Of a DNA stretch of 64,000 bases, positions 1 through 64,000 are shown piece after piece. Source of the DNA: Oscillospiraceae bacterium. Its GTDB lineage: Bacteria; Bacillota; Clostridia; Oscillospirales; Oscillospiraceae. A program made the position numbers and the translations under genes. Position 1 is the first letter of the stretch; each line of letters begins with the position of its first letter. The stretch spans positions 62,001 to 126,000 of the forward strand of contig JAGARK010000045.1 in assembly GCA_017622295.1 (NCBI GenBank), given 5' to 3'. The notes under the pieces are model-generated. The model searched no databases, was not told the origin of the DNA, and saw nothing but the letters and a program-made list of their open reading frames with translations.

Positions 1-2909
1 ATTTCGACGTTGGCAGGATAGATGGAGCCGCCGTCGCCATAGGACTTGCGGACGTCGGTGTCCACGGTCTCGAAGACCACTTCGCCGGTGGTGTCATCGG
101 TGATGGTGATGTCGATCCGTTCCGCACCTCTCAGAAGGCCGGCCCAGACGAAGCGCAGGGAGTGGATGGTGCCCTCCTGGTTGGACAGGGCGATGTAATC
201 CTTATTGGCGGAGATGACCATGTCCTTGGGATTCTGCAGGAAGTAGTAAGCACCCAGGTAGCTGACATAGTCGCCCTCGACGCCGCCGATGGGGCGGGTG
301 GCATAGGCGTCAGCCTTGGTCTTGTCCTCTTCGTCGATGCCCTCGTCCAGCTCATCGGCGTGGGTATCATAGTACTCCAGGTCAAACATGGGAGCCACGG
401 TCCAGTCGCCGTAGTAAGCCAGGTAAGGCACGCTCAGATCGATATCGGTACCCTTGGTGGCCTTCAGAGTCAGGTAGCCTTCCACATACATGCCGTTGGC
501 GAAGGACTCATCCAGATATGCCTTGTCGGCATCGCTCAGGGTGATGCGGACCTGAACATCAGCGGTGGACTGGGCATCCACAGAGATCTTGTCTCCCTTG
601 ACTGCCTCGCCGTTGACGCAGATGATCTCAACGGTGGCGCCTTCCAGAATGTAGGCCTCTTCGGTGACGGTGGTCTTACCGGAATTGGTCTTGGTATCGC
701 TGACGCCTTCGGTCATGACGTAGGCGCCCAGCTCATAGGCCAGGCTCTTCCCGCCGACGTTGTTGACGGTGAAGGACATCTCGTAGACACCGTTCTTCTC
801 GATGTCGTCGCCCAGCTCCAGCTTGGTCTTGTCCATTTCCTTACCATCTTCATCATAGGTGGTAATGTAGGCGGGAGTCTCGGTAGCGCTGACCAGGTTG
901 GCAAGGCCTGCACCCTGCTTTCTGACAGCGTAGGGCTGGCCGTTGGTGTTCAGCGCGATATCCGCGGTGGACATCAGCAGCTTGTTGACCATTGCGGCAA
1001 CTTCCACATTGTTATCAGCGATTTCAGGGAAGTTCTCCACAACATACTGACGCAGCAGGATCACGACGCCTGCCAGGTTGGGGCATGCCATGGAGGTACC
1101 GGACAGACGGTCGTAGCCGCCGCCGGTGACAGAAGACAGGATATTACCACCGTGACCGGTGATCTCGGGCTTGATCTCCAGGCTGGGTGCGGGACCCCAG
1201 GAGGAGAAGTCGGAAATGAAGGGACCGGAGGTCTGGGCCTTACTGATCTTCAGCTTGCCGCCGCCGGCAGCAGCCAGCATCTCACCGTTGTCCTGAGAGA
1301 TGGAGCAGACAGCCAGCTTGGCGTCGCCCACGTTCATCTTCACTTCACCGGATACATTATTATAAATAATGATACCAGCAGCGCCCTGGGCTTCCGCGAT
1401 CATTGCCTTCTCCTCGAAGGTATTGTCGCCGCGGCGTACCAGTGCGATCTTACCGGTAACATCCATGCCGGAGTAGTCCGCGCTGCGGCCGACGCCGGGG
1501 ATCACGACATATTCGATCTCGATGGAATCCTTATCGCCCAGCAGAGTCTCACAGAAGTTGTTTTCCTCGGCTGCGCCGTTGTTGGATTCATCGAAGTAGA
1601 TGATGGTTTCACCGTACAGCAGGTAGGGAGTCTCGGTGCCGCTGATGGAGGCAACGGACAGAACACCTGCATAGGTGGAGGGGGAACCGACGGTACCGGT
1701 ATCGGGGTTGGTGGTCAGACCCAGGTTGCCGTTGGCGTCGGAGCCGTAAGCGGAGGAGTAGCTGTTGGAGGCAGCTGCCACAACGCTGATGCCGGCTTCG
1801 CGGATCTTGTCATAAACACCGTTGAGGACTTCCTCGTCGGATTCACGGCTGAAGCCCGCAGCGGTACCCAGGGACATGTTGATCACGTCAACGCCCAGGA
1901 TCACGCAGTCCTCCAGAGCGGAGAGGATCCAGGAGCTGATGGCACTGTCATACACGTCGGAGAAAATCTTCATGGACACCAGCTGTGCGTTGGGAGCAAC
2001 GCCGGTGATGGTGTCGTCCTTACCGACGATGACGCCGGAAACATGGGTGCCGTGGTTGTTGTGGGTGGAGTAGACGTCGGGGTCGTTGTCGGCATAGTCA
2101 TAGCCGAAGGGCACTTTCTCGTTGATGTAAACATCGTCGACGCCCAGGCCGCCGTGCATCTTGCTGGCCGTGGTCTTGCTGACAACAGCAGCCACATCCT
2201 CATAGGTCATGCCCAGTTTCTCGGAGGTAAAATTCTCAACAGAGAAAGCGGAGTGGTTGGAATCCAGGCCGGTATCCAGAACCGCCACGACCATGCCGGA
2301 GCCGTCATAGGCGACGTCGGAGCTGTTGAAAATACCGGTCTCATAAACATTGACGGTATTCTCCACCAGTTCGGTCTCCGCCTTCTGATACTTCTCACCG
2401 ATGACTGCCTTTTCGCCCTCGCCCAGGGACTGGCAGGTCGCCTCGAAGTCGCTGCCCTTGATGACGATCTCAAAACCGGTCAGCAGCGCAGAGTAATCTT
2501 CGCCGGTGGTGTAAGCGATTTCCAGTTCGTCCAGCCGGGCCAGAATCTCTGCCTTACGCTGGGCGATCTGCCGCTCGATGGAGGCTGCTTCCTCGCTGGA
2601 CAGGGCATATTCGCCGAAGCTCATAGTCTTGTCCGTTGCTTCATAAGCATCCATCAGGTTGATGATGTCTGTGGTGATGATCACGGAGATTTCCTGGTCC
2701 GGATCAATGGTGGCAGGCAGCTGGAACATCACGGAGTCGTCAATAAACTTCGAGTAGTCCACCTTCAGATCCTCCAGAAGCTCGATGCCCGAGCTCTGAT
2801 AGGAAGAGGCCTGAACCTGTGTTACGGGAATCGCACCGATGAGAACCGCTGCCGTCAGGAGGACAAGCAGCATCATCTGCGACACCTTTGCAATGCCTTT
2901 TTTGTTCAT
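1..2909 (-). CDS. Secreted subtilisin-like serine protease (S8 family, lactocepin/C5a-peptidase type), 3' end outside window
   Basis: This is an extracellular endopeptidase of the subtilisin family. The start is the ATG followed by a lysine-containing N terminus and a hydrophobic stretch typical of a signal peptide (MNKKGIAK, then MMLLVLLTAAVLIGAIP, then VQA-S). All three catalytic residues are visible: Asp212 in VLDTGLDS, His286 in NNHGTHV and Ser606 in LSGTSMACP. Between His and Ser lies an insertion with KIALVRRGDNTFEEK and GAAGIIIYNN, which is a protease-associated (PA) domain as in lactocepins and C5a peptidases. The remaining about 360 residues look like Fn3-type beta domains. A long inhibitor-like propeptide region precedes the catalytic domain. 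The gene runs off the left edge, so any cell-wall anchor cannot be judged. Its likely role is nutrient protein degradation at the cell surface (inference). Confidence 0.93.
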   Translation of the reverse strand, partial: MNKKGIAKVSQMMLLVLLTAAVLIGAIPVTQVQASSYQSSGIELLEDLKVDYSKFIDDSVMFQLPATIDPDQEISVIITTDIINLMDAYEATDKTMSFGEYALSSEEAASIERQIAQRKAEILARLDELEIAYTTGEDYSALLTGFEIVIKGSDFEATCQSLGEGEKAVIGEKYQKAETELVENTVNVYETGIFNSSDVAYDGSGMVVAVLDTGLDSNHSAFSVENFTSEKLGMTYEDVAAVVSKTTASKMHGGLGVDDVYINEKVPFGYDYADNDPDVYSTHNNHGTHVSGVIVGKDDTITGVAPNAQLVSMKIFSDVYDSAISSWILSALEDCVILGVDVINMSLGTAAGFSRESDEEVLNGVYDKIREAGISVVAAASNSYSSAYGSDANGNLGLTTNPDTGTVGSPSTYAGVLSVASISGTETPYLLYGETIIYFDESNNGAAEENNFCETLLGDKDSIEIEYVVIPGVGRSADYSGMDVTGKIALVRRGDNTFEEKAMIAEAQGAAGIIIYNNVSGEVKMNVGDAKLAVCSISQDNGEMLAAAGGGKLKISKAQTSGPFISDFSSWGPAPSLEIKPEITGHGGNILSSVTGGGYDRLSGTSMACPNLAGVVILLRQYVVENFPEIADNNVEVAAMVNKLLMSTADIALNTNGQPYAVRKQGAGLANLVSATETPAYITTYDEDGKEMDKTKLELGDDIEKNGVYEMSFTVNNVGGKSLAYELGAYVMTEGVSDTKTNSGKTTVTEEAYILEGATVEIICVNGEAVKGDKISVDAQSTADVQVRITLSDADKAYLDESFANGMYVEGYLTLKATKGTDIDLSVPYLAYYGDWTVAPMFDLEYYDTHADELDEGIDEEDKTKADAYATRPIGGVEGDYVSYLGAYYFLQNPKDMVISANKDYIALSNQEGTIHSLRFVWAGLLRGAERIDITITDDTTGEVVFETVDTDVRKSYGDGGSIYPANVE

Positions 2910-2969
2910 CTGTCTTCGCCTTTCGCTGTGTATTTCTGCAAATTCTTCTGTGCATACAGAATCCATTCT

Positions 2970-2998
2970 AGTGTACCACTTTCTTACATAAAATGCAA
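2970..2998 (-). promoter_or_regulatory. Sigma-A promoter of the S8 protease gene
   Basis: Reading the minus strand, TTGCAT and TACACT are separated by 17 bases, about 60 bases upstream of the protease start codon. Confidence 0.6.
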
Positions 2999-3066
2999 GG
3001 TTTTTCAATTCGATATATTAAAGTATTTCTAAATCTTTATGAAACCTTAATATTCTTCCGGGACCA

Positions 3067-3095
3067 TTTACTTTCAAATTCATGTGTGCTATACT
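3067..3095 (+). promoter_or_regulatory. Sigma-A promoter of the redox pair
   Basis: TTTACT, a 17-base spacer and TATACT lie just upstream of the CXXC-tail membrane protein gene. The promoter is divergent from the protease promoter. Confidence 0.6.
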
Positions 3096-3129
3096 ATTCA
3101 GGCAAAAATTCTCCTCCGGAGGTTAGAAT

Positions 3130-3900
3130 ATGACAAAAAGCACCTCTCAGCGCATCCGCAGGATCTGCGGCATTGCGTCGGGCGTTTCCATCGCCGTCGC
3201 CGGTGCCTGCCTGATCTGGGCCTGCCTCGGCATTTACCGCTCCGGTGACGGAGCCTTTTCCCGGGAAGCGGTTGCCGCCGCCTTCTCCCCCATCGCCATC
3301 CCTGTGTATCTGTGTCTGGCTTTGGTGATCCTGGGCTTTGTTCTGGAGCTGATCCTGCCTGCGGATGATTCCAAACGGGCCGTTTCCAAAAATCCAGCCA
3401 TGACCCTGAAGCGTATGCGCGCCAAGTTGGATCTGGGCAAATGCGGCGAAGAGCTGCAGGCCGCTATCCTGGCCCAGGTGGCAAAGCGCAGAACTGACCG
3501 GATCATTCTGGCTGTACTGCTGGCCGCAGGCGGTGCGGTGTTCTTCTGGATCGCCCTGCAGCCCGATGCCTTCCACCAGAGTCAGATCAATGACTCCATG
3601 ATCCGCAACATCTCCATTCTGCTGTGCTGCCTGGCTCCCGCCTTCGGCTTCGCCGTCGGTGCCGCATACCGCGGCCGCAAGAGCATGGAAGCCGAGATCT
3701 CACTGCTGAAGACTGCTCCCGCCGAGGCGAAGGTCTCCTCCGATGTCAAGCTCCCCTGCCCCTGCTGGATCAACAAGATCCGCAACGCCATCGCCGTGAT
3801 TGCACTGCTGTTCCTGATTTTTGGCTTCTGCACCGGCGGCACCGCCGATGTGCTGACCAAGGCCGTCAATATCTGCACCGAATGCGTCGGATTGGGGTGA
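3130..3900 (+). CDS. Membrane protein with C-terminal CXXC tail (CD1871A-like ending)
   Basis: This 256-residue protein has about five hydrophobic segments (near residues 15-33, 53-72, 124-142, 158-178 and 216-240) and no enzymatic domain that I recognise. Its last residues, ADVLTKAVNICTECVGLG, resemble the small CD1871A-family CXXC proteins of Clostridia, which commonly sit beside 4Fe-4S membrane proteins and thioredoxins. A second pair, CPC, occurs near residue 209. A GGAGG ribosome site precedes the ATG. It ends five bases before the ferredoxin-thioredoxin fusion gene, so the two are almost certainly co-transcribed. I infer that it is a membrane partner in an electron or dithiol relay. No substrate can be named from sequence. 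Confidence 0.6.
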   Translation: MTKSTSQRIRRICGIASGVSIAVAGACLIWACLGIYRSGDGAFSREAVAAAFSPIAIPVYLCLALVILGFVLELILPADDSKRAVSKNPAMTLKRMRAKLDLGKCGEELQAAILAQVAKRRTDRIILAVLLAAGGAVFFWIALQPDAFHQSQINDSMIRNISILLCCLAPAFGFAVGAAYRGRKSMEAEISLLKTAPAEAKVSSDVKLPCPCWINKIRNAIAVIALLFLIFGFCTGGTADVLTKAVNICTECVGLG

Positions 3901-3905
3901 TACAT

Positions 3906-5414
3906 ATGAAAGAGAAACTGAAAAAATGGATTCCCAGCCGCCGTAAGATCATCCAGCTCTACTGCGCGCTGCTGTTTAACGCCAATCTGAAGGGCTTCAT
4001 CTCCGGCAACATCTACACCGGCTCTTCCAAGCAGTTCTGCGTCCCGGGTATCAACTGCTATTCCTGTCCCGGCGCTATCGGCGCCTGTCCCCTGGGCTCC
4101 CTGCAGGGCTCCTTCAGCGCAGACCACTCCACCATCTGGTATGTGGGCGGCATTCTGCTGCTGTACTCCATCATGTTCGGCCGGATGATCTGCGGTTGGT
4201 TCTGCCCCTTCGGTCTGATCCAGGAGCTGCTGTACAAGATCAAAACCCCCAAGATGGGCAAGAGCCCCGTGACCCGGATCCTGTCTTACCTGAAATATGT
4301 GATCCTGGTGGTCTTTGTGTTCCTGATTCCCATCATCTACGCCTTCAAGGACACTCCCCTGCCCGCCTTCTGCAAGTACATCTGCCCCGCCGGCACCATC
4401 GAGGGCGGCCTGCTGCTGCTTTCCAACAAGGTCAACGCCAGCTATTTCTCCATGCTGGGCCCCATCTTCACCTGGAAATTCCTGCTGATGATCAGCACCG
4501 TGGTGGGCTGTGTGTTCATTTTCCGGCTGTTCTGCCGGTTCCTGTGTCCCCTGGGTGCACTGTACGGCCTGTTCAATAAGATTTCCTTCTTCGGTGTCAA
4601 GGTGGACGATGCCAAGTGTACCCACTGCAATCTGTGCGTCAGCCACTGCAAGGTGGACATTCACCGTGTAGGCGACCAGGAATGCATCAGCTGCGGCGAC
4701 TGCATCGGCGTCTGCCCCACCAAGGCCATCTCCTTCAAGGGAAGCAAGGTCCTTCTGAAGGAAAATGAGATCCCCGCCGCTTCCGACGAAGCGCGCAAGG
4801 CCCATGAAGCCAAGATGGCAAAGCGCCGCACCATCACCCGCGCTGCAACCGCCATCGTGATGGCCGCCGTGCTGATTTTCGCCATCGGCTACTACTGGAT
4901 GGAAGACTCCGCCGCTCCCGCTTCCCCTGTGGTCTCCGACACCGAGCGGGGCAACGAGGTGGGTGATCTGTGTTACAGTGACAACCTGAGGATCATCACC
5001 CCCGATGGCATCACCGAGGAGACCATCGATCCCACCGCCACCGGCAAGATCACCGTCATCAATTTCTGGGGCACCTGGTGCACCCCCTGCGTCAACGAGC
5101 TGCCCTACTTCGACCAGATCGCCACAGACTATGCAGAAAACGTCACCGTGGTGGCCGTTCACTCCAGTCTGGGCAATGAAACCGCTCCGGAGTACATCGG
5201 CAAATATTACGCTGACTCCAACATCATTTTCGCCACAGACTATGCGCTGGACGAAATGGGTCTGACCGGCGGCTTCTACTCCGCCCTGGGTGGCCGCGGC
5301 ACCTACCCCTACACCACCATCGTGGATGAAAACGGCATCATTCTGGCAGTATTCGTCAGCTCTGTTGCGTATGAGGATCTCCAGGAAGTGGTGGAAGCCC
5401 GGCTGAACGGCTGA
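3906..5414 (+). CDS. NapH-like 4Fe-4S membrane protein fused to a TlpA-type thioredoxin
   Basis: This is a 502-residue fusion. The N-terminal half is a NapH/YccM-type membrane ferredoxin with Cys-rich loops (CGWFCPFG near residue 96, CKYICPAG near 156, CRFLCPLG near 210) between membrane helices. Two 4Fe-4S ferredoxin motifs follow, at Cys238/241/244/248 and Cys260/263/266/270. After a single transmembrane helix (about 308-331) comes an extracytoplasmic thioredoxin domain of TlpA/ResA type with the active site WCTPC at Cys392 and Cys395. The ATG at the given start follows an upstream stop closely and opens a normal NapH-like N terminus (KEKLKKWIPSRR). The order suggests that electrons pass from cytosolic donors through the iron-sulfur clusters to the outside thioredoxin (inference). 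In related bacteria the two parts are, as I recall, more often separate genes. Confidence 0.85.
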   Translation: MKEKLKKWIPSRRKIIQLYCALLFNANLKGFISGNIYTGSSKQFCVPGINCYSCPGAIGACPLGSLQGSFSADHSTIWYVGGILLLYSIMFGRMICGWFCPFGLIQELLYKIKTPKMGKSPVTRILSYLKYVILVVFVFLIPIIYAFKDTPLPAFCKYICPAGTIEGGLLLLSNKVNASYFSMLGPIFTWKFLLMISTVVGCVFIFRLFCRFLCPLGALYGLFNKISFFGVKVDDAKCTHCNLCVSHCKVDIHRVGDQECISCGDCIGVCPTKAISFKGSKVLLKENEIPAASDEARKAHEAKMAKRRTITRAATAIVMAAVLIFAIGYYWMEDSAAPASPVVSDTERGNEVGDLCYSDNLRIITPDGITEETIDPTATGKITVINFWGTWCTPCVNELPYFDQIATDYAENVTVVAVHSSLGNETAPEYIGKYYADSNIIFATDYALDEMGLTGGFYSALGGRGTYPYTTIVDENGIILAVFVSSVAYEDLQEVVEARLNG

Positions 5415-5425
5415 GAAATAATATT

Positions 5426-5458
5426 CCCGCTGCGGCTTTCACCGCAGCGGGTTTTTCT
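5426..5458 (+). terminator. Intrinsic terminator after the redox pair
   Basis: Inverted repeat CCCGCTGCGG/CCGCAGCGGG with a six-base loop is followed by TTTTTCTT. Confidence 0.85.
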
Positions 5459-5462
5459 TGCG

Positions 5463-5617
5463 AATTACAGTTTATCGGACAGGTGCCCGAAATGCAGAAT
5501 GCAAAATTAAGGAGTTTTCTTCAAATACAGTTTAAATCCTGCGTTTTGCGCACACCATCATGCTGCATTTCGAATTTTGGATTGTGCGGCCTTCGGCAGC
5601 ACGCCAAACTGCAATTT
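5463..5617 (+). repeat. Dispersed inverted-terminus repeat, copy A
   Basis: The left end is AATTACAGTTTATCG and the right end is GCCAAACTGCAATTT. The core carries the ATGCAGAATGCAAAATT ... GGAGTTTTCTTCAAA ... GCACACCATCATGCTGCAT type sequence, and a GTGCGGCCTTCGGCAGCAC hairpin lies near the right end. Related copies with the same core lie at 15.8, 33.7, 45.0 and 58.2 kb. Confidence 0.75.
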
Positions 5618-5629
5618 GCGCTCCATTTC

Positions 5630-5658
5630 TTGCCATCATGTTCTGATTATGCTATGAT
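5630..5658 (+). promoter_or_regulatory. Sigma-A promoter of the GNAT gene
   Basis: TTGCCA, a 17-base spacer and TATGAT lie about 110 bases before the start codon and begin just after repeat copy A. Confidence 0.5.
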
Positions 5659-5767
5659 AAATAAACGGGCACTGCCCGAATTCGAAAACTGGAGAATGCT
5701 GTTTGAAGAACAACACCTTGGAGATTGTGATCTGATCCGAAAAAACAAAATTTTCAGGAGGATCACA

Positions 5768-6388
5768 ATGAAAAAACTTATCATCCGCACAGAGACCTCT
5801 GACGATTACGCCATCGTCGAAAACCTGACCCGTGAGGCATTCTGGAATGTCTACCGCCCCGGCTGCGTGGAGCACTATGTGCTGCACTGCTTGCGGAGTC
5901 TGCCGGAGTTTATTCCGCAGCTGAGCCTGGTGGCAGAAGCAGAGGGCCTCATTCTGGGACACATCATGTACAGCCGGGCCAGCATCACCTGTGATGACGG
6001 CAGCTGCCTTCCCATCGTCATCTTCGGTCCCCTGTCCGTTGCGCCCGAGCATCAGCGCCGGGGCATCGGCAGCGCACTGGTGCGCCATTCCCTGGCGCTG
6101 GCGAAGTCACTGGGCTGCGGCGCGGTGGCCATCACCGGAAGCAGCGCCTACTACGGCCGTTTCGGCTTCATCCCTTCTCAAAGCAAGGGCATCTTCTACG
6201 ACGGACTTCCCCGCAGCGAGCCCACACCATTTTTCATGGTGAAGGAGCTGACGGTGGGGTATCTTGCTGGCGTCACCGGCACCTATGCCGATCCGCCGGG
6301 ATACTTTGTCCGTGACGAGGATGTGGACGCCTTCGACGCCCGTTTCCCGCTCAAAGAAAAGCTGAAGCTTCCCGGTCAGCTGGCATAA
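5768..6388 (+). CDS. GNAT family N-acetyltransferase
   Basis: This 206-residue protein belongs to the GCN5-related acetyltransferases, which move the acetyl group of acetyl-CoA to an amine. The core acetyl-CoA binding motif is visible as VAPEHQRRGIGSALVRHSL (the Q/RxxGxG/A pattern) near residues 90-108, followed by the ITGSSAYYGRFGF segment typical of motif B. The start is the ATG after AGGAGGATCACA. Longer readings upstream run into repeat sequence and are unlikely to be translated. The gene stands alone between its own promoter and terminator. The substrate cannot be assigned. The layout fits the YhbS-like group of small-molecule acetyltransferases. Confidence 0.88.
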   Translation: MKKLIIRTETSDDYAIVENLTREAFWNVYRPGCVEHYVLHCLRSLPEFIPQLSLVAEAEGLILGHIMYSRASITCDDGSCLPIVIFGPLSVAPEHQRRGIGSALVRHSLALAKSLGCGAVAITGSSAYYGRFGFIPSQSKGIFYDGLPRSEPTPFFMVKELTVGYLAGVTGTYADPPGYFVRDEDVDAFDARFPLKEKLKLPGQLA

Positions 6389-6400
6389 CCCAATGGCGGA

Positions 6401-6432
6401 GCACCCCCGGAGAAAATCCGGGGGTGCTTTTC
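6401..6432 (+). terminator. Intrinsic terminator after the GNAT gene
   Basis: GCACCCCCGG and CCGGGGGTGC form the stem, followed by TTTTC. Confidence 0.85.
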
Positions 6433-6448
6433 TGCCGCAGGCGCAATA

Positions 6449-6477
6449 TTGACACCGGGTGAACGGGCTGGTATAAT
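6449..6477 (+). promoter_or_regulatory. Consensus sigma-A promoter upstream of the PTS IIC leader
   Basis: TTGACA and TATAAT are exact consensus hexamers separated by 17 bases. The predicted transcript would start near 6484, leaving a leader of about 210 bases before the PTS IIC gene. Confidence 0.88.
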
Positions 6478-6483
6478 ATTTTC

Positions 6484-6694
6484 ATTGTTTCCGGTTCGTG
6501 AAGATCGGACCAAGGACCACGCCGTCCAGAGGCTGGGCAGGCGCGGTCCGGCACTGAAGACAGCTGAGAGTCTTACGCGGCACGACAGTTCCCCCGCACC
6601 GCCGCCATGAGCTCCCCGAGCTGCCTAGGGTCAGCAGAGGCTGACGTTTCTTTCTTCCATGAGCTGTCATACTTATGGAAAGGTGAAACAAAAA
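6484..6694 (+). promoter_or_regulatory. Structured 5' leader, candidate riboswitch or attenuator (class unknown)
   Basis: The leader between the consensus promoter and the IIC start codon contains no gene but can fold into several stems. A long hairpin spans 6514-6549 (GGACC.CGCC against GGCG.GGTCC, enclosing CCAG/CTGG). AAGAC/GTCTT lies at 6557-6574. GTCAGC-AGAG-GCTGAC lies at 6630-6645, followed by GTTTCTTTC. TTCCAT (6655-6660) can pair with ATGGAA (6674-6679) directly next to the ribosome site AAAGGTG. The last pairing could hide the ribosome site. I do not recognise the fold as a known riboswitch class. Confidence 0.45.
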
Positions 6695-7807
6695 ATGGCA
6701 AAAATCAAAGAATTTCTCAAACGCAAGGACATCGTCTTCTCCGGCAGGCGATACGGCATCGACGCCCTGGGCGCCATGGCACAAGGTCTGTTCTGCACGC
6801 TGCTGGTGGGCACCATCCTGAACACCATCGGCTCCCAGTTCGGCATCGCGTTCCTTAACAACGCCATCGTCACCATCAAGGATGCCTCCGGCGAAAACCA
6901 GATCAGCTACACCATCGGCGCTCTTGCATCCCTGATGGTCGGTCCCGGCATCGCCGTGGCCATCGGCGCCGCCCTCCGGGCTCCGGGGCTGGTCCTCTTC
7001 TCGCTGATCCCCGTGGGCTTCGCCGCCAACGCCATGGGCGGCGCAGGTGGTCCTCTGGCTGTCTATTTCGTGGCCATCGCGGCCTGTGAATGCGGCAAGC
7101 TGGTGAGCAAGGAGACCAAGGTGGACATTCTGGTGACGCCCATCGTGACGATTTTGGCAGGTGTCGGCGTTGCCGCCCTCATCGCGGCTCCCATCGGCGC
7201 CGCCGCCAGTGCGGTGGGTCAGGCCATCATGTGGGCCACGGAGCTTCAGCCCTTCCTGATGGGTATTCTGGTGTCCGCATTGGTGGGCATTGCCCTGACG
7301 CTTCCCATCTCCTCCGCAGCCATCTGCGCGGCTTTGAGTCTGACCGGCCTTGCCGGCGGCGCCGCCGTAGCAGGCTGCTGCGCTCAGATGGTAGGCTTCG
7401 CGGTCATAAGCTTCCGGGAAAACCGCTGGGGCGGTCTGGTTGCCCAGGGCGTGGGTACCAGCATGCTGCAGATGCCCAATATCATCAAAAATCCCAAGAT
7501 CTGGATCCCGCCCACGCTGGCATCCATGATCACAGGTCCTCTGGCCACCTGTCTGTTCAAGCTGGAAATGAACGGCTCCCCCGTCTCCTCCGGCATGGGC
7601 ACCTGCGGCTTTGTGGGTCAGATCGGCGTTTACACCGGCTGGATCAACGATGTGGCCAGCGGCGCAAAGGCTGCCATCACCGCCATGGACTGGATCGGCA
7701 TGGCGCTGATCTGCTTCATCCTCCCGGCGGTACTCAGCTGGGTCTTCTGCCAAGTGCTCCGCAGATGGGGCTGGATCAGGGAGAATGATCTTAAACTCGA
7801 TCTCTGA
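6695..7807 (+). CDS. PTS-type membrane permease, IIC subunit (PTS_EIIC_2 family)
   Basis: This 370-residue polytopic membrane protein resembles the PTS_EIIC_2 (PF13303) family of stand-alone IIC proteins. Features are an amphipathic cytoplasmic N terminus (KIKEFLKRKDIVFSGRRYGIDALGAMAQGL), eight or more long hydrophobic segments rich in Gly and Ala, and a conserved late segment NGSPVSSGMGTCGFVGQIG. The ATG was chosen because it follows GGAAAGGTGAAAC. An in-frame upstream ATG lies inside the hairpin region of the leader. No IIA, IIB, HPr or EI gene is nearby, so the protein may work without phosphotransfer or with partners elsewhere. The substrate is unknown. A strong promoter and long structured leader suggest that its expression responds to a metabolite. 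Confidence 0.82.
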   Translation: MAKIKEFLKRKDIVFSGRRYGIDALGAMAQGLFCTLLVGTILNTIGSQFGIAFLNNAIVTIKDASGENQISYTIGALASLMVGPGIAVAIGAALRAPGLVLFSLIPVGFAANAMGGAGGPLAVYFVAIAACECGKLVSKETKVDILVTPIVTILAGVGVAALIAAPIGAAASAVGQAIMWATELQPFLMGILVSALVGIALTLPISSAAICAALSLTGLAGGAAVAGCCAQMVGFAVISFRENRWGGLVAQGVGTSMLQMPNIIKNPKIWIPPTLASMITGPLATCLFKLEMNGSPVSSGMGTCGFVGQIGVYTGWINDVASGAKAAITAMDWIGMALICFILPAVLSWVFCQVLRRWGWIRENDLKLDL

Positions 7808-7818
7808 GAAAAAAGAAT

Positions 7819-7842
7819 TGGGCGGCCAGTTATGGCCGCCCA
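7819..7842 (+). terminator. GC-rich hairpin after the PTS IIC gene
   Basis: TTGGGCGGCCA and TGGCCGCCCAA form an 11-base-pair stem with a GTTA loop just past the stop codon. The U tract is poor, so termination may be partial. Confidence 0.6.
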
Positions 7843-7955
7843 ACATATTCAGTATAACAAATCTCCTTCCCGATGTCAACGTTCAACTGTCTATATGGTA
7901 CTCATTTCTGTGTTTTGCACAGGAATTTTTTATTCACTTTGTACAATCTTCCGTC

Positions 7956-7984
7956 TTGAAAAATCATTTTTCTTGTGCTAAATT
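7956..7984 (+). promoter_or_regulatory. Predicted promoter of a gene-free transcription unit
   Basis: TTGAAA, a 17-base spacer and TAAATT occur within an AT-rich stretch. No credible reading frame follows before the terminator-like hairpin at 8213-8287. Confidence 0.45.
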
Positions 7985-7990
7985 ATATCT

Positions 7991-8288
7991 ACAAAGAGGT
8001 GATACCAATGTACAGGTAAAACCCAAGGTTCAGACAAATATAAACTGGGCCCACAAAGACAAAGGCTTTCAAAATATCTTCCGATAATATAAATTTTGAA
8101 GTAGCCAAAATGTATGCCAACGGAAGCAATACAAATTTTGTCACAGAAAGCCGGAGTCAAAAATCCGTAGAAAGAGAGGTTAATCAAAGATGTTAGATAC
8201 CAAGAATTCAATGAAATGACCCTTGGCTGTAATGAGAGTTTCTTGAGACAAACAAGAAGCAGACAGTCAAGGGTCATTTCAATTTTTG
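7991..8288 (+). ncRNA. Candidate small RNA unit in an AT-rich island
   Basis: The 571 bases between the PTS IIC and ProX genes are far richer in A and T than their surroundings. Between the predicted promoter and an 18-base-pair terminator-like hairpin lie about 300 bases without a supported gene. A good ribosome site (AAGAGGTGATACCA) is followed by ATG-TAC-AGG-TAA, a three-codon frame. In the same frame, after two stops, 40 or so sense codons can be read (for example KMYANGSNTNFVTES), so a decayed small gene is the main alternative to a regulatory RNA. I recognise neither an RNA family nor a protein family. Confidence 0.3.
8213..8287 (+). terminator. Long stem-loop with U tract, terminator-like
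   Basis: GAAATGACCCTTGGCTGT and ACAGTCAAGGGTCATTTC pair over 18 positions (one G-U), enclosing a second hairpin TTCTTG/CAAGAA, and are followed by AATTTTT. A stem this long could also be a mobile-element end. Confidence 0.6.
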
Positions 8289-8319
8289 GGCCTGCGCTCC
8301 CGTCCGGGGGCTTTTTTTG

Positions 8320-8360
8320 TTGCCTTTTTGGCTTGATATGCTATACTGTTAGCATATCAA
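8320..8360 (+). promoter_or_regulatory. Promoter with overlapping palindromic operator, ProX gene
   Basis: TTGCCT, a 16-base spacer and TATACT form a promoter. The -10 hexamer lies inside a perfect inverted repeat, TTGATATGCTA (8333-8343) and TAGCATATCAA (8350-8360), around six bases. This position would block RNA polymerase if a repressor were bound. The regulator is not identifiable. Confidence 0.6.
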
Positions 8361-8378
8361 AGAAAGAAGGAACCAACT

Positions 8379-8912
8379 ATGGAACTTGTTCAGGGCCGGC
8401 CCGCGAACTGCACTGGGCGGCTGGAAAAGGAAATCCGGGTCTATGATTTCCTGGACGGGCTGGGTATCTCGTATCAGCGCATCGACCACGAGGCAACCAT
8501 GACCATGGAGGCCTGCGCCGCGGTGGACGAGGTGCTGGACGCCACCATCTGCAAAAATCTGCTGCTGTGCAATCGGCAGTGCACAGCTTTTTATCTTCTG
8601 TTGATCCCCGGGGACAAGGTCTTCAAGACCAGTCAGCTGTCCCACCAGATCGGTTCCTCCCGGCTGTCCTTCGCCGCCCCGGAGTATATGGAGCGCTTTC
8701 TCGACATTACTCCGGGTTCTCTGAGCATTCTGGGTCTGATGAATGACACCGAGCATCAGGTGCAGCTGCTCATTGACGAGGACATCCTCAAGGGTGAGTA
8801 TTTTGGCTGCCATCCCTGCATCAACACCTCCTCCCTGCGGCTGAAGACCGCAGACCTGATCCAGACGATCATTCCCGCCATGGGCCACGTGCCCAGAATG
8901 GTGACACTATAA
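8379..8912 (+). CDS. ProX-type prolyl-tRNA deacylase (YbaK/EbsC-like trans-editing protein)
   Basis: This 177-residue single-domain protein matches the YbaK/ProX editing fold, which hydrolyses tRNA-Pro mischarged with alanine or cysteine. Visible family features are the N-terminal VYDFLDGLGISYQRIDHEA segment, KNLLLCNRQ with the conserved lysine, the YLLLIPGDKVFKTSQLS strand-helix segment, GSSRLSFA and the HPCINTSSLRL ending. Length is normal for free-standing ProX (PrdX-like) proteins of Clostridia. It is a single-gene unit with its own promoter, a palindromic operator and a terminator. Confidence 0.88.
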   Translation: MELVQGRPANCTGRLEKEIRVYDFLDGLGISYQRIDHEATMTMEACAAVDEVLDATICKNLLLCNRQCTAFYLLLIPGDKVFKTSQLSHQIGSSRLSFAAPEYMERFLDITPGSLSILGLMNDTEHQVQLLIDEDILKGEYFGCHPCINTSSLRLKTADLIQTIIPAMGHVPRMVTL

Positions 8913-8914
8913 AT

Positions 8915-8949
8915 AAAGGACCTGTTCCCGAGAGAACAGGTCCTTTTTC
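8915..8949. terminator. Bidirectional terminator between the ProX and esterase genes
   Basis: AAAGGACCTGTTC and GAACAGGTCCTTT form the stem, with A and T tracts suitable for the two convergent genes. Confidence 0.85.
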
Positions 8950-8950
8950 G

Positions 8951-9730
8951 TTACTTCATCCACAAAAAGTCCATAAAGGTCGGAACCAGCTTTTCCCAGT
9001 CAGCCTCGCAGTGACCGGCGCCCACCTGACAGTGGAGCTTCACCGCCGCGCCGAGGGATTCGGCATGATCCGCCACCCGCTTGTTCCAGCCGTAGGTCTT
9101 GCTGCTGCGGTCCTCCCGGTCGGGATCCTTGACGCCCCAGGCCTCCCGGGTGCCCCAGGACAGATAGATCCGGGTATCGGGGCTGATGGCACTTTTGCGC
9201 AGATCACTCATCAGGGGCCGCATACAGAAACCGATGGCACTGGAGACGCAGGCGCCCTTGGAAAACCAACGGTTGTAGTGGGCCACCGCGTAAAGGGCCA
9301 TCAGGCCGCCCATGGAGGAGCCGCCGATGGCGGTGCACTCTCGGAAGGGGATGGTCCGGTACTCCCGGTCGATGAAGGGCTTGATCTCGTTTACGATCCA
9401 GTCCATGGTGGCCTCACCTGTGGGCTCGAATATCTCAAACCGGCTGCCCTTGTTGGCAGGGTACGGCAGATATTCGCTGAGCCGCTCCTGGCCCTCATGA
9501 CCGCACTCAATGCCCACCATGATCATCTTCTTGCCCCAATGGTCCAGAAATTCCTTCATGCCCCAGCTCTTGCCGTAGGTGGCGTCCTCGTCGGTGAACA
9601 GATTATGGCCGTCGAAGAAGTACATGACGGGATACCGTTCCCCGGTGTCGTGATAGTCATCGGGCAGGTAAATGTGCAGAGGTCTGTTTTTCCCCTTGGG
9701 GGTATAATTAAAATCGCGTTTGATGATCAT
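8951..9730 (-). CDS. Alpha/beta-hydrolase esterase (esterase D / enterochelin-esterase-like)
   Basis: This 259-residue cytosolic protein has the putative esterase (PF00756) layout. It has an N-terminal LHIYLPDDY beta segment, PVMYFFDGHNLF, and the nucleophile elbow GSSMGG with Ser139. The catalytic His is probably in GAGHCEADW near residue 245, with the acid before it. No signal peptide is present. The ATG after GGAGTGAGTGCC was chosen. A longer frame upstream lacks a ribosome site and crosses the terminator of the neighbouring gene. The substrate cannot be assigned, although the family contains carbohydrate and siderophore ester hydrolases. Confidence 0.85.
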   Translation of the reverse strand: MIIKRDFNYTPKGKNRPLHIYLPDDYHDTGERYPVMYFFDGHNLFTDEDATYGKSWGMKEFLDHWGKKMIMVGIECGHEGQERLSEYLPYPANKGSRFEIFEPTGEATMDWIVNEIKPFIDREYRTIPFRECTAIGGSSMGGLMALYAVAHYNRWFSKGACVSSAIGFCMRPLMSDLRKSAISPDTRIYLSWGTREAWGVKDPDREDRSSKTYGWNKRVADHAESLGAAVKLHCQVGAGHCEADWEKLVPTFMDFLWMK

Positions 9731-9789
9731 GGCACTCACTCCGTTTCGTGATGAATCCATTATAGAGTCCCCGGACAGTCCCGTCAATA

Positions 9790-9828
9790 TAAAAAGCGTC
9801 CCGAAACACTTTCGTTTCGGGACGTTTT
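9790..9828 (-). terminator. Intrinsic terminator of the rlmB/P-type-like operon
   Basis: On the minus strand CGTCCCGAAAC and GTTTCGGGACG flank a six-base loop and lead into CTTTTTAT. Confidence 0.8.
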
Positions 9829-9840
9829 GAATTCCAAAAA

Positions 9841-11865
9841 TCAGATAGCGCGGGTCCACTCGGTAACCAGCAGGCCGGGCACCATCCACACCAGCTGATA
9901 CAGCAGGACATTCAGGGGAGTCAGCAGCTCCACCGCACCCAGCACAGCCAGAGCAGCCATGATCAGCAGACCCAGAATGCCGCCGATGATGTGAATCGTC
10001 AGGCCCAGATTGCAGGCAGTCTTCAGAGCCCGGGCGCCGGTGACGGCGTAGGCCGCGGGAGCCAGACCGTCGTGGGTGGTCAGGGCCAGCACGGACGCTT
10101 CCTCCAGGTTGCTCTTGCGCAGCAGCTCCGCCTTTTCCTCCCGGGTGGGGAATGCCATGCGGCGGGTGTTGACGCCGAACTTCTCCTTCAGGAAGGGACC
10201 GGTGAGCATGAAGTCGTCAGCGGTGATCACCGGGGTCAGGCCGCGGTAGGCGCAGACGGTGGCAAGACCGGAGGCGGAATACTTCATGCGGGTATAGGTG
10301 ATGGCAAACAGGCCGGAGAACTTGCCGTTGATGGCCACGTACACCGCCTGATTGACCATGGTGCCGGCGGGGATCTCAACCCCCATTTCCTGCAGGAACT
10401 GGATGGAGCCCATCAGCACCGTTTCGCCGCAGACTTCACCGCTGATGCCGCCGTTTTCATAGGCCTGAAAATCCTTCACAGGGTACTTGGGGCCGCTGCG
10501 GCTTTCCAGCAGCTGCCGGAAAATGGGCATCAGGCCGCCGCCGTTGACGCAGATCAGGCTGGTGGCATAGGAAATGATCACTTCGGGATCCCGGTCACCG
10601 TAGAACTTGACGCCGTTGAGCTTCACGGAGCCATTGGGGAAAATGTCATGGTCGGCCAGAGGGAATGCAGCCCGGGTACTCAGCTCCTTTACACCCTTCC
10701 AGCTGCAAAGCACGGTGCCCAGACTGTGGAACCGACGCTCCAGCACCGACATGGGCCGGGTGGCAGACACAAAGAAGCTGGCAGGAACCGCCACCAGCAG
10801 CGAAGCGCTGAAGATGCGCAGAGCCATAGACACCCCATGGAGCCAGCCCGCTGCCACGGCAACGATCACGCTCAGCACCAGGGCAATGAAGGCATAGGCA
10901 TTCTGGCGCTTCTCGGGGGCGGAAGGCTCCTGATAATGCTCCATGAAATCCTCAACCTGGCCCTCGCCCCGGAGGATGCCGGGACGGCCGTTCCAATAAT
11001 CGGCCACCTTCACCACACTGTCCAGCCGGATGGCCTTGCGCAGGGTGTCCATCTGGCCCATCTCAGTGCTGCGGCGGTGATAAGTGCTCCACAGCGCCAT
11101 GGTCACCTCCAGGGTGAAGGCGGCGCAGATGGGAACCCGCAGCTCCTGCAGACAGAAAATGCCGTCGGCCACGCAGGCAATCAGAGTGATAAAGAGCATG
11201 GTGTTCAGGCTGAATTTGCCATGGAACAGATCGCTGATGCCGTCGAGGATCTGATTATAGCCCATCAGCGCACCCAGAAGCATGGCAAAAATCTGGCCGA
11301 AGACCATCAGGCGCATTCTGTTTTCGGGAATCATATCCAGCGCATACATGGAGCCGGCGGCGACAGAGACGCCGATGACCACCAGACAGAAGAGGATCGC
11401 CGCCTGGAGCTTGCCCACGCCGATCTCGGTGAGCTCATAATACCGCTTTTCGGGGCCGGCAATGAGCTGACGCTTCAGCTCCCGCAGCCGGGAACGGGGA
11501 CGGAACCGGATGGGCTCCGGCGGGATGTATACGGGCTCAGTCTCTTGCCCGGCAATTTCCTCCGGTTCATCAGCGGCCTGGGCAGGCTCTTCTTCGGGAA
11601 CACTTTCCGGCTCAGCCTCCTGCGCTTCAGAAACTTCGGAAGCTTCTTCCGCTTCCTGGGCCAGTTCTTCGGGCAATTCTTCGGGAACTTCTTCGGTGGG
11701 AGGTACTTCCTCCTCCGGATCCCCGGAAGGAGCTTCCGGTTCCTGCTCCGCCGCTTCGGGCTCAGCGGGCTCCTGCACAGGGGCGGGAGGGGCCTCATTG
11801 CCGCCGAATTCCTTCAGAATGTCTTCCAGATCCAGGGTGCTGAACTCCTTTTCGTTTTCATTCAT
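9841..11865 (-). CDS. Degenerate P-type-ATPase-like membrane protein with acidic N-terminal tail
   Basis: This is a 674-residue protein. Residues 1-115 are a low-complexity tail of Glu, Pro and Ala. Membrane segments follow at about 150-172, 186-203, 220-240, 323-345 and 350-367, with two more at the C terminus. The order of elements resembles heavy-metal P1B ATPases: a helix ending VAVPASF where a CPC motif is usual, then LERRFHSLGTVLCSWKGVKEL, then a cytosolic part ending TTHDGLAPAAYAVTGARAL where GDGINDAPAL is usual. The phosphorylation motif DKTGT is absent, and the equivalent place reads ADHDIFPNG (about 404-412). It is therefore probably not an ion pump. The start follows AGGAGG, 16 bases after rlmB, so the two share an operon. 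Assignment to this superfamily is by pattern only. Confidence 0.55.
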   Translation of the reverse strand: MNENEKEFSTLDLEDILKEFGGNEAPPAPVQEPAEPEAAEQEPEAPSGDPEEEVPPTEEVPEELPEELAQEAEEASEVSEAQEAEPESVPEEEPAQAADEPEEIAGQETEPVYIPPEPIRFRPRSRLRELKRQLIAGPEKRYYELTEIGVGKLQAAILFCLVVIGVSVAAGSMYALDMIPENRMRLMVFGQIFAMLLGALMGYNQILDGISDLFHGKFSLNTMLFITLIACVADGIFCLQELRVPICAAFTLEVTMALWSTYHRRSTEMGQMDTLRKAIRLDSVVKVADYWNGRPGILRGEGQVEDFMEHYQEPSAPEKRQNAYAFIALVLSVIVAVAAGWLHGVSMALRIFSASLLVAVPASFFVSATRPMSVLERRFHSLGTVLCSWKGVKELSTRAAFPLADHDIFPNGSVKLNGVKFYGDRDPEVIISYATSLICVNGGGLMPIFRQLLESRSGPKYPVKDFQAYENGGISGEVCGETVLMGSIQFLQEMGVEIPAGTMVNQAVYVAINGKFSGLFAITYTRMKYSASGLATVCAYRGLTPVITADDFMLTGPFLKEKFGVNTRRMAFPTREEKAELLRKSNLEEASVLALTTHDGLAPAAYAVTGARALKTACNLGLTIHIIGGILGLLIMAALAVLGAVELLTPLNVLLYQLVWMVPGLLVTEWTRAI

Positions 11866-11881
11866 GGTGTTTCCTCCTGGG

Positions 11882-12700
11882 TTAACCCAGCCGCTGACGT
11901 ACCGCCTCGTAAAGGAGAATGGATGCAGCAGCAGACGCGTTCAGGGACGTAATACGGCCCTTCATGGGGATGTGGACCAGCATGTCGCAGTTCTTGCGGA
12001 CCAGCTGGCTCATGCCGTCGCCCTCGTTGCCGATGACGATGGCGGCGGGACCGGTAAGGTCCGCCTTGTACATGGGCACGGAGCCTTCGGCTGCGGTACC
12101 GAAAACCCAGACGCCCTTTTCCTTCAGCTCATTGATGGCGTTGTTGATGTTGGTCACCCGGGCCACCTTCATGTACTCCACCGCACCGGCGGAGGCCTTG
12201 GCTACGGTGGCGGTCAGGCCCACACTGCGGCGCTTGGGGATAATGACGCCATGGGCACCGGCGCACTCGGCGCTTCTCATGATGGCACCCAGATTGTGGG
12301 GGTCGCTGAGCTCATCGCAGATGACGATCAGGGCGTTTTCACCCCGGGAGGCAGCTTCCTCCAGAATATCGTCGATGGTGTAATAGTCGTGGGCGGCAAC
12401 CAGGGCGATGATGCCCTGATGGGACCGGGTGGTGGACATCTGGTCCAGCTTCCGGCGGTCCACGGGGACGATGACGGCGCCGGCCTCCTTGGCCTGGGCG
12501 GCCAGACGCTGGAGCGCCCGGTCGGTGTCACCGTCTGCAACAAAAACTTTATCGATGGTACGTCCGCTCTTGAGAGCTTCGGTCAGAGCATTGCGGCCTT
12601 CAATCTGGCCTTCGACCTCCTCCACGGGAGCCTGACGCTCCGCGAAGCGGTCAGCCCGGCGGGCATGGTCTCTTCCCGGCACGCGACGTTTTTCGTTCAT
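11882..12700 (-). CDS. rlmB: 23S rRNA (guanosine-2'-O-)-methyltransferase RlmB (SpoU/TrmH family)
   Basis: This 272-residue enzyme of the SPOUT class methylates the ribose of a 23S rRNA guanosine (G2251 in E. coli numbering). An N-terminal substrate-binding domain begins at EVEGQIEGRNALTEALKSG. The knotted catalytic domain shows the three SpoU motifs: CDELSDPHNLGAIMRSAECAG, IVIGNEGDGM and IPMKGRITSLNASAAASILLYEA. The ATG preceding NEKRRVPGRD is nine bases after GGAG. An earlier in-frame ATG would overlap the ribosome site. An Arg/Asp-rich leader peptide of about 25 residues precedes the domain, common in clostridial RlmB. It is the first gene of an operon with the P-type-ATPase-like protein. 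Confidence 0.93.
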   Translation of the reverse strand: MNEKRRVPGRDHARRADRFAERQAPVEEVEGQIEGRNALTEALKSGRTIDKVFVADGDTDRALQRLAAQAKEAGAVIVPVDRRKLDQMSTTRSHQGIIALVAAHDYYTIDDILEEAASRGENALIVICDELSDPHNLGAIMRSAECAGAHGVIIPKRRSVGLTATVAKASAGAVEYMKVARVTNINNAINELKEKGVWVFGTAAEGSVPMYKADLTGPAAIVIGNEGDGMSQLVRKNCDMLVHIPMKGRITSLNASAAASILLYEAVRQRLG

Positions 12701-12761
12701 GGTATTCATCTCCAAATCAGTAATATCCAAGGGCTGTCAGCGCATACCTATGGATTATCGT

Positions 12762-12790
12762 ATTATATCAGATTTTCCGCAATAAGACAA
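12762..12790 (-). promoter_or_regulatory. Sigma-A promoter of the rlmB operon
   Basis: TTGTCT, a 17-base spacer and TATAAT read on the minus strand, about 60 bases before the rlmB start. Confidence 0.75.
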
Positions 12791-12819
12791 CAGCTTTTTT
12801 CGGAAGGGCCAAAACGCAA

Positions 12820-12852
12820 AAAGCCGGAGAAGCTCAGGGCTTCTCCGGTTTT
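12820..12852 (-). terminator. Terminator overlapping the DUF1836 stop codon
   Basis: AACCGGAGAAGCC and GGCTTCTCCGG pair with the stop codon in the loop. A T tract follows on the minus strand, so the last codons of the gene form part of the terminator stem. Confidence 0.75.
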
Positions 12853-13373
12853 GTTTCTTCTCTTTCTTCTGCCATGGCCTGAAAGCACTTATTCAGATAT
12901 ACTTTCTGGGAAAGGGCAATGATGGTGTTGCGCAGCATGACCTTCTCGTCGGAGGAATCCATGCCCACATTGTCCAGCACGTCCTTCAGCTCGAAGACGA
13001 AATACAGCATGTTTTCCAGCTCATCGCAGAAATAGTCGTAGGCCCGCTGGGCAGTATAGGTCTGCTTCTGCAGCTCGATAAACAGAGCGATATTGTCAAG
13101 ACTCAGCACGTTTTTCGCCAGAGCGATGAAGATCAGGTAGGCGATCTGCTCCCGGTCGTACTGCTTCTTCACAGGATTGGAAATCAGATGCTTCTTGACA
13201 TAATTGGAGATCATGGAAGAGGAGATGCAGCCCTCCTGAAGCGGGTCCAGATACTGCGCGATGTATTTGGTTGTCTGCTCCAGATACAGTCCCACCGAGG
13301 GAATCTCATGATACCGGGGCAGCCGGAAATCCCGGACCGAGGACGCGATTTTTTCTTTACAGCGGTCTGTCAT
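12834..13373 (-). CDS. DUF1836 domain protein (YkrK-like putative regulator)
   Basis: This 179-residue protein matches the DUF1836 (PF08876) pattern: FRLPRYHEIPSVGLYLEQTTKYIAQYL, then ISSSMISNYVKKHLI, which has the look of a MerR/winged-helix recognition helix, then YDREQIAYLIFIALAKNVLSLDNI. Relatives such as B. subtilis YkrK are DNA-binding regulators, one of them controlling a membrane protease gene. The C-terminal half is helical and without further motifs. The gene has its own consensus promoter and is divergent from the DegV gene, so it may regulate the shared intergenic region (inference). Confidence 0.8.
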   Translation of the reverse strand: MTDRCKEKIASSVRDFRLPRYHEIPSVGLYLEQTTKYIAQYLDPLQEGCISSSMISNYVKKHLISNPVKKQYDREQIAYLIFIALAKNVLSLDNIALFIELQKQTYTAQRAYDYFCDELENMLYFVFELKDVLDNVGMDSSDEKVMLRNTIIALSQKVYLNKCFQAMAEEREETKPEKP

Positions 13374-13392
13374 AGTTTTATCACCACGCTAC

Positions 13393-13421
13393 ATTATAGC
13401 GAAACCAAAACCCGATGTCAA
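13393..13421 (-). promoter_or_regulatory. Consensus sigma-A promoter of the DUF1836 gene
   Basis: TTGACA, 17 bases and TATAAT read on the minus strand, 20 bases before the start codon. Confidence 0.88.
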
Positions 13422-13429
13422 CCTGCGGC

Positions 13430-13458
13430 TTGACTTCATAAACGTTGTCTGATACAAT
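13430..13458 (+). promoter_or_regulatory. Sigma-A promoter of the DegV-family gene
   Basis: TTGACT, 17 bases and TACAAT. It lies back to back with the DUF1836 promoter, nine bases apart. Confidence 0.75.
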
Positions 13459-13460
13459 AT

Positions 13461-13483
13461 TATCGGTTTTCCAAAAACCGATA
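13461..13483 (+). promoter_or_regulatory. Palindrome at the DegV transcription start, candidate operator
   Basis: TATCGGTTTT and AAAACCGATA form a perfect 10-base inverted repeat with a three-base centre, starting three bases after the -10 hexamer. It could be an operator or a stabilising 5' hairpin. Confidence 0.5.
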
Positions 13484-13511
13484 TATTTCACCAGAATTCG
13501 AGGTTATTGCC

Positions 13512-14372
13512 ATGCCTTTTATGATCGTCGCAGACTCCTCTGCCAATATTCTGTCCATGGGTGATCCCAATTACACCACCGTCCCCATGAAGATCGTCGC
13601 CGCCAGGGAATATGTGGACAACACCGCTCTGGACCTGGCAGGCATGGTTCAGGACCTGAAGCACCACAAGGGCAAGTCCGGCTCCTCATGCCCCAATGTC
13701 AGCGAATGGCTGGAAGCCTTCGGTGACAGCGAATGCGTTTTCGGCATCACCATCACCAAGCATCTGTCCGGCAGCTACAACGCAGCCCATCAGGCCGCTG
13801 AAACCTATATGGAAGAGCATCCCGGCAGAAAAGCCTTCATCATCGACTCCCTTTCCACCGGCCCGGAGATGATGATGATCGTCGACAAGATCCGCCAGTG
13901 CGAAGCCGCCGGCTGCGATTTTGAGACCACCAGGGCACAGGTTCTGGATTACTCTAACCACAACCACACCCTCTTCTGCCTGGAATCCATGACCAACCTG
14001 GCCCGCAACGGCCGCGTCAATCCCGCCGTAGCAAAAATAGCCGGTATGCTGGGCATCCGGGTGGTTGGCGACGTCAAGGGCGGTCAGATCACCCCCGTTC
14101 ACAAGCCCCGGGGTGCCAGGAAGGCTACCCAGGCGCTGCTGGAAATGATCAAGGAGCGGGGCTTCAAAGACGGCAACCTGCTGCGGATCGCCCACTGCTT
14201 CGGTGGGGAGGCAGCCTACGCCCTTCGGGATGCGGTTCTGGCGGACTTCCCCAACACCCGCTTCATTCTGGAGCCCACCACTGCCCTGTGCAGCTTCTAT
14301 GCCGAGGCCGGCGGTCTGATCATCGGCTTTGAGGGTGACTTCAACGCAGAAAACGACAACACCAAGTTCTGA
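13512..14372 (+). CDS. DegV family fatty-acid-binding protein
   Basis: This 286-residue protein belongs to the DegV/FakB family, which binds a single fatty acid between two lobes and presents it to the kinase FakA. Visible family features are the N-terminal IVADSSANI segment (the family DSSAD/CDL position), GKSGSSCPNVSEWLEAF, FGITITKHLSGSYNAA with the conserved Thr/Ser cluster, and IDSLSTGPEMMMIV. The SGSY region corresponds to the lipid-head binding loop. No fakA partner lies in the window. The gene is monocistronic between its promoter and terminator. Confidence 0.88.
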   Translation: MPFMIVADSSANILSMGDPNYTTVPMKIVAAREYVDNTALDLAGMVQDLKHHKGKSGSSCPNVSEWLEAFGDSECVFGITITKHLSGSYNAAHQAAETYMEEHPGRKAFIIDSLSTGPEMMMIVDKIRQCEAAGCDFETTRAQVLDYSNHNHTLFCLESMTNLARNGRVNPAVAKIAGMLGIRVVGDVKGGQITPVHKPRGARKATQALLEMIKERGFKDGNLLRIAHCFGGEAAYALRDAVLADFPNTRFILEPTTALCSFYAEAGGLIIGFEGDFNAENDNTKF

Positions 14373-14379
14373 GATACCT

Positions 14380-14406
14380 GCGGCGGCCCACGGGCCGCCG
14401 CTTTCT
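14380..14406 (+). terminator. Intrinsic terminator after the DegV gene
   Basis: GCGGCGGCCC and GGGCCGCCGC with a short loop, followed by TTTCT. Confidence 0.75.
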
Positions 14407-14492
14407 GCGCCCATTTTCCGGTGGAAAACCGCCGGCGAGTATGGTATAGTAGGTACCAGTAGAATGCATCTTACAGAAATAGGAGGCCCCAT

Positions 14493-15788
14493 ATGCTGCC
14501 TGAAGCTTTTCTTGAGAGAATGAAGACCCAGCTGGGTGATGAATATGATGATTTCCTCTTGAGTCTGGAGCGGCCCCGGGCGGTGGCGCTGCGGTTCAAT
14601 CCCCTGAAGGGTGACGAACCTGCCCTGCCCTTCGTCGCAGCGAGCGTCCCCTGGGAGCCCCGGGGATTTTACTACGATCCCACAGCCCGGCCCGGTCTGC
14701 ACACTTACCACGAGGCAGGCGTATACTACTTACAGGAGGCCAGCGCCATGGCCCCCGTGGCGCTGCTGGATCCCCAGCCCGGCGAACGGGTCTGCGACCT
14801 CTGCGCCGCTCCCGGCGGAAAAACCACCCAGATTGCCGGCCGGATGATGGGTGAGGGCTTCCTGCTGTGCAATGAGATCAATCCCAAGCGGGCAAAGATC
14901 CTGTCGCGGAACATTGAGCGCATGGGCGTTTCCAACGCGCTTGTGACCAACGAGCATCCCGCAGTGCTGGCCGACCGGTTCCCCGGAGCCTTCGACCGGG
15001 TGCTCATCGACGCCCCCTGCTCCGGCGAGGGCATGTTCCGCAAGGAAGAGGCCGCCGTCACCGACTGGAGCCAGGAGACCGTGGAAATGTGCGCCCGGCG
15101 TCAGGCGGAGATCCTCCACTCCGGTGCCCGGATGGTCCGCCCCGGCGGACGGCTGGTCTACTCCACCTGCACCTTCGCTCCCGAGGAAGACGAGATGGCC
15201 GTTGCGCAGTTTCTGGCAACTCATCCGGAATTTGAACCCGAGGTCATAGAAGCTCCCTGGTTTGAGCCCGCACCCAACGGCGGCTACCGGCTCTGGCCCC
15301 ATAAGCTCCTGGGCGAGGGCCACTTCGCCGCAGTGCTGCGCAGAAAAGGCGACGAGGAATGCGAATTTACGCCTTCCCAGAGTGAAAAGCTCCCCAAGGA
15401 ATGGCTGGCCTTTGCCAAAGAGCTGGGCATCACCCTGCCCGCGGGCAAGGCGATTTCCTTTGGCCGCAGCCTTTACTGGGCCCCCACCGGGATGCCGGAG
15501 CTGAAAAAGCTGAAGGTGGAGCGCCCGGGCCTGGAGCTGGGCATCATGAAAAAAGACCGCTTCGAGCCGTCCCACGCCCTGGCCCTGTGGCTGAAGGATT
15601 GTATAAACGTTCAGGACTTCGCCCCCGACAGCCGGGAAATGGATGCCTATATCCACGGCAACGTAGTTCCCTCCGACAAAAAAGGCTGGTGTCTGGTCAC
15701 CGCCGGGGGCTACTCCATCGGCTGGGGCAAGGGCGACGGAACCGTGCTGAAGAATCACTACCCCAAGGGACTGCGCAGACTGGGATAG
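14493..15788 (+). CDS. rsmF: RsmF-type rRNA (cytosine-5)-methyltransferase
   Basis: This 431-residue enzyme is of the NOL1/NOP2/Sun class and makes 5-methylcytosine in 16S rRNA. The SAM-binding site is CDLCAAPGGKTTQIA. The two catalytic cysteines are visible as Cys176 in DAPCSGEGMFRK and Cys226 in VYSTCTFAPEEDE. The C-terminal part (from about residue 270) matches the RsmF-specific C-terminal region with a PUA-like end (DAYIHGNVV, SIGWGKGDGTVLKNHYPKGLRR). The ATG follows AGGAGGCCCCAT. A weak -10 TATAGT lies about 40 bases upstream. The exact target cytosine cannot be told from sequence. Confidence 0.92.
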   Translation: MLPEAFLERMKTQLGDEYDDFLLSLERPRAVALRFNPLKGDEPALPFVAASVPWEPRGFYYDPTARPGLHTYHEAGVYYLQEASAMAPVALLDPQPGERVCDLCAAPGGKTTQIAGRMMGEGFLLCNEINPKRAKILSRNIERMGVSNALVTNEHPAVLADRFPGAFDRVLIDAPCSGEGMFRKEEAAVTDWSQETVEMCARRQAEILHSGARMVRPGGRLVYSTCTFAPEEDEMAVAQFLATHPEFEPEVIEAPWFEPAPNGGYRLWPHKLLGEGHFAAVLRRKGDEECEFTPSQSEKLPKEWLAFAKELGITLPAGKAISFGRSLYWAPTGMPELKKLKVERPGLELGIMKKDRFEPSHALALWLKDCINVQDFAPDSREMDAYIHGNVVPSDKKGWCLVTAGGYSIGWGKGDGTVLKNHYPKGLRRLG

Positions 15789-15795
15789 GTCACAG

Positions 15796-15926
15796 TACAA
15801 TGCAAATTTCAAAATGCAAAATGCAGAATTATGGTGTGCACAGAGCGTACCATTCAAATTCTTTTCAAAAAACTCCTCATTTTTGCATTTTGCATTCAGC
15901 ATTCTGCATTTCGGGCACCTGCCCGA
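15796..15926 (-). repeat. Dispersed repeat, copy B (reverse orientation, ends incomplete)
   Basis: Read on the minus strand it matches copy A: ATCGGGCAGGTGCCCGAAATGCAG, AATGCAAAAT..GAGGAGTTTT, GCACACCATAATTCTGCAT. The TIR sequence itself is missing at the outer end. CGGGCA/TGCCCG forms a small hairpin. Confidence 0.65.
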
Positions 15927-15947
15927 TGGCCCTTCCAGATTTTGGAC

Positions 15948-15976
15948 TTTACATAATCCGGATGTTGTGCTATAAT
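15948..15976 (+). promoter_or_regulatory. Sigma-A promoter of murA
   Basis: TTTACA, 17 bases and TATAAT, about 65 bases before the TTG start codon and just outside repeat copy B. Confidence 0.8.
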
Positions 15977-16042
15977 ACACAAGCTTATGTAAAGTGAGTC
16001 AGTACACCCAACCCCCAAATCATCGCAAGGAGAGGATATTCC

Positions 16043-17308
16043 TTGGCCAGATATGAAATTCACGGCGGCACACCGCTTAACGGTTCCGTCACCATCAGCG
16101 GCGCGAAAAATGCGGCTGTGGCCATTTTGCCCGCAGCGCTGCTGGTCAACGGTACCTGCCGAATTGAAAATGTGCCCGATATTTCCGATGTCCGGATCCT
16201 GCTGGACATTTTGGGAGGTATGGGTGCAAAGGTCTCCCGTCCCGAGCCGGGCGTTGTGGAGATCGACAGCTCCGGCACCATCAGTACCCAGCCGGAGGAT
16301 ACCCTCGTCAAGAAGATGCGCGCCAGCTACTACCTGATGGGCGCCCTGCTCGGACGCTATGGCAAGGCCCATGTTGCACTGCCCGGCGGCTGCAATTTCG
16401 CATCCCGCCCCATCGACCAGCACATCAAGGGCTTTGAGATGCTGGGCGCCGATGTGGATTACACCAGCGATTATGTCGAGCTGACCCCCGGTGAGTTCGG
16501 CCTCCAGGGCAACCGCATCAATCTGGACGTGGTCAGCGTCGGCGCGACCATCAACATCATGATCGCGGCTGCTCTGATCCCTGGCCAGACCATCATTGCC
16601 AATGCCGCCAAGGAGCCCCACATCGTGGACCTGGCGAACTTCCTGAATACCATGGGCGCCCGGGTCTCCGGCGCCGGCACCGACACCGTCAAGGTCCGGG
16701 GTGTCGAGTCCCTCCACGGCGGTACCTATGCCATCATCCCCGATCAGATCGAGGCTGGCACCTACATGGCAGCCGTGGCCGCCACCGGCGGCAATGTCCT
16801 GGTTCAGAACGTCATCCCCAAGCACATGGAGTGTATTACCGGCAAGCTGCAGGAAATGGGCGTCCGGGTCATCACCTATGATGATGCCATCCGGATCCAG
16901 AGCACCGGCAAGCTCCGCCACACCACCGTCAAGACCCGGCCCTACCCCGGCTTCCCCACGGATATGCAGGCTCAGATCTGCGTGTGCATGTCCCGGGCCT
17001 CCGGCTACAGCCGCCTGACGGAAAGCGTCTATGAAACCCGTTTCTTCGGTTACTGTACCGAGCTGCAGAGCATGGGCGCCAACATCCAGATCAACAACAA
17101 GACCGCAACGGTCATCGGCGTTGATAAGCTCTACGGTGCCACCGTGGCCGCCCACGACCTGCGGGCAGGTGCGGCGCTGGTCATCGCGGGCCTGGTAGCT
17201 GAAGGCACCACCAATGTGGAAAACATCCACTTCGTGGAGCGGGGCTACGAAAACCTCATCGACAAGCTCACCGCCCTGGGCGCCCGGATCAGCCGCATTG
17301 ATGAATGA
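16043..17308 (+). CDS. murA: UDP-N-acetylglucosamine 1-carboxyvinyltransferase MurA
   Basis: MurA transfers enolpyruvate from phosphoenolpyruvate to UDP-GlcNAc, the first committed step of peptidoglycan synthesis in the cytosol. The 421-residue length is typical. Visible features are ISGAKNAAVAILPAALL at the N terminus (the catalytic Lys of the KN pair) and the active-site loop LPGGCNFASRPID, in which Cys117 is the fosfomycin target. Further matches are GATINIMIAAAL and the FPTDMQAQ segment. The start is a TTG codon, chosen because AAGGAGAGG lies eight to nine bases before it and the family N terminus begins there. The nearest in-frame ATG would cut into the conserved fold. The gene is monocistronic with its own promoter and terminator. 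Confidence 0.95.
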   Translation: MARYEIHGGTPLNGSVTISGAKNAAVAILPAALLVNGTCRIENVPDISDVRILLDILGGMGAKVSRPEPGVVEIDSSGTISTQPEDTLVKKMRASYYLMGALLGRYGKAHVALPGGCNFASRPIDQHIKGFEMLGADVDYTSDYVELTPGEFGLQGNRINLDVVSVGATINIMIAAALIPGQTIIANAAKEPHIVDLANFLNTMGARVSGAGTDTVKVRGVESLHGGTYAIIPDQIEAGTYMAAVAATGGNVLVQNVIPKHMECITGKLQEMGVRVITYDDAIRIQSTGKLRHTTVKTRPYPGFPTDMQAQICVCMSRASGYSRLTESVYETRFFGYCTELQSMGANIQINNKTATVIGVDKLYGATVAAHDLRAGAALVIAGLVAEGTTNVENIHFVERGYENLIDKLTALGARISRIDE

Positions 17309-17317
17309 TCATACCAG

Positions 17318-17348
17318 AATCCCGGAGGATTTCCCTCCGGGATTTTTT
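17318..17348 (+). terminator. Intrinsic terminator after murA
   Basis: AATCCCGGAGG and CCTCCGGGATT with a short loop, followed by TTTTT. Confidence 0.85.
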
Positions 17349-17410
17349 GCGCCGGAGCAGATGTAAACTTTCTGTGTCACCCCCTTGTCAAGGAGGGGGC
17401 GTTGTGATAG

Positions 17411-17430
17411 TATAATCGGTAGCATGCTAC
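17411..17430 (+). promoter_or_regulatory. -10 element and adjacent palindrome before the MarR/exporter operon
   Basis: A TATAAT hexamer is followed two bases later by the perfect palindrome GTAGCATGCTAC (17419-17430). The best -35 (TTGTCA) is 20 bases upstream and so is poorly spaced. Position at the start site fits autoregulation by the MarR protein downstream (inference). Confidence 0.5.
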
Positions 17431-17504
17431 ATTTTTGAGAAACGATGATTAAAATGGCAAAAGCAGCTGGCATTTTAACCAGCGTTTCCTTTGGAGGAAT
17501 GCAT

Positions 17505-17960
17505 ATGAAACACCACTACGGCCCCCGGCTGCGGGCTCTGCACTGGTGTACGCAGCAGCAAGTATCCGAGGCACTGGGTCAGATGGAACTTACCTGCGCC
17601 CAAGGGCATATCATGGGCTTTCTGGCCCACCGGGAAGAGCCCCCCTGCTCAAAGGATATCGAAGAATCCTTCCAGCTGAGCCACCCCACCGTTTCGGGAC
17701 TGCTGCGCCGGATGGAGAAAAAGGGCTTCATCGAGCTGCGTCCGGATGAAACGGACCGCCGGTGCAAGCGCATCCACATCTCGGCCAAGGGCCGGGAATG
17801 CCACAGCCGGATCGAAAAAGCCATCCTGGAGACGGAGCAGCAGATCGTGCGGGATTTCACCCCGGAGGAACAGTCGCTGTTTTCCGAATTTCTGAACCGG
17901 GCACTGGCCAATCTGGGCGGCGTTCCCTGTCCGCCGCCCGCCATGAAGGAGGAATTGTAA
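17505..17960 (+). CDS. MarR family transcriptional regulator
   Basis: This 151-residue winged-helix regulator has ELTCAQGHIMGFLAH as the first helices, CSKDIEESFQLSHPTVSGLLRRMEKKGFIEL as the helix-turn-helix and wing entry, and the wing segment RPDETDRRCKRIHISAKG with the conserved Asp and Arg. The ATG that follows GGAGGAATGCAT was preferred to the one only a base from the ribosome site. It is four bases upstream of the first of two ABC exporter genes, the usual arrangement in which a MarR protein represses a drug exporter and itself. The palindrome at the start site is the likely operator. Confidence 0.92.
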   Translation: MKHHYGPRLRALHWCTQQQVSEALGQMELTCAQGHIMGFLAHREEPPCSKDIEESFQLSHPTVSGLLRRMEKKGFIELRPDETDRRCKRIHISAKGRECHSRIEKAILETEQQIVRDFTPEEQSLFSEFLNRALANLGGVPCPPPAMKEEL

Positions 17961-17964
17961 CCCC

Positions 17965-19713
17965 ATGCTCAAACGACTTGCCAAATCCCTGCGGGAGTTC
18001 ACCCCCGCCACCATCATCTCGCCCCTTGCCATGGTGGGCGAGGTATACATGGAAGTCCAGATCCCGCTGGTCCTGTCGAAAATCGTGGACCAGGGCGTGG
18101 AAATGGCCAATATGGACGCCGTCGTCAAATACGGCCTGATTCTGATCGCCTATGCTCTGTGCAGTCTGGCCTTCGGCGTTGTGTCGGCGGTCGCCGCCTC
18201 CTACGCCGGCTCCGGCTTCGCCCGGAATCTGCGCCATGACATGTTCTACCGGGTCCAGACCTTCGATTTCTCCAACATCGATAAATTCTCCACATCCAGC
18301 ATCGTCACCCGCCTGACCTCCGATGTGGCGACCATTCAGATGACCTTCCAGATGATGATCCGTCTGGCGGTCCGCTGCCCCATGCTGCTGATCCTGGCGA
18401 CGATCAAGTCCTATTCCATCAGCCCCCGGCTGTGCATCATTTACTGCATCGTGCTGCCGCTGTTGGCCTTCGGCCTGCTGTCCATCACCCGGGTGGTCCA
18501 CCCCATTTTCCACCGGGTCTTTAGGACCTACGACAAGCTGAACAACGCCGTTCAGGAAAATGTCCACGGCATCCGGGTGGTCAAGGCCTACGTCCGGGAG
18601 CAGAAGGAGATCGAGAAGTTCACCGAAGTCTCCGGCAGCATCTACGCCGATTTCTGTAAGGCCGAGAAGATCCTGGCCTTCAACAACCCCCTCATGCAGG
18701 TGGCCATCTATACCTGCATTCTGGTCATCTCCTGGTTCGGTGCAAACATGGTGGTATCCTCCGGCAACGGCGCCCTTACCGGCGGCCTGACCACCGGTCA
18801 GCTGACCTCCATGTTCACCTACACCATCCAGATCCTCACCTCGCTGATGATGTTCTCCATGGTCTATGTCATGATGACCATGTGCCGGGCTCCCCTGCAG
18901 CGTACCTATGAGATCCTGGTGGAAGAGCCCACCCTTCACAATCCCGCAGAGCCCGCGACAGAAGTGGCCGACGGCTCCATCGATTTTGAGAACGTGAGCT
19001 TCCGCTACTCTGAGACTGCCCCCCGGGATTCGCTGGAGCACATTACCGTCCATATCAAATCCGGCCAGACCGTGGGCATTCTGGGCGGCACCGGCTCCTC
19101 CAAGTCCACCCTGGTCCAGCTGATTCCCCGGCTGTATGACGTGAGCTCCGGCTGCGTCAGGGTCGGCGGCGTGGATGTCCGGGATTACGATGTGGAGGCC
19201 CTGCGAAATGCCGTGTCCATGGTGCTCCAGAAAAACACCCTCTTCTCCGGCTCCATCAAGGAAAACCTCCGCTGGGGCAACCCCGAGGCTACCGACGAGG
19301 AGCTGGTCCATGCCTGCCGCCTGGCCTGCGCCGATGACTTCATCCGCTCCTTCCCCGATGGCTACGACACCCACATCGAGCAGGGTGGCTCCAATGTCTC
19401 CGGTGGTCAGAAGCAGCGTCTGTGCATTGCCCGGGCTCTGCTGAAAAAGCCGAAGATCCTGATCCTTGATGACTCCACCTCCGCCGTGGATACCAAGACC
19501 GACGCATCCATCCGCAAGGCCTTTGCCGAGGAGATCCCCGACACCACCAAGCTCATCATCGCCCAGCGTGTGGCCTCCGTCCAGGATGCGGACCTGATCC
19601 TGGTGATGGATGCCGGCACCATTGCCGCCATGGGCACCCACGACGAACTGATGAAGACCTCCCAGATCTATCAGGAGGTCTACCACTCCCAGACGAAAGG
19701 AGGCGACGAATAA
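17965..19713 (+). CDS. ABC exporter half-transporter, degenerate-site subunit
   Basis: This 582-residue protein is a fused six-helix membrane domain and nucleotide-binding domain of the multidrug/lipid exporter type. The ATP-binding domain has Walker A GGTGSSKST (from residue 374), signature VSGGQKQR and Walker B LILDDST. The catalytic Glu after Walker B is Asp503 and the switch His is Gln534 (IIAQRVAS). Both replacements are those of the non-hydrolysing site of heterodimeric exporters such as TM287/288. It overlaps the next gene by one base (TAATG), so the two subunits are translationally coupled. Exported substrate is unknown. Confidence 0.93.
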   Translation: MLKRLAKSLREFTPATIISPLAMVGEVYMEVQIPLVLSKIVDQGVEMANMDAVVKYGLILIAYALCSLAFGVVSAVAASYAGSGFARNLRHDMFYRVQTFDFSNIDKFSTSSIVTRLTSDVATIQMTFQMMIRLAVRCPMLLILATIKSYSISPRLCIIYCIVLPLLAFGLLSITRVVHPIFHRVFRTYDKLNNAVQENVHGIRVVKAYVREQKEIEKFTEVSGSIYADFCKAEKILAFNNPLMQVAIYTCILVISWFGANMVVSSGNGALTGGLTTGQLTSMFTYTIQILTSLMMFSMVYVMMTMCRAPLQRTYEILVEEPTLHNPAEPATEVADGSIDFENVSFRYSETAPRDSLEHITVHIKSGQTVGILGGTGSSKSTLVQLIPRLYDVSSGCVRVGGVDVRDYDVEALRNAVSMVLQKNTLFSGSIKENLRWGNPEATDEELVHACRLACADDFIRSFPDGYDTHIEQGGSNVSGGQKQRLCIARALLKKPKILILDDSTSAVDTKTDASIRKAFAEEIPDTTKLIIAQRVASVQDADLILVMDAGTIAAMGTHDELMKTSQIYQEVYHSQTKGGDE

Positions 19714-21611
19714 TGCCCCCCCGACCTCCCATGAAAGGCGGTCCCCGCAAGGCCAAGGACCCCAAAAAGACCATCGCCCGTCTGCTGAGCTATCTGTCCC
19801 AGTATAAGACCACCATGGTCATCGTCATCGTGTGCATCATCGTTGCCGCCATCGCCCAGGCCGCCAGTGCCAGCTCTCTGGGCACATTGGTGGATGACTA
19901 CATCACCCCCATGCTCAGCCAGGCTACCCCTGACTTTTCGCCGCTGGTCAAATATCTGTGCCTGATGGCCTGTTTGTATGTTCTGGGCATCGTTTCCGCC
20001 TTCCTGTACAACTACCTGATGGTGGATGTGGGCCAGGGCACCCAGAAAAAGATCCGCGACGAAATGTTCCGCCACATGCAGACCCTCCCCATCCGCTATT
20101 TCGACACCCATCCCGCAGGTGACATCATGAGCCGCTACACCAGCGACATCGACACCCTGCGTCAGATGATCTCCCAGGCGGTACCTCAGTGTATCTCCTC
20201 CATTGCCACTCTGGTGGTGCTGTTCATCGCCATGCTGATCACCTCTCCCATCCTCACCGGCGTCATGATCCTGACCGTTTCCGGCATCGTCTTTGTCACC
20301 ACCAGGGTGGTGGGCAAATCCGCAGGCTTCTTCATCGGCCAGCAGAAATCTCTGGGCGCGGTGAACGGCTATGTGGAAGAAATGATCCAGGGGCAGCGGG
20401 TGGTGAAGGTTTTCTGCCACGAAGACACCTGCAAAAAGGAATTTGACGCGCTGAACGACGCTCTGCGCCAGAATGCCTTCAAGGCCGGCGCTTACTCCAA
20501 CATCATGGGCCCCGTCAACAACAATCTGGGATATATCCAGTATGCCATTCTCGCCATCGTGGGCGGTCTGGTGGCCATCTCCTCCGGGGGCCAGCTGCTG
20601 ACCCTGGGCAATCTGGTGGCCTTTCTGGTGCTGTCCCGGTCCTTCAATCAGCCCATCTCCCAGGTCAGCAACCAGATCAACGCCATCGTCATGGCTCTGG
20701 CCGGCGCCGAGCGTATCTTCGAGCTGATGGATGAGGAGCCGGAGCAGGACGACGGTTACGTCACCCTGGTCTACGCCAATGTGGACGAAGACGGCACCGT
20801 CAGCGAAGCTCCCGCCCGGACCGGTAAATGGGCCTGGAAATATCCCCACAAGGATGGCTCCATCACCTATACCGAGCTCAAGGGCGACATCGTCATGGAA
20901 AATGTGGACTTCGGCTATGTCCCCGAAAAGACCGTTCTGCACGACGTCTGCCTCTACGCCAAGCCCGGTCAGAAGATCGCCTTCGTCGGCGCCACCGGCG
21001 CGGGCAAGACCACCATCACGAACCTGATCAACCGGTTCTACGACACCGCCGACGGCCGCATCCGCTACGACGGCATCAACCTGAAGAAGATCCGCAAGCC
21101 CGATCTGAGAAGGTCCCTGGGCTTTGTCCTGCAGGATACCAACCTCTTCACCGGCACGGTCTACGACAACATCCGCTACGGCAAGCTGGTGGCCACCGAC
21201 GAAGAATGTGAAGCCGCGGCAAAGCTTGCCAATGCCCACGACTTCATCATGCGTCTGCCCCAGGGCTACAACACCGTCCTGACGGGCAACGGCGCCCAGC
21301 TTTCCCAGGGTCAGCGCCAGCTGATCTCCATCGCCCGGGCGGCGGTGGGCAATCCTCCCATCATGATCCTGGACGAGGCCACCTCCTCCATCGACACCCG
21401 CACCGAAGCACTGGTTGCCGAGGGCATGGACTCTCTGATGAAGGGCAGAACCACCTTCGTCATCGCCCACCGGCTGAGCACCGTCCGCAATGCCGACTGC
21501 ATCATGGTTCTGGAGCAGGGCCGCATCATCGAGCGGGGCACCCACGACCAGCTGATCGCCCAGAAGGGCACCTACTATCAGCTCTACACCGGCGCGTTCG
21601 AACTGGAATAA
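19713..21611 (+). CDS. ABC exporter half-transporter, catalytic subunit
   Basis: This 632-residue partner has a proline-rich cytosolic N terminus (about 25 residues), six membrane helices and an ATP-binding domain with Walker A VGATGAGKTT, signature LSQGQRQ, Walker B MILDEATS with the catalytic Glu, and the switch His in VIAHRLST. It therefore supplies the canonical residues missing in the first subunit. An extra stretch of about 50 residues (DEEPEQDDGYVTLVYANVDEDG and on) sits between the membrane domain and the nucleotide-binding domain. Such linkers are seen in this subgroup. It is the last gene of the MarR operon. Confidence 0.94.
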   Translation: MPPRPPMKGGPRKAKDPKKTIARLLSYLSQYKTTMVIVIVCIIVAAIAQAASASSLGTLVDDYITPMLSQATPDFSPLVKYLCLMACLYVLGIVSAFLYNYLMVDVGQGTQKKIRDEMFRHMQTLPIRYFDTHPAGDIMSRYTSDIDTLRQMISQAVPQCISSIATLVVLFIAMLITSPILTGVMILTVSGIVFVTTRVVGKSAGFFIGQQKSLGAVNGYVEEMIQGQRVVKVFCHEDTCKKEFDALNDALRQNAFKAGAYSNIMGPVNNNLGYIQYAILAIVGGLVAISSGGQLLTLGNLVAFLVLSRSFNQPISQVSNQINAIVMALAGAERIFELMDEEPEQDDGYVTLVYANVDEDGTVSEAPARTGKWAWKYPHKDGSITYTELKGDIVMENVDFGYVPEKTVLHDVCLYAKPGQKIAFVGATGAGKTTITNLINRFYDTADGRIRYDGINLKKIRKPDLRRSLGFVLQDTNLFTGTVYDNIRYGKLVATDEECEAAAKLANAHDFIMRLPQGYNTVLTGNGAQLSQGQRQLISIARAAVGNPPIMILDEATSSIDTRTEALVAEGMDSLMKGRTTFVIAHRLSTVRNADCIMVLEQGRIIERGTHDQLIAQKGTYYQLYTGAFELE

Positions 21612-21618
21612 CATCACA

Positions 21619-21658
21619 AAAAGATCGGAATGGGTCGTCCCCCATTCCGATTTTTTTC
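21619..21658 (+). terminator. Intrinsic terminator after the ABC exporter operon
   Basis: ATCGGAATGGG and CCCATTCCGAT with a six-base loop, followed by TTTTTTTC. Confidence 0.88.
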
Positions 21659-21716
21659 ATTGTGTTTTTTCAGGTTCTGACGTATAATTGACCAAACGAA
21701 AAAGGAGTGATGGTTT

Positions 21717-22442
21717 ATGACCCTGTTTCTGACCAGCAGTCCCTGTGTCTGCAACGCGCCCCGGGCAATATTGAATCCGGAGAACAATTTTTTGAAACTC
21801 CTGCGCCTGAGTCTGCCGGAGCGGCCCCGGTGCCTGTTCATCTGCGCCGACCCCCACAGCTACGGCCGCACCGACGGCTTCGGCCGGGATATGGATATGG
21901 CTTTCCGGGAAGCGGGGATGGAATTTTCCGAATTCGCCGTGCTGGACGGCCGGAATGCCGACGATGCCCAGATGCTCATCTGGCAGAGTGATATGATCAT
22001 CCTGGCCGGCGGCCATGTGCCCACCCAGAACGCCTTCTTCCAGGAGATCGGACTGCGGGATATGGTTGCAAACTATCAGGGTGTCATCATGGGAATCAGC
22101 GCCGGTACCATGAACTGCGCCGACCGGGTCTACGTCCAGCCGGAAGAGCCCGGCGAATCCGTGCCGGAATTCCCCCGGTTTGCCCAGGGCCTTGGCCTGA
22201 CGGAGGTAAACGTTCTGCCCCACTACCAGATGGTCAAGGACAATATGCTCGACGGCAAGCGGCTGTTTGAAGATGTGACCTATGCCGACAGTCTGGGCGA
22301 GTGCTTCTTCGTTCTGGTGGACGGCAGCTATATTCTGGTGGAAGAAGACGGCAGCACTACCCTCTTCGGCGAGGCTTACTGCCTCCGGGACGGCAAGATG
22401 GAACAAATTTGCTCCCTGGGCGAGTCAATCATTCTGGAATAA
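21717..22442 (+). CDS. Peptidase S51 / class-I glutamine-amidotransferase-like protein
   Basis: This 241-residue cytosolic protein has the fold of dipeptidase E (family S51). The nucleophile elbow is MGISAGTMN with Ser128, and IILAGGHVPTQNAFF is the family segment usually written GGNT. LTEVNVLPHYQ carries a conserved His. Members hydrolyse Asp-X dipeptides or cyanophycin fragments, and many clostridial copies are uncharacterised. The start ATG follows AAAGGAGTGATGGTTT. It is a single gene with a bidirectional terminator after it. Confidence 0.8.
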   Translation: MTLFLTSSPCVCNAPRAILNPENNFLKLLRLSLPERPRCLFICADPHSYGRTDGFGRDMDMAFREAGMEFSEFAVLDGRNADDAQMLIWQSDMIILAGGHVPTQNAFFQEIGLRDMVANYQGVIMGISAGTMNCADRVYVQPEEPGESVPEFPRFAQGLGLTEVNVLPHYQMVKDNMLDGKRLFEDVTYADSLGECFFVLVDGSYILVEEDGSTTLFGEAYCLRDGKMEQICSLGESIILE

Positions 22443-22444
22443 TC

Positions 22445-22480
22445 AAAAGCAAGGCATCACATCCGATGCCTTGCTTTTTT
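22445..22480. terminator. Bidirectional terminator
   Basis: AAAGCAAGGCATC and GATGCCTTGCTTT with T tracts in both directions, between convergent genes. Confidence 0.85.
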
Positions 22481-22483
22481 GCG

Positions 22484-22885
22484 TCAATATTTCTTTTTCA
22501 GGTGCAGATAGGACAGCCAGTAGAGCATCATGACCAGGCACACACCGCCGGCAGCCATGGGAACCAGCTCGTCATGGCCCAGGATCTTCAGCACGATGGA
22601 GCCCACCGCGGCGATCATCACAAACCAGTATCCCGCCCAGGACCAGGCTTTCATGGCGAGGTACTTGTTGCGCTCGTCATTGACCTCCACATCCACCGCT
22701 TCCCGGTAGGCTTCGTTGGTTCTGTATTTGATATGCCGGATCAGCTGCAGGACGCCCACCACGATCAGGGCCGTGCCCATGCCGCTCCAGTAGTCGTCAA
22801 GGATGCCGGCCAGATTGCAGCTGAAAAGAATGATGCCCACCACAATCCACACAATGCTCGCGATCATTCGTTTGTTGCTTTTCAT
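22484..22885 (-). CDS. Small four-helix membrane protein paired with an XRE regulator
   Basis: This 133-residue protein has hydrophobic segments at about 8-27, 36-50, 84-102 and 108-128, and a charged central loop with VDVEVNDERNKYLAMKAW. The loop motif (NDER...) is shared by small membrane proteins that follow XRE regulators in many Firmicutes, often annotated as DUF2178-like; that family name is from memory and unverified. Its ribosome site AGGAGG lies inside the final codons of the regulator gene, so the two are coupled. Function is unknown. Confidence 0.7.
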   Translation of the reverse strand: MKSNKRMIASIVWIVVGIILFSCNLAGILDDYWSGMGTALIVVGVLQLIRHIKYRTNEAYREAVDVEVNDERNKYLAMKAWSWAGYWFVMIAAVGSIVLKILGHDELVPMAAGGVCLVMMLYWLSYLHLKKKY

Positions 22886-22890
22886 AGGTT

Positions 22891-23103
22891 TTACCTCCTG
22901 TTCAGGTCTTCCTCTTCAAAGAGGAACACTTCTTCAATGGACATATCGAAGTACCGGGCGATCTTGTACGCCAGAAAAATGGACGGATTATACCGGCCGG
23001 TCTCCAGAGAACTGATGGTCTGCCGGGAAACCCCCAGGGTTTTGGCGAATTCCTCCTGGCGGATACCCCGGGACTTGCGAATCTCTTCAATTCTGTTTTT
23101 CAT
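22891..23103 (-). CDS. XRE-type helix-turn-helix regulator (small, Cro-like)
   Basis: This 70-residue protein is essentially one helix-turn-helix domain: IEEIRKSRGIRQEEFAKTLGVSRQTISSLETGRYNPSIFLAYKIARYF. It lacks any ligand domain. The last codons double as the ribosome site for the membrane protein that follows, so both are made together. The promoter carries repeated TGTAAAG half-sites on both sides of the -10/-35 elements, consistent with autoregulation. Confidence 0.9.
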   Translation of the reverse strand: MKNRIEEIRKSRGIRQEEFAKTLGVSRQTISSLETGRYNPSIFLAYKIARYFDMSIEEVFLFEEEDLNRR

Positions 23104-23118
23104 GTCATCCCGCCTTTC

Positions 23119-23184
23119 ATGTAAAGTTTGCTTTACATCTGCATGATAGCACAGCTTCGCCCATATGTCAAGTTTACTTTACAT
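23119..23184 (-). promoter_or_regulatory. Promoter with flanking TGTAAAG operators, XRE/membrane protein pair
   Basis: On the minus strand TTGACA, 17 bases and TATCAT form a promoter. A perfect palindrome ATGTAAAG-CAAA-CTTTACAT lies downstream of the -10 (23119-23138), and a matching ATGTAAAGTAAAC sits directly upstream of the -35 (23172-23184). Repression by the XRE protein is the natural reading. Confidence 0.7.
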
Positions 23185-23191
23185 TTAATTT

Positions 23192-23230
23192 TAAAAAATT
23201 CCCGCAGACAATGCTGTCTGCGGGAATTAT
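23192..23230 (-). terminator. Intrinsic terminator after the glucokinase gene
   Basis: AATTCCCGCAGACA and TGTCTGCGGGAATT, followed on the minus strand by TTTTTT. Confidence 0.85.
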
Positions 23231-23241
23231 GATGTCCGGAA

Positions 23242-24189
23242 TCAGCCGCCGAAGGCGTCCAGCGCCAGCTTGAAGGCACCGTAGGCACCGGCGTCATTGC
23301 CCAGGGATGCAAGAGCAAACCGGGCGCCGGAAGCGGCGTGGAAGACGTACTTGTCGAAATAGGGACGGATGCCATCCAGCAGCATCTGACCGGCCTTGCT
23401 GACGCCGCCGCCCAGAACCACTGCCTCGGGGTCCACGATACTGCACACATCGCCCAGGAACTCGCCCATGCAGTCATAATACTGGTCCAGAATCTGCATA
23501 GCCAGAGGATCGCCCTCCTTGCCCCAGTCGAAGATATCCTTGGCGGTGATGATACCGCAGCGGCGCAGGGGCGAATCCTCCTGAGAAGCTGCCAGCGCCC
23601 GCTTGGCCAGCCGGACAATGCCGGTGGCGGAGCAGTACTGCTCCACGCAGCCCCGCTTGCCGCAGTTGCAGGGTTCCTCCTCGTTGCGGTTGAGCACCAC
23701 ATGGCCGATCTCCGCGCCGGAGCCGTGGGTACCATGGAGCAGTCTGCCCTCAACGACGATGCCGCCGCCGACGCCGGTGCCCAGGGTCACAAAGACCATG
23801 TTCTCGCAGCCCTTGCCGCCGCCCTTCCAGTATTCGCCCAGAGCGGCAACGTTGGCGTCATTGCCGGCCTTGACAGGGAAGCCTACGAGCGCGGAAAGCT
23901 CCTCGGCAATGTTGAACACGCCCCAGCCCAGGTTGATGCACTTATTGACAACGCCCTTGCCGTTGACGGGGCCAGGAACGCCGATGCCCACGCCGATGAT
24001 ATCCGCAGAGTCGATCATTTTCTGCTCGATAAACTGCCGAATGGAAGCGGCAATATCGGGAAGGATCTGCTTGCCGTTGTGTTCCGTGACAGTGGGGATC
24101 TCCCACTTGGCAAGCATGGTGCCGTTTTCATCAAAATAGGCGATCTTGACGGTGGTGCCGCCCAGATCAACGCCGAAGCCATATCTCAT
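23242..24189 (-). CDS. glcK: ROK family glucokinase
   Basis: This 315-residue sugar kinase phosphorylates glucose with ATP. The phosphate-binding loop is VDLGGTTVKIA. The sugar-binding part includes GNDANVAALGE with the catalytic Asp, HGSGAEIGHVVLN, and the ROK zinc motif CNCGKRGCVEQ. Length and motif order fit glucokinase rather than a ROK repressor, as no N-terminal helix-turn-helix is present. It is divergent from pgi, so glucose phosphorylation and isomerisation are encoded side by side, suited to the glucose released by the downstream glycosidases. A TATAAT lies about 40 bases upstream of its start. Confidence 0.9.
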   Translation of the reverse strand: MRYGFGVDLGGTTVKIAYFDENGTMLAKWEIPTVTEHNGKQILPDIAASIRQFIEQKMIDSADIIGVGIGVPGPVNGKGVVNKCINLGWGVFNIAEELSALVGFPVKAGNDANVAALGEYWKGGGKGCENMVFVTLGTGVGGGIVVEGRLLHGTHGSGAEIGHVVLNRNEEEPCNCGKRGCVEQYCSATGIVRLAKRALAASQEDSPLRRCGIITAKDIFDWGKEGDPLAMQILDQYYDCMGEFLGDVCSIVDPEAVVLGGGVSKAGQMLLDGIRPYFDKYVFHAASGARFALASLGNDAGAYGAFKLALDAFGG

Positions 24190-24310
24190 ATTTGGTTCCT
24201 CCTGAAGCTGGAAGTTTTTATGTAACAGCTACATTATACTAGAACCGCGCCAAAATTACCAGAGGGCAGCGCGTCTTTTTTGAAAACTTCCGAAACTTTT
24301 CCCCGGGCTC

Positions 24311-24339
24311 TTGCGTTCGGGTCGGTCATCCAGTAAAAT
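24311..24339 (+). promoter_or_regulatory. Sigma-A promoter of pgi
   Basis: TTGCGT, 17 bases and TAAAAT, about 45 bases before the start codon. Confidence 0.5.
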
Positions 24340-24384
24340 ATCCATCAAAGAGATACCAAGAAAAGGAAAGGACGTGTTCAACAC

Positions 24385-25695
24385 ATGATCCAGGTTGATA
24401 TTTCCAATGTATGGGGCCCCATATCCCTGCCCGACCTGCTGGGCATCGAAAAAGAGGTCTTCGAGGCCCACCGGACCCTGGCCGAGGGCACCGGCGAAGG
24501 CGCCGAATACCGGGGCTGGCTGGACCTGCCCACCCGGGGGCCCTCCCCGGAAATCACCCGCATTCAGAAAGCCGCCGAAAAAATCCGCGCCGAATCCGAC
24601 GTATGCGTGGTTGTCGGCATTGGCGGAAGCTACCTGGGATCCAGGGCCGCCATTGAACTGCTCCAGGGCCCCAACCGCAACATTGGCCGGGCCAAAGGCG
24701 ATCCTCAGATCTTCTTCGCCGGCAACAGCCTGTCCACCCGCCACTGGAATGAGTTGACGGGGCTGCTGGAGGGAAAGGATTTCGACCTCATCGTCATCTC
24801 CAAATCCGGCACCACCACCGAGCCCGCCATCGCCTTCCGGGGCCTGCGCTGGATGCTGGAGCGGCGCTACGGCACCGACGGCGCAGGCAGCCGCATCTAT
24901 GCCATCACCGATCCCTGCTCCGGAGCTCTGCGCCAAATGGCCACCGAAAAGGGTTGGGAATCCTTTGTGATCCCGCCTGCCGCCGGCGGCCGGTTCTCCG
25001 TGCTGACCGCTGTGGGTCTGCTGCCCATGGCCGTAGCCGGCATCGACATCATGCAGGTCCTCTGCGGCGCCATGGACGCCAAAGAAAGCTATGATATGTA
25101 TTCCTTCGAAAACCCCGTTTGGCTGTATGCCGCAGTCCGGAACCTGATGTACCGTAAGGGCAAGACCATTGAACTCTTTGAATCCTTCGAGCCGGGCTTC
25201 CGGGCCTTCGGCCTCTGGTGGCAGCAGCTTTTCGGCGAGTCCGAGGGCAAGGACGGGAAGGGCCTCTTCCCCGCCACAGCGGAACTCACCGCCGACCTGC
25301 ACTCTTTGGGGCAGCTGATCCAGCAGGGACAGCGCAACCTCTTCGAAACCATGGTCCGCTTCGACGCCCCCGATAAGAAGATGACCATCATGGGCGATGT
25401 CCAGAATCTGGACGGGCTGAACTATCTGGAGGGCAAAACGCTGGACTTCGTGGACGAGCAGGCATATCTCGGCACCGTGGCTGCCCACTGCGACGGCGGC
25501 GTGCCGGTGATCACCATGGACTGCGGCGAACTGACGGCACGCACAGTGGGCGAGCTTTTCTACTTCCTGGAGCTCAGCTGCGGTATTTCCGCCTATATTC
25601 TGGGCGTCAACCCCTTCAACCAGCCCGGTGTGGAGCTGTATAAGCGCAATATGTTCGAACTGCTGGGCAAGCCCGGCTACGAAATCAAGAATTGA
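24385..25695 (+). CDS. pgi: Glucose-6-phosphate isomerase
   Basis: This 436-residue enzyme interconverts glucose 6-phosphate and fructose 6-phosphate. Visible family features are VVVGIGGSYLGSRAAIELL, VISKSGTTTEPAIAFR (phosphate-binding SIS site), the FSVLTAVGLLPMAVAGI stretch and the C-terminal QPGVELYKRNMFELLG with the conserved Lys. It is of the short bacterial type of about 440-450 residues. Start: ATG preceded by a weak GGAAAGGACG. It is encoded divergently from the glucokinase. Confidence 0.95.
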   Translation: MIQVDISNVWGPISLPDLLGIEKEVFEAHRTLAEGTGEGAEYRGWLDLPTRGPSPEITRIQKAAEKIRAESDVCVVVGIGGSYLGSRAAIELLQGPNRNIGRAKGDPQIFFAGNSLSTRHWNELTGLLEGKDFDLIVISKSGTTTEPAIAFRGLRWMLERRYGTDGAGSRIYAITDPCSGALRQMATEKGWESFVIPPAAGGRFSVLTAVGLLPMAVAGIDIMQVLCGAMDAKESYDMYSFENPVWLYAAVRNLMYRKGKTIELFESFEPGFRAFGLWWQQLFGESEGKDGKGLFPATAELTADLHSLGQLIQQGQRNLFETMVRFDAPDKKMTIMGDVQNLDGLNYLEGKTLDFVDEQAYLGTVAAHCDGGVPVITMDCGELTARTVGELFYFLELSCGISAYILGVNPFNQPGVELYKRNMFELLGKPGYEIKN

Positions 25696-25765
25696 AATCT
25701 GTACGCGCTACGTAGACATTTCCGCTCATCAAATGATTTTCTTTTGCATTTTCACAAAAAAGGTG

Positions 25766-25794
25766 TTGCAAAATCGATGGTAAGCTGGTAGAAT
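25766..25794 (+). promoter_or_regulatory. Sigma-A promoter of the small P-loop gene
   Basis: TTGCAA, 17 bases and TAGAAT, about 45 bases before the start. Confidence 0.7.
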
Positions 25795-25839
25795 GTCCAT
25801 ACAGATAAAATCTGTGGTATAGCAAAGGAGGAAATTCCG

Positions 25840-26259
25840 ATGATTCATGTAATTATGGGCCTGAAGGGCTCCGGTAAGACTAAGAGAATGCTGGATGATC
25901 TGCACCAGACCGTGGCCAACGCCGCCGGTGACGTGGTTTGCATTGAGTACGGCAAGACTCTGACCTATGATGTTAACTATCGCGTTCGTCTGGTTGACGC
26001 AAAGGAATACGGCATCAACAACGTTGATATGCTCAAGGGCTTCCTGAGCGGCCTGCACGCCGGCAACTTCGATATCACTCATGTTTACGTTGACAACCTG
26101 TACCGCACCATCGGCAAGCCCATGGGCGCCGGTATGGATGCATGTGACGAGTTCTTGGCATGGGCTGCCAAGTTCACCGAAGTCAACAACATGGAGCTGA
26201 CCTTCACTCTGTCCGAGGATCCCGCAAACGCTTCCGAGGAAATGAAGAAGTACCTGTAA
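25840..26259 (+). CDS. Small P-loop NTP-binding protein of unknown function
   Basis: This 139-residue cytosolic protein opens with a Walker A loop at residues 7-14 (GLKGSGKT). A hydrophobic strand ending in Asp (ITHVYVDNLYRTIG) may be Walker B. The end of the protein is LTFTLSEDPANASEEMKKYL. I do not recognise a named family. The short length suggests a nucleotide-binding switch or accessory ATPase. Codon choice (GTT, GAC, AAC, CGT) resembles that of the tRNA synthetase genes in this window rather than its direct neighbours, hinting at high expression. A good promoter, an AGGAGG site and a strong terminator make it a tidy single-gene unit. Confidence 0.7.
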   Translation: MIHVIMGLKGSGKTKRMLDDLHQTVANAAGDVVCIEYGKTLTYDVNYRVRLVDAKEYGINNVDMLKGFLSGLHAGNFDITHVYVDNLYRTIGKPMGAGMDACDEFLAWAAKFTEVNNMELTFTLSEDPANASEEMKKYL

Positions 26260-26285
26260 TCCGCGCACCACATATTTTACATCAG

Positions 26286-26320
26286 ACACCGCCGCAGAAA
26301 TCTGCGGCGGTGTTTTTTTG
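26286..26320 (+). terminator. Intrinsic terminator after the P-loop gene
   Basis: ACACCGCCGCAGA and TCTGCGGCGGTGT with an AA loop, followed by TTTTTT. Confidence 0.9.
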
Positions 26321-26322
26321 TG

Positions 26323-26350
26323 TTGCATATTATATTTATTTGTATATAAT
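26323..26350 (+). promoter_or_regulatory. Sigma-A promoter of the MATE exporter gene
   Basis: TTGCAT, 16 bases and TATAAT. Repeat copy C lies between this promoter and the gene. Confidence 0.6.
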
Positions 26351-26371
26351 GGTAGAATATCGAAATGTGTA

Positions 26372-26434
26372 GCAGAATGTAAAATTGAATTTTGCATTCT
26401 GCGGCCTTCGGCAGCACGCCAAACTGCAATTTGA
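26372..26434 (+). repeat. Dispersed repeat, copy C (right half only)
   Basis: TGCATTCTGCGGCCTTCGG followed by CAGCACGCCAAACTGCAATTTGAA matches the right end of copy A almost base for base. The left terminus is missing. Confidence 0.7.
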
Positions 26435-26454
26435 ATCTTACAAGGAGCAAAACC

Positions 26455-27837
26455 ATGAATCAGAATCCTTTGACGGAAAATAAAATGGGTGTAATGCCCG
26501 TGGGTAAGCTTTTGTTCAACATGGCCCTGCCCATGATCCTTTCCATGCTGGTCCAGGCGCTGTACAATGTGGTGGACAGCGTGTATGTCTCCCGGGTGTC
26601 CGAAAACGCCGTCACCGCCCTGAGCCTGGCCTTCCCCATCCAGAATATCCAGATCGGTCTGGCCGTAGGCATCGGCGTGGGCGTCAACTCCCTGCTGAGC
26701 AAATCCCTGGGCGAAAAGAATCCGGAAATGACCAACCGCTCCGCAGGCAACGGCGTTTTCCTGAGCCTGGTGTGTATCGCCGCCGTCATGCTCTTCGGCC
26801 TGTTCGGCGTGGAGCCTTACTACCAAATGCAGCATACCTCCGCCGAAACCGCCGCCGCAGGCATCGCCTATTCCCGCATCTGCTGCGTCTTCACCCTGGG
26901 CGTATTCTTTGAGATCCTCTTCGAGCGTCTGCTTCAGGCCACCGGCCGGACCTTCCACACCATGATCACCCAGGGCGTCGGCGCTGTGGCAAACATCGTG
27001 CTGGACCCCGTGTTTATTTTCGGCGTGGAAGCCCTGCGCATCCCTGCCATGGGCGCAGCAGGCGCCGCCGTGGCCACGGTCATCGGTCAGTGGTTGGCTG
27101 CCGCGCTGGCACTGGTGTTCAATCTGAAGTTTAACCCCGACGTCAAACTGAGCGTGAAATACCTGAAGCCCGTTTCCGCCGCCGTTCGCCCCATCCTGAC
27201 GGTGGGCGTGCCCTCTGCCATCATGAACGGCATCGGCTCTGTCACCAATTTCACCATGAACCAGATCCTGCTGAGCTTCCAGACCCTTGGCGAAACCGCT
27301 GCAGGCGTTTTTGGCATCTATTTTAAGCTCCAGAGCTTCTTCTTCATGCCCCTGTTCGGTATCAACAACGCCGCCATTTCCATCGTCGCCTACAACTTCG
27401 GCGCACGGAAACCCAAGCGCATCACCGGTGTTCTGAAAGTGGCCTGCGCCGCAGCTCTGGGTCTGATGACCGCCGGCTTCCTGGCCTTCCAGCTGATTCC
27501 CGAGGTGCTGCTGGGATTGTTCAATCCCTCCGACGCTTTCCTGGAAATCGGCTGCGCCGCCCTGCGGACCATCAGCTGGCACTTCCCCATCGCCGCCTTC
27601 TGCATCGTGCTCAACTCCAGCTTCCAGGCTCTGGGCAACGGCATCTACGCCACCATCGTTGCCCTTTTCCGTCAGCTTATCGCCCTGCTGCCCGCCGCAT
27701 ACCTGCTGAGTCTGAGCGGAGATGTGAACAATGTCTGGTGGGCCTTCTGCATTGCCGAAGGCGTCAGCGCCATGACCTGCCTGTTCTTCTACACCCGCAT
27801 CTACCGCCAGAAGGTCAAGCCTCTGTTCGACAACTGA
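26455..27837 (+). CDS. MATE family efflux transporter
   Basis: This 460-residue protein with about 12 membrane helices belongs to the NorM/DinF multidrug and toxin extrusion family, which exports cations against proton or sodium flow. Typical features are LLFNMALPMILSMLVQALYNVVDSVYVSR at the start of the first helix pair, ALSLAFPIQNIQIG, and the repeated half PILTVGVPSAIMNGIGSVTNF with QSFFFMPLFGINNAAISIVAYNFGARK. The start ATG is the one after AAGGAGCAAAACC, which lies just past repeat copy C. The substrate is unknown. Confidence 0.92.
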   Translation: MNQNPLTENKMGVMPVGKLLFNMALPMILSMLVQALYNVVDSVYVSRVSENAVTALSLAFPIQNIQIGLAVGIGVGVNSLLSKSLGEKNPEMTNRSAGNGVFLSLVCIAAVMLFGLFGVEPYYQMQHTSAETAAAGIAYSRICCVFTLGVFFEILFERLLQATGRTFHTMITQGVGAVANIVLDPVFIFGVEALRIPAMGAAGAAVATVIGQWLAAALALVFNLKFNPDVKLSVKYLKPVSAAVRPILTVGVPSAIMNGIGSVTNFTMNQILLSFQTLGETAAGVFGIYFKLQSFFFMPLFGINNAAISIVAYNFGARKPKRITGVLKVACAAALGLMTAGFLAFQLIPEVLLGLFNPSDAFLEIGCAALRTISWHFPIAAFCIVLNSSFQALGNGIYATIVALFRQLIALLPAAYLLSLSGDVNNVWWAFCIAEGVSAMTCLFFYTRIYRQKVKPLFDN

Positions 27838-27842
27838 TATTC

Positions 27843-27872
27843 AAGCCCGGAATTTACGTTCCGGGCTTTTTT
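27843..27872 (+). terminator. Intrinsic terminator after the MATE gene
   Basis: AAGCCCGGAA and TTCCGGGCTT with a short loop, followed by TTTT. Confidence 0.85.
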
Positions 27873-27951
27873 ATGCCCAAACCGCCCTGCCGGGTGGTTT
27901 TTCTGTATATTCGGCACATTTTGCGGAAAGCTATCGGCGGAGGGATGCCAT

Positions 27952-28056
27952 ATGAAAGAAAAAGAAGAAGAACAGAAGCCCGTCCCCTGGGAAGCGGCAG
28001 ATCCCAAGCTGCCCATCATCCAGTCGGGACATTTCGAAAACCGGAAGCAGTTCTGA
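27952..28056 (+). CDS. 34-residue charged peptide, unknown
   Basis: A small frame with a good ribosome site (GGAGGGATGCCAT before the ATG) encodes a highly charged N-terminal stretch (KEKEEEQK) followed by PVPWEAADPKLPIIQSGHF. It stops seven bases before repeat copy D. I recognise no family. It may be an intact small protein or the start of a longer gene cut by the repeat. An overlapping +1 frame beginning two codons earlier is longer but runs through the repeat and has no protein-like character. It lies directly upstream of the eut genes. Confidence 0.4.
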   Translation: MKEKEEEQKPVPWEAADPKLPIIQSGHFENRKQF

Positions 28057-28062
28057 AAGAGG

Positions 28063-28155
28063 AATTGCAGTTTATCGTTCTGTTATGCACTGCACCTATG
28101 CCTTCCCCCGGGGGAAGCCCAGGGCCCTCCCGCGCCAGTTCGATAAACTGCAATT
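28063..28155 (+). repeat. Dispersed repeat, copy D (perfect 15-base termini)
   Basis: AATTGCAGTTTATCG at the left and CGATAAACTGCAATT at the right are exact inverse complements. The 63-base core is different from copy A and contains CTTCCCCCGGGGGAAG, shared with copy G. Confidence 0.85.
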
Positions 28156-28183
28156 TGAAATCCGCTGCAATTACATACATGAT
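28155..28183 (+). promoter_or_regulatory. Weak promoter candidate before eutG
   Basis: TTGAAA, 17 bases and CATGAT. The -35 hexamer would be formed by the outer end of repeat copy D. This is the best match between the repeat and the gene, but the -10 is poor. Confidence 0.25.
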
Positions 28184-28229
28184 TTTAAATTCTTGGGAAA
28201 TACTAGCCGTGAAAAGGCGGTGACAAGCA

Positions 28230-29312
28230 GTGGATGAATTTGTATGCACAACGAAAATTATTTCTGGTCCCGGAGCAGTGGAAAAGCTGGCGGATTTCGG
28301 GGCCCGGCGGGTATTTCTGGTGACGGACCCCTTCTTTTTCAAAAACGGCACTGCTGCCCGGGTGGCGGCAGCAGCGAAGGCAGAGCAGATAGAGATCTTT
28401 CACGACGTAAAGCCAGACCCATCGGTGGAGCTGGCGGCTGAGGGCACAGCGAAGCTGCGCTCCTTCGGTCCGGATCTGATCGTGGCCCTGGGGGGTGGCA
28501 GCGCCATGGACTGCGCCAAGGCCATGGCTTTTTTCTCGAAGGGGAATGCAAAACTGATAGCCATCCCCACCACCTCCGGCTCCGGATCGGAAGTGACAGA
28601 TTTTGCCATTCTGACCCACAACAAGGTCAAGCATCCCCTGGTAGACAGGCGGCTGCGGCCCGACGCGGCGATCCTGGACAGCGATTTGCTGGAAGAGCTT
28701 CCCCCCAGCCTTGTAGCGGATGCGGGATTTGATGTGCTGGCCCACGCGGTGGAGGCCTATGTTGCCACCGGGGCCGGAGTCTTCACCGACGCCCTTGCCC
28801 GGGAGGCCTTCGGACGGGCCTACGGTGCCCTGCCCGCCTCCTTCGCCGGACGCAAAGAGGTGCGGCTGACCGTCCATCAGGCGGCGACTATGGCAGGAAT
28901 GGCCTTCACCCAGGCGGGACTGGGGCTGTGCCACGCCATGGCCCACGCTCTGGGCGGGCTGTTCCACATCCCCCACGGGCGGCTGAACGCCATTCTGCTT
29001 CCCAGTGTAGTGGCCTGCAATGCCCATGTAGCCGGGAAAAAATATGGAGATCTTGCCCGAAGCGCCGGAATGGGCGGCAGCGCGGATACCATCGCCGTTC
29101 GGAATCTGAAAAATAATCTGATCCGGCTGCGCCGGGAACTGAAGCTGCCGGAGACCCTGGCCCAGGCGGGGGTGGCGCCCAGCGCCGTGTGGAGTGCCGC
29201 CGGTGAGATCGTGGCTGCAACCCTTGCCGATCCCTGCTGCAAGACGAACCCCATGGCAGTGGAGGATTTTCTGGTGAGGCGGATTCTGGAGGAGGTCACC
29301 GGCCGTGTCTGA
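28230..29312 (+). CDS. eutG: Iron-containing alcohol dehydrogenase, EutG type
   Basis: This 360-residue member of the group III (iron-dependent) alcohol dehydrogenases reduces acetaldehyde to ethanol with NADH, recycling cofactor inside the ethanolamine compartment. NAD-binding glycine run ALGGGSAMDCAKA, PTTSGSGSEVTDFAIL and the metal-ligand segments DVLAHAVEAY and HAMAHALGGLFHIPHG are all present. The start is taken as GTG, three bases before an in-frame ATG, with GGCGGTG upstream; either codon gives nearly the same protein. It overlaps eutA by eight bases, so the assignment to the Eut pathway rests on context. Confidence 0.9.
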   Translation: MDEFVCTTKIISGPGAVEKLADFGARRVFLVTDPFFFKNGTAARVAAAAKAEQIEIFHDVKPDPSVELAAEGTAKLRSFGPDLIVALGGGSAMDCAKAMAFFSKGNAKLIAIPTTSGSGSEVTDFAILTHNKVKHPLVDRRLRPDAAILDSDLLEELPPSLVADAGFDVLAHAVEAYVATGAGVFTDALAREAFGRAYGALPASFAGRKEVRLTVHQAATMAGMAFTQAGLGLCHAMAHALGGLFHIPHGRLNAILLPSVVACNAHVAGKKYGDLARSAGMGGSADTIAVRNLKNNLIRLRRELKLPETLAQAGVAPSAVWSAAGEIVAATLADPCCKTNPMAVEDFLVRRILEEVTGRV

Positions 29313-30624
29313 AACCCTCATCAGCGTGGGACTGGACGTGGGGACCACCTCCACCCAGATGATTTTATCGGAACTGGTGATCGAAAACCGCGCCGGAAGC
29401 TTCGCGGTACCGGAGCTGGAAATTGAAAGCCGGAGAATCCTGTACAAAAGCCCCGTGCATTTCACGCCGCTGCTGCAGGACGAATTGGTAGATGGCGACG
29501 CACTGCGAAGGATCGTAGATGCGGAATATGCAGCGGCGGGCATTCCCAAGAAGGACGTGGGCACCGGCGCCATCATCATCACCGGGGAGACCTCCCGGAA
29601 GGAGAATGCCCGGGCCGTACTGCATGCCCTGTCGGACTTTGCCGGGGACTTTGTGGTGGCCACAGCAGGGCCGGATCTGGAAAGTGTGCTGGCAGCGAAG
29701 GGCGCCGGGGCAGTGGAGCATTCCGCGAAAACCGGGAAAACGGTGCTCCACATGGATATCGGCGGTGGAACAAGCAATCTGGCGCTGATCGAAGACGGAA
29801 AAATCACAGCCACGAGCTGCCTGAACATCGGCGGGCGGCTGCTGAAAATCGCCCCCGACGGCCGGCTGACCTATGTCTCGCCGGTTCTGGATAGATTATT
29901 TTCTAAGCAAGTCGGAGATTATGTAAACCAGAGAGGAGTTCTGGAACTGGCCCGAACGCTGGTGCAGGCACTGGAAATGGCCGCAGGACTGCGGGAGGGG
30001 GCGGAATTACTCCACAAGCTGGTGACCAGGGAAGCCGGATCTTTGGAAGCGCCGTCCAATGTGGTACTTTCCTTCTCCGGAGGGGTGGCGGACTGCATCG
30101 AAACACAGCAGCCCTGGCTGGCCTTCGGGGATTTGGGACCGGAGCTGGGTCTGGCCATCCGGGAGAGCAGACTCTGTCAGGGCGAGTATATTCTGGGCCA
30201 GGAGACCATCCGGGCCACGGTCATCGGTGCCGGGTGTCACAGCGCACAGCTGTCCGGCAGCACCGTATTCCACCAGAATGTGGATTTCCCCCTAAAAAAT
30301 CTGCCGGTGGTGGAATCGGTGGATGCTTTGACGCGGCTGGATGGGCCGGGGGTGCTGGTAGTGCCGGGAGAGGCTATGGATTTTGCCGGAATCCGGGATC
30401 TGGCAAAAAACTTAACGGCCTCGATAAAGGCACCGGTATATGTGGCGACATCCGGGGATATGGCCAAGGCCCTGGGCCAGGCCCTTGCCCTGAGGCTGGG
30501 AACGGACGTGAAAATCCTCTGCATCGACCGGGTTCGGCTGAAAGAGGGGGACTATCTGGATGTGGGCGCCCCCATAGGCCCCGCCCTGCCGGTGGTTGTG
30601 AAGACGCTTATTTTTAACCGCTAA
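29305..30624 (+). CDS. eutA: Ethanolamine ammonia-lyase reactivating factor EutA
   Basis: EutA is a 439-residue actin-fold ATPase that exchanges damaged cobalamin in ethanolamine ammonia-lyase for fresh cofactor. Visible signs are the N-terminal phosphate loop GLDVGTTSTQMIL, the central MDIGGGTSNLALIEDGKI (second phosphate loop), FSGGVADCIE, and VIGAGCHSAQLSGSTVF. The start is a GTG within the end of eutG. The stop codon TAA forms the first bases of repeat copy E. Confidence 0.94.
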   Translation: MSETLISVGLDVGTTSTQMILSELVIENRAGSFAVPELEIESRRILYKSPVHFTPLLQDELVDGDALRRIVDAEYAAAGIPKKDVGTGAIIITGETSRKENARAVLHALSDFAGDFVVATAGPDLESVLAAKGAGAVEHSAKTGKTVLHMDIGGGTSNLALIEDGKITATSCLNIGGRLLKIAPDGRLTYVSPVLDRLFSKQVGDYVNQRGVLELARTLVQALEMAAGLREGAELLHKLVTREAGSLEAPSNVVLSFSGGVADCIETQQPWLAFGDLGPELGLAIRESRLCQGEYILGQETIRATVIGAGCHSAQLSGSTVFHQNVDFPLKNLPVVESVDALTRLDGPGVLVVPGEAMDFAGIRDLAKNLTASIKAPVYVATSGDMAKALGQALALRLGTDVKILCIDRVRLKEGDYLDVGAPIGPALPVVVKTLIFNR

Positions 30625-30778
30625 ATTACAGTTCATCGTTCTGTCCGCACCTTCACATGGCTCTCCCAGAGGGAGAGCTGGCACGCCGTAGGCGTGACTG
30701 AGAGGGCCCTCTCCGCCCCTTCGGGGCACCTCTCCCATAGGGAGAGGCGAGGTTACGCTGTGCGATAACCTGTAATTT
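30623..30778 (+). repeat. Dispersed repeat, copy E (between eutA and eutB)
   Basis: Left end AAATTACAGTTCATCG, right end CGATAACCTGTAATTT. The core has hairpins such as GGCTCTCCC-AGA-GGGAGAGCT and GGCACGCC-GTA-GGCGTG, unlike the other copies. The first bases overlap the eutA stop codon. Confidence 0.85.
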
Positions 30779-30794
30779 GAAGAAGGGAGACCAT

Positions 30795-32159
30795 ATGAAA
30801 CTACGAACCACATTATTGGGAAAAACATATTTATTCAAGGATCTGAAGGAAGTGCTTGCCAAGGCCAATGAGGAGAAGACCGGTGACCGGCTGGCAGGCC
30901 TGGCAGCCGAAACCGCCCAGGAGCGCATCGCCGCCAAGGTGGTTCTTTCCGCCGTAACCCTGGGGGATCTGCGGGAGAATCCCGCGGTGCCCTACGAAAA
31001 AGACGAAGTGACCCGAATTATTCAGGATGATGTAAATGAAAAGGTTTACACAAAAATCCGAAACTGGACGGTCAGCGACCTGCGGGAATGGATCCTCAGC
31101 GAAACCACCACCGGCGCAGACATCGCCAAAATCAGCCGGGGGCTGACCTCCGAAATGGTAGCGGCAGTGGCGAAGCTCATGAGCAATCTGGATCTCATCT
31201 ATGCCGCAAACAAGATCACCGTCACCGCCCACTGCAACACCACCATCGGTCTGCCGGGGACCCTGTCCTGCAGATTGCAGCCCAACCACACCACCGATGA
31301 TCCGGAGGGTATCACCGCCTCCACGCTGGAGGGTCTCAGCTTCGGCGCCGGCGACGCCGTCATCGGCCTGAATCCGGTGACGGATTCCCCGGAGCAGGTA
31401 GGCAAGGTGCTTCGGCGGTTCCAGGAGATCAAGGAGCATTGGGAAATTCCCACCCAGATCTGCGTATTGGCTCACGTCACCGCCCAGATGAAGGCCGTCC
31501 GGGCCGGGGCGCCCTGCGATCTGATCTTCCAGTCCATCGCAGGCAGCGAGGCAGGCAACGCGGCCTTCGGCTTCAATGCTGCCACCATCGCGGAAGCCCG
31601 GGATCTGCTGCTCCACGAGGGCACTGCGCAGGGGCCCAACGTGATGTATTTTGAAACGGGCCAGGGTTCGGAGCTTTCCTCCAACGCCCATCACGGCACC
31701 GATCAGGTAACCATGGAGGCCCGGTGCTACGGCTTTGCCAAGCGGTTCCAGCCCTTCCTCGTCAACACCGTGGTTGGCTTCATCGGGCCGGAGTATCTGT
31801 ATGATGCCCGGCAGGTGACGAGAGCGGGCCTCGAGGATCACTTCATGGGCAAGCTGACGGGCATTTCCATGGGCTGCGACTGCTGCTACACCAATCACAT
31901 GAAGGCAGATCAGAATGACATTGAGAATCTGGCCGCCCTTCTGACCATGGCCGGGTGCAATTACTTCATGGGCATCCCCCATGGCGATGACATCATGCTC
32001 AATTACCAGACCACGGGCTTCCGGGAAACGGCAGCGCTGCGGGAACTGACGGGCAAGACAGCTATTCCCGAATTCCAGCGGTGGCTGGAAAAGATGGGCT
32101 TTGTGGAGAACGGAAAGCTGACAGCCAAGGCTGGCGATGGATCCAGTCTGCTGTTTTAA
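30795..32159 (+). CDS. eutB: Ethanolamine ammonia-lyase large subunit EutB
   Basis: EutB (454 residues) is the catalytic TIM-barrel subunit of adenosylcobalamin-dependent ethanolamine ammonia-lyase, producing acetaldehyde and ammonia. Signature segments are TLGDLRENPAVPYEKDEVTRII, CNTTIGLPGTLSCRLQPNHTTDDPEG, YFETGQGSELSSNAHHGTDQ with substrate and cofactor contacts, and GCDCCYTNHMKADQND. Length is usual for the family. The ATG after AGAAGGGAGACCAT was chosen over an upstream TTG. It follows repeat copy E and is 12 bases before eutC. Confidence 0.97.
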   Translation: MKLRTTLLGKTYLFKDLKEVLAKANEEKTGDRLAGLAAETAQERIAAKVVLSAVTLGDLRENPAVPYEKDEVTRIIQDDVNEKVYTKIRNWTVSDLREWILSETTTGADIAKISRGLTSEMVAAVAKLMSNLDLIYAANKITVTAHCNTTIGLPGTLSCRLQPNHTTDDPEGITASTLEGLSFGAGDAVIGLNPVTDSPEQVGKVLRRFQEIKEHWEIPTQICVLAHVTAQMKAVRAGAPCDLIFQSIAGSEAGNAAFGFNAATIAEARDLLLHEGTAQGPNVMYFETGQGSELSSNAHHGTDQVTMEARCYGFAKRFQPFLVNTVVGFIGPEYLYDARQVTRAGLEDHFMGKLTGISMGCDCCYTNHMKADQNDIENLAALLTMAGCNYFMGIPHGDDIMLNYQTTGFRETAALRELTGKTAIPEFQRWLEKMGFVENGKLTAKAGDGSSLLF

Positions 32160-32171
32160 GGGAGTGACGGG

Positions 32172-33080
32172 ATGAACAAAGAAGAATTAACCGCCATGGT
32201 GGCGGAGATTTTACAGGGAATGGGCCGGGAGCCGGCGGTGAAGGGTTCCGATTACCGCAATACCGCCCCGGAACCCACAAAGAAAGACTGCGGCTACACC
32301 GACGGGGACTTCGTTCCGGATGTGACGACGTTGGATCTTCGCAAGCTCTATCTGACGGAAAACGCCGCAGATGCCGAGCGATTCAAGAAAATGAAACTGA
32401 AAACTCCCGCCCGCCTGGGCTGCGGCAAGGCGGGACCCCGGTATAAGACCCTGACCATGCTCCGCTTCCGGGCGGATCACGCGGCGGCTCAGGACGCGGT
32501 CTTTTCGGAAGTAGACACGGAGTTTGCCAAGGAAAACGACCTGCTGCCCACCAAGACCCGCTGTGACAGCAAGGATGAATACCTGACCCGGCCCGACCTG
32601 GGCCGCTGCTTCGATGAGCACAACGCCAAGGCCATCGCCGGTGTCATTGACCACCCTCCCAAGGTGCAGTTGGTGGTGGGCGACGGGCTTTCCTCCGCCG
32701 CAATCACCGCCAACGCCATGGACTGCCTGGCCGCCATCCGGGACGGTCTGAAGCTCAGAGGCACCGAGACTGGCAAGGCCATTTTCGTCAAGTACTGCCG
32801 CGTGGGCGCTGGGGACGCCATCGGAGACATCACCGGCTGCGAGCTGGTGTGTATGCTGGTGGGTGAGCGGCCCGGACTGGTGACGGACAAGAGCATGTCC
32901 GCCTATATCACCTACAAGCCCCGCACCGGGGTTCTGGAATCCAGCCGGACGGTGGTCAGCAACATCCACGCCCAGGGTACCCCCGCCGTGGAAGCCGGGG
33001 CTTATATCGCCGAGCTGATCGACACGATTCTCAAGCGAAAGGTATCCGGCGTGGGGCTTCATCTGGAGGCCACGTCATGA
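32172..33080 (+). CDS. eutC: Ethanolamine ammonia-lyase small subunit EutC
   Basis: EutC (302 residues) completes the cobalamin-binding site of ethanolamine ammonia-lyase. Family segments are TPARLGCGKAGPRYKTLTMLRFRADHAAAQDAV, DEYLTRPDLGRCF, VQLVVGDGLSSAAI and VCMLVGERPGLVTDKSMSAYITYKP. An N-terminal extension of about 60 residues carries a helix (EELTAMVAEILQGM) like the compartment-targeting peptides at the N termini of lumen enzymes (inference). The gene overlaps eutL by four bases (ATGA). Confidence 0.96.
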   Translation: MNKEELTAMVAEILQGMGREPAVKGSDYRNTAPEPTKKDCGYTDGDFVPDVTTLDLRKLYLTENAADAERFKKMKLKTPARLGCGKAGPRYKTLTMLRFRADHAAAQDAVFSEVDTEFAKENDLLPTKTRCDSKDEYLTRPDLGRCFDEHNAKAIAGVIDHPPKVQLVVGDGLSSAAITANAMDCLAAIRDGLKLRGTETGKAIFVKYCRVGAGDAIGDITGCELVCMLVGERPGLVTDKSMSAYITYKPRTGVLESSRTVVSNIHAQGTPAVEAGAYIAELIDTILKRKVSGVGLHLEATS

Positions 33081-33700
33081 TCCCTGTAAAAATTCTGGCG
33101 GTGCGGTATCTGGCCAACGCCGCCCCGGGCCTGGCTCAGAGCCTGGGAGCGCCCAAGGGCTACCCTTCCCTGGGGCTGCTGACCACTGACAGCGACGACG
33201 CCACCTATATTGCCCTGGATGAGGCCACCAAGGCGGCGGATGTGAAGGTCTGCTACGGCCGCAGCTTCTACGCCGGAGCTGCCAATGCCTCCACTCCCAA
33301 CGCTGGGGAAGTCATCGGCGTCCTGGCAGGCCCTACCCCTGGGGCGGTGCGAAGCGGCATGGAGGCGGCGATCGGGGCCCTGGAACGGGTGGGCTTCGAT
33401 GAGGTGTGCGGAGTACCTTATCTTGCCCACACGGTCAGCAGCGTCGGCTCCTTCCTCGCGAAGGAAGCAGGCGTCCGGGAGGGGACGGCTCTGGCCTATC
33501 TGATTGCGCCGCCCCTGGAGAGCCTGTACGCAATGGACGCGGCTTTGAAAGCCTCGGACGTAAAGTTATGTAAACTATACGCACCCCCCAGCGAGACAAA
33601 TTTCGGCGGGGGCCTGCTCAGCGGCACCCAGTCGGCCTGTGACGCAGCCTGCGCCGCCTTTGCTGAGGCGGTGGCCGATGTAGCCAGGATGCCGAGATAA
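33077..33700 (+). CDS. eutL: Microcompartment shell protein EutL (BMC-T)
   Basis: EutL (207 residues) is a tandem-BMC-domain trimer that tiles the ethanolamine compartment shell and is thought to carry a gated pore. The repeated BMC pattern is visible as YPSLGLLTTDSDDATYIALDEATKAADVKVCYGRSFYAG in the first half and GTALAYLIAPPLESLYAMDAALKASDVKLCKLYAPPSETNFGGG in the second. The ETNFGG loop is typical of EutL. It is coupled to eutC by a four-base overlap, and repeat copy F follows the stop codon. Confidence 0.96.
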   Translation: MIPVKILAVRYLANAAPGLAQSLGAPKGYPSLGLLTTDSDDATYIALDEATKAADVKVCYGRSFYAGAANASTPNAGEVIGVLAGPTPGAVRSGMEAAIGALERVGFDEVCGVPYLAHTVSSVGSFLAKEAGVREGTALAYLIAPPLESLYAMDAALKASDVKLCKLYAPPSETNFGGGLLSGTQSACDAACAAFAEAVADVARMPR

Positions 33701-33821
33701 ATGCAAAATCGAGGAGTTTCTTCCGGAGATAATTGAAATCGTGCGCTTCGTGCACACCAAAATTATGCATTCTGCATTTTGAATTTTGCATCGTGCTGCC
33801 ATCGGCAGCACGCCAAACTGA
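33701..33821 (+). repeat. Dispersed repeat, copy F (between eutL and eutE)
   Basis: The core is of the copy A type (ATGCAAAATCGAGGAGTTTC, GTGCACACCAAAATTATGCA). The right end has the CGTGCTGCC-ATC-GGCAGCACG hairpin and a truncated terminus CCAAACTGA. The left terminus is not recognisable. Confidence 0.7.
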
Positions 33822-33834
33822 AAGGAGAGATGGT

Positions 33835-35256
33835 ATGGAACTGGACAAGGATTTGGCAGCCCGGCAGGAGGCGCGGCTTCTTTGTCGACAGGCGGAAACC
33901 GCCCAGCGGATTCTAGCCGATATGAGCCAGCAGCAGCTGGACAGGATCGTGGAGGCGGTGGCCAAGGCCTTCTCCGCCGCTGCCGTGGAGCTGGCGGAAC
34001 TGGCCGCCGCGGAAACCGGCTTCGGCAATCCCGAGGACAAGACCACAAAAAACCGCTTTGCCTCCGATCGGGTGGCTTCCGCCATCCGGGGAATGAAGAC
34101 CGTGGGGGTATTAAATGAGGATCCCCGGGAAAAGCTATGGCAGATCGGTGTGCCGGTGGGGGTCATTGCCGCCATCGTGCCCAGCACCAATCCCACCTCC
34201 ACAATTTGCTATAAGGCCTTGATCGCATTGAAATCCGGCAACTCCATTGTTTTTTCGCCCCATCCCAAGGCCGTCAGCTGCACCCTCCGGGCAGCAAGAA
34301 TCGTGGCCGCCGCCGCCGAAAAAGCCGGCGCACCCGCCGGGAGCGTGGGCTGTCTGAGCCTTGCCTCCATGGCAGGCTGTCAGGAGCTGATGGCAGCGAA
34401 GGAAGTCAAGCTGATTCTGGCCACCGGAGGCCCAGCCATGGTAAAAGCAGCCTACTCCTCCGGCAAACCCGCCATCGGCGTAGGCGCAGGCAATGGGCCT
34501 GCCTATATCCACCACTCGGCGGATGTGAAGCAGGCGCTGGGCTTCATTTTAAAATCCAAGACCTTTGACTACGGCACCGTCTGTGCCTCGGAGCAGAGCA
34601 TCATCGTGGAAAAATCCATGGAACAGAAGGTTCGGGAAGAAGCCAAGGCTCAGGGGTTCTATTTCATGGACACCGCCGAAGCCGGGAAGCTGGCGAAGCT
34701 GCTGTTCAAGCCCAACGGGACGCTGAATCCCGAAATTGTAGGCAAACCCGCAGAAAAACTGGCCCAGATGGCCGGATTTCCGGTGCCCCGGGGGACCAGG
34801 ATTCTGGTGGCCCGGGAACAGGAGGCAGGACCCACCCGGCCCTACTCCATGGAAAAGCTCTGTCCGGTGCTGGCATTCTTTGTCATGGACAGCGAGGACG
34901 CCATTCTGGAAAAGGCCGTGGAGGTGCTGACCCACGAGGGTGCGGGGCATACCTTCGCCATGCACGCCGAGGACCGGGAGGTGATCGCCCGGTTTGCAAA
35001 AGCCATCCCTGTGTCCCGGTTCCTGGTGAACACTCCGGCGGCCCTGGGGGGCATCGGCGCCACCACCAGCCTTTTCCCCGCTCTGACTCTGGGCTGCGGT
35101 GCCGTGGGCGGAAGCTCCTCTTCCAACAACATTTCGCCTCTGGATCTGATCAATATCCGCCGGGTCGCCTGGGGCACGGAGGAAGTACCGCAGCCCCAGG
35201 TGGATGCCCAGCTGGTAGAGCTGCTGGCCGAGAAGATTCTGGAACGCTTGCGGTAA
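33835..35256 (+). CDS. eutE: Acetaldehyde dehydrogenase (CoA-acetylating) EutE
   Basis: EutE (473 residues) oxidises acetaldehyde to acetyl-CoA with NAD. It has the aldehyde dehydrogenase fold: VGVIAAIVPSTNPTSTICYKALIALKSGNSIVFSPHPKA, the cofactor segment LATGGPAMVKAAYSSGKPAIGVGAGNGP and the active-site Cys in FDYGTVCASEQS. An N-terminal segment of about 20 residues (LDKDLAARQEARLLCRQAE) looks like a helical targeting peptide (inference). ATG start after AAAGGAGAGATGGT. Its stop codon overlaps repeat copy G. Confidence 0.95.
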   Translation: MELDKDLAARQEARLLCRQAETAQRILADMSQQQLDRIVEAVAKAFSAAAVELAELAAAETGFGNPEDKTTKNRFASDRVASAIRGMKTVGVLNEDPREKLWQIGVPVGVIAAIVPSTNPTSTICYKALIALKSGNSIVFSPHPKAVSCTLRAARIVAAAAEKAGAPAGSVGCLSLASMAGCQELMAAKEVKLILATGGPAMVKAAYSSGKPAIGVGAGNGPAYIHHSADVKQALGFILKSKTFDYGTVCASEQSIIVEKSMEQKVREEAKAQGFYFMDTAEAGKLAKLLFKPNGTLNPEIVGKPAEKLAQMAGFPVPRGTRILVAREQEAGPTRPYSMEKLCPVLAFFVMDSEDAILEKAVEVLTHEGAGHTFAMHAEDREVIARFAKAIPVSRFLVNTPAALGGIGATTSLFPALTLGCGAVGGSSSSNNISPLDLINIRRVAWGTEEVPQPQVDAQLVELLAEKILERLR

Positions 35257-35590
35257 ATTACAGGTTATCGTTCCGGTTAGCATTTCCCCCTGCCTTCCCC
35301 CGGGGGCGGTGCGTCGCGCAGCGAATCTAATAATTGTGATTGCCGGTGGCAATCACACCTATTCCAATTAGATGGCCGAGCGTAAGCGAGGTCGGATGAG
35401 GAATGGCGTGCACGAAAGTGCGGAGTAGGCCTAAAACAACGCAGAAACTTGTAGTGTTTGCCCGCATTCCTCATCATCTCCGCGCTAAGAGCCGCCCTGC
35501 GGGCGCAGAGTCAAAAATCAAAGGTTTTTGCCAGCTTCCCCCCGGGGGAAGCCCAGGGTGCTCCCGCACCAGTGCGATAACCTGTAATTT
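35255..35590 (+). repeat. Dispersed repeat, copy G (composite, between eutE and eutM)
   Basis: AAATTACAGGTTATCG and CGATAACCTGTAATTT are exact 16-base inverted termini. The core resembles copy D at both ends (CCTTCCCCCGGGGG and CCCCCGGGGGAAGCCCAGGG), with about 230 extra bases inside. Those hold hairpins TGTGATTGCC-GGT-GGCAATCACA and the long-range pair GATGAGGAATG/CATTCCTCATC. I see no gene in this stretch. Confidence 0.85.
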
Positions 35591-35621
35591 GAACCATTAA
35601 TATTTGAAAGGATGAAAAATT

Positions 35622-35930
35622 ATGGACACCAATTCTCTGGGTATGATCGAAACCAAGGGCCTCATCGGGGCCATTGAGGCGGCAGATGCCATGGTCAAAT
35701 CCGCCAATGTACAGCTGGTCGGCAAGGAGCAGGTAGGCGGCGGCCTGGTAACCGTCATGGTTCGGGGCGACGTGGGCGCCGTCAAGGCTGCCACCGACGC
35801 CGGAGCTGCCGCCGCTGAAAAGGTGGGCGAGCTGATTTCCGTCCATGTCATCGCCCGGCCCCATATGGAAGTGGACGCCATCCTGCCCAAGGGCAGAAGC
35901 ACCGGCAATCCCTCCGGCGGCAAGGGCTGA
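35622..35930 (+). CDS. eutM: Microcompartment shell protein EutM (BMC-H)
   Basis: EutM (102 residues) is a single BMC domain forming the hexamers that make up most of the shell. The pattern [60 protein letters not shown] is classic for PduA/EutM. The end [15 protein letters not shown] is also typical. A short Gly/Ser tail follows. It is the only BMC-H gene seen in the locus. The stop overlaps the eutT start (TGATG). Confidence 0.97.
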
Positions 35931-36616
35931 TGCTCTATACCGAAGCCATGGTCCGGGAAAATATCCGCAGCCGGGATGGAAGGCGGGTGTTTTTCCTGGC
36001 CAAAGGGGATACCCTGACCCCCGGGGCACGGGATTACCTGAGCCGGGAGCGGATCGAGATCCGTCCGGGGGAAACGGCCAAGATGGAGGAATTCTGCCTG
36101 CTCAGCGGGGCAGTACTGCGGGAAAAGCCGGAGCAGATGACCCATCTTCAGGGCAATGTTCTGGTAAGCAAGACCCATCCGCGGATCGCCTTTCGAGGTG
36201 CAATGGATTCGCTGGAGGCGGAACTTTTGTTATGTCAACTAAGCACAGGAGAAGCCTTGCGAAAGCAACTGCAGGAGATTCTGAATCTGGCCCGGATGCT
36301 GATCCGCTGTGAGGTGCTGGGTGAACCTGTGCCGGAAGGAAAGCTTTGCGGCCTGACGGAATCTGAGCAGCGCAGCCGCAGCCACCGGCCCCAGGATTAC
36401 TACGGCCAGGTCCATTTTATGCCGAGCTTTACCGATGGGGCAGAGATCCTCTGGCTGAACCGGTGCCGCTGCGCCGCCCGGAATGCGGAACTGGCGGCAG
36501 CGAGGGCCTTTGTGGATGAGGACGGGGCTGTCCAGCGGGAGGATATTTTAAGAGCTCTGAACCGGATGAGCAGCATGATCTATATCCTGATGATTCAAAG
36601 TAAAGCGGGCGGATAG
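35930..36616 (+). CDS. eutT: Corrinoid adenosyltransferase EutT, metal-motif-less type
   Basis: EutT (228 residues) makes adenosylcobalamin for EutBC. Matching segments are REKPEQMTHLQGNVLVSKTHPRIAFRGAMDSLEAELLL and the C-terminal LRALNRMSSMIYILMIQ. The His-X11-Cys-Cys-X2-Cys metal site of the enterobacterial enzyme is absent; the region before KPEQMTHL reads MEEFCLLSGAVLRE with a single Cys. A group of Firmicutes EutT enzymes of this kind is known to work without a metal ion. Translation is coupled to eutM by a one-base overlap, and the TAG stop lies at the edge of repeat copy H. Confidence 0.88.
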   Translation: MLYTEAMVRENIRSRDGRRVFFLAKGDTLTPGARDYLSRERIEIRPGETAKMEEFCLLSGAVLREKPEQMTHLQGNVLVSKTHPRIAFRGAMDSLEAELLLCQLSTGEALRKQLQEILNLARMLIRCEVLGEPVPEGKLCGLTESEQRSRSHRPQDYYGQVHFMPSFTDGAEILWLNRCRCAARNAELAAARAFVDEDGAVQREDILRALNRMSSMIYILMIQSKAGG

Positions 36617-36775
36617 ATTGCAGTTTGTCGCGCCGATTACGAACATCCCTTGTAGGGGCGAGCAGCCGCGCGTAGCGCGGCTCTTGGCCAGTCGCAATTC
36701 GCAACATTGGCGTGCCGGACAGCCAATGACCGCCCCTGCATTGATATTTGCAAACTGCACGGTAAACTACAATTT
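36615..36775 (+). repeat. Dispersed repeat, copy H (between eutT and eutD)
   Basis: Left end AGATTGCAGTTTGTCG, right end CGGTAAACTACAATTT. The core is again different, with TAGGGGCGAGCAGCCGCGCG and a CCGCGCG-TAG-CGCGG stem. The left end touches the eutT stop codon. Confidence 0.8.
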
Positions 36776-36799
36776 AAATGCATGACATGAGGTGAACAG

Positions 36800-37408
36800 A
36801 TGGAAAACGGAAATATGGACACGCTGGTGGAGGCGGTACTGGATAAGCTCTTCGTCCCCCTGGAGGCTTCCGGGCGGCATGTGCACATCACCAAGGAACA
36901 GGCCATCGCCCTCTTCGGCTACGATCTGACGCCGGAGCGCCCCCTTTCTCAGCCGGGACAGTACCTTGCCAAAGAGCGCCTTAGCGTCATCGGTCCCAAG
37001 GGCGAGTTCCGGAATGTGGCCGTTCTGGGCCCGGCCCGCCGGGAGGCTCAGGTGGAGATTTCTTTGTCCGACGGTAGGGTGCTGGGCCTCCAGCCGCCGG
37101 TGCGGCTGTCGGGAGATGTGAAGGATTCCCCCGGCTGTATTCTGGAAGGACCTCTCGGCCGAATCACGCTGGACCGGGGCGTCATCGCGGCCCAGCGGCA
37201 CATCCATCTGACCCCCGAGGACGGAAAACGCTTCGGCGTCACAGACAAGCAGGTGGTACAGCTGCAGACTTTCACAGGCCGTCCGGCCATCTTCCGGGAC
37301 ACGGTGGTGCGCATCAGCCCGGATTTTGCCGCGGCTGTCCATCTGGACTATGACGAGGCCAATGCCTGTGGCTTTGTCCGGGGGGATCTGGGGAGGATCC
37401 TCCCATGA
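36800..37408 (+). CDS. eutD: Phosphotransacylase EutD (PduL type)
   Basis: This 202-residue protein is a PduL-type phosphate acyltransferase that converts acetyl-CoA to acetyl phosphate, regenerating CoA in the compartment. The two zinc-binding His motifs are visible: SGRHVHITKEQAIALFG near residue 24 and AQRHIHLTPEDGKRFGV near residue 132. The family signature LSQPGQYLAKERLSVIGPKGEFRNVAVLGPARREAQVEIS and LSGDVKDSPGC is complete. In Firmicutes eut loci the gene called eutD encodes this type. It overlaps the next gene by four bases. Confidence 0.93.
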   Translation: MENGNMDTLVEAVLDKLFVPLEASGRHVHITKEQAIALFGYDLTPERPLSQPGQYLAKERLSVIGPKGEFRNVAVLGPARREAQVEISLSDGRVLGLQPPVRLSGDVKDSPGCILEGPLGRITLDRGVIAAQRHIHLTPEDGKRFGVTDKQVVQLQTFTGRPAIFRDTVVRISPDFAAAVHLDYDEANACGFVRGDLGRILP

Positions 37409-37803
37409 CCCGGGCCCTTCTGATCGGCCGGGAGCCGGGAAACGCCCTGGGGTACAGCTATGTGACGGAGGCTCCCTATGACGTGGTGGTCATCGGCTCT
37501 CTGACCACGGGCCAGCTGCTGCGGTTTCGGGAGGAAGCTGTGCTGTCCGCTCTGGCGGAGGGGAGGAGCGTGTATCTCTACACCCCCGGGCTGCCGGAAG
37601 CTCCCAAAAACCGGGCGCTGGCAGGTTCCATTGCGGCAGCCCAGCGGGAACTGAAAAGCTGGGGCGTGATCTTCACCGACGGAGCCCGGCGGCATCTGGT
37701 CACCGCGGAGGAGGCCCGGGAACTGTGTCGCAAGGGACAGCTCCCCGGCCCCGGAGCCGTGCTGACGCCTCTGGCAAAGGAAATAATGGAGGGACGGGAA
37801 TGA
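37405..37803 (+). CDS. eut-locus protein of unknown function
   Basis: This 132-residue protein sits between eutD and eutN with four-base overlaps on both sides, so it is made with them. It begins like a Rossmann-type fold (TRALLIGREPG), followed by YDVVVIGSLTTGQLLRF and RSVYLYTPGLPEAP. The second half contains WGVIFTDGARRHLVTAEEARELCRKG. Firmicutes eut operons often carry an uncharacterised protein at this position (TIGR02536 'eut_hyp' is a candidate, from memory). I cannot assign a function. Confidence 0.7.
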   Translation: MTRALLIGREPGNALGYSYVTEAPYDVVVIGSLTTGQLLRFREEAVLSALAEGRSVYLYTPGLPEAPKNRALAGSIAAAQRELKSWGVIFTDGARRHLVTAEEARELCRKGQLPGPGAVLTPLAKEIMEGRE

Positions 37804-38039
37804 AAATCGGAACAGTGATCGGCGCAGTCTGGGCTACCCGGAAGGCGGAGTGTCTGGGCGGACAAACCTTTCTGGTGGTGGACACCGGCCGGGATGATCT
37901 GGTGGCAGCGGACCGGGTCGGGGCCGGCGTGGGGGACAGGGTGCTTCTCGCCACCGGAACGGTCGCATCCCGCTACTGCATGGACGCCCCCATCGACGCC
38001 GCCGTGGTGGCAATTCTGGATGGGAAGCAGGACAGCTGA
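37800..38039 (+). CDS. eutN: Microcompartment vertex protein EutN (BMC-P)
   Basis: EutN (79 residues) is a pentameric CcmL/EutN-type protein that closes the vertices of the shell. The pattern MKIGTVIGAVWATRKAE, FLVVDTGRDDLVAADRVGAGVGDRVLLATGTVAS and PIDAAVVAILD is diagnostic. The ATG overlaps the stop of the preceding gene (ATGA). With EutM and EutL it gives one representative of each shell class. Confidence 0.96.
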   Translation: MKIGTVIGAVWATRKAECLGGQTFLVVDTGRDDLVAADRVGAGVGDRVLLATGTVASRYCMDAPIDAAVVAILDGKQDS

Positions 38040-38073
38040 ATGCCCTGTTGCATCTACATGAAGGAGGTAGCAT

Positions 38074-39150
38074 ATGTCAGCCCATGAGATTTTGATCGCC
38101 GTCATGGCAGCCTTTGCGGCGCTGGGCGCTCTGGACCGGATCTTCGGCAACCGGCTGGGCCTGGGAAAGGAATTTGAGGAAGGAATTCTTGCCATGGGCT
38201 CCTTGGCGATAGCCATGGTGGGCGTCATCACTCTGGCGCCGGTGCTGGCGGCGATACTGAAGCCTGTGGTGGTGCCGGTGTTCCGCTTTCTGGGAGCGGA
38301 CCCGGCCATGTTTGCCGGCTCCATCCTGGCCTGCGACATGGGCGGCGGCGCACTGGCCATGGAAATGACCGCCGACACCGACGCAGCCTTACTCGGCGGC
38401 GTCATCACCGGCTCCATGCTGGGCGCCACCATCGTCTTCACCATTCCCGTGGCCATGGGCATCCTCAGCGAAGAGGACCGGCCCGCTATGGCCCGGGGGA
38501 TTCTGTGCGGTATCGTGACCATTCCCCTGGGTGTGTTTGCGGGCGGGCTGGTCGCAGGCTTTTCAGTCTCCATGCTGCTGCCGAACATTCTGCCCATCGT
38601 GCTCATCGCGGCGCTGATCGCCCTGGGGCTGTGGAAGGCGGAGGATGCCATGATTCGGGGCTTCGCGGCCTTCGGCAAGGGCGTGGTGGCGGTGATCACC
38701 GTGGGGCTGGCGGCAGCGATCGTGGAGGAATTGACCGGCTTTACGGTGATCCCCGGCATGGCCCCCATTGCCGAGGGTTTCCAGACTGTAGGGGCCATTG
38801 CCATCGTGCTGGCGGGTGCCTTCCCGCTGGTGCTGGTGCTGACAAAGCTGCTGCGCAAACCTCTGACCCGTCTGGGGAAACTGATCGGCATCAACGAAAC
38901 CGCCGCAGCGGGACTGGTAGCCAGCCTCGCCAACTCCATCGCTACCTTCGGCCTGGTCAAAGACATGGACAAGCGGGGCAAGGTGGTCAACATCGCCTTT
39001 TCTGTATCTGCAGCCTTCGTCTTCGGCGATCATCTGGGCTTCACCGCAGGCTTTGCCCCGGAAATGCTGCCGGCCATGATCCTGGGCAAGCTGGTGGGCG
39101 GCATCAGCGCCGTGCTGGTGGCCCTGTGGCTGACCAGAAAAGAAGGATAA
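38074..39150 (+). CDS. eutH: Ethanolamine transporter EutH
   Basis: EutH (358 residues, about ten membrane helices) facilitates ethanolamine entry at low external concentration. Family features are ALGALDRIFGNRLGLGKEFEEGILAMGSLAIAMVG, ILACDMGGGALAMEMT and SVSAAFVFGDHLGFTAGFAPEMLPAMILGKLVGG. ATG start after GAAGGAGGTAGCAT, 34 bases beyond eutN. It is the last eut gene. Its TAA stop is part of repeat copy I, and the metG promoter follows 50 bases later. Confidence 0.95.
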   Translation: MSAHEILIAVMAAFAALGALDRIFGNRLGLGKEFEEGILAMGSLAIAMVGVITLAPVLAAILKPVVVPVFRFLGADPAMFAGSILACDMGGGALAMEMTADTDAALLGGVITGSMLGATIVFTIPVAMGILSEEDRPAMARGILCGIVTIPLGVFAGGLVAGFSVSMLLPNILPIVLIAALIALGLWKAEDAMIRGFAAFGKGVVAVITVGLAAAIVEELTGFTVIPGMAPIAEGFQTVGAIAIVLAGAFPLVLVLTKLLRKPLTRLGKLIGINETAAAGLVASLANSIATFGLVKDMDKRGKVVNIAFSVSAAFVFGDHLGFTAGFAPEMLPAMILGKLVGGISAVLVALWLTRKEG

Positions 39151-39190
39151 ATTGCAGTTCATCGATAATCAGCGCTATAAACTGAAATTT
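39149..39190 (+). repeat. Dispersed repeat, copy I (minimal, 42 bases)
   Basis: AAATTGCAGTTCATCG and ATAAACTGAAATTT enclose only 12 bases, so the element is reduced to its two termini. The eutH stop codon overlaps the left end. Confidence 0.75.
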
Positions 39191-39202
39191 GACTTTTACC
39201 AG

Positions 39203-39232
39203 TTGACAAACGGTTGGTTTTCAGGCTATAAT
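39203..39232 (+). promoter_or_regulatory. Sigma-A promoter of the metG T-box unit
   Basis: TTGACA, an 18-base spacer and TATAAT. Confidence 0.85.
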
Positions 39233-39239
39233 ATGCAGG

Positions 39240-39599
39240 TATACGGAATAAAAGCTGTGAAGAGAAGAGTAGGCAGGCGAAGCCTTTCAGAGAGCCCTTG
39301 TTTGGTGCGAAAGGGCAGGTCGGGAACTGCTGAACATGGTCTCGGAGCCGGAGCGTCGATACTTAGGCGTTCCCGGGTGCGCCCGTTAAAGCGCCCAGAG
39401 TCGTCTTTAGTCTTCAATCCCCCAATGGGGCCCCCCGCAAAGGCGGATGGCCTTTGTGGAGAAGAGGAGATGCCAAGCCACTGGCGGAATTCCTGCTTGC
39501 AGGAAATGGAGCGGTGTGGCTTGTGCGTTGACGAGAAACAAGGTGGTACCGCGTAAATTTTACGCCCTTGAGTTTTTCTCAAGGGCGTTTTTCATTTTT
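39240..39599 (+). promoter_or_regulatory. T-box leader (methionine) of metG
   Basis: The conserved T-box sequence AAGGTGGTACCGCG lies at 39540-39553, followed by the terminator stem ACGCCCTTGAG/CTCAAGGGCGT with TTTTTC. In Stem I the specifier position reads ATG (39336-39338) followed by a purine, matching methionine. Uncharged tRNA-Met would favour the antiterminator and readthrough into metG. Confidence 0.93.
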
Positions 39600-39612
39600 A
39601 GGAGGAAAAAAT

Positions 39613-41574
39613 ATGTGCGAAAAGTGCAAGGGTAATTACTACATTACCACTCCCATCTACTATCCCTCTTCCAACCTGCATATCGGTCATGCTTACTGCA
39701 CCGTGGCTACCGACGCCATGGCACGCTATAAGCGCCTTCAGGGCTACAACGTCAAGTTCCTGACCGGTACCGACGAGCACGGCCAGAAGATCGAGGACAA
39801 GGCCAAGGAGGCAGGCTGTACTCCCCAGCAGTTCGTGGACAACATCGTCCTGGGCGAGAAGGGCGTGCTGGACCTGTGGAAGCTGATGAACATCAGCTAT
39901 GACCGGTTCATCCGCACCACCGACGACTACCATGTGGCCGCCATTCAGAAGATCTTCAAGAGGATGTACGATAACGGCGACATCTACAAGGGTTCCTACA
40001 AGGGCAAGTACTGCAAGCCCTGCGAGTCCTTCTGGACCGAGAGCCAGCTCAAGGACGGCAAGTGCCCCGACTGCGGCCGTGAGGTCATGGACGCAGAGGA
40101 AGAGGCATACTTCTTCCGTCTGAGCAAGTACGCAGACCGGATTCAGGATCTGCTGGAAAACACCGATTTCCTGGAGCCCCGCAGCCGCGTCAACGAGATG
40201 GTCAACAACTTCATCAAGCCCGGCCTGGAGGACCTGTGCGTTTCCCGTACCAGCTTCACCTGGGGCGTGCCTGTTGACTTTGACCCCGGTCACGTTGTTT
40301 ACGTCTGGATCGACGCTCTGTTCAACTACATGACCGCTCTGGGCTTTGAGAACGACAAGCACACCGATCTGGCCGATTTCTGGCCCGCCGACGTCCACTT
40401 CGTGGGCAAGGAGATCGTCCGTTTCCACTCCATCATCTGGCCCGCTATGCTGATGAGCCTGAATCTGCCCCTGCCCAAGAAGGTCTTCGGCCACGGCTGG
40501 CTGAACTTCAACGGTGAGAAGATGTCCAAGTCCCGGGGCAACGTGGTGGATCCCTACCTGCTGAGCGAGCGCTTCGGCGTTGACGCCCTTCGCTTCTTCC
40601 TGCTGCGTACCTTCCCCTTCGGCTCCGACGGCAACTTCACCAACGAGATGCTGATCTCCACCATCAACGTGGATCTGGCCAATGACCTGGGCAACCTGGT
40701 TTCCCGTACCGTGGCCATGGCTCAGAAGTACTTCGGCGAGCATCTGCCCGCCCAGCAGCTGGCCAATCCCGAAATGGATGCCGAGCTGGTGGGTCTGGTT
40801 TCCGGCCTGCAGGCAAAGTACCAGGAGTCCATGGAGCATTTCGCATTCCAGAACGCTCTGGGCGACATCTTCAAGGTCATCTCCCGTGCCAACAAGTATA
40901 TCGACGAGAACGCCCCCTGGGTCCTGGCCAAGGATGAGGCCAACAAGCCCCGTCTGGCAAGAGTTCTCTACAACCTGCTGGAAACCGTCCGTGTCTGCGC
41001 CGGTCTGCTGACCCCCTTCATGCCCGCAACCTCCGCTGAGATCGCGGTCCGTCTGGGCGGCGCTCCCATGGATTGGGATTCCCTGGGCACCTACGGTCTG
41101 CTGAAGGCAGATGTGGCACCCGTGGCAGGCGCACCCCTGTTCCCCAGAATTGATATGGAAAAGGAGCTGGCAGCATTGGAAGAGCTGAGCAAGGCTAATC
41201 AGAAGCCCGCAATCGAAATTGAACCCTATGCCGAAGAGACCGTGGATTTCGACACCTTCTGCAAGAGCGATTTCCGGGCCGTGAAGGTCAAGGACTGCCA
41301 GAACGTGAAGAAGAGCAACAAGCTGCTGCAGTTCACCCTGGACGACGGCACCGGTACCGATCGCCAGATCCTGTCCGGCATCGCCCAGTTCTACAAGCCC
41401 GAGGAGCTGATCGGCAAGACCCTGATCGCCATCACCAACCTGCCCCCCAGAAAAATGATGGGCAGAGAGTCCTGCGGTATGCTGATCTCCGCTGTTCACT
41501 CCGTCAACGGCGAAGAAAAGCTGAATCTGATCATGGTGGACGACGCCATCCCCGCCGGCGCAAAGCTGTGCTGA
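39613..41574 (+). CDS. metG: Methionyl-tRNA synthetase
   Basis: MetRS (653 residues) charges tRNA-Met. The class I motifs are visible: NLHIGHAYCTVATDAMAR (HIGH) and GEKMSKSRGN (KMSKS). The zinc knuckle reads CKPCESFWTESQLKDGKCPDCG. The anticodon-binding helical domain follows, and a C-terminal tRNA-binding (OB-fold, Arc1p-like) domain begins at about residue 555 (DFDTFCKSDFRAVKVKDCQNVKKSNKLLQF). ATG start after AGGAGGAAAAAAT. Codon use is biased as in highly expressed genes. Expression is controlled by the upstream T-box. Confidence 0.97.
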   Translation: MCEKCKGNYYITTPIYYPSSNLHIGHAYCTVATDAMARYKRLQGYNVKFLTGTDEHGQKIEDKAKEAGCTPQQFVDNIVLGEKGVLDLWKLMNISYDRFIRTTDDYHVAAIQKIFKRMYDNGDIYKGSYKGKYCKPCESFWTESQLKDGKCPDCGREVMDAEEEAYFFRLSKYADRIQDLLENTDFLEPRSRVNEMVNNFIKPGLEDLCVSRTSFTWGVPVDFDPGHVVYVWIDALFNYMTALGFENDKHTDLADFWPADVHFVGKEIVRFHSIIWPAMLMSLNLPLPKKVFGHGWLNFNGEKMSKSRGNVVDPYLLSERFGVDALRFFLLRTFPFGSDGNFTNEMLISTINVDLANDLGNLVSRTVAMAQKYFGEHLPAQQLANPEMDAELVGLVSGLQAKYQESMEHFAFQNALGDIFKVISRANKYIDENAPWVLAKDEANKPRLARVLYNLLETVRVCAGLLTPFMPATSAEIAVRLGGAPMDWDSLGTYGLLKADVAPVAGAPLFPRIDMEKELAALEELSKANQKPAIEIEPYAEETVDFDTFCKSDFRAVKVKDCQNVKKSNKLLQFTLDDGTGTDRQILSGIAQFYKPEELIGKTLIAITNLPPRKMMGRESCGMLISAVHSVNGEEKLNLIMVDDAIPAGAKLC

Positions 41575-41595
41575 TTCGAATCATAACCAAATGAA

Positions 41596-41640
41596 AAGAG
41601 GGCTTGCTGTCTGCATTGCGCAGGCAGCAAGCCCTTTTGT
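41596..41640. terminator. Terminator after metG, shared with the convergent HAD gene
   Basis: GGGCTTGCTG and CAGCAAGCCC form the stem base with an inner CTGC/GCAG pair, followed by TTTTG. Confidence 0.8.
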
Positions 41641-41650
41641 TATGTCTTTT

Positions 41651-42337
41651 TCAGATGCCCGACAGCAGCGTTTCCAGCTGAGCCAGAGATTCGATCTCGT
41701 AATCCGCTCTAATCTCCGGATCGGCGGGTTTGTGGCCGGGGTTTATCCAGCAGGTCAGGATCCCGGCGTTTTTGCCGCCGCGGATGTCGGAGGTCAGGCT
41801 GTCGCCCACCATCATGGCCTTCCGGGGATCAAACCCGTCAATTCTTGAGAAACAGATATCAAAATAGGCCTTCGACGGCTTATTGTGACCGATCTCCTCG
41901 GACACGAATACCTGCTCAAAATACCGGTACAGATCCGCGCTGGTCAGCCGCCCCGCCTGGACGGCTGCGGTGCCATTGCTGGCCAGAAACAGCCGGTATT
42001 TCCGAGCCAAGGCCTTCACCGCCGCCTCCGCTCCGGGGAGGAAATAATGCCCCACCGCCAGGTGCTTTTCGTAGCGCTCCGTGGTCTGCCGGGGATCAAT
42101 GGTCAGGCCCAATTCCGCGAACAGAACGGAAAACCGGCGGAGCTTCACCTGCTCCCGGGTGATCTCTCCCCGTTCGAGCATCTTCCAGTGGTGGATGTTG
42201 ATCTGCTTATATCGTTGGGTGATATGCTCATTGGGGGCCACGCCCAATTCCCGGAGGGTCTTGTCCAGCGCCACCGCCTCGGCTTTGTGAAAGTCCAGGA
42301 TGGTGTCATCCAGATCCAGAAAGAGATATTCAATCAT
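41651..42337 (-). CDS. HAD hydrolase, YjjG-like nucleotidase
   Basis: This 228-residue phosphatase of the haloacid dehalogenase superfamily shows motif I LFLDLDDTILDF, motif II LASNGT, motif III Lys in NKPSKAYF and motif IV MMVGDSLTSDIRGG. The KRYKQINIHHWKMLERGEIT-like cap and overall length fit the YjjG/YfnB group, which removes phosphate from non-canonical pyrimidine nucleotides. It follows rsmA on the same strand with 25 bases between, and its leader includes the half-repeat copy J. Confidence 0.88.
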   Translation of the reverse strand: MIEYLFLDLDDTILDFHKAEAVALDKTLRELGVAPNEHITQRYKQINIHHWKMLERGEITREQVKLRRFSVLFAELGLTIDPRQTTERYEKHLAVGHYFLPGAEAAVKALARKYRLFLASNGTAAVQAGRLTSADLYRYFEQVFVSEEIGHNKPSKAYFDICFSRIDGFDPRKAMMVGDSLTSDIRGGKNAGILTCWINPGHKPADPEIRADYEIESLAQLETLLSGI

Positions 42338-42352
42338 GTGGATTCCTCATTC

Positions 42353-42368
42353 AAATTGCAGCTTATCC
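42353..42368 (-). repeat. Dispersed repeat, single terminus (copy J)
   Basis: On the minus strand GGATAAGCTGCAATTT matches one terminus of the repeat family. No second terminus is found nearby. The TAA inside it is the rsmA stop codon. Confidence 0.6.
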
Positions 42369-43226
42369 TCTTCTTCTGACGATTTCGTTGGCAATGGCGG
42401 CAAATTCCGGAATGCTCAGAGTTTCGCCCCGGACGTTGGCGTCAAAGCCCGCCGCCTCGATCACTTCCGCCGCGCCCTGTTTTCCCAGCTCCGGGAAGCC
42501 GGAGGCCAGACCATTGCTCAGCTTCTTGCGCCGCATGGCAAAGCTTGCCCGCACCGTCCGAAAGAACACATCCTGATCCAGAATCTCCCAGGGCTTCTCC
42601 TTCCGGGTCCGCAGGGTGATGACCGCAGAGGTCACCTTGGGAGCGGGCAGGAAACAGTGGGGCGGCACGTCGAACAGGAGCTCAGGCTCTGCGTAATACT
42701 GGCAGAACACCGTGAAGGCGCTGTAATCGGCGCTGCCGGGCTTTGCGGCGATACGCTGGGCCACCTCCTTCTGAACCATGACCGTCACGGCCTCGAAGCA
42801 TTCGGCCTCCAGCAGGGCCGTCAGGATGGGAGAGGTGATGTAGTAGGGCAGATTGGCGCAGGCCATAGGACGCAGCCCCTCAAATTTCTCCTTCACCAGC
42901 CCGGGAACATCCAGCTTCAGCACGTCATTCCAGATGATCTCCAGATTGTCAAATTCCCCCACGGTGATGTCCAGAATGGGCTTCAGCCGGTTGTCAACTT
43001 CAACGGCACAGACTTTTGCCGCATTCCGGCACAGCTGCTGGGTCAGGGGGCCGATGCCGGGGCCGATCTCCAGAACGCCCACGCTCTTGTCCACGCCGGA
43101 CTCCAGAGCGATGTTCTCCGGAACCCAGGAGGCAATGAGGAAATTCTGGCCCTTGGCCTTGGAAAAATGGAAGCCGTGCTCAGCAAGCAGGGGCTTCATC
43201 ACATTGATATCCGTCACATTTACCAT
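42363..43226 (-). CDS. rsmA: 16S rRNA dimethyladenosine transferase RsmA (KsgA)
   Basis: RsmA (287 residues) dimethylates two adjacent adenosines near the 3' end of 16S rRNA during small-subunit maturation. SAM-binding VLEIGPGIGPLTQQL, the VEVDNRLKPIL acidic loop and the catalytic NLPYYITSPI are all present. AKGQNFLI is the usual N-terminal signature. The start lies only 8 bases after a stem-loop containing its ribosome site. Location next to a YabE-like gene is the same as in Bacillus. Confidence 0.95.
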   Translation of the reverse strand: MVNVTDINVMKPLLAEHGFHFSKAKGQNFLIASWVPENIALESGVDKSVGVLEIGPGIGPLTQQLCRNAAKVCAVEVDNRLKPILDITVGEFDNLEIIWNDVLKLDVPGLVKEKFEGLRPMACANLPYYITSPILTALLEAECFEAVTVMVQKEVAQRIAAKPGSADYSAFTVFCQYYAEPELLFDVPPHCFLPAPKVTSAVITLRTRKEKPWEILDQDVFFRTVRASFAMRRKKLSNGLASGFPELGKQGAAEVIEAAGFDANVRGETLSIPEFAAIANEIVRRRG

Positions 43227-43230
43227 AAAA

Positions 43231-43281
43231 AGTACCGCCTTTCTTTGTGCTAATCATAGCAGAAGAAAGGCGGTTTTGCAA
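43231..43281 (-). promoter_or_regulatory. Promoter of rsmA combined with a ribosome-site hairpin
   Basis: On the minus strand TTGCAA, 17 bases and TATGAT form a promoter within a stem ACCGCCTTTCTT/AAGAAAGGCGGT. The right arm of the stem contains the rsmA ribosome site and is followed by ACTTTTT and the ATG. In readthrough transcripts from the YabE-like gene the stem could hide the site or terminate. Transcripts starting at this promoter would lack the left arm. Confidence 0.5.
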
Positions 43282-43290
43282 TTACAGAAA

Positions 43291-44346
43291 TTACCCCAGG
43301 AAGTAAATCGTGCATTCCCGGTAGCCAAACTGGATGCATTCGTCCCAGGTATCAAAATACAGGTCCACCCGGTCGCCGACGATGTGGTCCAGAGAGCCGC
43401 AATCCTCGGCGGTGGCGATGCCATAGACGTACTCGCCGTCATTGGTCACGATGAACATACGGGTGCCGTAGGAGATGACACTGGGGTCCACCGCAATGGC
43501 GCCCACCCGGGCCTCGGTGCCGGTGGCTGTTCTGCCGGTGTAGCCCACACAGGTATAGGCGGTGGCGCCGGCAAACATGGAATGGGTATAGGTCAGCACC
43601 TCACCGGTGGGCAGAGTTATGGTTCCGTCACCGATAACAGGCTGTTCATCGGAAAGATCCACTGCCTCGCCGCAGCCCAGCGCGACGACCTCATCCACGG
43701 GCTGGCTGGTCACCTGCTGGCTCAGAACGGTACGCTCCGCCTCCTGTCCGTTGACATATGTAACCTTTGCCTGGCATAGCATCTCGCCTGCCTCGCCCTC
43801 GGTCAGCACCACTTCCGTCCCGGCGGGGATGGAGTCGTCGCTGCAATAGACCGTTTCATAGGGCACCTCAGCGGTGTAGGTCTGCTGCTGATGTACAACC
43901 CTGGCTACTGCAAGTTCCATGCCGTCATAGGTCTCGGTATCCAGCGGCAGCGAAATGGTATCGTCCTGACCCCAGGTAAGATTCAGCCGAGTCAGAAGCT
44001 CCTCAACGGTCTCACCGAAGGAAGCCTCCTGCATCACCTGACCGTAATAGTCGATGGTGACGCTCTGGCTGCGCCGGACGGTGATCTCGGAAACGCCGTC
44101 GGCAGCCTGGGTCGTATAGGTATCATCCGCGCCCAGCTCCAGGCCGGCCTCTCCCAGTACGGCTTCCGGATCCGTAGCAGTTGTGGTATGGACCAGGACC
44201 CGACTTCCGTCGGTGATCACATAGGTGGTCTGTGCGAATACCGTCTGAGACAGCAGCAACAACGCAATGGCCAGGGGCAAAAGAATTGCTGCTACACGGA
44301 TAAACAATACTTTTCTCTCTAAGGCTAATCGTGTGAATTTGTGCAT
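43291..44346 (-). CDS. G5/3D-domain cell-wall protein, YabE-like
   Basis: This 351-residue exported protein begins with a signal-anchor (VLFIRVAAILLPLAIALLLLSQTV). One or two DUF348 repeats follow (YVITDGSRVLVHTTTATDPEAVLGEAGLELG and the next similar block). A G5 domain lies near residues 150-215 (VPYETVYCSDDSIPAGTEVVLTEGEAGE). The C-terminal 3D domain carries its three Asp residues (AVDPSVISYGTRM, AEDCGSLDHIVGDRVDLYF). The 3D domain is a lytic-transglycosylase fold shared with MltA and RpfB/Sps. The likely role is peptidoglycan remodelling at the cell surface. It is followed by rsmA, as in Bacillus. Confidence 0.9.
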   Translation of the reverse strand: MHKFTRLALERKVLFIRVAAILLPLAIALLLLSQTVFAQTTYVITDGSRVLVHTTTATDPEAVLGEAGLELGADDTYTTQAADGVSEITVRRSQSVTIDYYGQVMQEASFGETVEELLTRLNLTWGQDDTISLPLDTETYDGMELAVARVVHQQQTYTAEVPYETVYCSDDSIPAGTEVVLTEGEAGEMLCQAKVTYVNGQEAERTVLSQQVTSQPVDEVVALGCGEAVDLSDEQPVIGDGTITLPTGEVLTYTHSMFAGATAYTCVGYTGRTATGTEARVGAIAVDPSVISYGTRMFIVTNDGEYVYGIATAEDCGSLDHIVGDRVDLYFDTWDECIQFGYRECTIYFLG

Positions 44347-44444
44347 TGGATAATACCTCCCTTCGTTATAAATTGTCGGCCTGCGGATTGGCCGTTTGGT
44401 ATCAAATAGTTACATTTTGTATCTTTGTATGAACTATTGTATTT

Positions 44445-44472
44445 ATTATAGCAAAAACTTCTAAAAAGTCAA
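44445..44472 (-). promoter_or_regulatory. Promoter of the YabE-like gene
   Basis: TTGACT, 16 bases and TATAAT on the minus strand, about 100 bases before the start. A GGCC-rich hairpin (CGGCCAATCCGCAGGCCG) lies in the leader. Confidence 0.65.
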
Positions 44473-44734
44473 GCTTTTCTTGGTTTTGACCATTTTATGA
44501 CAACTTTTTCAGTAATTATGTTAATTAAATTATGTAAACCAACGCCCTAAATATACGGTCGAATGCCGTTGCAAACCGCAATATCTTGGGGCAAATTGTT
44601 ACATTTGTTGACATAATTTAGAAATTTATGTAACCGATGTTACTTGGTTGTAAATCTTGTCGTTTTCTGCGTTTTAGCCCTCCGGAACCCTAAACTTTCC
44701 CTCCCCCTTCCGCCGGGGAAAAACGCCAAAGGGA
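44473..44734. other. AT-rich intergenic stretch without a gene
   Basis: About 260 bases rich in A and T separate the two divergent promoters. I find no credible frame. The word TTATGTAA(A)CC occurs twice (44530-44540, 44626-44635), and TTGACA at 44609-44614 has no matching -10. Upstream control elements for the YabE-like gene are possible. Confidence 0.5.
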
Positions 44735-44763
44735 TTGACAACCGCCACAATTTATGTTAAATT
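44735..44763 (+). promoter_or_regulatory. Sigma-A promoter of the thrS T-box unit
   Basis: TTGACA, 17 bases and TAAATT. Confidence 0.75.
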
Positions 44764-44769
44764 CTATCT

Positions 44770-45023
44770 GTCAAAAGCTGTGACGAAGACATGCGCTCCC
44801 GGTAAGATTCCCAGAGAGGAAGCCACATGGTGAAAGGTTTCCGTAACCCTGCCAGGCGCGATACCACTTCCGAGCCGCGTGTGCGGAAATGCCACGCCGG
44901 GTGCGCCCGTTAAAGCGTCAATGAGTGGCGGTTTATTTTATGTCAACCGCAACCAGGGTGGAACCGTGGAATACGATCTAGTATCCCACCCCTGATCTTT
45001 CAGGGGGTGGGTATTTTTTATAC
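44770..45023 (+). promoter_or_regulatory. T-box leader (threonine) of thrS
   Basis: T-box sequence CAGGGTGGAACCGTGG at 44954-44969 is followed by the terminator stem GTATCCCACCCCTG/CAGGGGGTGGGTA and TTTTTT. The specifier position in Stem I reads ACC (44863-44865) followed by A, a threonine codon. A 19-base block GGGTGCGCCCGTTAAAGCG is identical to one in the metG leader. Confidence 0.92.
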
Positions 45024-45044
45024 CTTCCCCGCAATCAGGGGAAA

Positions 45045-45157
45045 TGTAAAATTCAAAATGCAAAATGCAAAATGAAGGTGTGCCTGCGGCGCGAATTCAA
45101 TTCATCCGCGAAGCGGATGCCTCAATTCTGCATTCCGCATTCTGCATTCTGCATTCC
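45045..45157 (+). repeat. Dispersed repeat, copy L (between the thrS T-box and its ribosome site)
   Basis: TTCAAAATGCAAAATGC ... GGTGTGC ... and tandem ATTCTGCATT words match the copy A core read on either strand. TTCATCCGC-GAA-GCGGATG forms a hairpin. The canonical termini are absent. Confidence 0.6.
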
Positions 45158-45182
45158 CTCCATTTCGTAAGGAGGAATCACA

Positions 45183-46979
45183 ATGGAAAACGAAAACCTG
45201 TACACCTTTGAAAACCCCGAGTACCGCAAGACCTTCTGGCACACCAGCTCCCACATCATGGCTCAGGCCGTCAAGCGCCTGTGGCCCGAGGTCCAGCTGG
45301 CCATCGGCCCCGCCATCGACGAGGGCTGGTACTATGACTTTGACGCTCCCTTCTCCTTCACTCCCGATCACCTGAAGCAGATCGAGGGCGAGATGAAGAA
45401 GATCGTCAAGGAGCGCATCCGCCTGGAGCGCAGCGAAATGTCCCGGGAGGACGCTCTGGCCTGGGCTGATGCTCACAACGAGCCCTACAAGCGCGAGCTG
45501 ATCGAAGATCTGCCCGCCGACGCAATTATCAGCTTCTACACCCAGGGTGAGTTCACCGACCTGTGCGCCGGCCCCCACCTGGACCACACCGGCCGCATCC
45601 GCCACAATGGTTTCAAGCTGACCAAGTCCTGCGGCGCTTACTGGCGGGGCGACTCCAACCGCAAGATGCTGCAGCGCATCTACGGCATCGGCTTCCCCAG
45701 CAAGGACGAGCTGGAAGAGTACCTGAAGAAGCAGGAAGAAGCCCTGAAGCGCGACCACAACAAGCTGGGCCGTGAGCTGGACTACTTCACCACCGTCGAA
45801 TCCATCGGCCAGGGTCTGCCCATCCTGCTGCCCAACGGTGCCCGCGCTATCCAGCTGCTGCAGCGCTGGATCGAAGATGAAGAGCAGAAGCGGGGCTATA
45901 TCCTGACCAAGACCCCCCTGATGGCCAAGCGCGACCTGTACCGCATCTCCGGCCACTGGGATCACTATCTGGACGGCATGTTCATCCTGGGCGATCCCCA
46001 CGATGAGGAGGCTGAATGCTTCGCCCTGCGTCCCATGACCTGCCCCTTCCAGTATCAGGTCTACCTGAGCAAGGCACGTTCCTATCGCGATCTGCCCATC
46101 CGCCTGGGTGAAACCTCCACCCTGTTCCGCAACGAGGACTCCGGCGAGATGCACGGCCTGATCCGTGTCCGTCAGTTCACCATTTCCGAGGGCCATCTGG
46201 TCCTGCGTCCCGACCAGCTGGAGGAAGAGTTCCGCGGCTGTCTGGATCTGGCCAAGTACTGCCTGGAGACCCTGGGCCTGGAGGAGGACTGCTCCTACCG
46301 TTTCTCCCAGTGGGATCCCGCCAAAGCCGGCATCAAGTACGAAGGCACCGCCGAGCAGTGGGAACTGGCCCAGAACACCATGAAGGAAATTCTGGACAAC
46401 ATCGGCATCAACTACGAGATCGGCATCGATGAAGCCGCCTTCTACGGCCCCAAGCTGGATATCCAGATCAAGAACGTCTTCGGTAAAGAAGATACCCTGA
46501 TCACCATCCAGATTGATATGCTGCTGGCTCAGAAGTTCGGCATGGAATACACGGACTCCGACGGCCAGAAGAAGACCCCCTATATCATCCACCGTACCTC
46601 CATGGGCTGCTACGAACGCACCCTGGCTCTGCTGATCGAGAAGTACGCAGGCGCTCTGCCCCTGTGGCTGATGGGTACCCAGATCAAGGTCATGCCCATC
46701 ACTGACCGCGCACACGAGTATGCCAAGGGCCTGACCCAGAAGCTGAAGGATCTGGGCATCCGTGCCGAGGCCGACTGCCGCTCCGAGAAGCTGGGTTACA
46801 AGATCCGCGAAGCTCAGATGCAGAAGATTCCCTATATGCTGGTCGTGGGCGACCGGGATATGGAGAACGGCACCGTCTCCGTCCGTACCCGCAAGGGTGA
46901 GGACCTGGGTGCCATGACTCCTGATGAGTTCATCGCCAAGTGCCTGATGGAAATCGCCACCAAGAGCAAGGAAGTCTGA
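45183..46979 (+). CDS. thrS: Threonyl-tRNA synthetase lacking the TGS domain
   Basis: ThrRS (598 residues) charges tRNA-Thr. The editing domain begins almost at once (FWHTSSHIMAQAVKRLWPEVQLAIGPAIDEGWYYDF) with the later CAGPHLDHTGRI. The class II catalytic core shows LRPMTCPFQYQVY with the zinc-site Cys and RVRQFTISEGHL (motif 2). The C-terminal anticodon-binding domain is QIKVMPITDRAHEYA. Typical ThrRS is about 640 residues and starts with a TGS domain of about 60 residues. Here only about 13 residues precede the editing domain, so TGS is missing. ATG start follows AAGGAGGAATCACA. Control is by the T-box upstream. Confidence 0.96.
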   Translation: MENENLYTFENPEYRKTFWHTSSHIMAQAVKRLWPEVQLAIGPAIDEGWYYDFDAPFSFTPDHLKQIEGEMKKIVKERIRLERSEMSREDALAWADAHNEPYKRELIEDLPADAIISFYTQGEFTDLCAGPHLDHTGRIRHNGFKLTKSCGAYWRGDSNRKMLQRIYGIGFPSKDELEEYLKKQEEALKRDHNKLGRELDYFTTVESIGQGLPILLPNGARAIQLLQRWIEDEEQKRGYILTKTPLMAKRDLYRISGHWDHYLDGMFILGDPHDEEAECFALRPMTCPFQYQVYLSKARSYRDLPIRLGETSTLFRNEDSGEMHGLIRVRQFTISEGHLVLRPDQLEEEFRGCLDLAKYCLETLGLEEDCSYRFSQWDPAKAGIKYEGTAEQWELAQNTMKEILDNIGINYEIGIDEAAFYGPKLDIQIKNVFGKEDTLITIQIDMLLAQKFGMEYTDSDGQKKTPYIIHRTSMGCYERTLALLIEKYAGALPLWLMGTQIKVMPITDRAHEYAKGLTQKLKDLGIRAEADCRSEKLGYKIREAQMQKIPYMLVVGDRDMENGTVSVRTRKGEDLGAMTPDEFIAKCLMEIATKSKEV

Positions 46980-47009
46980 TCCCCGTTTCCGGTTCAAAAC
47001 AAAAAAGAA

Positions 47010-47045
47010 AAGGCACCGAAATTCCAGCAATTTCGGTGCCTTTTA
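47010..47045. terminator. Bidirectional terminator after thrS
   Basis: AAGGCACCGAAATT and AATTTCGGTGCCTT with a five-base loop and flanking A and T runs. It also serves the convergent XRE gene. Confidence 0.85.
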
Positions 47046-47270
47046 CTGTCTGAAATCGAATAACTTTAGGGATTCAATCCCCAGTGCATCGCAGATGTCA
47101 AATACCACATCCAGAGATACTGCGCAGTCCGCCGTTTCGATGCGGCTCATGTGGGTACGGCTGATATCCACCAGCTCCGCCAGCTGCAGCTGCGACAATC
47201 CCTGCTTCTTTCGGTAGTAAGCGATATTCAACCCCAATTGCTTGTACTTTTCATACTGCTGTTTTTGCAT
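47043..47270 (-). CDS. XRE-type helix-turn-helix regulator
   Basis: This 75-residue DNA-binding protein consists of one Cro/C1-type domain: LGLNIAYYRKKQGLSQLQLAELVDISRTHMSRIETADCAVSLDVVFDICDALGI. No effector domain is present. A strong inverted repeat lies between it and the divergent small membrane protein gene, so it may control itself and that gene. Confidence 0.88.
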   Translation of the reverse strand: MQKQQYEKYKQLGLNIAYYRKKQGLSQLQLAELVDISRTHMSRIETADCAVSLDVVFDICDALGIESLKLFDFRQ

Positions 47271-47289
47271 AATTCCACCTCTTGAAATA

Positions 47290-47315
47290 GTATAACCGCT
47301 GCCCGTCGGTTATAC
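47290..47315. promoter_or_regulatory. Candidate operator for the XRE regulator
   Basis: GTATAACCG and CGGTTATAC form a perfect nine-base inverted repeat with an eight-base centre, 20 bases upstream of the XRE start. Further GTTATA words (47350-47355, 47364-47369) reach to the divergent promoter. Confidence 0.6.
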
Positions 47316-47342
47316 GACAACTCGTCACGCCTATTTTATAAC

Positions 47343-47371
47343 TTAACACGTTATATTTGTTGTGTTATACT
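47343..47371 (+). promoter_or_regulatory. Promoter of the 47-residue membrane peptide
   Basis: TTAACA, 17 bases and TATACT. GTTATA repeats overlap the spacer and the -10. Confidence 0.55.
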
Positions 47372-47423
47372 TAATTCGCAAAACTCAGCAGGGCCTCTGG
47401 GCCCGCAAGAAAGAGATTGGATT

Positions 47424-47567
47424 ATGAAAAAAACTTTTTTCCGCATCATTGCCGCAATCCTTACTGCCATACTATTGGGCGCAATATTTGTTTCCCGCGA
47501 GCTGGATCTGAAACTCCTGACCGCTTTTCTCTTCTACATTTTGGCTGTCATCCTCCTGATAAAATAA
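47424..47567 (+). CDS. 47-residue two-helix membrane peptide, unknown
   Basis: The frame reads KKTFFRIIAAILTAILLGAIFVS, a short polar turn RELDLK, then LLTAFLFYILAVILLIK. Two hydrophobic helices with basic ends make a small membrane hairpin protein plausible. A promoter lies upstream and a strong terminator directly follows the stop. The ribosome site (AAGAAAGAG) is modest. Its divergent pairing with an XRE regulator through shared GTTATA sites resembles small regulated membrane peptides, but the function is unknown. Confidence 0.5.
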   Translation: MKKTFFRIIAAILTAILLGAIFVSRELDLKLLTAFLFYILAVILLIK

Positions 47568-47574
47568 AGATTTA

Positions 47575-47611
47575 AACAAGCCGCTCCCCGTGGGAGCGGC
47601 TTGTTTTATTC
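47575..47611 (+). terminator. Intrinsic terminator after the small membrane peptide
   Basis: ACAAGCCGCTCCC-CGT-GGGAGCGGCTTGT followed by TTTATT. Confidence 0.88.
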
Positions 47612-47629
47612 CCGCGAGTGTGGTAGAAT
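47601..47629 (+). promoter_or_regulatory. Promoter of the YdcF/M42 operon
   Basis: TTGTTT, 17 bases and TAGAAT. It overlaps the end of the preceding terminator. Confidence 0.5.
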
Positions 47630-47676
47630 AAATAAAATATATCCATCCAACCGTTTCCCAGATACAGGAGGCTCCC

Positions 47677-48687
47677 ATGGCCAGCACAAAGACACCAGCA
47701 AAGCAAAAAAACGACGTTAAGAAAACCACAAAAACTCCCACCAGAAAGGCTCCTGTCAAAAAGCCGAAGGACATGACCAAGGTCAAGATCACCACCTCCG
47801 ACAAAGCCACCGCCGAGCTTTCGGCGAAGCTTGATAAGGTCCCCCGGGGTAATGAAAAGCCAGCTGCTTCCCGCCGCAAGACCATCGCTCAGCGCACCGT
47901 AGCCTTCAAGTCCCGTAATTGGCTGCGGATCCTCTCCCTGCTGGCCCTGATCCCTCTGGCAGGAATCGCCTATCTCTTCACCGCAGTCATTCAGGGCTAC
48001 AGCTTCTCCGCTCTGGTTGCCATGTGCCTGATGGGCATCATCCTGTTCTACAACACCATACCCCTGATCGGCAGGGTATTCCCCCGGTTTTCAAAGGTGG
48101 TGACGCGTATTTTTACCGTAATACTGTGCATCGGCCTGCTTGTCGTAGCTGTTACGGAGTGCATCATCATCCGGGCCAGCTTTGGCTCGCCCGACGAAGA
48201 GGTCCCGTATCTGGTGGTCCTGGGCGCCAAGGTCCGTACCGACGGTCCCTCCGTGTCGCTGCAAAACCGCATCGACGCAGCCTATGATTATCTGACAAGG
48301 AATCCGGCCTCTGTGGCCGTGGTCACCGGCGGGCAGGGTGCCGATGAGCCCATCTCCGAAGCCCAGTGTATGTTTGACGAGCTGGTAGCCATGGGCATTG
48401 CTCCGGAGCGCATCTGGATGGAGGATCAGGCCACCTCCACCTGGGAGAACCTCCATTTCTCCCTCGACCTTATCGAAGAAAAGACCGGCACCCGTCCCGG
48501 GAAGCTGGCCGTCCTGTCCAGCGAATACCACATGTTCCGCGCCAGCCTGTTCACCAAGGCCTGCGGCGTGGAATTTGTAGGCGTCCCCGCCCACACCACC
48601 CGCCCTTCCCAGATGATCAACCACTTCATGCGGGAAGTAGCCGGTGTCTGGCACTATATCCTGTTAGGAGGACAATACCATGATTGA
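47677..48687 (+). CDS. YdcF/ElyC-like DUF218 membrane protein with basic N-terminal tail
   Basis: In this 336-residue protein, residues 1-80 are a Lys/Thr/Pro-rich tail (TPAKQKNDVKKTTKTPTRKAP). Three membrane helices follow (about 87-107, 110-130, 142-166). The extracytoplasmic DUF218 domain has YLVVLGAKVRTDGPSVSLQNRIDAA, VVTGGQGADEPISEAQ, TSTWENLHFS and LSSEYHMFRAS. Relatives (YdcF, SanA, ElyC) are linked to cell-envelope polymer or lipid-carrier metabolism. The long basic tail is unusual and may contact nucleic acid or membrane lipids. The end overlaps the M42 peptidase start by eight bases. Confidence 0.82.
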   Translation: MASTKTPAKQKNDVKKTTKTPTRKAPVKKPKDMTKVKITTSDKATAELSAKLDKVPRGNEKPAASRRKTIAQRTVAFKSRNWLRILSLLALIPLAGIAYLFTAVIQGYSFSALVAMCLMGIILFYNTIPLIGRVFPRFSKVVTRIFTVILCIGLLVVAVTECIIIRASFGSPDEEVPYLVVLGAKVRTDGPSVSLQNRIDAAYDYLTRNPASVAVVTGGQGADEPISEAQCMFDELVAMGIAPERIWMEDQATSTWENLHFSLDLIEEKTGTRPGKLAVLSSEYHMFRASLFTKACGVEFVGVPAHTTRPSQMINHFMREVAGVWHYILLGGQYHD

Positions 48688-49720
48688 CCGCAATTATGCC
48701 GATTACGCCTGGGAACAGGCTGCGGCTCTCCTCGCCATCGACTCTCCCTCCGGTTACACCGCAAAGGCCGCCGCATGGGTCCGCAATGCCTTCACCGGGC
48801 TGGGCTTTGATGCCCGGATCACCACCAAGGGCGGTGTGCTCATTGACCTGGGCGGTACCGATGCCGCTGACGGTCTTCTGCTGGAGGCCCACGCCGACAC
48901 TTTGGGCGCCATGGTGGCCGAGATCAAAGGCGACGGCCGCCTGCGTCTGACTCCCCTGGGTGGTATGCGGGCAGAAAACGCCGAAGCAGAAAACGTCCGG
49001 ATCTACACCCGGGGCGGCCAGGTCATCGAAGGCACCTGCCAGCTGTGCAACGCCTCCGTCCACGTCAACGGCAGCTACGGCGACGCCAAGCGCAGCTGGG
49101 ACACCGTGGAGATCGTGCCGGATGAGGATGTTAATTCCGCCGCCGAGACCCGTTCTCTCGGCATCGAGGTGGGCGATATAATTTGCTTCGACCCCCGGAC
49201 CCGCCGCACCACCTCCGGCTATCTGAAGAGCCGGTTTCTGGACGACAAGCTCAGCGTGGGCATCCTGCTGGGTCTGGCAAAGTATCTGCGTGACAACGCC
49301 ATCACCCCCGCACGGAGAACTTACGCCCATGTGACGGTCTATGAGGAAGTGGGCCACGGCGGCTCCGCCTCCGTCCCCGCCGGCATCACGGAGGCCATCT
49401 CCGTGGACATGGGCTGCGTAGGCGCAGGACTGCAGTGCACCGAGCGTCAGGTTTCCATCTGCGCCAAGGATTCCGGCGGTCCCTACAGCTATGAGGTCGT
49501 CGGCAGGCTCATCGACGCCGCCAAGGCCTCCGGCGCGGACTTCGCCGTGGATGTATACCCCTTCTACGGCTCCGACGTGGAAGCCACCCTGCGCTCCGGC
49601 GTGGACATCCGCCATGGCCTCATCGGCCCCGGTGTCTACGCCAGCCACGGCTATGAGCGCAGCCACATCGATGGCGTACTCAACACCCTGAGGGTCATTG
49701 CAGGCTACCTGGAGGTGTGA
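48680..49720 (+). CDS. M42 family metallo-aminopeptidase
   Basis: This 346-residue zinc peptidase of the glutamyl-aminopeptidase/FrvX group has metal-binding segments LLLEAHADTLGAMV, SRFLDDKLSVGILLGL (bridging Asp), VYEEVGHGGSAS (catalytic Glu) and SVDMGC. Such enzymes are large cytosolic tetrahedral complexes that trim peptides. It is translationally coupled to the upstream YdcF-like gene by an ATG inside that gene's end. Near the C terminus RHGLIGPGVYASHGYERSH gives the last metal His. Confidence 0.92.
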   Translation: MIDRNYADYAWEQAAALLAIDSPSGYTAKAAAWVRNAFTGLGFDARITTKGGVLIDLGGTDAADGLLLEAHADTLGAMVAEIKGDGRLRLTPLGGMRAENAEAENVRIYTRGGQVIEGTCQLCNASVHVNGSYGDAKRSWDTVEIVPDEDVNSAAETRSLGIEVGDIICFDPRTRRTTSGYLKSRFLDDKLSVGILLGLAKYLRDNAITPARRTYAHVTVYEEVGHGGSASVPAGITEAISVDMGCVGAGLQCTERQVSICAKDSGGPYSYEVVGRLIDAAKASGADFAVDVYPFYGSDVEATLRSGVDIRHGLIGPGVYASHGYERSHIDGVLNTLRVIAGYLEV

Positions 49721-49722
49721 CC

Positions 49723-50064
49723 ATGGACGACAACAGAAGGAAAAAGAAATCCTCTCCCCTGAGCTGGCTCACCGCCGTGCTGGCCGTCCTTTTCCTCAAC
49801 GGCGGCGCGGAGTTCCTTGGCATCGTGCTACAGCTCCTGATCGTGCTGGCCGTGATAGCAGCCCCCTTCCTGATCATCTTCGCCATCGTCCGGGCATCGA
49901 AGGGCCGCTCCGCCGGCTCCAGACAGGAGCCCGCCTTTGACGACTGCTCCAAGCCCATCTGCTTCCACCGGGACAAGGGTGAGCATCATGTCCGCAAGGG
50001 CCGGGAGATCGACCCCTGGGACCGTCCCGACATCGATATCCGCAAATACCAGCGCAAAAACTAA
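49723..50064 (+). CDS. Small single- or double-helix membrane protein, unknown
   Basis: This 113-residue protein has a basic N terminus (DDNRRKKKSS), a hydrophobic region from about 16 to 55 with a break at NGGAE, then a charged tail with HHVRKGREIDPWDRPDIDIRKYQ. ATG after GGAGGTGTGACC. It lies two bases after the M42 gene and 20 before the LRR protein gene, so it is part of the same operon. No family recognised. Confidence 0.65.
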   Translation: MDDNRRKKKSSPLSWLTAVLAVLFLNGGAEFLGIVLQLLIVLAVIAAPFLIIFAIVRASKGRSAGSRQEPAFDDCSKPICFHRDKGEHHVRKGREIDPWDRPDIDIRKYQRKN

Positions 50065-50084
50065 CCCCGGGAGGATAGAAAGAA

Positions 50085-51521
50085 ATGAAAAAGAGAATCA
50101 TCATCGTCATTCTGATCCTGATCGTCGCTCTGGCCGCCGCAGGCTTCTTCGGCGTGAAGTATTACAACGACACCTACATCACCATCGACGGCCAGCGGTA
50201 TCAGCGGGATATCCGGTCCATCAAGCTTGAGAATTTCTCCGTCGAGATCATGGAGCAGCTGCAGGAGCTGCCTGATCTGCAGGAAGCGGACCTGCGGAGC
50301 CTCCAGCTGACCCCTGATGTTTACGAGGCCTTCCGCACTGTTCTGCCGGATTGCGACATCGACTGGTCCGTGCCCTTCCAGGGCAATTATATCCCCTGTG
50401 ACGCTGCAGAGCTGACCGTCAGCACCCTGTCCGACGCGGACATCGCCATGCTGAAGTATCTGCCGGAGGTCACCACCATCAATGCCGAAGACTGCACCGA
50501 TTACGAGGCCCTGTTGGCTCTGATCCAGGCCCGTCCCGACCTGACAGTCACCTACAACGTCACCATCGGCGGCGAATCCTGGTCCCAGGATACCGCCGAG
50601 ATCACTCTGGATTCCGCCGACCCCACTGAGCTGGAAGTAAATCTTGCCTACCTGCCCGCCGTTCAGTCCGTGACCCTGAAGGAGATTCCCGCCGATCCCG
50701 ACGGCATGCTGAAGCTTCAGGAGGCCTATCCCGAAATCACCTTCTCCTGGCAGATCGAGGTCTGCGGCGTCGTGGTCGATGCCGCCGCCACGGAGATCGA
50801 TCTGTCCGGCATCGTCATGGAGGATACCCAGGAGCTGGAAAGCAAGCTCAAGTACATGCCCAATCTGACCAAGGTGGACATGTGCAACTGCGGCATCTCC
50901 AACGAGGAGATGGAAGCCCTGAACAACCGCCACGAGAACACCCTCTTCGTCTGGCTGGTGGAGATCAAGGGCAAGGAATTCCGCACCGACGTCACCGAAA
51001 TGATGCCCGTCAAGCACGACCTGTGGGTCAACGACCACGACTGCTACAATCTGCGCTACTTCACGGAGCTCATTGCTCTGGATCTGGGCCACATGTTCAT
51101 CGACAGCTGTGAATTCGTCCGCTACATGCCCCATCTGAAGTACCTGATTCTGGCAGACACGGATGTTCACGATCTTTCTCCTCTGGAAAACCTGAATGAG
51201 CTGATCTTCCTGGAGATTTTCATGTGCCCCATCCGGGACTACACGCCCCTGACCACCCTCAGCGCCCTGCAGGACCTGAACATCAGCTACACCTACGGCG
51301 ATTACGAGGTCATCGCCCAGATGACCTGGCTGCAGCGTCTGTGGTGGGGACAGGTTCAGGAAAGCCGCATCTCCGACGCCCAGCGCGATTATCTGCGTTC
51401 TGTGCTGCCCAATACGGAGATCGAATTCCAGCCCCAGTCCTCCACCGGCAAGGGCTGGCGCCTGGGCCAGAATTATTTCGACATGCGCGACATCTTCGGC
51501 ATGGCCTATATGACCACCTGA
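50085..51521 (+). CDS. Secreted or membrane-anchored leucine-rich-repeat protein, paralogue 1
   Basis: This 478-residue protein has an N-terminal anchor (KKRIIIVILILIVALAAAGFFGVKYY). Irregular leucine-rich repeats follow, of the forms LPDLQEADLRSLQL, LPEVTTINAEDC, MPNLTKVDMCNCGI, FTELIALDLGHMFI, MPHLKYLILADTDV and LNELIFLEIFMCPI. Between repeats, segments such as PDCDIDWSVPFQGNYI recur about every 90 residues. The C-terminal end is YFDMRDIFGMAYMTT. A paralogue with the same layout and ending lies at 54.3 kb. It is the last gene of the YdcF/M42 operon. Repeats suggest protein binding outside the cell. No enzyme motif is visible. Confidence 0.8.
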   Translation: MKKRIIIVILILIVALAAAGFFGVKYYNDTYITIDGQRYQRDIRSIKLENFSVEIMEQLQELPDLQEADLRSLQLTPDVYEAFRTVLPDCDIDWSVPFQGNYIPCDAAELTVSTLSDADIAMLKYLPEVTTINAEDCTDYEALLALIQARPDLTVTYNVTIGGESWSQDTAEITLDSADPTELEVNLAYLPAVQSVTLKEIPADPDGMLKLQEAYPEITFSWQIEVCGVVVDAAATEIDLSGIVMEDTQELESKLKYMPNLTKVDMCNCGISNEEMEALNNRHENTLFVWLVEIKGKEFRTDVTEMMPVKHDLWVNDHDCYNLRYFTELIALDLGHMFIDSCEFVRYMPHLKYLILADTDVHDLSPLENLNELIFLEIFMCPIRDYTPLTTLSALQDLNISYTYGDYEVIAQMTWLQRLWWGQVQESRISDAQRDYLRSVLPNTEIEFQPQSSTGKGWRLGQNYFDMRDIFGMAYMTT

Positions 51522-51528
51522 TCCCATC

Positions 51529-51562
51529 AAAAAAGTCGAGCCTGATGGGCTCGACTTTTTTT
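51529..51562. terminator. Bidirectional terminator between LRR protein 1 and the GH2 gene
   Basis: AAAAAGTCGAGCC-TGAT-GGGCTCGACTTTTT with A and T tracts. Confidence 0.9.
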
Positions 51563-51563
51563 G

Positions 51564-53894
51564 TTATTGGATTGTAAAGGACACCGTCACCGGTTCCAGA
51601 TCCCCGGCGGATACGGTCAGCACGGCCTCGCCGGGTTTCCCGGCGGTACGCACATAGGTGCCGCACATGCCGCCCTCGGCACATACCACATCGGGGCCTG
51701 CCAGCTCCAGCGGTCCTTCCAGCGCCAGCTTCACCGGCAGCTGGGCATAGGTGGCGACATTGCCGTTCGCATCCAGTATCCGGATACGGACCGCCGCCAT
51801 ATCATAGGTATCCCCCTCGCGCAGGGCGATATGGCTCACCGTCACCTCCGTACGAAGCTGCGTATCGGGGCTGCAGGTAACGGATTTCACCACCTGACCA
51901 TCCCTGATGGCGTCAAAACGCCAGACGGTGGCTTCACCGCCCCAGTTGCCCACATATTTTCCGTAGAGGGCTACGCCGTCCTCCAGGGTCATCCGGTAGC
52001 GCAGCATGGCATAGACCATCCGCAGCTTGTCCATCAGCGGCATCCCCACAAGGCCGTATTTCGCCGCAGACAGCAGGGCCTTTTTCAGAAGATTCGCCTT
52101 CTTTTCCGGGTAACCCTCCTGGGTCACGAGCAGTTCGCCGATGGAATCGGTCAACTCCATGGGGCCGTGGGGCAGCCCCTTCCAGCTGCCCTTGTCCAGG
52201 CTGGAAACGTAGACGCCGTTTTTATAGAGCTTTACCTCATCTGCGTTGGTGAACACCGCCACCTCGCCGAGATTTCCGGCGGGATAATCGCCGATATCCA
52301 TGGACGAGCCCACCGCCAGAATCGGCCGCTTCTCCTGCTGGCTGGCATAAAGATACGATGCCAGCTTGGGATTGCGGAAGGCATCCATGACGCCGTGGTA
52401 GCAGACCCGGTCGCCGGAGCCGAAATCCTTGTGGGTAGGGTAATCGAACATACACCAGCCGAAGCAGCCCACATGTCCGCCGTCCCCGGCAGCGGCATCC
52501 TGAACCCGTGCGTGGCGCAGGGCATGCTCCTGCCGGCGCTGCCAGGTGTCGAAGGATTTGGCGGGGAACATGTGACCGTTGTGCTCCGTGATCATCAAAG
52601 GCTTTTCCGAAGCTCCCATGACCCGCTTCTTTCCCTCCGCGCCGGGGTTGTCACCGGTGTGGGAAAAATCGTTGAAAGCGTACACATCCTCCAGCAGATG
52701 GCTCCGCTCGAAATTTCGCACGCCGGAGGTCGCCCGGCTGGGGTCCAGCTCCCGGGCCGCAGCATTGGTGCGGCTGTAGAGTTCGTCACAATCGGCGCTT
52801 TCGTTGATGCGCACACCCCAGAGGATAACGCTGGGGTGGTTGCGGTACTGGAGCACCATCTCCCGGGTATTTTCCACCGCCTGATCCTGCCAGCTTTCAT
52901 CACCGATATGCTGCCAGCCGGGGATCTCCGTGAATACCAGCAGACCGATCCGGTCGCATTCGTCGATGAAATACTGACTCTGGGGATAGTGGGAGGTCCG
53001 GACCGCTGTGCAGCCCAGCTCTTCCTTCAGGATTCGGGCGTCCTCCCGCTGGAGCCGCTCCGGAGCCGCATAGCCCACATAAGGATAGCACTGATGCCGG
53101 TTCAGCCCCCGGAGGAAAATCTTTTCTCTATTGAGGTAGAAGCCGTCAGGTCGGAAATGAGCCACCCGAAAGCCAAATTTTACCTCCCGGATATCCTGCA
53201 CGTTTCCATAGCCATCCAACAGCTCACAGTGCAGCACATAGCGGCAGGGTTCCTCCAGGGTCCAGGGCTTCACCCCGGGCACTGTCAGGTCCGCAAAAGC
53301 GGAAAACTCCCGGGTCAGAAGGCTTTTTCCACCCTCTTCACAGACCGACACGCGGCAGATATCTGCCCCCTCGGTGGTCAGCTCCACGTGAACGGTATCA
53401 GTGGTGGGGGTTGTGACGTATACGTCCGAGATCAGCGCCTGCTCCCGCACATCCAGCCAGACCTCCCGGTAGAGGCCGCCATAGGTCAGATAGTCGATGG
53501 CAAAGCCAAAGGGCGGCACCTGGGGATTTTCCCTGGTGTCCAGCTTTACGGCGATGAGGTTCTCGCTGCCCCTGACCACCTGGTCGGTGATCTCCACCCG
53601 AAAGGCGGTGTAGCCGCAGCGGTGGGTGCCCATCAGCCGCCCGTTGACATAGACCTCCGCAATGTGCGCCGCTCCATCAAACTGCAAAAACAGCCGCTTT
53701 CCCTGATGCTCCCCGGTGATTTCCAGCTTCCGGCGGTAACCGCAGATCATCTCATAGCTGCGGTGGTCTCCATAATGCAGAGGCATTTCCCGAACCGTAT
53801 GGGGAAGCCGAACCGTTTCGAAGCTGCCCTCTCCCAGCAGGAAATCCCCGGACCATTCCTCGGTAAATTCCCAGTGATCGCAAAGGCTGAGCAT
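51564..53894 (-). CDS. Glycoside hydrolase family 2 enzyme (beta-galactosidase/glucuronidase type)
   Basis: This 776-residue cytosolic enzyme (no signal peptide) has the GH2 order: an N-terminal jelly-roll sugar-binding domain (YRRKLEI, FDGAAHIAEVYVNGRLMGTHRCGYTAFRVEIT), an immunoglobulin-like domain, then the TIM barrel with FLRGLNRHQ, LKEELGCTAVRTSHYPQSQYFIDECDRIG, and the acid/base Glu365 in RINES. The nucleophile is Glu437 in LMITEHNGHMFP. Two more beta domains follow. Exact specificity (galactose, glucuronate, mannose) is open. It stands with a GH36 and a GH13 gene and a sugar importer, pointing to intracellular breakdown of imported plant or host oligosaccharides. Confidence 0.9.
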   Translation of the reverse strand: MLSLCDHWEFTEEWSGDFLLGEGSFETVRLPHTVREMPLHYGDHRSYEMICGYRRKLEITGEHQGKRLFLQFDGAAHIAEVYVNGRLMGTHRCGYTAFRVEITDQVVRGSENLIAVKLDTRENPQVPPFGFAIDYLTYGGLYREVWLDVREQALISDVYVTTPTTDTVHVELTTEGADICRVSVCEEGGKSLLTREFSAFADLTVPGVKPWTLEEPCRYVLHCELLDGYGNVQDIREVKFGFRVAHFRPDGFYLNREKIFLRGLNRHQCYPYVGYAAPERLQREDARILKEELGCTAVRTSHYPQSQYFIDECDRIGLLVFTEIPGWQHIGDESWQDQAVENTREMVLQYRNHPSVILWGVRINESADCDELYSRTNAAARELDPSRATSGVRNFERSHLLEDVYAFNDFSHTGDNPGAEGKKRVMGASEKPLMITEHNGHMFPAKSFDTWQRRQEHALRHARVQDAAAGDGGHVGCFGWCMFDYPTHKDFGSGDRVCYHGVMDAFRNPKLASYLYASQQEKRPILAVGSSMDIGDYPAGNLGEVAVFTNADEVKLYKNGVYVSSLDKGSWKGLPHGPMELTDSIGELLVTQEGYPEKKANLLKKALLSAAKYGLVGMPLMDKLRMVYAMLRYRMTLEDGVALYGKYVGNWGGEATVWRFDAIRDGQVVKSVTCSPDTQLRTEVTVSHIALREGDTYDMAAVRIRILDANGNVATYAQLPVKLALEGPLELAGPDVVCAEGGMCGTYVRTAGKPGEAVLTVSAGDLEPVTVSFTIQ

Positions 53895-53923
53895 ATCGAT
53901 CCCTCCTTGTACTCTTTGGGTTC

Positions 53924-53952
53924 ATAATATCTCAGGCATAGCGGAATTGCAA
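53924..53952 (-). promoter_or_regulatory. Sigma-A promoter of the GH2 gene
   Basis: On the minus strand TTGCAA, 17 bases and TATTAT, 30 bases before the start codon. Confidence 0.7.
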
Positions 53953-54030
53953 GAGAAACACGGCGCTATTTAGCGAAAAAGGATATCCCCCCGGCTTTGA
54001 CAGAACATCGAGCCCGGTCTCCTATTACGC

Positions 54031-54066
54031 AAAAAGAGAAGCACCCCGAAGGGGTGCTTCTCTTTT
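54031..54066 (-). terminator. Terminator of the tRNA-Leu gene
   Basis: AGAAGCACCCC and GGGGTGCTTCT with a GAA-type loop directly after the tRNA CCA end, followed by CTTTTT on the minus strand. Confidence 0.85.
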
Positions 54067-54153
54067 TGGTGCCGGTGACCGGGCTCGAACCGGTACGCTG
54101 TCGCCAGCGGTGGATTTTGAGTCCACTACGTCTACCAATTCCATCACACCGGC
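54067..54153 (-). tRNA. tRNA-Leu (anticodon CAA)
   Basis: The 87-base transcript folds as a class II tRNA. The acceptor stem is GCCGGTG/CACCGGC with A73 and an encoded CCA. The anticodon stem GTGGA/TCCAC holds the loop CTCAAAA, so the anticodon is CAA, reading UUG. A long variable arm follows, and the T arm shows GGTTCGAGCC. Reading UUG fits a GC-rich genome with a full Leu set elsewhere. Confidence 0.95.
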
Positions 54154-54165
54154 AGGTGCTAATAT

Positions 54166-54194
54166 AGTATAGTACACTTTGCTGCAAATTGCAA
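54166..54194 (-). promoter_or_regulatory. Promoter of tRNA-Leu
   Basis: TTGCAA, 17 bases and TATACT on the minus strand, 12 bases from the mature tRNA end. Confidence 0.75.
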
Positions 54195-54246
54195 GAAAAA
54201 TGTTTGCCGTGTCTCCCGGCTTTTCTGACAAAGGACCCGAAACACC

Positions 54247-54275
54247 TTGACTTATATCCCATTTTTTGAGATAAT
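54247..54275 (+). promoter_or_regulatory. Promoter of LRR protein 2
   Basis: TTGACT, 17 bases and GATAAT, about 34 bases before the start codon. Confidence 0.7.
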
Positions 54276-54308
54276 GAACAATACAAATGATTGGGAGGCC
54301 TTTCCGCA

Positions 54309-55760
54309 ATGAAAAAACAAACCAAGATCATCATCGCCCTCGTGCTTCTTGCGGTGGTGGTGGCCGGTGTCTTTATCGGCGTCCGGAAATATCAGGAATA
54401 TTTCGACCGTACCTTCATCATCATTGATGAGGTGAAATATCGCCGGGATGTCACCTCCATAGACTTGTCTGAGATTGGAATCACCGAATTCGATAAACTG
54501 CTGGAGCTGTCGGAGCTTGAATCCATCGACCTGACCGGCACCGGCATTTCCATCGAGCAGCACGACCGGCTTCAGAAAGCGCTGCCCGCTTGTCAGATCA
54601 TCTGGGAGGTTCCCTTCCAGGGCGGCCTCGTGGACTGGTCCGTAACCGAGCTGGAAGTTCCCGACCTGACCGACAGCGATCTGGATGTGCTGGCCTATTT
54701 CCCCCGGCTGACCACCCTCCGGGCAGACAGCTGCCGAAACTATGCCGTCATCACGGAGCTGCTGGAGCGCTATCCTGAGCTGGATGTTTCCTACACCGTG
54801 GAAATCCAGGGTAAGGTCTACTCCCTGTCCGACGGCACCGTGGATGCCGCCGATCCCGCTTCCATCGACGAGCTGATGGAAAAGCTTCAGTATCTTCCCG
54901 GTGTCACCACCGTCAACCTCACCGGCCAGCTTCCCGCCAAAGAGGAGCTGCTGAAGCTGCAGCAGGCCTACCCCGAAGTTACCTTTGTTTTCGATTTCGA
55001 GATTTTCGGTCTCACCGTCAACACCATGGATGAGTTCCTGGACCTTTCCGGCATCAGGATGTCCAGCACCGAAGAAATCGACGCCATCATGCCCTACTTC
55101 TACAACCTGAAGCAGATCGACATGGTCGGATGCGGCCTGAAAAATGCCGACATGGACGCACTGAACAAACGCTACTTCTATACTGACATCGTCTGGGATG
55201 TCAATGTCTGCGGCGTCACCCTGCGTACCGACGCCAAGCACTTCATGCCCGTCCAGTACCACTGCGGCAGCGCCACCGGCTACCAGTGCTACAATCTGCG
55301 CTACTGCACCAAGATGGAGGTCGTTGACCTGGGTCATTACGGCACCAACAATGTGGACTTTGTGGAGTACATGCCCAACCTCAAGTGTCTGCTGATGTGC
55401 GAAGCCTTCGTCAATGATCTGACCGGCATCGGCAACTGCACGAGCCTTGAATATCTGGAGCTGCAGTGCTGCCTCGTTTCCGATTTCTGGCCTCTGACCA
55501 ATCTGACCAACCTGCGTGACCTGAACCTGGCTGATGTTCCCTGGGCGGATATCACCCCCCTGACCCAGATGCCCTGGCTGGACCGTCTCTGGTTCTCCAA
55601 GAACAACCTGAATCAGGAAGGCAAGGAGGTGCTCCGTGAGGCGCTGCCCAATACCATGGTCGTTTTCTACAGCACCGGCCATACCACCAGCGGCTACCGC
55701 CACACCCCCCGCTATTACATGCAGCGCGACATCCTGGGCATGTATTACGGCACCAACTGA
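54309..55760 (+). CDS. Secreted or membrane-anchored leucine-rich-repeat protein, paralogue 2
   Basis: This 483-residue protein has a signal-anchor (KKQTKIIIALVLLAVVVAGVFIGVRKYQEYF) and irregular leucine-rich repeats (LSELESIDLTGTGI, FPRLTTLRADSC, LPGVTTVNLTGQL, FYNLKQIDMVGCGL, CTKMEVVDLGHYG, MPNLKCLLMCEAFV, CTSLEYLELQCCLV, LTNLRDLNLADV). It shares with paralogue 1 the opening (FIIIDEVKYRRDVTSIDL against YITIDGQRYQRDIRSIKL), the WEVPFQG spacer and the ending YYMQRDILGMYYGTN. Eight or more Cys in the last two thirds are unusual for an exported protein. ATG follows GGGAGGCCTTTCCGCA. Single-gene unit. Confidence 0.8.
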   Translation: MKKQTKIIIALVLLAVVVAGVFIGVRKYQEYFDRTFIIIDEVKYRRDVTSIDLSEIGITEFDKLLELSELESIDLTGTGISIEQHDRLQKALPACQIIWEVPFQGGLVDWSVTELEVPDLTDSDLDVLAYFPRLTTLRADSCRNYAVITELLERYPELDVSYTVEIQGKVYSLSDGTVDAADPASIDELMEKLQYLPGVTTVNLTGQLPAKEELLKLQQAYPEVTFVFDFEIFGLTVNTMDEFLDLSGIRMSSTEEIDAIMPYFYNLKQIDMVGCGLKNADMDALNKRYFYTDIVWDVNVCGVTLRTDAKHFMPVQYHCGSATGYQCYNLRYCTKMEVVDLGHYGTNNVDFVEYMPNLKCLLMCEAFVNDLTGIGNCTSLEYLELQCCLVSDFWPLTNLTNLRDLNLADVPWADITPLTQMPWLDRLWFSKNNLNQEGKEVLREALPNTMVVFYSTGHTTSGYRHTPRYYMQRDILGMYYGTN

Positions 55761-55769
55761 TCACTACAT

Positions 55770-55808
55770 AAGAATCCCGCGTGTCCTGCGACACGCGGGA
55801 TTCTTTTA
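55770..55808. terminator. Bidirectional terminator between LRR protein 2 and GH36
   Basis: AAGAATCCCGCGTGT and ACACGCGGGATTCTT with a six-base loop and T tracts on both strands. Confidence 0.9.
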
Positions 55809-58052
55809 TTCTTCTTCGATCACATACAGATTGGAGCCATAATCTCCCTGGGTGCGCTGGTTTTTGTCGTATCCGGTGCCCCGGAACAGGGGCAGCAGGG
55901 TGATGCCGGACATCAGGGCAGCGCCCGTCACATGATAGAGCTCCACGCCGTCCTCCAGCCCCAGGTGCTTATCCGCCGTCCGAATCACAGAGCCGTTGGG
56001 ATTCAGGTCCACCGGCGCAACATGCTTCAGGAGCCCTGCGAACTGGCCCACCCGGATTTTCTGGGGCCGGGTACGGAAGAGATAGCGCTTGCTCTTGTCA
56101 AGGCCCTTCAGCCGCAGCTGCTCGTAGCCGGGTGCAGCGTCCATCCGGCCATGGAAAACCCCGGCGATGACCGTGGTATCTTTGGAGACCTGCCAGCCGT
56201 TTTTCAGCCGGCGGAAACCGCCGAACTGGAACACGGCGCGGTACTTTTTGTACAGCTCGATCTGAGCCTTGATCTCCTGAATCTCAATACTCACCAGATG
56301 CTTCAGATCCAGCTCATAGCCCAGGCAGCCGAAGAAGGCCACATTGCCCCGGGTGGTCAGGGGCGTATTGCGCAGGGTCTGGGCATGGGGCGCGGCAGAA
56401 ACATGGGCGCCGAAGGTGGACTGGGGATACAGATAGCTCAGATTGCCCTGAATGGTCAGCCGCTGGATGGGGTCTGTATTGTCCGAGCACCAGACCTGGG
56501 GGCCAAAGCAGAGCATACCCAGATCGAACCGATTGCCGCCGGAGGAACAGCTTTCCAGCAGGACATGGGGCCGGGGTTCAAAAATCCGCCGCAGCACGTC
56601 ATACAGGCCCAGAATGCACTCATGCGCTTTCACACCCAAGGCCACACTGTGCCGGTTCATGTCCCATTTCACATAGGAAATATTGGCACTGTCCAGGATC
56701 CGCGTCACATTTTCCACAATGTAGTCCCTTACTTCCAGTTTTGTCAGATCCAGCAGTAGCTGATTGCGGCCGGTGATGTCCGAGAAGCCATCGTTGTGAA
56801 GCACCCAGTCGGGATGAGTCCGGTAGAGGTCCGAATCCTCATTGACGGACTCCGGCTCAAACCAGAGGCCGAAATCCAGGCCCAGCTTGCCCAGCCGGGC
56901 GGACAGCCCCTCCAGGCCCTCAGGAAGCTTTTTCCTGTTCACATTGTAATCGCCCAAGCCCGCTCTGTCATTGTCCCGGGCGCCGAACCAGCCGTCGTCC
57001 AGCACAAAGAGCTCGCAGCCCAGGTCCCTGGCCCGCTTGGCCAGATCCAGCAGCTTGCGCTGGTTAAAATCGAACATGCAGCCCTCCCAGCTGTTGTAGA
57101 GCACGGGCCGCTCCTTTTCCCGCCAGTATTCGGGGATGATGCGGTCCAGCACAAACCGGTGCATCCGGGCGGACAGGCCGCCGAAGCCCTCATCGCTGCA
57201 GCACAGCACCGCCTCCGGGGTCTCGAATTTCTCCCCGGGGGCAAGGTTTTTGGTGAAATTGGCTGGGCTGATGCCCTGCATCACCCGGGTCAGACCCTGC
57301 AGACTCCGCTGGGCGGAAGCATAGTGATTGCCGGAATAGATCAGATTGAAACCGTAGACCCGGCCATGATCCTCACCCGCGTCGGGCTCGCTCAGCAGGA
57401 ATCCCGGATTGTGCCGGTTGGAGGAAGCGCCGGTGGTGCTCTCATTGACCACCCGTGCAGGGCCCACCGGGGTAGTATGCTTGCCCATTTCGGCGATCCA
57501 GCCGCCGTCGAAGGTGGTCATAACGTACTCGCCCGGCAGGTCCAGACAGAAGCTCATCAGCTTGTGCAGCTCCAGCGAGGCCTCTCCCTCATTGACCAGC
57601 ACCGCCCGGCGGGTCAGGGCCGTGTCGAAGAGGGTAAAATACAGATACAGCTTCACGCCCTTCTGTGCCATGGTGATCTCTAACGTCTCGCCGCCCCGGG
57701 CCATGGGCAGACCGGATTCCATCACCGGCTGCTGTTCCAGCACCCGGTGGTTTACATAACTAAGATCTCCAGACTTGGAATCGAACTCCACGGGGCTCTC
57801 CCGGAAGTCGCCTCTGCCGCTGCCGCTCCAGGCCAGGGCCATGGCATCCGGGCAGCTGGCGGTATCCGCCGGGTTCAGCAGCAGACTTTCGCCCCAGCCC
57901 AGTCCCGGGTTGCAGGAGAGCGCTTTGACGTCCTCGCTGTCCACGGGAGCTCCGAAGTGGATCTGCTCCAGCAGGCCGTAGCGATTGACCCGCAGCAGGC
58001 AGGAAAGGTTTTCATTTTTCAGATGAAATAATCCATTGTTGCATTCGATCAT
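55806..58052 (-). CDS. Alpha-galactosidase, glycoside hydrolase family 36
   Basis: This 748-residue cytosolic enzyme removes alpha-1,6-galactose from raffinose-type sugars. The N-terminal beta-supersandwich domain runs to about residue 330. The catalytic barrel shows YNSWEGCMFDFN, ELFVLDDGWFGARDNDRAGLGDY, the nucleophile Asp464 in YVKWDMNR and the acid/base Asp510 in SSGGNRFDLGML, all classical for GH36. A C-terminal beta domain ends the protein. The ATG eight bases after AAAGGGG was chosen over a GTG three codons earlier. Single gene with its own consensus promoter, next to GH13 and the sugar importer. Confidence 0.96.
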   Translation of the reverse strand: MIECNNGLFHLKNENLSCLLRVNRYGLLEQIHFGAPVDSEDVKALSCNPGLGWGESLLLNPADTASCPDAMALAWSGSGRGDFRESPVEFDSKSGDLSYVNHRVLEQQPVMESGLPMARGGETLEITMAQKGVKLYLYFTLFDTALTRRAVLVNEGEASLELHKLMSFCLDLPGEYVMTTFDGGWIAEMGKHTTPVGPARVVNESTTGASSNRHNPGFLLSEPDAGEDHGRVYGFNLIYSGNHYASAQRSLQGLTRVMQGISPANFTKNLAPGEKFETPEAVLCCSDEGFGGLSARMHRFVLDRIIPEYWREKERPVLYNSWEGCMFDFNQRKLLDLAKRARDLGCELFVLDDGWFGARDNDRAGLGDYNVNRKKLPEGLEGLSARLGKLGLDFGLWFEPESVNEDSDLYRTHPDWVLHNDGFSDITGRNQLLLDLTKLEVRDYIVENVTRILDSANISYVKWDMNRHSVALGVKAHECILGLYDVLRRIFEPRPHVLLESCSSGGNRFDLGMLCFGPQVWCSDNTDPIQRLTIQGNLSYLYPQSTFGAHVSAAPHAQTLRNTPLTTRGNVAFFGCLGYELDLKHLVSIEIQEIKAQIELYKKYRAVFQFGGFRRLKNGWQVSKDTTVIAGVFHGRMDAAPGYEQLRLKGLDKSKRYLFRTRPQKIRVGQFAGLLKHVAPVDLNPNGSVIRTADKHLGLEDGVELYHVTGAALMSGITLLPLFRGTGYDKNQRTQGDYGSNLYVIEEE

Positions 58053-58072
58053 ATGTAACACCCCTTTTTAAT

Positions 58073-58101
58073 ATTGTATCCGGGGATTTTTTGCGTGTCA
58101 A
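58073..58101 (-). promoter_or_regulatory. Sigma-A promoter of the GH36 gene
   Basis: TTGACA, 17 bases and TACAAT on the minus strand, about 20 bases before the start codon. Confidence 0.8.
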
Positions 58102-58159
58102 TGAGATTTTTCGTGACGAAACCAGCCGGGCGTGGTAGAATGGGTGGTAAGAAGATAAC

Positions 58160-58279
58160 AATTGCAGTTTAGCGCGCAGATGCGCGAAATGAGGAGTTTT
58201 CTTCAAAACAATTTAAATTGTGCATTCTGCATTTTGAATTATGCATTGTGCTGCGACGGCGCACGTGAAACTGCAATTT
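58160..58279 (+). repeat. Dispersed repeat, copy M (upstream of the GH13 gene)
   Basis: Left end CAATTGCAGTTTAGCG, right end GTGAAACTGCAATTTG. The core is of the copy A type (GCGAAATGAGGAGTTTTCTT, ATTCTGCATTTTGAATTATGC), with TGTGCTGCGACGGCGCAC near the right end. Confidence 0.8.
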
Positions 58280-58305
58280 GAACAGTCATCAAAGGAGTGT
58301 TTTCA

Positions 58306-59961
58306 ATGAACAAGACCCGCTGGTATAAGGATTCCGTATTTTATCAGATCTGGCCCCGGTCCTTTAAGGACGGCAACGGCGACGGCATGGGCGATCTTTA
58401 CGGCGTCTACGAAAAGCTGGACTACATCAAATCCCTCGGCTGCGACGGCATCTGGTTCTCCCCCATCTACCCCTCTCCCGGTGCGGACTGCGGCTATGAC
58501 ATCTCGGATTACATGGATATCGCTCCGGAATTCGGCGGCATGGAGGCCTTCCGGCTGGTGCTGGAGGGCGCCCACCAGCGGGGCATGAAGGTGCTGATGG
58601 ATCTGGTGGTCAATCACACCAGCGATGAGCACGAGTGGTTTCAGAAGAGCCGCCGCCGCATCGAACCCTACACCGATTACTACATCTGGCGCCCCGGAAA
58701 GCCCGGCGGAAAGCTGCCCAACAACTGGGACTCCAATTTCGAGGGCAAAGCCTGGACCTGGGACGAGGTCCGGGGGGAGTATTATCTGCACCTCTTCGCC
58801 GTCAAGCAGCCTGACCTGAACATGGACAACCCCCTGGTCCGGGAGGAAGTCAAGAGGATCATGAAATTCTGGCTTGACATGGGCGTGGACGGCTTCCGGG
58901 AGGACGTCATCACCTATATCTCCAAGGCCGAAGGCCTGCCCGATGATCATCTCTTCCCCATCTACAAGGGCATGCCGAAATACAACCACGGCCCCCACAT
59001 CCACGAATATCTGGCCGAATTCAAGCGGGATGTGCTGGACCACTATGACTGCTTCACTCTGGCAGAGGCGCCGTTGGTGTGGCCCGACCAGGCGCTGAAA
59101 TACATCGACGAGGAGAACGGCCAGATCGACGCCATGATCCAGTTCCAGTGCCAGTGCGCCGACTGTCTGTTCACGGACTACATCCCCACCAAATTCTCCC
59201 TGAAACGCATGAAGCGGGCCTTCTCCAACTGGCAGTACAAGCTCCGCCACCGTGCCTGGAACATGCTGTATCTGGAAAACCACGATCATCCCCGGATCAT
59301 TTCCCGCTACGGCAGTGAAAAATTCTGGAAGGAGAGCGGCAAGACCCTGGCTGCCTCCTACCTCTTCCAGCAGGGCACGCCCTTCGTCTATCAGGGTCAG
59401 GAGATCGGTATGCTGAACTGGAAGCCTGAAAGCGCCGATATGTACGAGGATGTCCAGACCTGCTACAATTACGCCCATTCCGCCCTGAACAAGACGCCCC
59501 AGCAGCGGCTTGAGCGGCTGTGGCGGTCCTCCCGGGACTCCGCCCGGACCCCGGTGCAGTGGGATTCCAGCGAAAACGCCGGCTTCTCCACCGGCGAGCC
59601 ATGGTTTTATGTAAACCAGAATTATCGGGAAATCAACGTGGCCCAACAGGAAGCCGACCCGGACTCCATCCTGAATTTCTACCGCAAGGCCATCCATCTG
59701 CGCAAATCCCTGAGCGTGGTGCGCCACGGCAACTACCGGGAGCTGTTCCGCTACAATTCCAAACTCTATGTCTACGCCCGGGAAATGAAGGGCCAGAAGC
59801 TGCTGGTAATCTGCTCCTTCTCCAACCGGGATCACATTCTCCCCACCCCCACGGGTTTTGATTTCAGCAAGGCTCAGCTGATCTTGAACAATTACAGCGA
59901 CGACGAGCTCCAGCTGAATGTTCTCAAGCCCTACGAGTGCCGGGTTTATCTCTGGACCTAA
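58306..59961 (+). CDS. Alpha-glucosidase, GH13 oligo-1,6-glucosidase type
   Basis: This 551-residue cytosolic enzyme of the GH13 alpha-amylase family (subfamily 31-like) has YQIWPRSFKDGNGDGMGDLYGVYEKLDYIKSLGCDGIWFSPIYPSP at the start, and then the four GH13 regions: DLVVNHTSDEH, GVDGFREDVI with nucleophile Asp200, FTLAEAP with acid/base Glu254, and YLENHDHPRIISRYG with the third acid. GFREDV carries Glu where Met or Leu is usual, a small variation. It likely releases glucose from isomalto-oligosaccharides or sucrose-like sugars. The start follows AAAGGAGTGTTTTCA, just past repeat copy M. Confidence 0.93.
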   Translation: MNKTRWYKDSVFYQIWPRSFKDGNGDGMGDLYGVYEKLDYIKSLGCDGIWFSPIYPSPGADCGYDISDYMDIAPEFGGMEAFRLVLEGAHQRGMKVLMDLVVNHTSDEHEWFQKSRRRIEPYTDYYIWRPGKPGGKLPNNWDSNFEGKAWTWDEVRGEYYLHLFAVKQPDLNMDNPLVREEVKRIMKFWLDMGVDGFREDVITYISKAEGLPDDHLFPIYKGMPKYNHGPHIHEYLAEFKRDVLDHYDCFTLAEAPLVWPDQALKYIDEENGQIDAMIQFQCQCADCLFTDYIPTKFSLKRMKRAFSNWQYKLRHRAWNMLYLENHDHPRIISRYGSEKFWKESGKTLAASYLFQQGTPFVYQGQEIGMLNWKPESADMYEDVQTCYNYAHSALNKTPQQRLERLWRSSRDSARTPVQWDSSENAGFSTGEPWFYVNQNYREINVAQQEADPDSILNFYRKAIHLRKSLSVVRHGNYRELFRYNSKLYVYAREMKGQKLLVICSFSNRDHILPTPTGFDFSKAQLILNNYSDDELQLNVLKPYECRVYLWT

Positions 59962-59962
59962 G

Positions 59963-59990
59963 AAAAACCGCCCCACGGGGCGGTTTTTTA
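59963..59990. terminator. Bidirectional terminator after the GH13 gene
   Basis: AAAAACCGCCCC-AC-GGGGCGGTTTTTT. Confidence 0.88.
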
Positions 59991-60647
59991 TTTCGCCAGC
60001 TGTGTGTCATAGCCCATGGCGACGAGCTCGCGGAAGGCCTGCCAGGCCTCCTCGGGAATCTCCTGGGGCAACTGCCAGCCCTTCTGGGCATAGAGCTCCA
60101 TCCGCTGGAAATCGCCCACGATGACGGAAATGGCGGCGTTCTCCGACATGCCCTGTCTTTCCGCATCCGCCAGATATTGCTCGATGGTCACCTGAGGCGA
60201 GGTGACGGAAAAGCTCTGATCCGGCCAGTATACGCCCATGGCTGCGACAATGCGCCGCTCCATAAAGGGTTGGTGGACGCCAAGAATATGGCCGTGGGGC
60301 ACACCCAGTTCCTCAAGCAGAGCTTTGGTGAAGTGGATGTTTTCGGCGGTGTTGGTGGACTTATCCTCCTTGATGATGGCCTCTGCCGGAACGCCGCATT
60401 CCAAGGCAACTTTTGCAAAACGCTCCGCTTCCGGCTCCGTGAACAGCCGGGTGGTATTGCGGCCCAGTCCGCCGGAGAAGAGCACCTTCGGGGCGAGGCC
60501 TGCCTTGTAAAGCTCCGCCGCACGGCGGGCAATGTTGTCATTAAAATTTCCGAAACCTACGATCACATCGGCCTTTCCGGGCTGCTGATGGAGCTTCAGA
60601 TAACTCCAGATCACCTGAAGGGGTGCCAGGGCCTGCAAATTTTCCAT
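59988..60647 (-). CDS. YdcF family (DUF218) cytosolic protein
   Basis: This 219-residue protein has only the DUF218 fold: DVIVGFGNFNDNIARRAAELY, VLFSGGLGRNT, STNTAENIHFTKALL and HQPFMERRIVAAMGVYWP. Unlike the YdcF-like protein at 47.7 kb it has no membrane segments, so it is probably cytosolic like the E. coli YdcF, reported to bind S-adenosylmethionine. Function is not established. It lies between the carbohydrate genes as a separate unit. Confidence 0.85.
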   Translation of the reverse strand: MENLQALAPLQVIWSYLKLHQQPGKADVIVGFGNFNDNIARRAAELYKAGLAPKVLFSGGLGRNTTRLFTEPEAERFAKVALECGVPAEAIIKEDKSTNTAENIHFTKALLEELGVPHGHILGVHQPFMERRIVAAMGVYWPDQSFSVTSPQVTIEQYLADAERQGMSENAAISVIVGDFQRMELYAQKGWQLPQEIPEEAWQAFRELVAMGYDTQLAK

Positions 60648-60703
60648 AATTCATCCTCCGCTGTTTTTTGTCATTATACCATGCCGTCTCCCTGGGGGCA
60701 ACA

Positions 60704-60735
60704 AAAAATACCCGCAGCCGAAGCTGCGGGTATTC
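60704..60735 (-). terminator. Terminator of the sugar ABC importer operon
   Basis: AATACCCGCAGC-CGAA-GCTGCGGGTATT followed by TTTTTT on the minus strand. Confidence 0.88.
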
Positions 60736-60745
60736 GGAGCACATC

Positions 60746-61705
60746 TTAGCCCTTGACAGCACCCATGGTGATGCCCTTGGTGAAGTACTTCTGGAAAATC
60801 AGGAACACGATGATGATGGGCACGGATGCCAGTGCAGCACCGGCCATCAGCAGACCGAAGTCTGTCGAGTTCTCGCCCTGCATGGTGGCGATACCCAGAG
60901 AGATGGTCAGGTTCTTGGTAGAAGTCAGCATGATCAGCTGCATGAAGTAATCATTCCAGCTGTTGATGAAGGTGAAGATGGCGCAGGCACCGACACCGGG
61001 CTTAATCATGGGGAACATGACGTCGGTGAAGGTACGCCATTCGGAGGCGCCGTCAATGCGGCAGGCTTCCACCATTTCAGTGGGGATGCCTTCTGCAAAC
61101 TGCTTCAGCAGGAAGACGCCGAAGGGCCAGCCCACAATGGGGAAAATAACTGCCCAAATCTTATCATACAGACCCAGGGCATTCATTTCCCGGAGCATCG
61201 GGATCAGGATGACCTGCTTGGGGAGCGCCATAGCGCAGACAATCAGGCTGAACAGCAGTGTTCTGCCGTAAAAACGCTTTTTAGCCAGCGCATATCCGGC
61301 CATTGCAGAGGTAATGCAGGTAATCAGCATTGCTGCGACAGACATAAATACAGTGTTCACCAGCCAGCGGATCGCAGCAGGAACAACAGGTCCCTTGATG
61401 ATGATGGTCTGGCCCAGCGTCACAATGTACTTACCCAGTCTGAGTCTGAGCGCGGGAATGGTCAATTCGAACAGTTCCGCAGAGCGTTTGCTCATCAGAT
61501 TCTTGAAGTTGGTTATCACCCACTCGGTGGGAACCCAAACAGGCTCAGTGTTCATAATATCCTGCTTGTTCTTAAATGCGCCGGTGATGATCCAGTACAG
61601 GGGGAAGGCAAACAGGAATGCCAAAATAGCAATTACAACGAAGGAGAAGATGTAATATGCCCGATCTTTCTGAGCAGGATTGTTCAGACGATTTTGCTTT
61701 TTCAT
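60746..61705 (-). CDS. Sugar ABC importer permease (MalG/UgpE type)
   Basis: This 319-residue inner-membrane permease has six helices. The EAA loop that docks the ATPase is visible as MVEACRIDGASEWRTFTDVMFPMIKPG. The N-terminal AYYIFSFVVIAILAFLFAFPLYWIITGAFKN and the later WNDYFMQLI are typical of the CUT1 (oligosaccharide) group. An insertion of about 60 residues after the first helix is longer than usual (WVPTEWVITNFKNLMSKRSAEL...). It is the last gene of the operon, 15 bases after the partner permease. Confidence 0.93.
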   Translation of the reverse strand: MKKQNRLNNPAQKDRAYYIFSFVVIAILAFLFAFPLYWIITGAFKNKQDIMNTEPVWVPTEWVITNFKNLMSKRSAELFELTIPALRLRLGKYIVTLGQTIIIKGPVVPAAIRWLVNTVFMSVAAMLITCITSAMAGYALAKKRFYGRTLLFSLIVCAMALPKQVILIPMLREMNALGLYDKIWAVIFPIVGWPFGVFLLKQFAEGIPTEMVEACRIDGASEWRTFTDVMFPMIKPGVGACAIFTFINSWNDYFMQLIMLTSTKNLTISLGIATMQGENSTDFGLLMAGAALASVPIIIVFLIFQKYFTKGITMGAVKG

Positions 61706-61720
61706 ATCAACACTCCCTCC

Positions 61721-62632
61721 TTACTTTTCTTGACCCAGCTTGAACTGAGCTGCGGACAGGATAGCGATGATGATTGCCAGGACAACACCCATTGCATTGC
61801 CATAGCCATAGCGGTACAACTTAAATGCATTGTGGTAGATATAGTACATGATGGTCATGGTGGAGTTGTTGGGACCACCGGAGGTCAGCAACTGGATCAG
61901 TGCGAAGCACTGGAAGGAGTTGATGGTGGTGATAACCAGGATGTACAGAGTGGTGGGCATCATCTGAGGCCACTTTATCTTCCAGAAAGCCTGGACAGGA
62001 GTTGCGCCATCCACTTCGGCTGCTTCCACCAGAGACTTGTCCACGTTATCCAGAGCGGAAACATACAGGACGATGGGCTGACCCACAGAGGTGGTCAGCA
62101 GAATCAGGATGATACATCCCAGAGCATACTTCGGATCACCCAGCCAGTTAATGTTCTTCTCCATCAGGCCGGTAGAAGTACCGATGTAATTAAAGATGCC
62201 ATAATAGTTATTGAACATCCACTTCCAAACCATGGTAACCGCGACAGAGCCGGTGACCACGGGCAGATAGAAGATGCAACGGAACGCGGAAGTAGCTGCC
62301 ACATGCATCTTAGAGATTGCGGAAGCCACCCAAAGGGAGAAAATGCAGGTAACGGGAACAGACACCAGAACAATAATCATCGTATTCCACAGTGCCTTCC
62401 AGAAAACGGGATCCTGGAACAGTTCCCGATAGTTACCAAATCCTACGAAAATATCTTCGCGATTACCCATGGTTGCGTCAAAGAAGCTGGTATAGACGCA
62501 CATCAGCATGGGATACAGAACAAATCCGACAAAGAACACCAGAAACGGCAGCATAAATGCATATGCTGCAATATTCTCCTGAATCACAAGGCGCCGTGTC
62601 GTTTTGCTCACTGTTACTTTCTTGTTTGCCAA
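61721..62632 (-). CDS. Sugar ABC importer permease (MalF/UgpA type)
   Basis: This 303-residue CUT1-group permease has six helices. The N terminus reads AYAFMLPFLVFFVGFVLYPMLMCVYTSF. The EAA loop is LVEAAEVDGATPVQAFWKIKWPQM, and the end matches MalF-type subunits. The start is taken as TTG six bases after GAGAGGGGG, since an upstream extension lacks a ribosome site. No ATP-binding subunit gene is present in the window, so a shared MsmX/UgpC-type ATPase encoded elsewhere is likely. Confidence 0.92.
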   Translation of the reverse strand: MANKKVTVSKTTRRLVIQENIAAYAFMLPFLVFFVGFVLYPMLMCVYTSFFDATMGNREDIFVGFGNYRELFQDPVFWKALWNTMIIVLVSVPVTCIFSLWVASAISKMHVAATSAFRCIFYLPVVTGSVAVTMVWKWMFNNYYGIFNYIGTSTGLMEKNINWLGDPKYALGCIILILLTTSVGQPIVLYVSALDNVDKSLVEAAEVDGATPVQAFWKIKWPQMMPTTLYILVITTINSFQCFALIQLLTSGGPNNSTMTIMYYIYHNAFKLYRYGYGNAMGVVLAIIIAILSAAQFKLGQEK

Positions 62633-62728
62633 AAAGATCCCCCTCTCGTTTGAAGTAATAAGTAAGTGTGAATAGTGAATAGGCAAAGAGGCTTCTTCAC
62701 TATTCGCAGTCACCTTTTACAAATCAAA

Positions 62729-62765
62729 TGCCCCTCCCCTCACCCAAAAGAGAGGGAAGGGGCAC
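62729..62765 (-). terminator. Attenuator-like hairpin between the binding-protein and permease genes
   Basis: On the minus strand TGCCCCTTCCCT and GGGGAGGGGCA form a strong stem followed by a weak T run (TTTGATTT). It probably lowers readthrough and keeps binding protein above permease, a common pattern. Confidence 0.6.
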
Positions 62766-62800
62766 TTTTCAAATGGCGTTAGTATGTACCGTTCAGCCTA

Positions 62801-64000
62801 TTAGCCCAGCAGAGCATTTGCCGAAGCAGTGAAGTCTGCAGCAGCCTGAGCAGCGTCGGTGCCGGTAGCAATAGCCTGCAGGGTCTCGGCCCACAGGGTA
62901 CGAGCCTCGGTCCAACCGGTCATGACGTTGTAGTAGTCACCCAGGTTGATCAGGAAGGACTCGTAGGTCTTGATCAGCTCAGCGTTCTCAGCATCGGCGT
63001 AAACGTCGGTTGCGGAGATACGGGGAGAAGAGAAGCCGGAAGCCTTAACAGCATTGATAGCATTGTCTTCGGTCATGAACTTGATGAAGGTCTTAGCAGC
63101 CTCAATCTTGGCCTCGTCGCCGTTGTTGAAGACACCAAAGCCCCAGATACCGCCGCACAGCTCAACCTTGCCGTCGTCGGTGGGGAAGTTCATGGGCAGG
63201 ACCTCGAAGGAATCGCCGATGACTTCAGCTCTCTGGTTGTAGTTGGACAGGTTCCAGCAGGTAGCCATCTTCAGGACACCCTGTGCGAACAGGTCAGCCT
63301 CAGCGCCGCCGTTGATGGAAGCGTCATACTCAATGCCTTCCAGATCGACCAGCAGCTGCAGAGCCTTTGCGATCTCTTCGGAGTCGGTGGTCCACTTGGA
63401 GTGATCAGCAGTGGTGAAAGAGCCAGAGTACAGGTTGGAGATCAGAGCACGGTTGCCCTGGTCGCCGCCGGTGCCGTTGCAGAAGACAGCGCCGACAGTG
63501 GAGCCGGTGTGGGCATAAACAGCATTAACAGCGTTAATGAAGCCCTCGGTGGTCCAGGTGTGGTTCTCTTCGTCGATGTACTGCATTGCGCCAGCCTCTT
63601 CGAAGACGGTCTTGTTGATAGCCATGCAGTGTGCGGTCATGCAGACGGGGAACTCGTAGTAAGCGCCAGCGTTGTCGTGGCAGGCAGCCTCAACAGCGGG
63701 GATCATGTCAGCCTTGACCTCGTCGGTCCACAGGTCGGACAGGTCGACCATGACGCCACGGGCGCCCCAGCCAGTAACCAGACGCTCGGGGCCTTCGAAG
63801 ACCAGGTCAGGAGCGTTGCCGCCTTCGATAGCGGAGTCGATCTTAGCATCGCCGTCGCCACCGTATGCCAGGTACTCGACCTTAACGGTGATGTTGGGGT
63901 AAGCAGCGTTAAACTGAGCCAGCAGCTCGTTAACGGTAGCCTCATCGCCCCACTTGCCAACGGGGAAGGTCCACAGAGAGATCTCTACGGGTGCGTCAGC
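62801..64000 (-). CDS. Sugar-binding lipoprotein of the ABC importer, 5' end outside window
   Basis: 399 residues of a family 1 extracellular solute-binding protein are present. The mature start is near the window edge (APVEISLWTFPVGKWGDEATVNELLAQFNAAYPNITVKVEYLAYGGDGDAKIDSAIEGGNAPDLVFEG), followed by WTDEVKADMIPAVEAAC, the hinge segments FAQGVLKMATCWNLSNY and GGIWGFGVFNNGDEAKIEAAKTFIKFMT, and an Ala-rich end. The signal peptide and lipobox are not visible. Codon use is strongly biased, as expected for an abundant protein. With the two permeases and nearby GH36, GH13 and GH2 enzymes, the importer probably brings in alpha-galactosides or isomalto-oligosaccharides (inference from context). Confidence 0.93.
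   Translation of the reverse strand, partial: ADAPVEISLWTFPVGKWGDEATVNELLAQFNAAYPNITVKVEYLAYGGDGDAKIDSAIEGGNAPDLVFEGPERLVTGWGARGVMVDLSDLWTDEVKADMIPAVEAACHDNAGAYYEFPVCMTAHCMAINKTVFEEAGAMQYIDEENHTWTTEGFINAVNAVYAHTGSTVGAVFCNGTGGDQGNRALISNLYSGSFTTADHSKWTTDSEEIAKALQLLVDLEGIEYDASINGGAEADLFAQGVLKMATCWNLSNYNQRAEVIGDSFEVLPMNFPTDDGKVELCGGIWGFGVFNNGDEAKIEAAKTFIKFMTEDNAINAVKASGFSSPRISATDVYADAENAELIKTYESFLINLGDYYNVMTGWTEARTLWAETLQAIATGTDAAQAAADFTASANALLG

Follow-up and report, generated by a model that had tools for sequence, protein, structure and literature searches.

What kind of element keeps its ends and exchanges its interior? The stretch of DNA analysed here (64 kb from an Oscillospiraceae bacterium whose genome we call G000, hereafter the window) holds, from about position 5,463 to 58,279, an intergenic repeat family with shared inverted termini around unrelated cores, and the preliminary description left two readings of it: a family of non-autonomous transposons that capture cargo, or a short module into which other repeats insert. 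Does the outer unit itself move, or is it a landing place for others? What does it recognise where it lands, and what kind of enzyme would move it? Bacteria commonly harbour short palindromic repeats, yet it is seldom possible to see which piece of them moves and how it chooses a target; in this family the two are legible, from exact ends, a neighbour word that depends on the species and a polarity seen in several species. An open-access literature search in one library returned no description of the present family. With moderate confidence, we favour the view that the unit is a miniature transposon that inserts without target duplication after a three-base word, mostly on one side, and that carries other palindromic repeats inside.

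A family defined by its ends

With up to three mismatches allowed, the terminus AAATTGCAGTTTATCG matches 16 times in the window, against a mean of 0.21 in 100 dinucleotide shuffles, none of which reached 16. The genome-wide search with the 16-base terminus and two mismatches that had been proposed gave 125 matches in the 1.99 Mb of G000 (54 forward and 71 reverse) and none for the reversed pattern, and so the shared inverted termini do define a repeated family. A unit runs from AAATTNNNGTTTRTCG to the inverse of AAATTNNNGTTTRTCG. When a unit was called as two facing ends with at most 4 mismatches each and 6 together, no more than 420 bases apart, the window and 44 stretches around 100 of the 125 genome matches yielded 58 complete units of 38-339 bp among the matches listed. 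Each of these 58 listed units consists of two inverted, conserved 16-mers and a variable spacer, the layout by which REPs and REPINs are recognised; the unit also has the terminal inverted repeats that characterise miniature inverted-repeat elements (MITEs) moved by DDE transposases.

In the window, the 12 copies originally listed resolve into seven complete units, one half unit, one lone end and three copies of a core. Unit A (5462..5617, 156 bp) has an AT-rich core of the GCAGAATGCAAAATTAAGGAGTTTTC type, and unit L (58159..58279, 121 bp), upstream of an alpha-amylase ORF, is likewise AT-rich inside. Unit D (28062..28156, 95 bp) encloses a CTTCCCCCGGGGGAAG core in a 16-bp outer stem; unit E (30623..30778, 156 bp) lies between eutA and eutB; unit G (35255..35590, 336 bp) has a CTTCCCC core with two hairpins; and unit H (36615..36775, 161 bp) has a GTAG-REP-like GTAGGGGC core. 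Unit I (39149..39190) is, as first described, almost nothing but termini, 42 bp in all. The half unit (26374..26432, previously placed at 26372) retains the right end and a core remnant, and the lone end AAATTGCAGCTTATCC (42353..42368, forward strand) is directly preceded by TTC. The core copies, in which no terminus was found at 3 mismatches, are AT-rich at 15796..15912 and 45043..45157; the one at 33701..33823 has a degenerate right end and no left end.

The cores are indeed of several unrelated kinds. Core types are themselves dispersed repeats and occur free of the terminus in three other genomes (G047, G076 and G117). Nearly empty hairpins of 38-55 bp exist as well. Judged by sequence, some cores are GTAG-REP-like or CGTC-REP-like. 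At 8 of the 30 RAYT-like loci of the genus, the gene is flanked left and right by hairpins of the GGGTCATGACC type, which is how GTAG-REPs are recognised and holds for some of the cores; GTAGGGCGGGGTCATGACCCCGCC serves as a core in G135. The RAYT-like proteins score near the NCBIfam cut-off, exceeding it in 6 genomes. CGTC-REPs are marked by a CGTC or TGTC tag, a stem starting with AT pairs and a CC(A) tail; a few cores of the form TGTCATTGCGAG...CTCGCAATGACA tentatively match the tag and the AT stem start, as judged by eye.

The outer unit as the probable moving piece

Given such independent cores, could the outer hairpin be a passive target? On this reading, a hairpin of 38-42 bp receives REP-type repeats, and the inner repeats alone move. 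The terminus-free cores and the nearly empty hairpins both accord with it, and REP dimers within palindromes are known in three bacteria, A. variabilis, T. roseum and H. neapolitanus (PMC3733652). However, the relative G087 has five complete 177-bp copies with 97.7-98.9% identity among them, set in 30-bp flanks that are only 10-43% alike. The likeness starts and stops at the outer ends and the flanks are unrelated, which argues that the unit moves as one piece and that the composite was copied to new sites. The passive target is already disfavoured by these copies, and we regard it as improbable.

The distribution of the terminus among relatives is patchy. Exact AAATTNNNGTTTRTCG occurs in 79 of the 136 genomes of the genus and reaches at least 14 copies in 14 of them (maximum, 234), where the reversed control gives at most 1 per strand; across 390 genomes from the family's other genera, four have 31-97 copies. 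Based on the G087 copies and this patchy expansion between species, the outer unit behaves, at the level of sequence, as a mobile element in its own right. Each of the two readings originally proposed has some support. Near-identical copies and patchy expansion speak for the non-autonomous transposon family, although a transposase with the same ends was not found in the loci examined; for the module reading speaks the independence of the cores, which exist without termini as well. Within the genus, expanded and unexpanded species form a ready-made series for tracking down the enzyme. As for a true empty site, the nearest relatives are ~83-89% identical in genes, too distant for alignment at the level of single bases; in a comparison of orthologous sites, the DNA ahead of an EF-Tu-domain gene was read at 15 of 30 fetched loci, the other 15 having been dropped for want of an anchor match.

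Neighbour word and end polarity

What does the unit recognise? In G000, TTC lies directly outside 49 of 116 ends of units among the matches listed, against a background, taken at 3-57 bases from the ends, with a mean of 2.3 and a maximum of 7. Among the 58 listed units, 35 have TTC at one end, 7 at both and 16 at neither, a split little different from that expected of independent ends, and the 7 with TTC at both ends exceed chance. In G087 and G089, second ends carry TTC in 4 of 15 cases by hand count (p = 7e-5 against 1/64), in loci that, like those of G059 and the loci L176 and L177, came from a search pattern that included TTC, so that their TTC rates are inflated. In G135, GGT takes this place: across 30 loci it adjoins 14 of 40 ends, against a mean background of 0.5, and TTC adjoins none. 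GGT as a neighbour word comes from this single genome, and a GGT on each side is seen in none of its 10 complete pairs. G087 copies that share a core have TTC beside one core end or the other, which places TTC outside the unit. TTCAAATT was dropped as a part of the unit, with TTC at opposite core ends in G087 and GGT in G135.

Are the two ends equivalent? In 29 pairs from seven genomes other than G000, chosen regardless of TTC (G059, G087, G089, L176 and L177 left out), position 6 is non-G in 16 of 17 TTC ends and in 16 of 41 other ends (p = 1e-4), the counts (16/1/16/25) being tallied by hand and not independent, since units of one genome share triplets. A separate table pooled over eight genomes reads 35/5/15/35, and mismatching triplets between TTC ends and other ends are visible in five of the seven genomes. 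Within G000 there is no such polarity (p = 0.45), nor is there in two G072 pairs. The stem-keeping paired changes at the two ends that had been taken as a hint of selection on a hairpin were not upheld: in the 58 listed G000 units, the match between partner ends is 13.34 of 16 bases, compared with 13.17 when partners are shuffled, and 87 of 2000 shuffles reach 13.34. Because TTC ends and other ends of the seven pooled genomes carry different triplets, paired changes are not a feature of the family.

Could all of this be the work of a conventional MITE with a DDE transposase? Such an element would hide a 4-bp AATT duplication in its AAATT ends, and its outer preference TTC...GAA would be one palindrome, TTCAAATTTGAA. 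A scan for target duplications of 2-10 bp at several boundary offsets in the 58 listed units found no sustained signal, but a duplicated AATT would escape such a scan, as the ends themselves carry AATT; present at both ends in the same sense, it would pass as part of them. The excess of units with TTC at both ends also fits this reading. Yet TTC is mostly one-ended in the listed units (35 against 7), no complete G135 pair has GGT on both sides, the ends are polar in the pooled data of seven genomes, and no Pfam transposase is encoded among ten ORFs in six long pairs (three of these ORFs have no family). We consider the DDE reading rather unlikely. One z of 5.1 in the duplication scan came from a single two-base match.

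Candidate enzymes and known relatives

If the unit is a single-sided miniature transposon, what moves it? The mover is probably a single-strand HUH-type tyrosine transposase, a candidate whose gene was not found in the loci examined. The ends would fold in single-stranded DNA, and the enzyme, supplied in trans, would cut and join them; REP-type repeats would have inserted mid-unit and would now be carried along.

REP-type transposases (NF047646) gave no match in G000, G059 (95% complete), G110 or G135 (92%), four of the 14 high-copy genomes. High copy number brings no enrichment of such genes, which occur in 10 of 14 high-copy and 71 of 122 other genomes (p = 0.40), and ends bracket the gene in 0 of the 30 RAYT-like loci fetched from the genus; RAYT was therefore rejected as the mobilising enzyme on co-occurrence and bracketing. 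Near such genes, a unit lies ~0.8 kb downstream in L325, and L319 and L320 have a lone end each. Y1 genes (PF01797) matched in 14 of 24 genomes searched, including G000, which has a single ordinary IS200-type gene, and G087; there was none in G059 or G089, and G135 lay outside the search. Scanning 20 loci of Y1 genes of other kinds gave two lone end matches only. An autonomous parent was sought by Pfam search of ten ORFs in six long end pairs of 1.1-2.5 kb (L091, L108, L161, L162, L166 and L175): seven encode a transporter, a GAF protein, a phosphoesterase, a HAD hydrolase, an alanine racemase, a deacetylase and BioY, and three have no family. The transposase gene with the same ends that the preliminary description had suggested looking for was thus absent from the 30 RAYT-like loci, the 20 Y1 loci and the six long pairs. 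IS copies are often missing from draft genomes.

How does the unit compare with published systems? REPINs and GTAG-REPs with RAYT (PMC3116915, PMC3733652) resemble it in having two conserved inverted 16-mers with a variable middle, in being extragenic and hairpin-forming, and in supplying stop codons from their ends. Excised or end-joined forms have been reported for REPINs (PMC3116915). A REP is a GTAG tag beside a self-complementary sequence of 20-40 nt. AAATTNNNGTTTRTCG does not fit that description: a GTAG tag is lacking from the outer 16-mer, which is no palindrome by itself and pairs with its counterpart across the unit; TTC or GGT stands next to it, and no RAYT-like gene of 30 is bracketed. 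Nested REP dimers also place a REP-type repeat within another palindrome; in the published account (PMC3733652), that palindrome is an insertion context, with hundreds of further free copies in T. roseum, whereas here it is amplified whole, with several unrelated core types and a neighbour word of its own. PATEs of the IS200/IS605 family (PMC7290912) are likewise ends-only and insert 3' of a fixed short word with no target duplication; IS200/IS605 elements have a separate hairpin per end and no inverted terminal repeats. The present ends, in contrast, pair with each other, a parental IS was not found in the loci examined, and the word is of three bases and mostly one-sided rather than of 4-5 nt. 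The families of the TIRtrons (TIR-associated tyrosine transposases; PMC3733652) have terminal inverted repeats and are tied to tyrosine transposases and not to GTAG REPs, but such a transposase with the present ends was not found in the 20 Y1 and 30 RAYT-like loci.

We speculate further, and with low confidence, that the unit may represent a new class of single-strand mini-transposon, in which the ends fold together, a built-in mismatch sets the polarity and a variable NNN triplet picks TTC or GGT as the word, the element being retargeted, and its REP passengers swapped, as species diverge.

Genomic context and probable landing at stop codons

The region of the ethanolamine operon contains five of the complete units. 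Might the units instead be mRNA hairpins selected for stability or for coupling between operon genes, and spread by recombination rather than transposition? Besides this location, the good folds of some units agree with the idea (z = -5.1 for unit D, starting at 28062; z = -2.9 for that at 58159; z = -4.5 for that at 30623, trimmed to 148 nt). The 42-bp copy, however, folds no better than shuffles (z = 0.16), 5470-5617 reaches z = -1.1, end covariation is not significant and the cores are unrelated; at most of the compared orthologous junctions in relatives the unit is absent, and G087 has its own type at one. A selected RNA hairpin seems to us very improbable.

For the miniature transposon speak its positions at stop codons. 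In 13 of the 58 listed G000 units, the first base coincides with base 2 of a long ORF's stop codon, the next commonest offset accounting for 4. In the window, the TAA stop of eutA is made with the first AA of unit E, and units G, H and I start at the stop codon of an acetaldehyde dehydrogenase ORF, at a TAG stop codon and at that of EutH, respectively; joining the flanks across four window copies yields a stop codon. Orthologous EutA, aldehyde dehydrogenase and EutH, which have no such unit, stop no more than a few residues from that point. Since the unit opens with AA, we posit that a copy landing behind the T of a TGA(A) stop would restore TAA and leave the gene length unchanged, and that selection would then retain such insertions. 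This gives a simple rule by which the unit could settle at stop codons without harm. Unit A (5462..5617) immediately follows a terminator-like hairpin.

Fixed ends and varied cores

The 16-base terminus AAATTGCAGTTTATCG has 16 matches in the window (up to three mismatches) versus 0.21 in shuffles; across the 1.99-Mb draft genome that holds the window (G000), it has 125 matches (up to two mismatches), and the reversed pattern has none. From the window and 44 stretches fetched around out-of-window matches, drawn from 100 of the 125 terminus matches listed, we delimited 58 complete units, i.e., short elements bounded by inverted termini (38 to 339 bp; median, 116 bp), along with 17 single ends. 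The preliminary description had listed 12 repeat copies in the window; seven stand as complete units, and the other five are a half unit, a lone end, and three core copies without ends.

Between the termini lie cores that we classed, roughly, by motif with regular expressions: CTTCCCC hairpins (19/58), GTAG-REP-like hairpins (13/58), AT-rich GCATTCTGCATT/GGAGTTTTC (11/58), two motifs mixed (6/58), short or no core (4/58), CGTC-like GTCATTNCGAG (2/58), other CTCCC hairpins (2/58), and one unclassified. CTTCCCC and GTAG-like cores both exist in two sizes, with one hairpin or with two; these are 95 and about 300 bp for G000, and 99 and 177 bp for the compared genome G087. The same kinds of core are also found apart from the terminus: core sequence CTTCCCCCGGGGGAAG (at most one mismatch) is present in 68 of 136 genus genomes; hairpin pairs are free-standing in G047, which has zero exact terminus matches, and G089 carries CGTC-like cores both with and without the terminus. 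Upstream of an EF-Tu-domain gene (Pfam), which we take to be typA, G000, G087, and G059 have units, each region with a differing core; G089 has a CTTCCCC core and at least the right end, while in G076 and G117 the cores are CGTC-like and lack the terminus. As a separate observation, free CTTCCCC hairpin pairs at two loci (L222 in G047 and L230 in G018) start at an apparent TAA stop codon.

Some cores are REP or REPIN repeats as these are described in the published accounts (PMC3116915; PMC3733652), since the GTAGGGCGGGGTCATGACCCCGCC repeat, which serves as a core in G135, includes GGGTCATGACC, and at 8 of the 30 loci fetched, GGGTCATGACC hairpins flank a RAYT-like (REP-type transposase) gene on both sides. 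Matches to the RAYT model NF047646 (E ≤ 0.001) are present in 81 of 136 genus genomes, above its cut-off in 6; a small number of these matches are ordinary IS200-type genes or fragments.

Movement and landing site

The outer unit moves: G087 holds five complete copies that are 97.7 to 98.9% identical, with unrelated flanks. Unit ends match the consensus AAATTNNNGTTTRTCG, which has at least one exact match in 79 of 136 genus genomes, 14 or more in 14 of them, and 31 to 97 copies in 4 of 390 genomes of the family's other genera. Its commonest variable triplet differs by species: GCA in G000, ACA and GGA in G059, GTA in G087 and G089, CCC with TCC or GCC in G063 and G071, CCA in G072, and GTT in G135. 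Among the matches listed, many named records belong to MAGs of Oscillospiraceae and Clostridia recovered from the guts of ruminants and rabbits, and unrelated bacteria show scattered single matches. Another sequence, AAATTCAAGTTTRTCG, has one or two occurrences in many genus and family genomes and may be a conserved coding segment that has nothing to do with the units.

TTC lies immediately outside 49 of 116 G000 ends (3 to 57 bases away, the mean is 2.3 and the maximum 7). It adjoins one end of 35 units, both ends of 7, and neither end of 16, a split mildly more one-sided than the 28, 10, and 19 that we calculate for independent ends; with one mismatch allowed, 54 of 58 units have it at one end or more. 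The word at this position in G135 is GGT (14 of 40 ends versus a background of 0.5; ends from 30 of 120 matches). Across the 58 units, no direct repeat of 2 to 10 bp joins the flanks. Thirteen units have an end whose first base is the second base of a stop codon that closes an ORF of 228 to 521 codons; the next most frequent offset is seen four times. Joining the flanks gives CGC-TGA for the window unit at 30623, CGG-TGA at 35255, GGA-TAA at 36615, and GGA-TGA at 39149; for three of these four, orthologous proteins in relatives without the unit terminate no more than a few residues from the same position. At one such junction (L205), the relative carries another repeat. The joins and orthologue ends fit insertion after a three-base word without target duplication, a fit that is not independent of that model, given how often GAA stands on the far side.

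From 28 to 39 kb, the window carries an ethanolamine utilization region (Fe-ADH, EutA, EutB, EutC, BMC protein, acetaldehyde dehydrogenase, cobalamin adenosyltransferase, PTAC, and EutH), many of whose gene junctions hold units (28230 to 39150). The 42-bp unit at 39149 is followed directly downstream by a T-box leader (RF00230; 115 bits; 39248 to 39572, plus strand).

Polarity and mechanism

Do the two ends of a unit differ? Among 29 pairs from 40 loci of seven genomes (G057, G063, G071, G072, G398, G466, and G521), selected irrespective of TTC, position 6 is non-G at 16 of 17 TTC-adjacent ends versus 16 of 41 other ends (P = 1e-4); with G059 and locus L177 added and NTC counted, the table is 35/5 versus 15/35 (P = 4e-8), both P values overstating the evidence because units within one genome are related. 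Polarity is seen in five of the seven genomes and is absent from the two G072 pairs, the single G398 pair, and the G000 ends (P = 0.45). In polar units, the two ends mismatch each other in the stem; therefore, in the pooled genomes, the compensatory end changes that the preliminary description proposed are not a family feature.

In total, the unit is mobile, with fixed ends, a mostly one-sided three-base neighbor, no visible duplication, and mismatch polarity in several genomes. We posit that an HUH-type enzyme would transpose it as a single strand, a reading to which we give moderate confidence, held slightly lower by the mild one-sidedness in G000 alone. Counting against it, NF047646 has no match in G000, G059, G110, or G135, and PF01797 (Y1 transposases) has none in G059 or G089, weak evidence because these genomes are incomplete drafts; high-copy genomes likewise show no enrichment of RAYT-type genes (P = 0.40). 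The PF01797 match in G000 is one ordinary IS200-type gene.

Composite and possibly rearranged copies

In G059, a unit end is extended by one or two additional ~102-bp pieces arranged head to tail (L172, 1144 to 1540; L170, 4979 to 5282), each terminating in the unit's own terminus, and IMG/VR contigs L157 and L162 show a comparable 97- to 99-bp spacing. These two contigs are 99.9% identical (L157, 1026 to 4423; L162, 1 to 3397) until the unit's right end and then wholly different, as if a rearrangement breakpoint lay there. In another Clostridia MAG, 37- to 42-bp family hairpins flank a different palindromic repeat on both sides (L073, 1301 to 1605; L081, 1938 to 2156).
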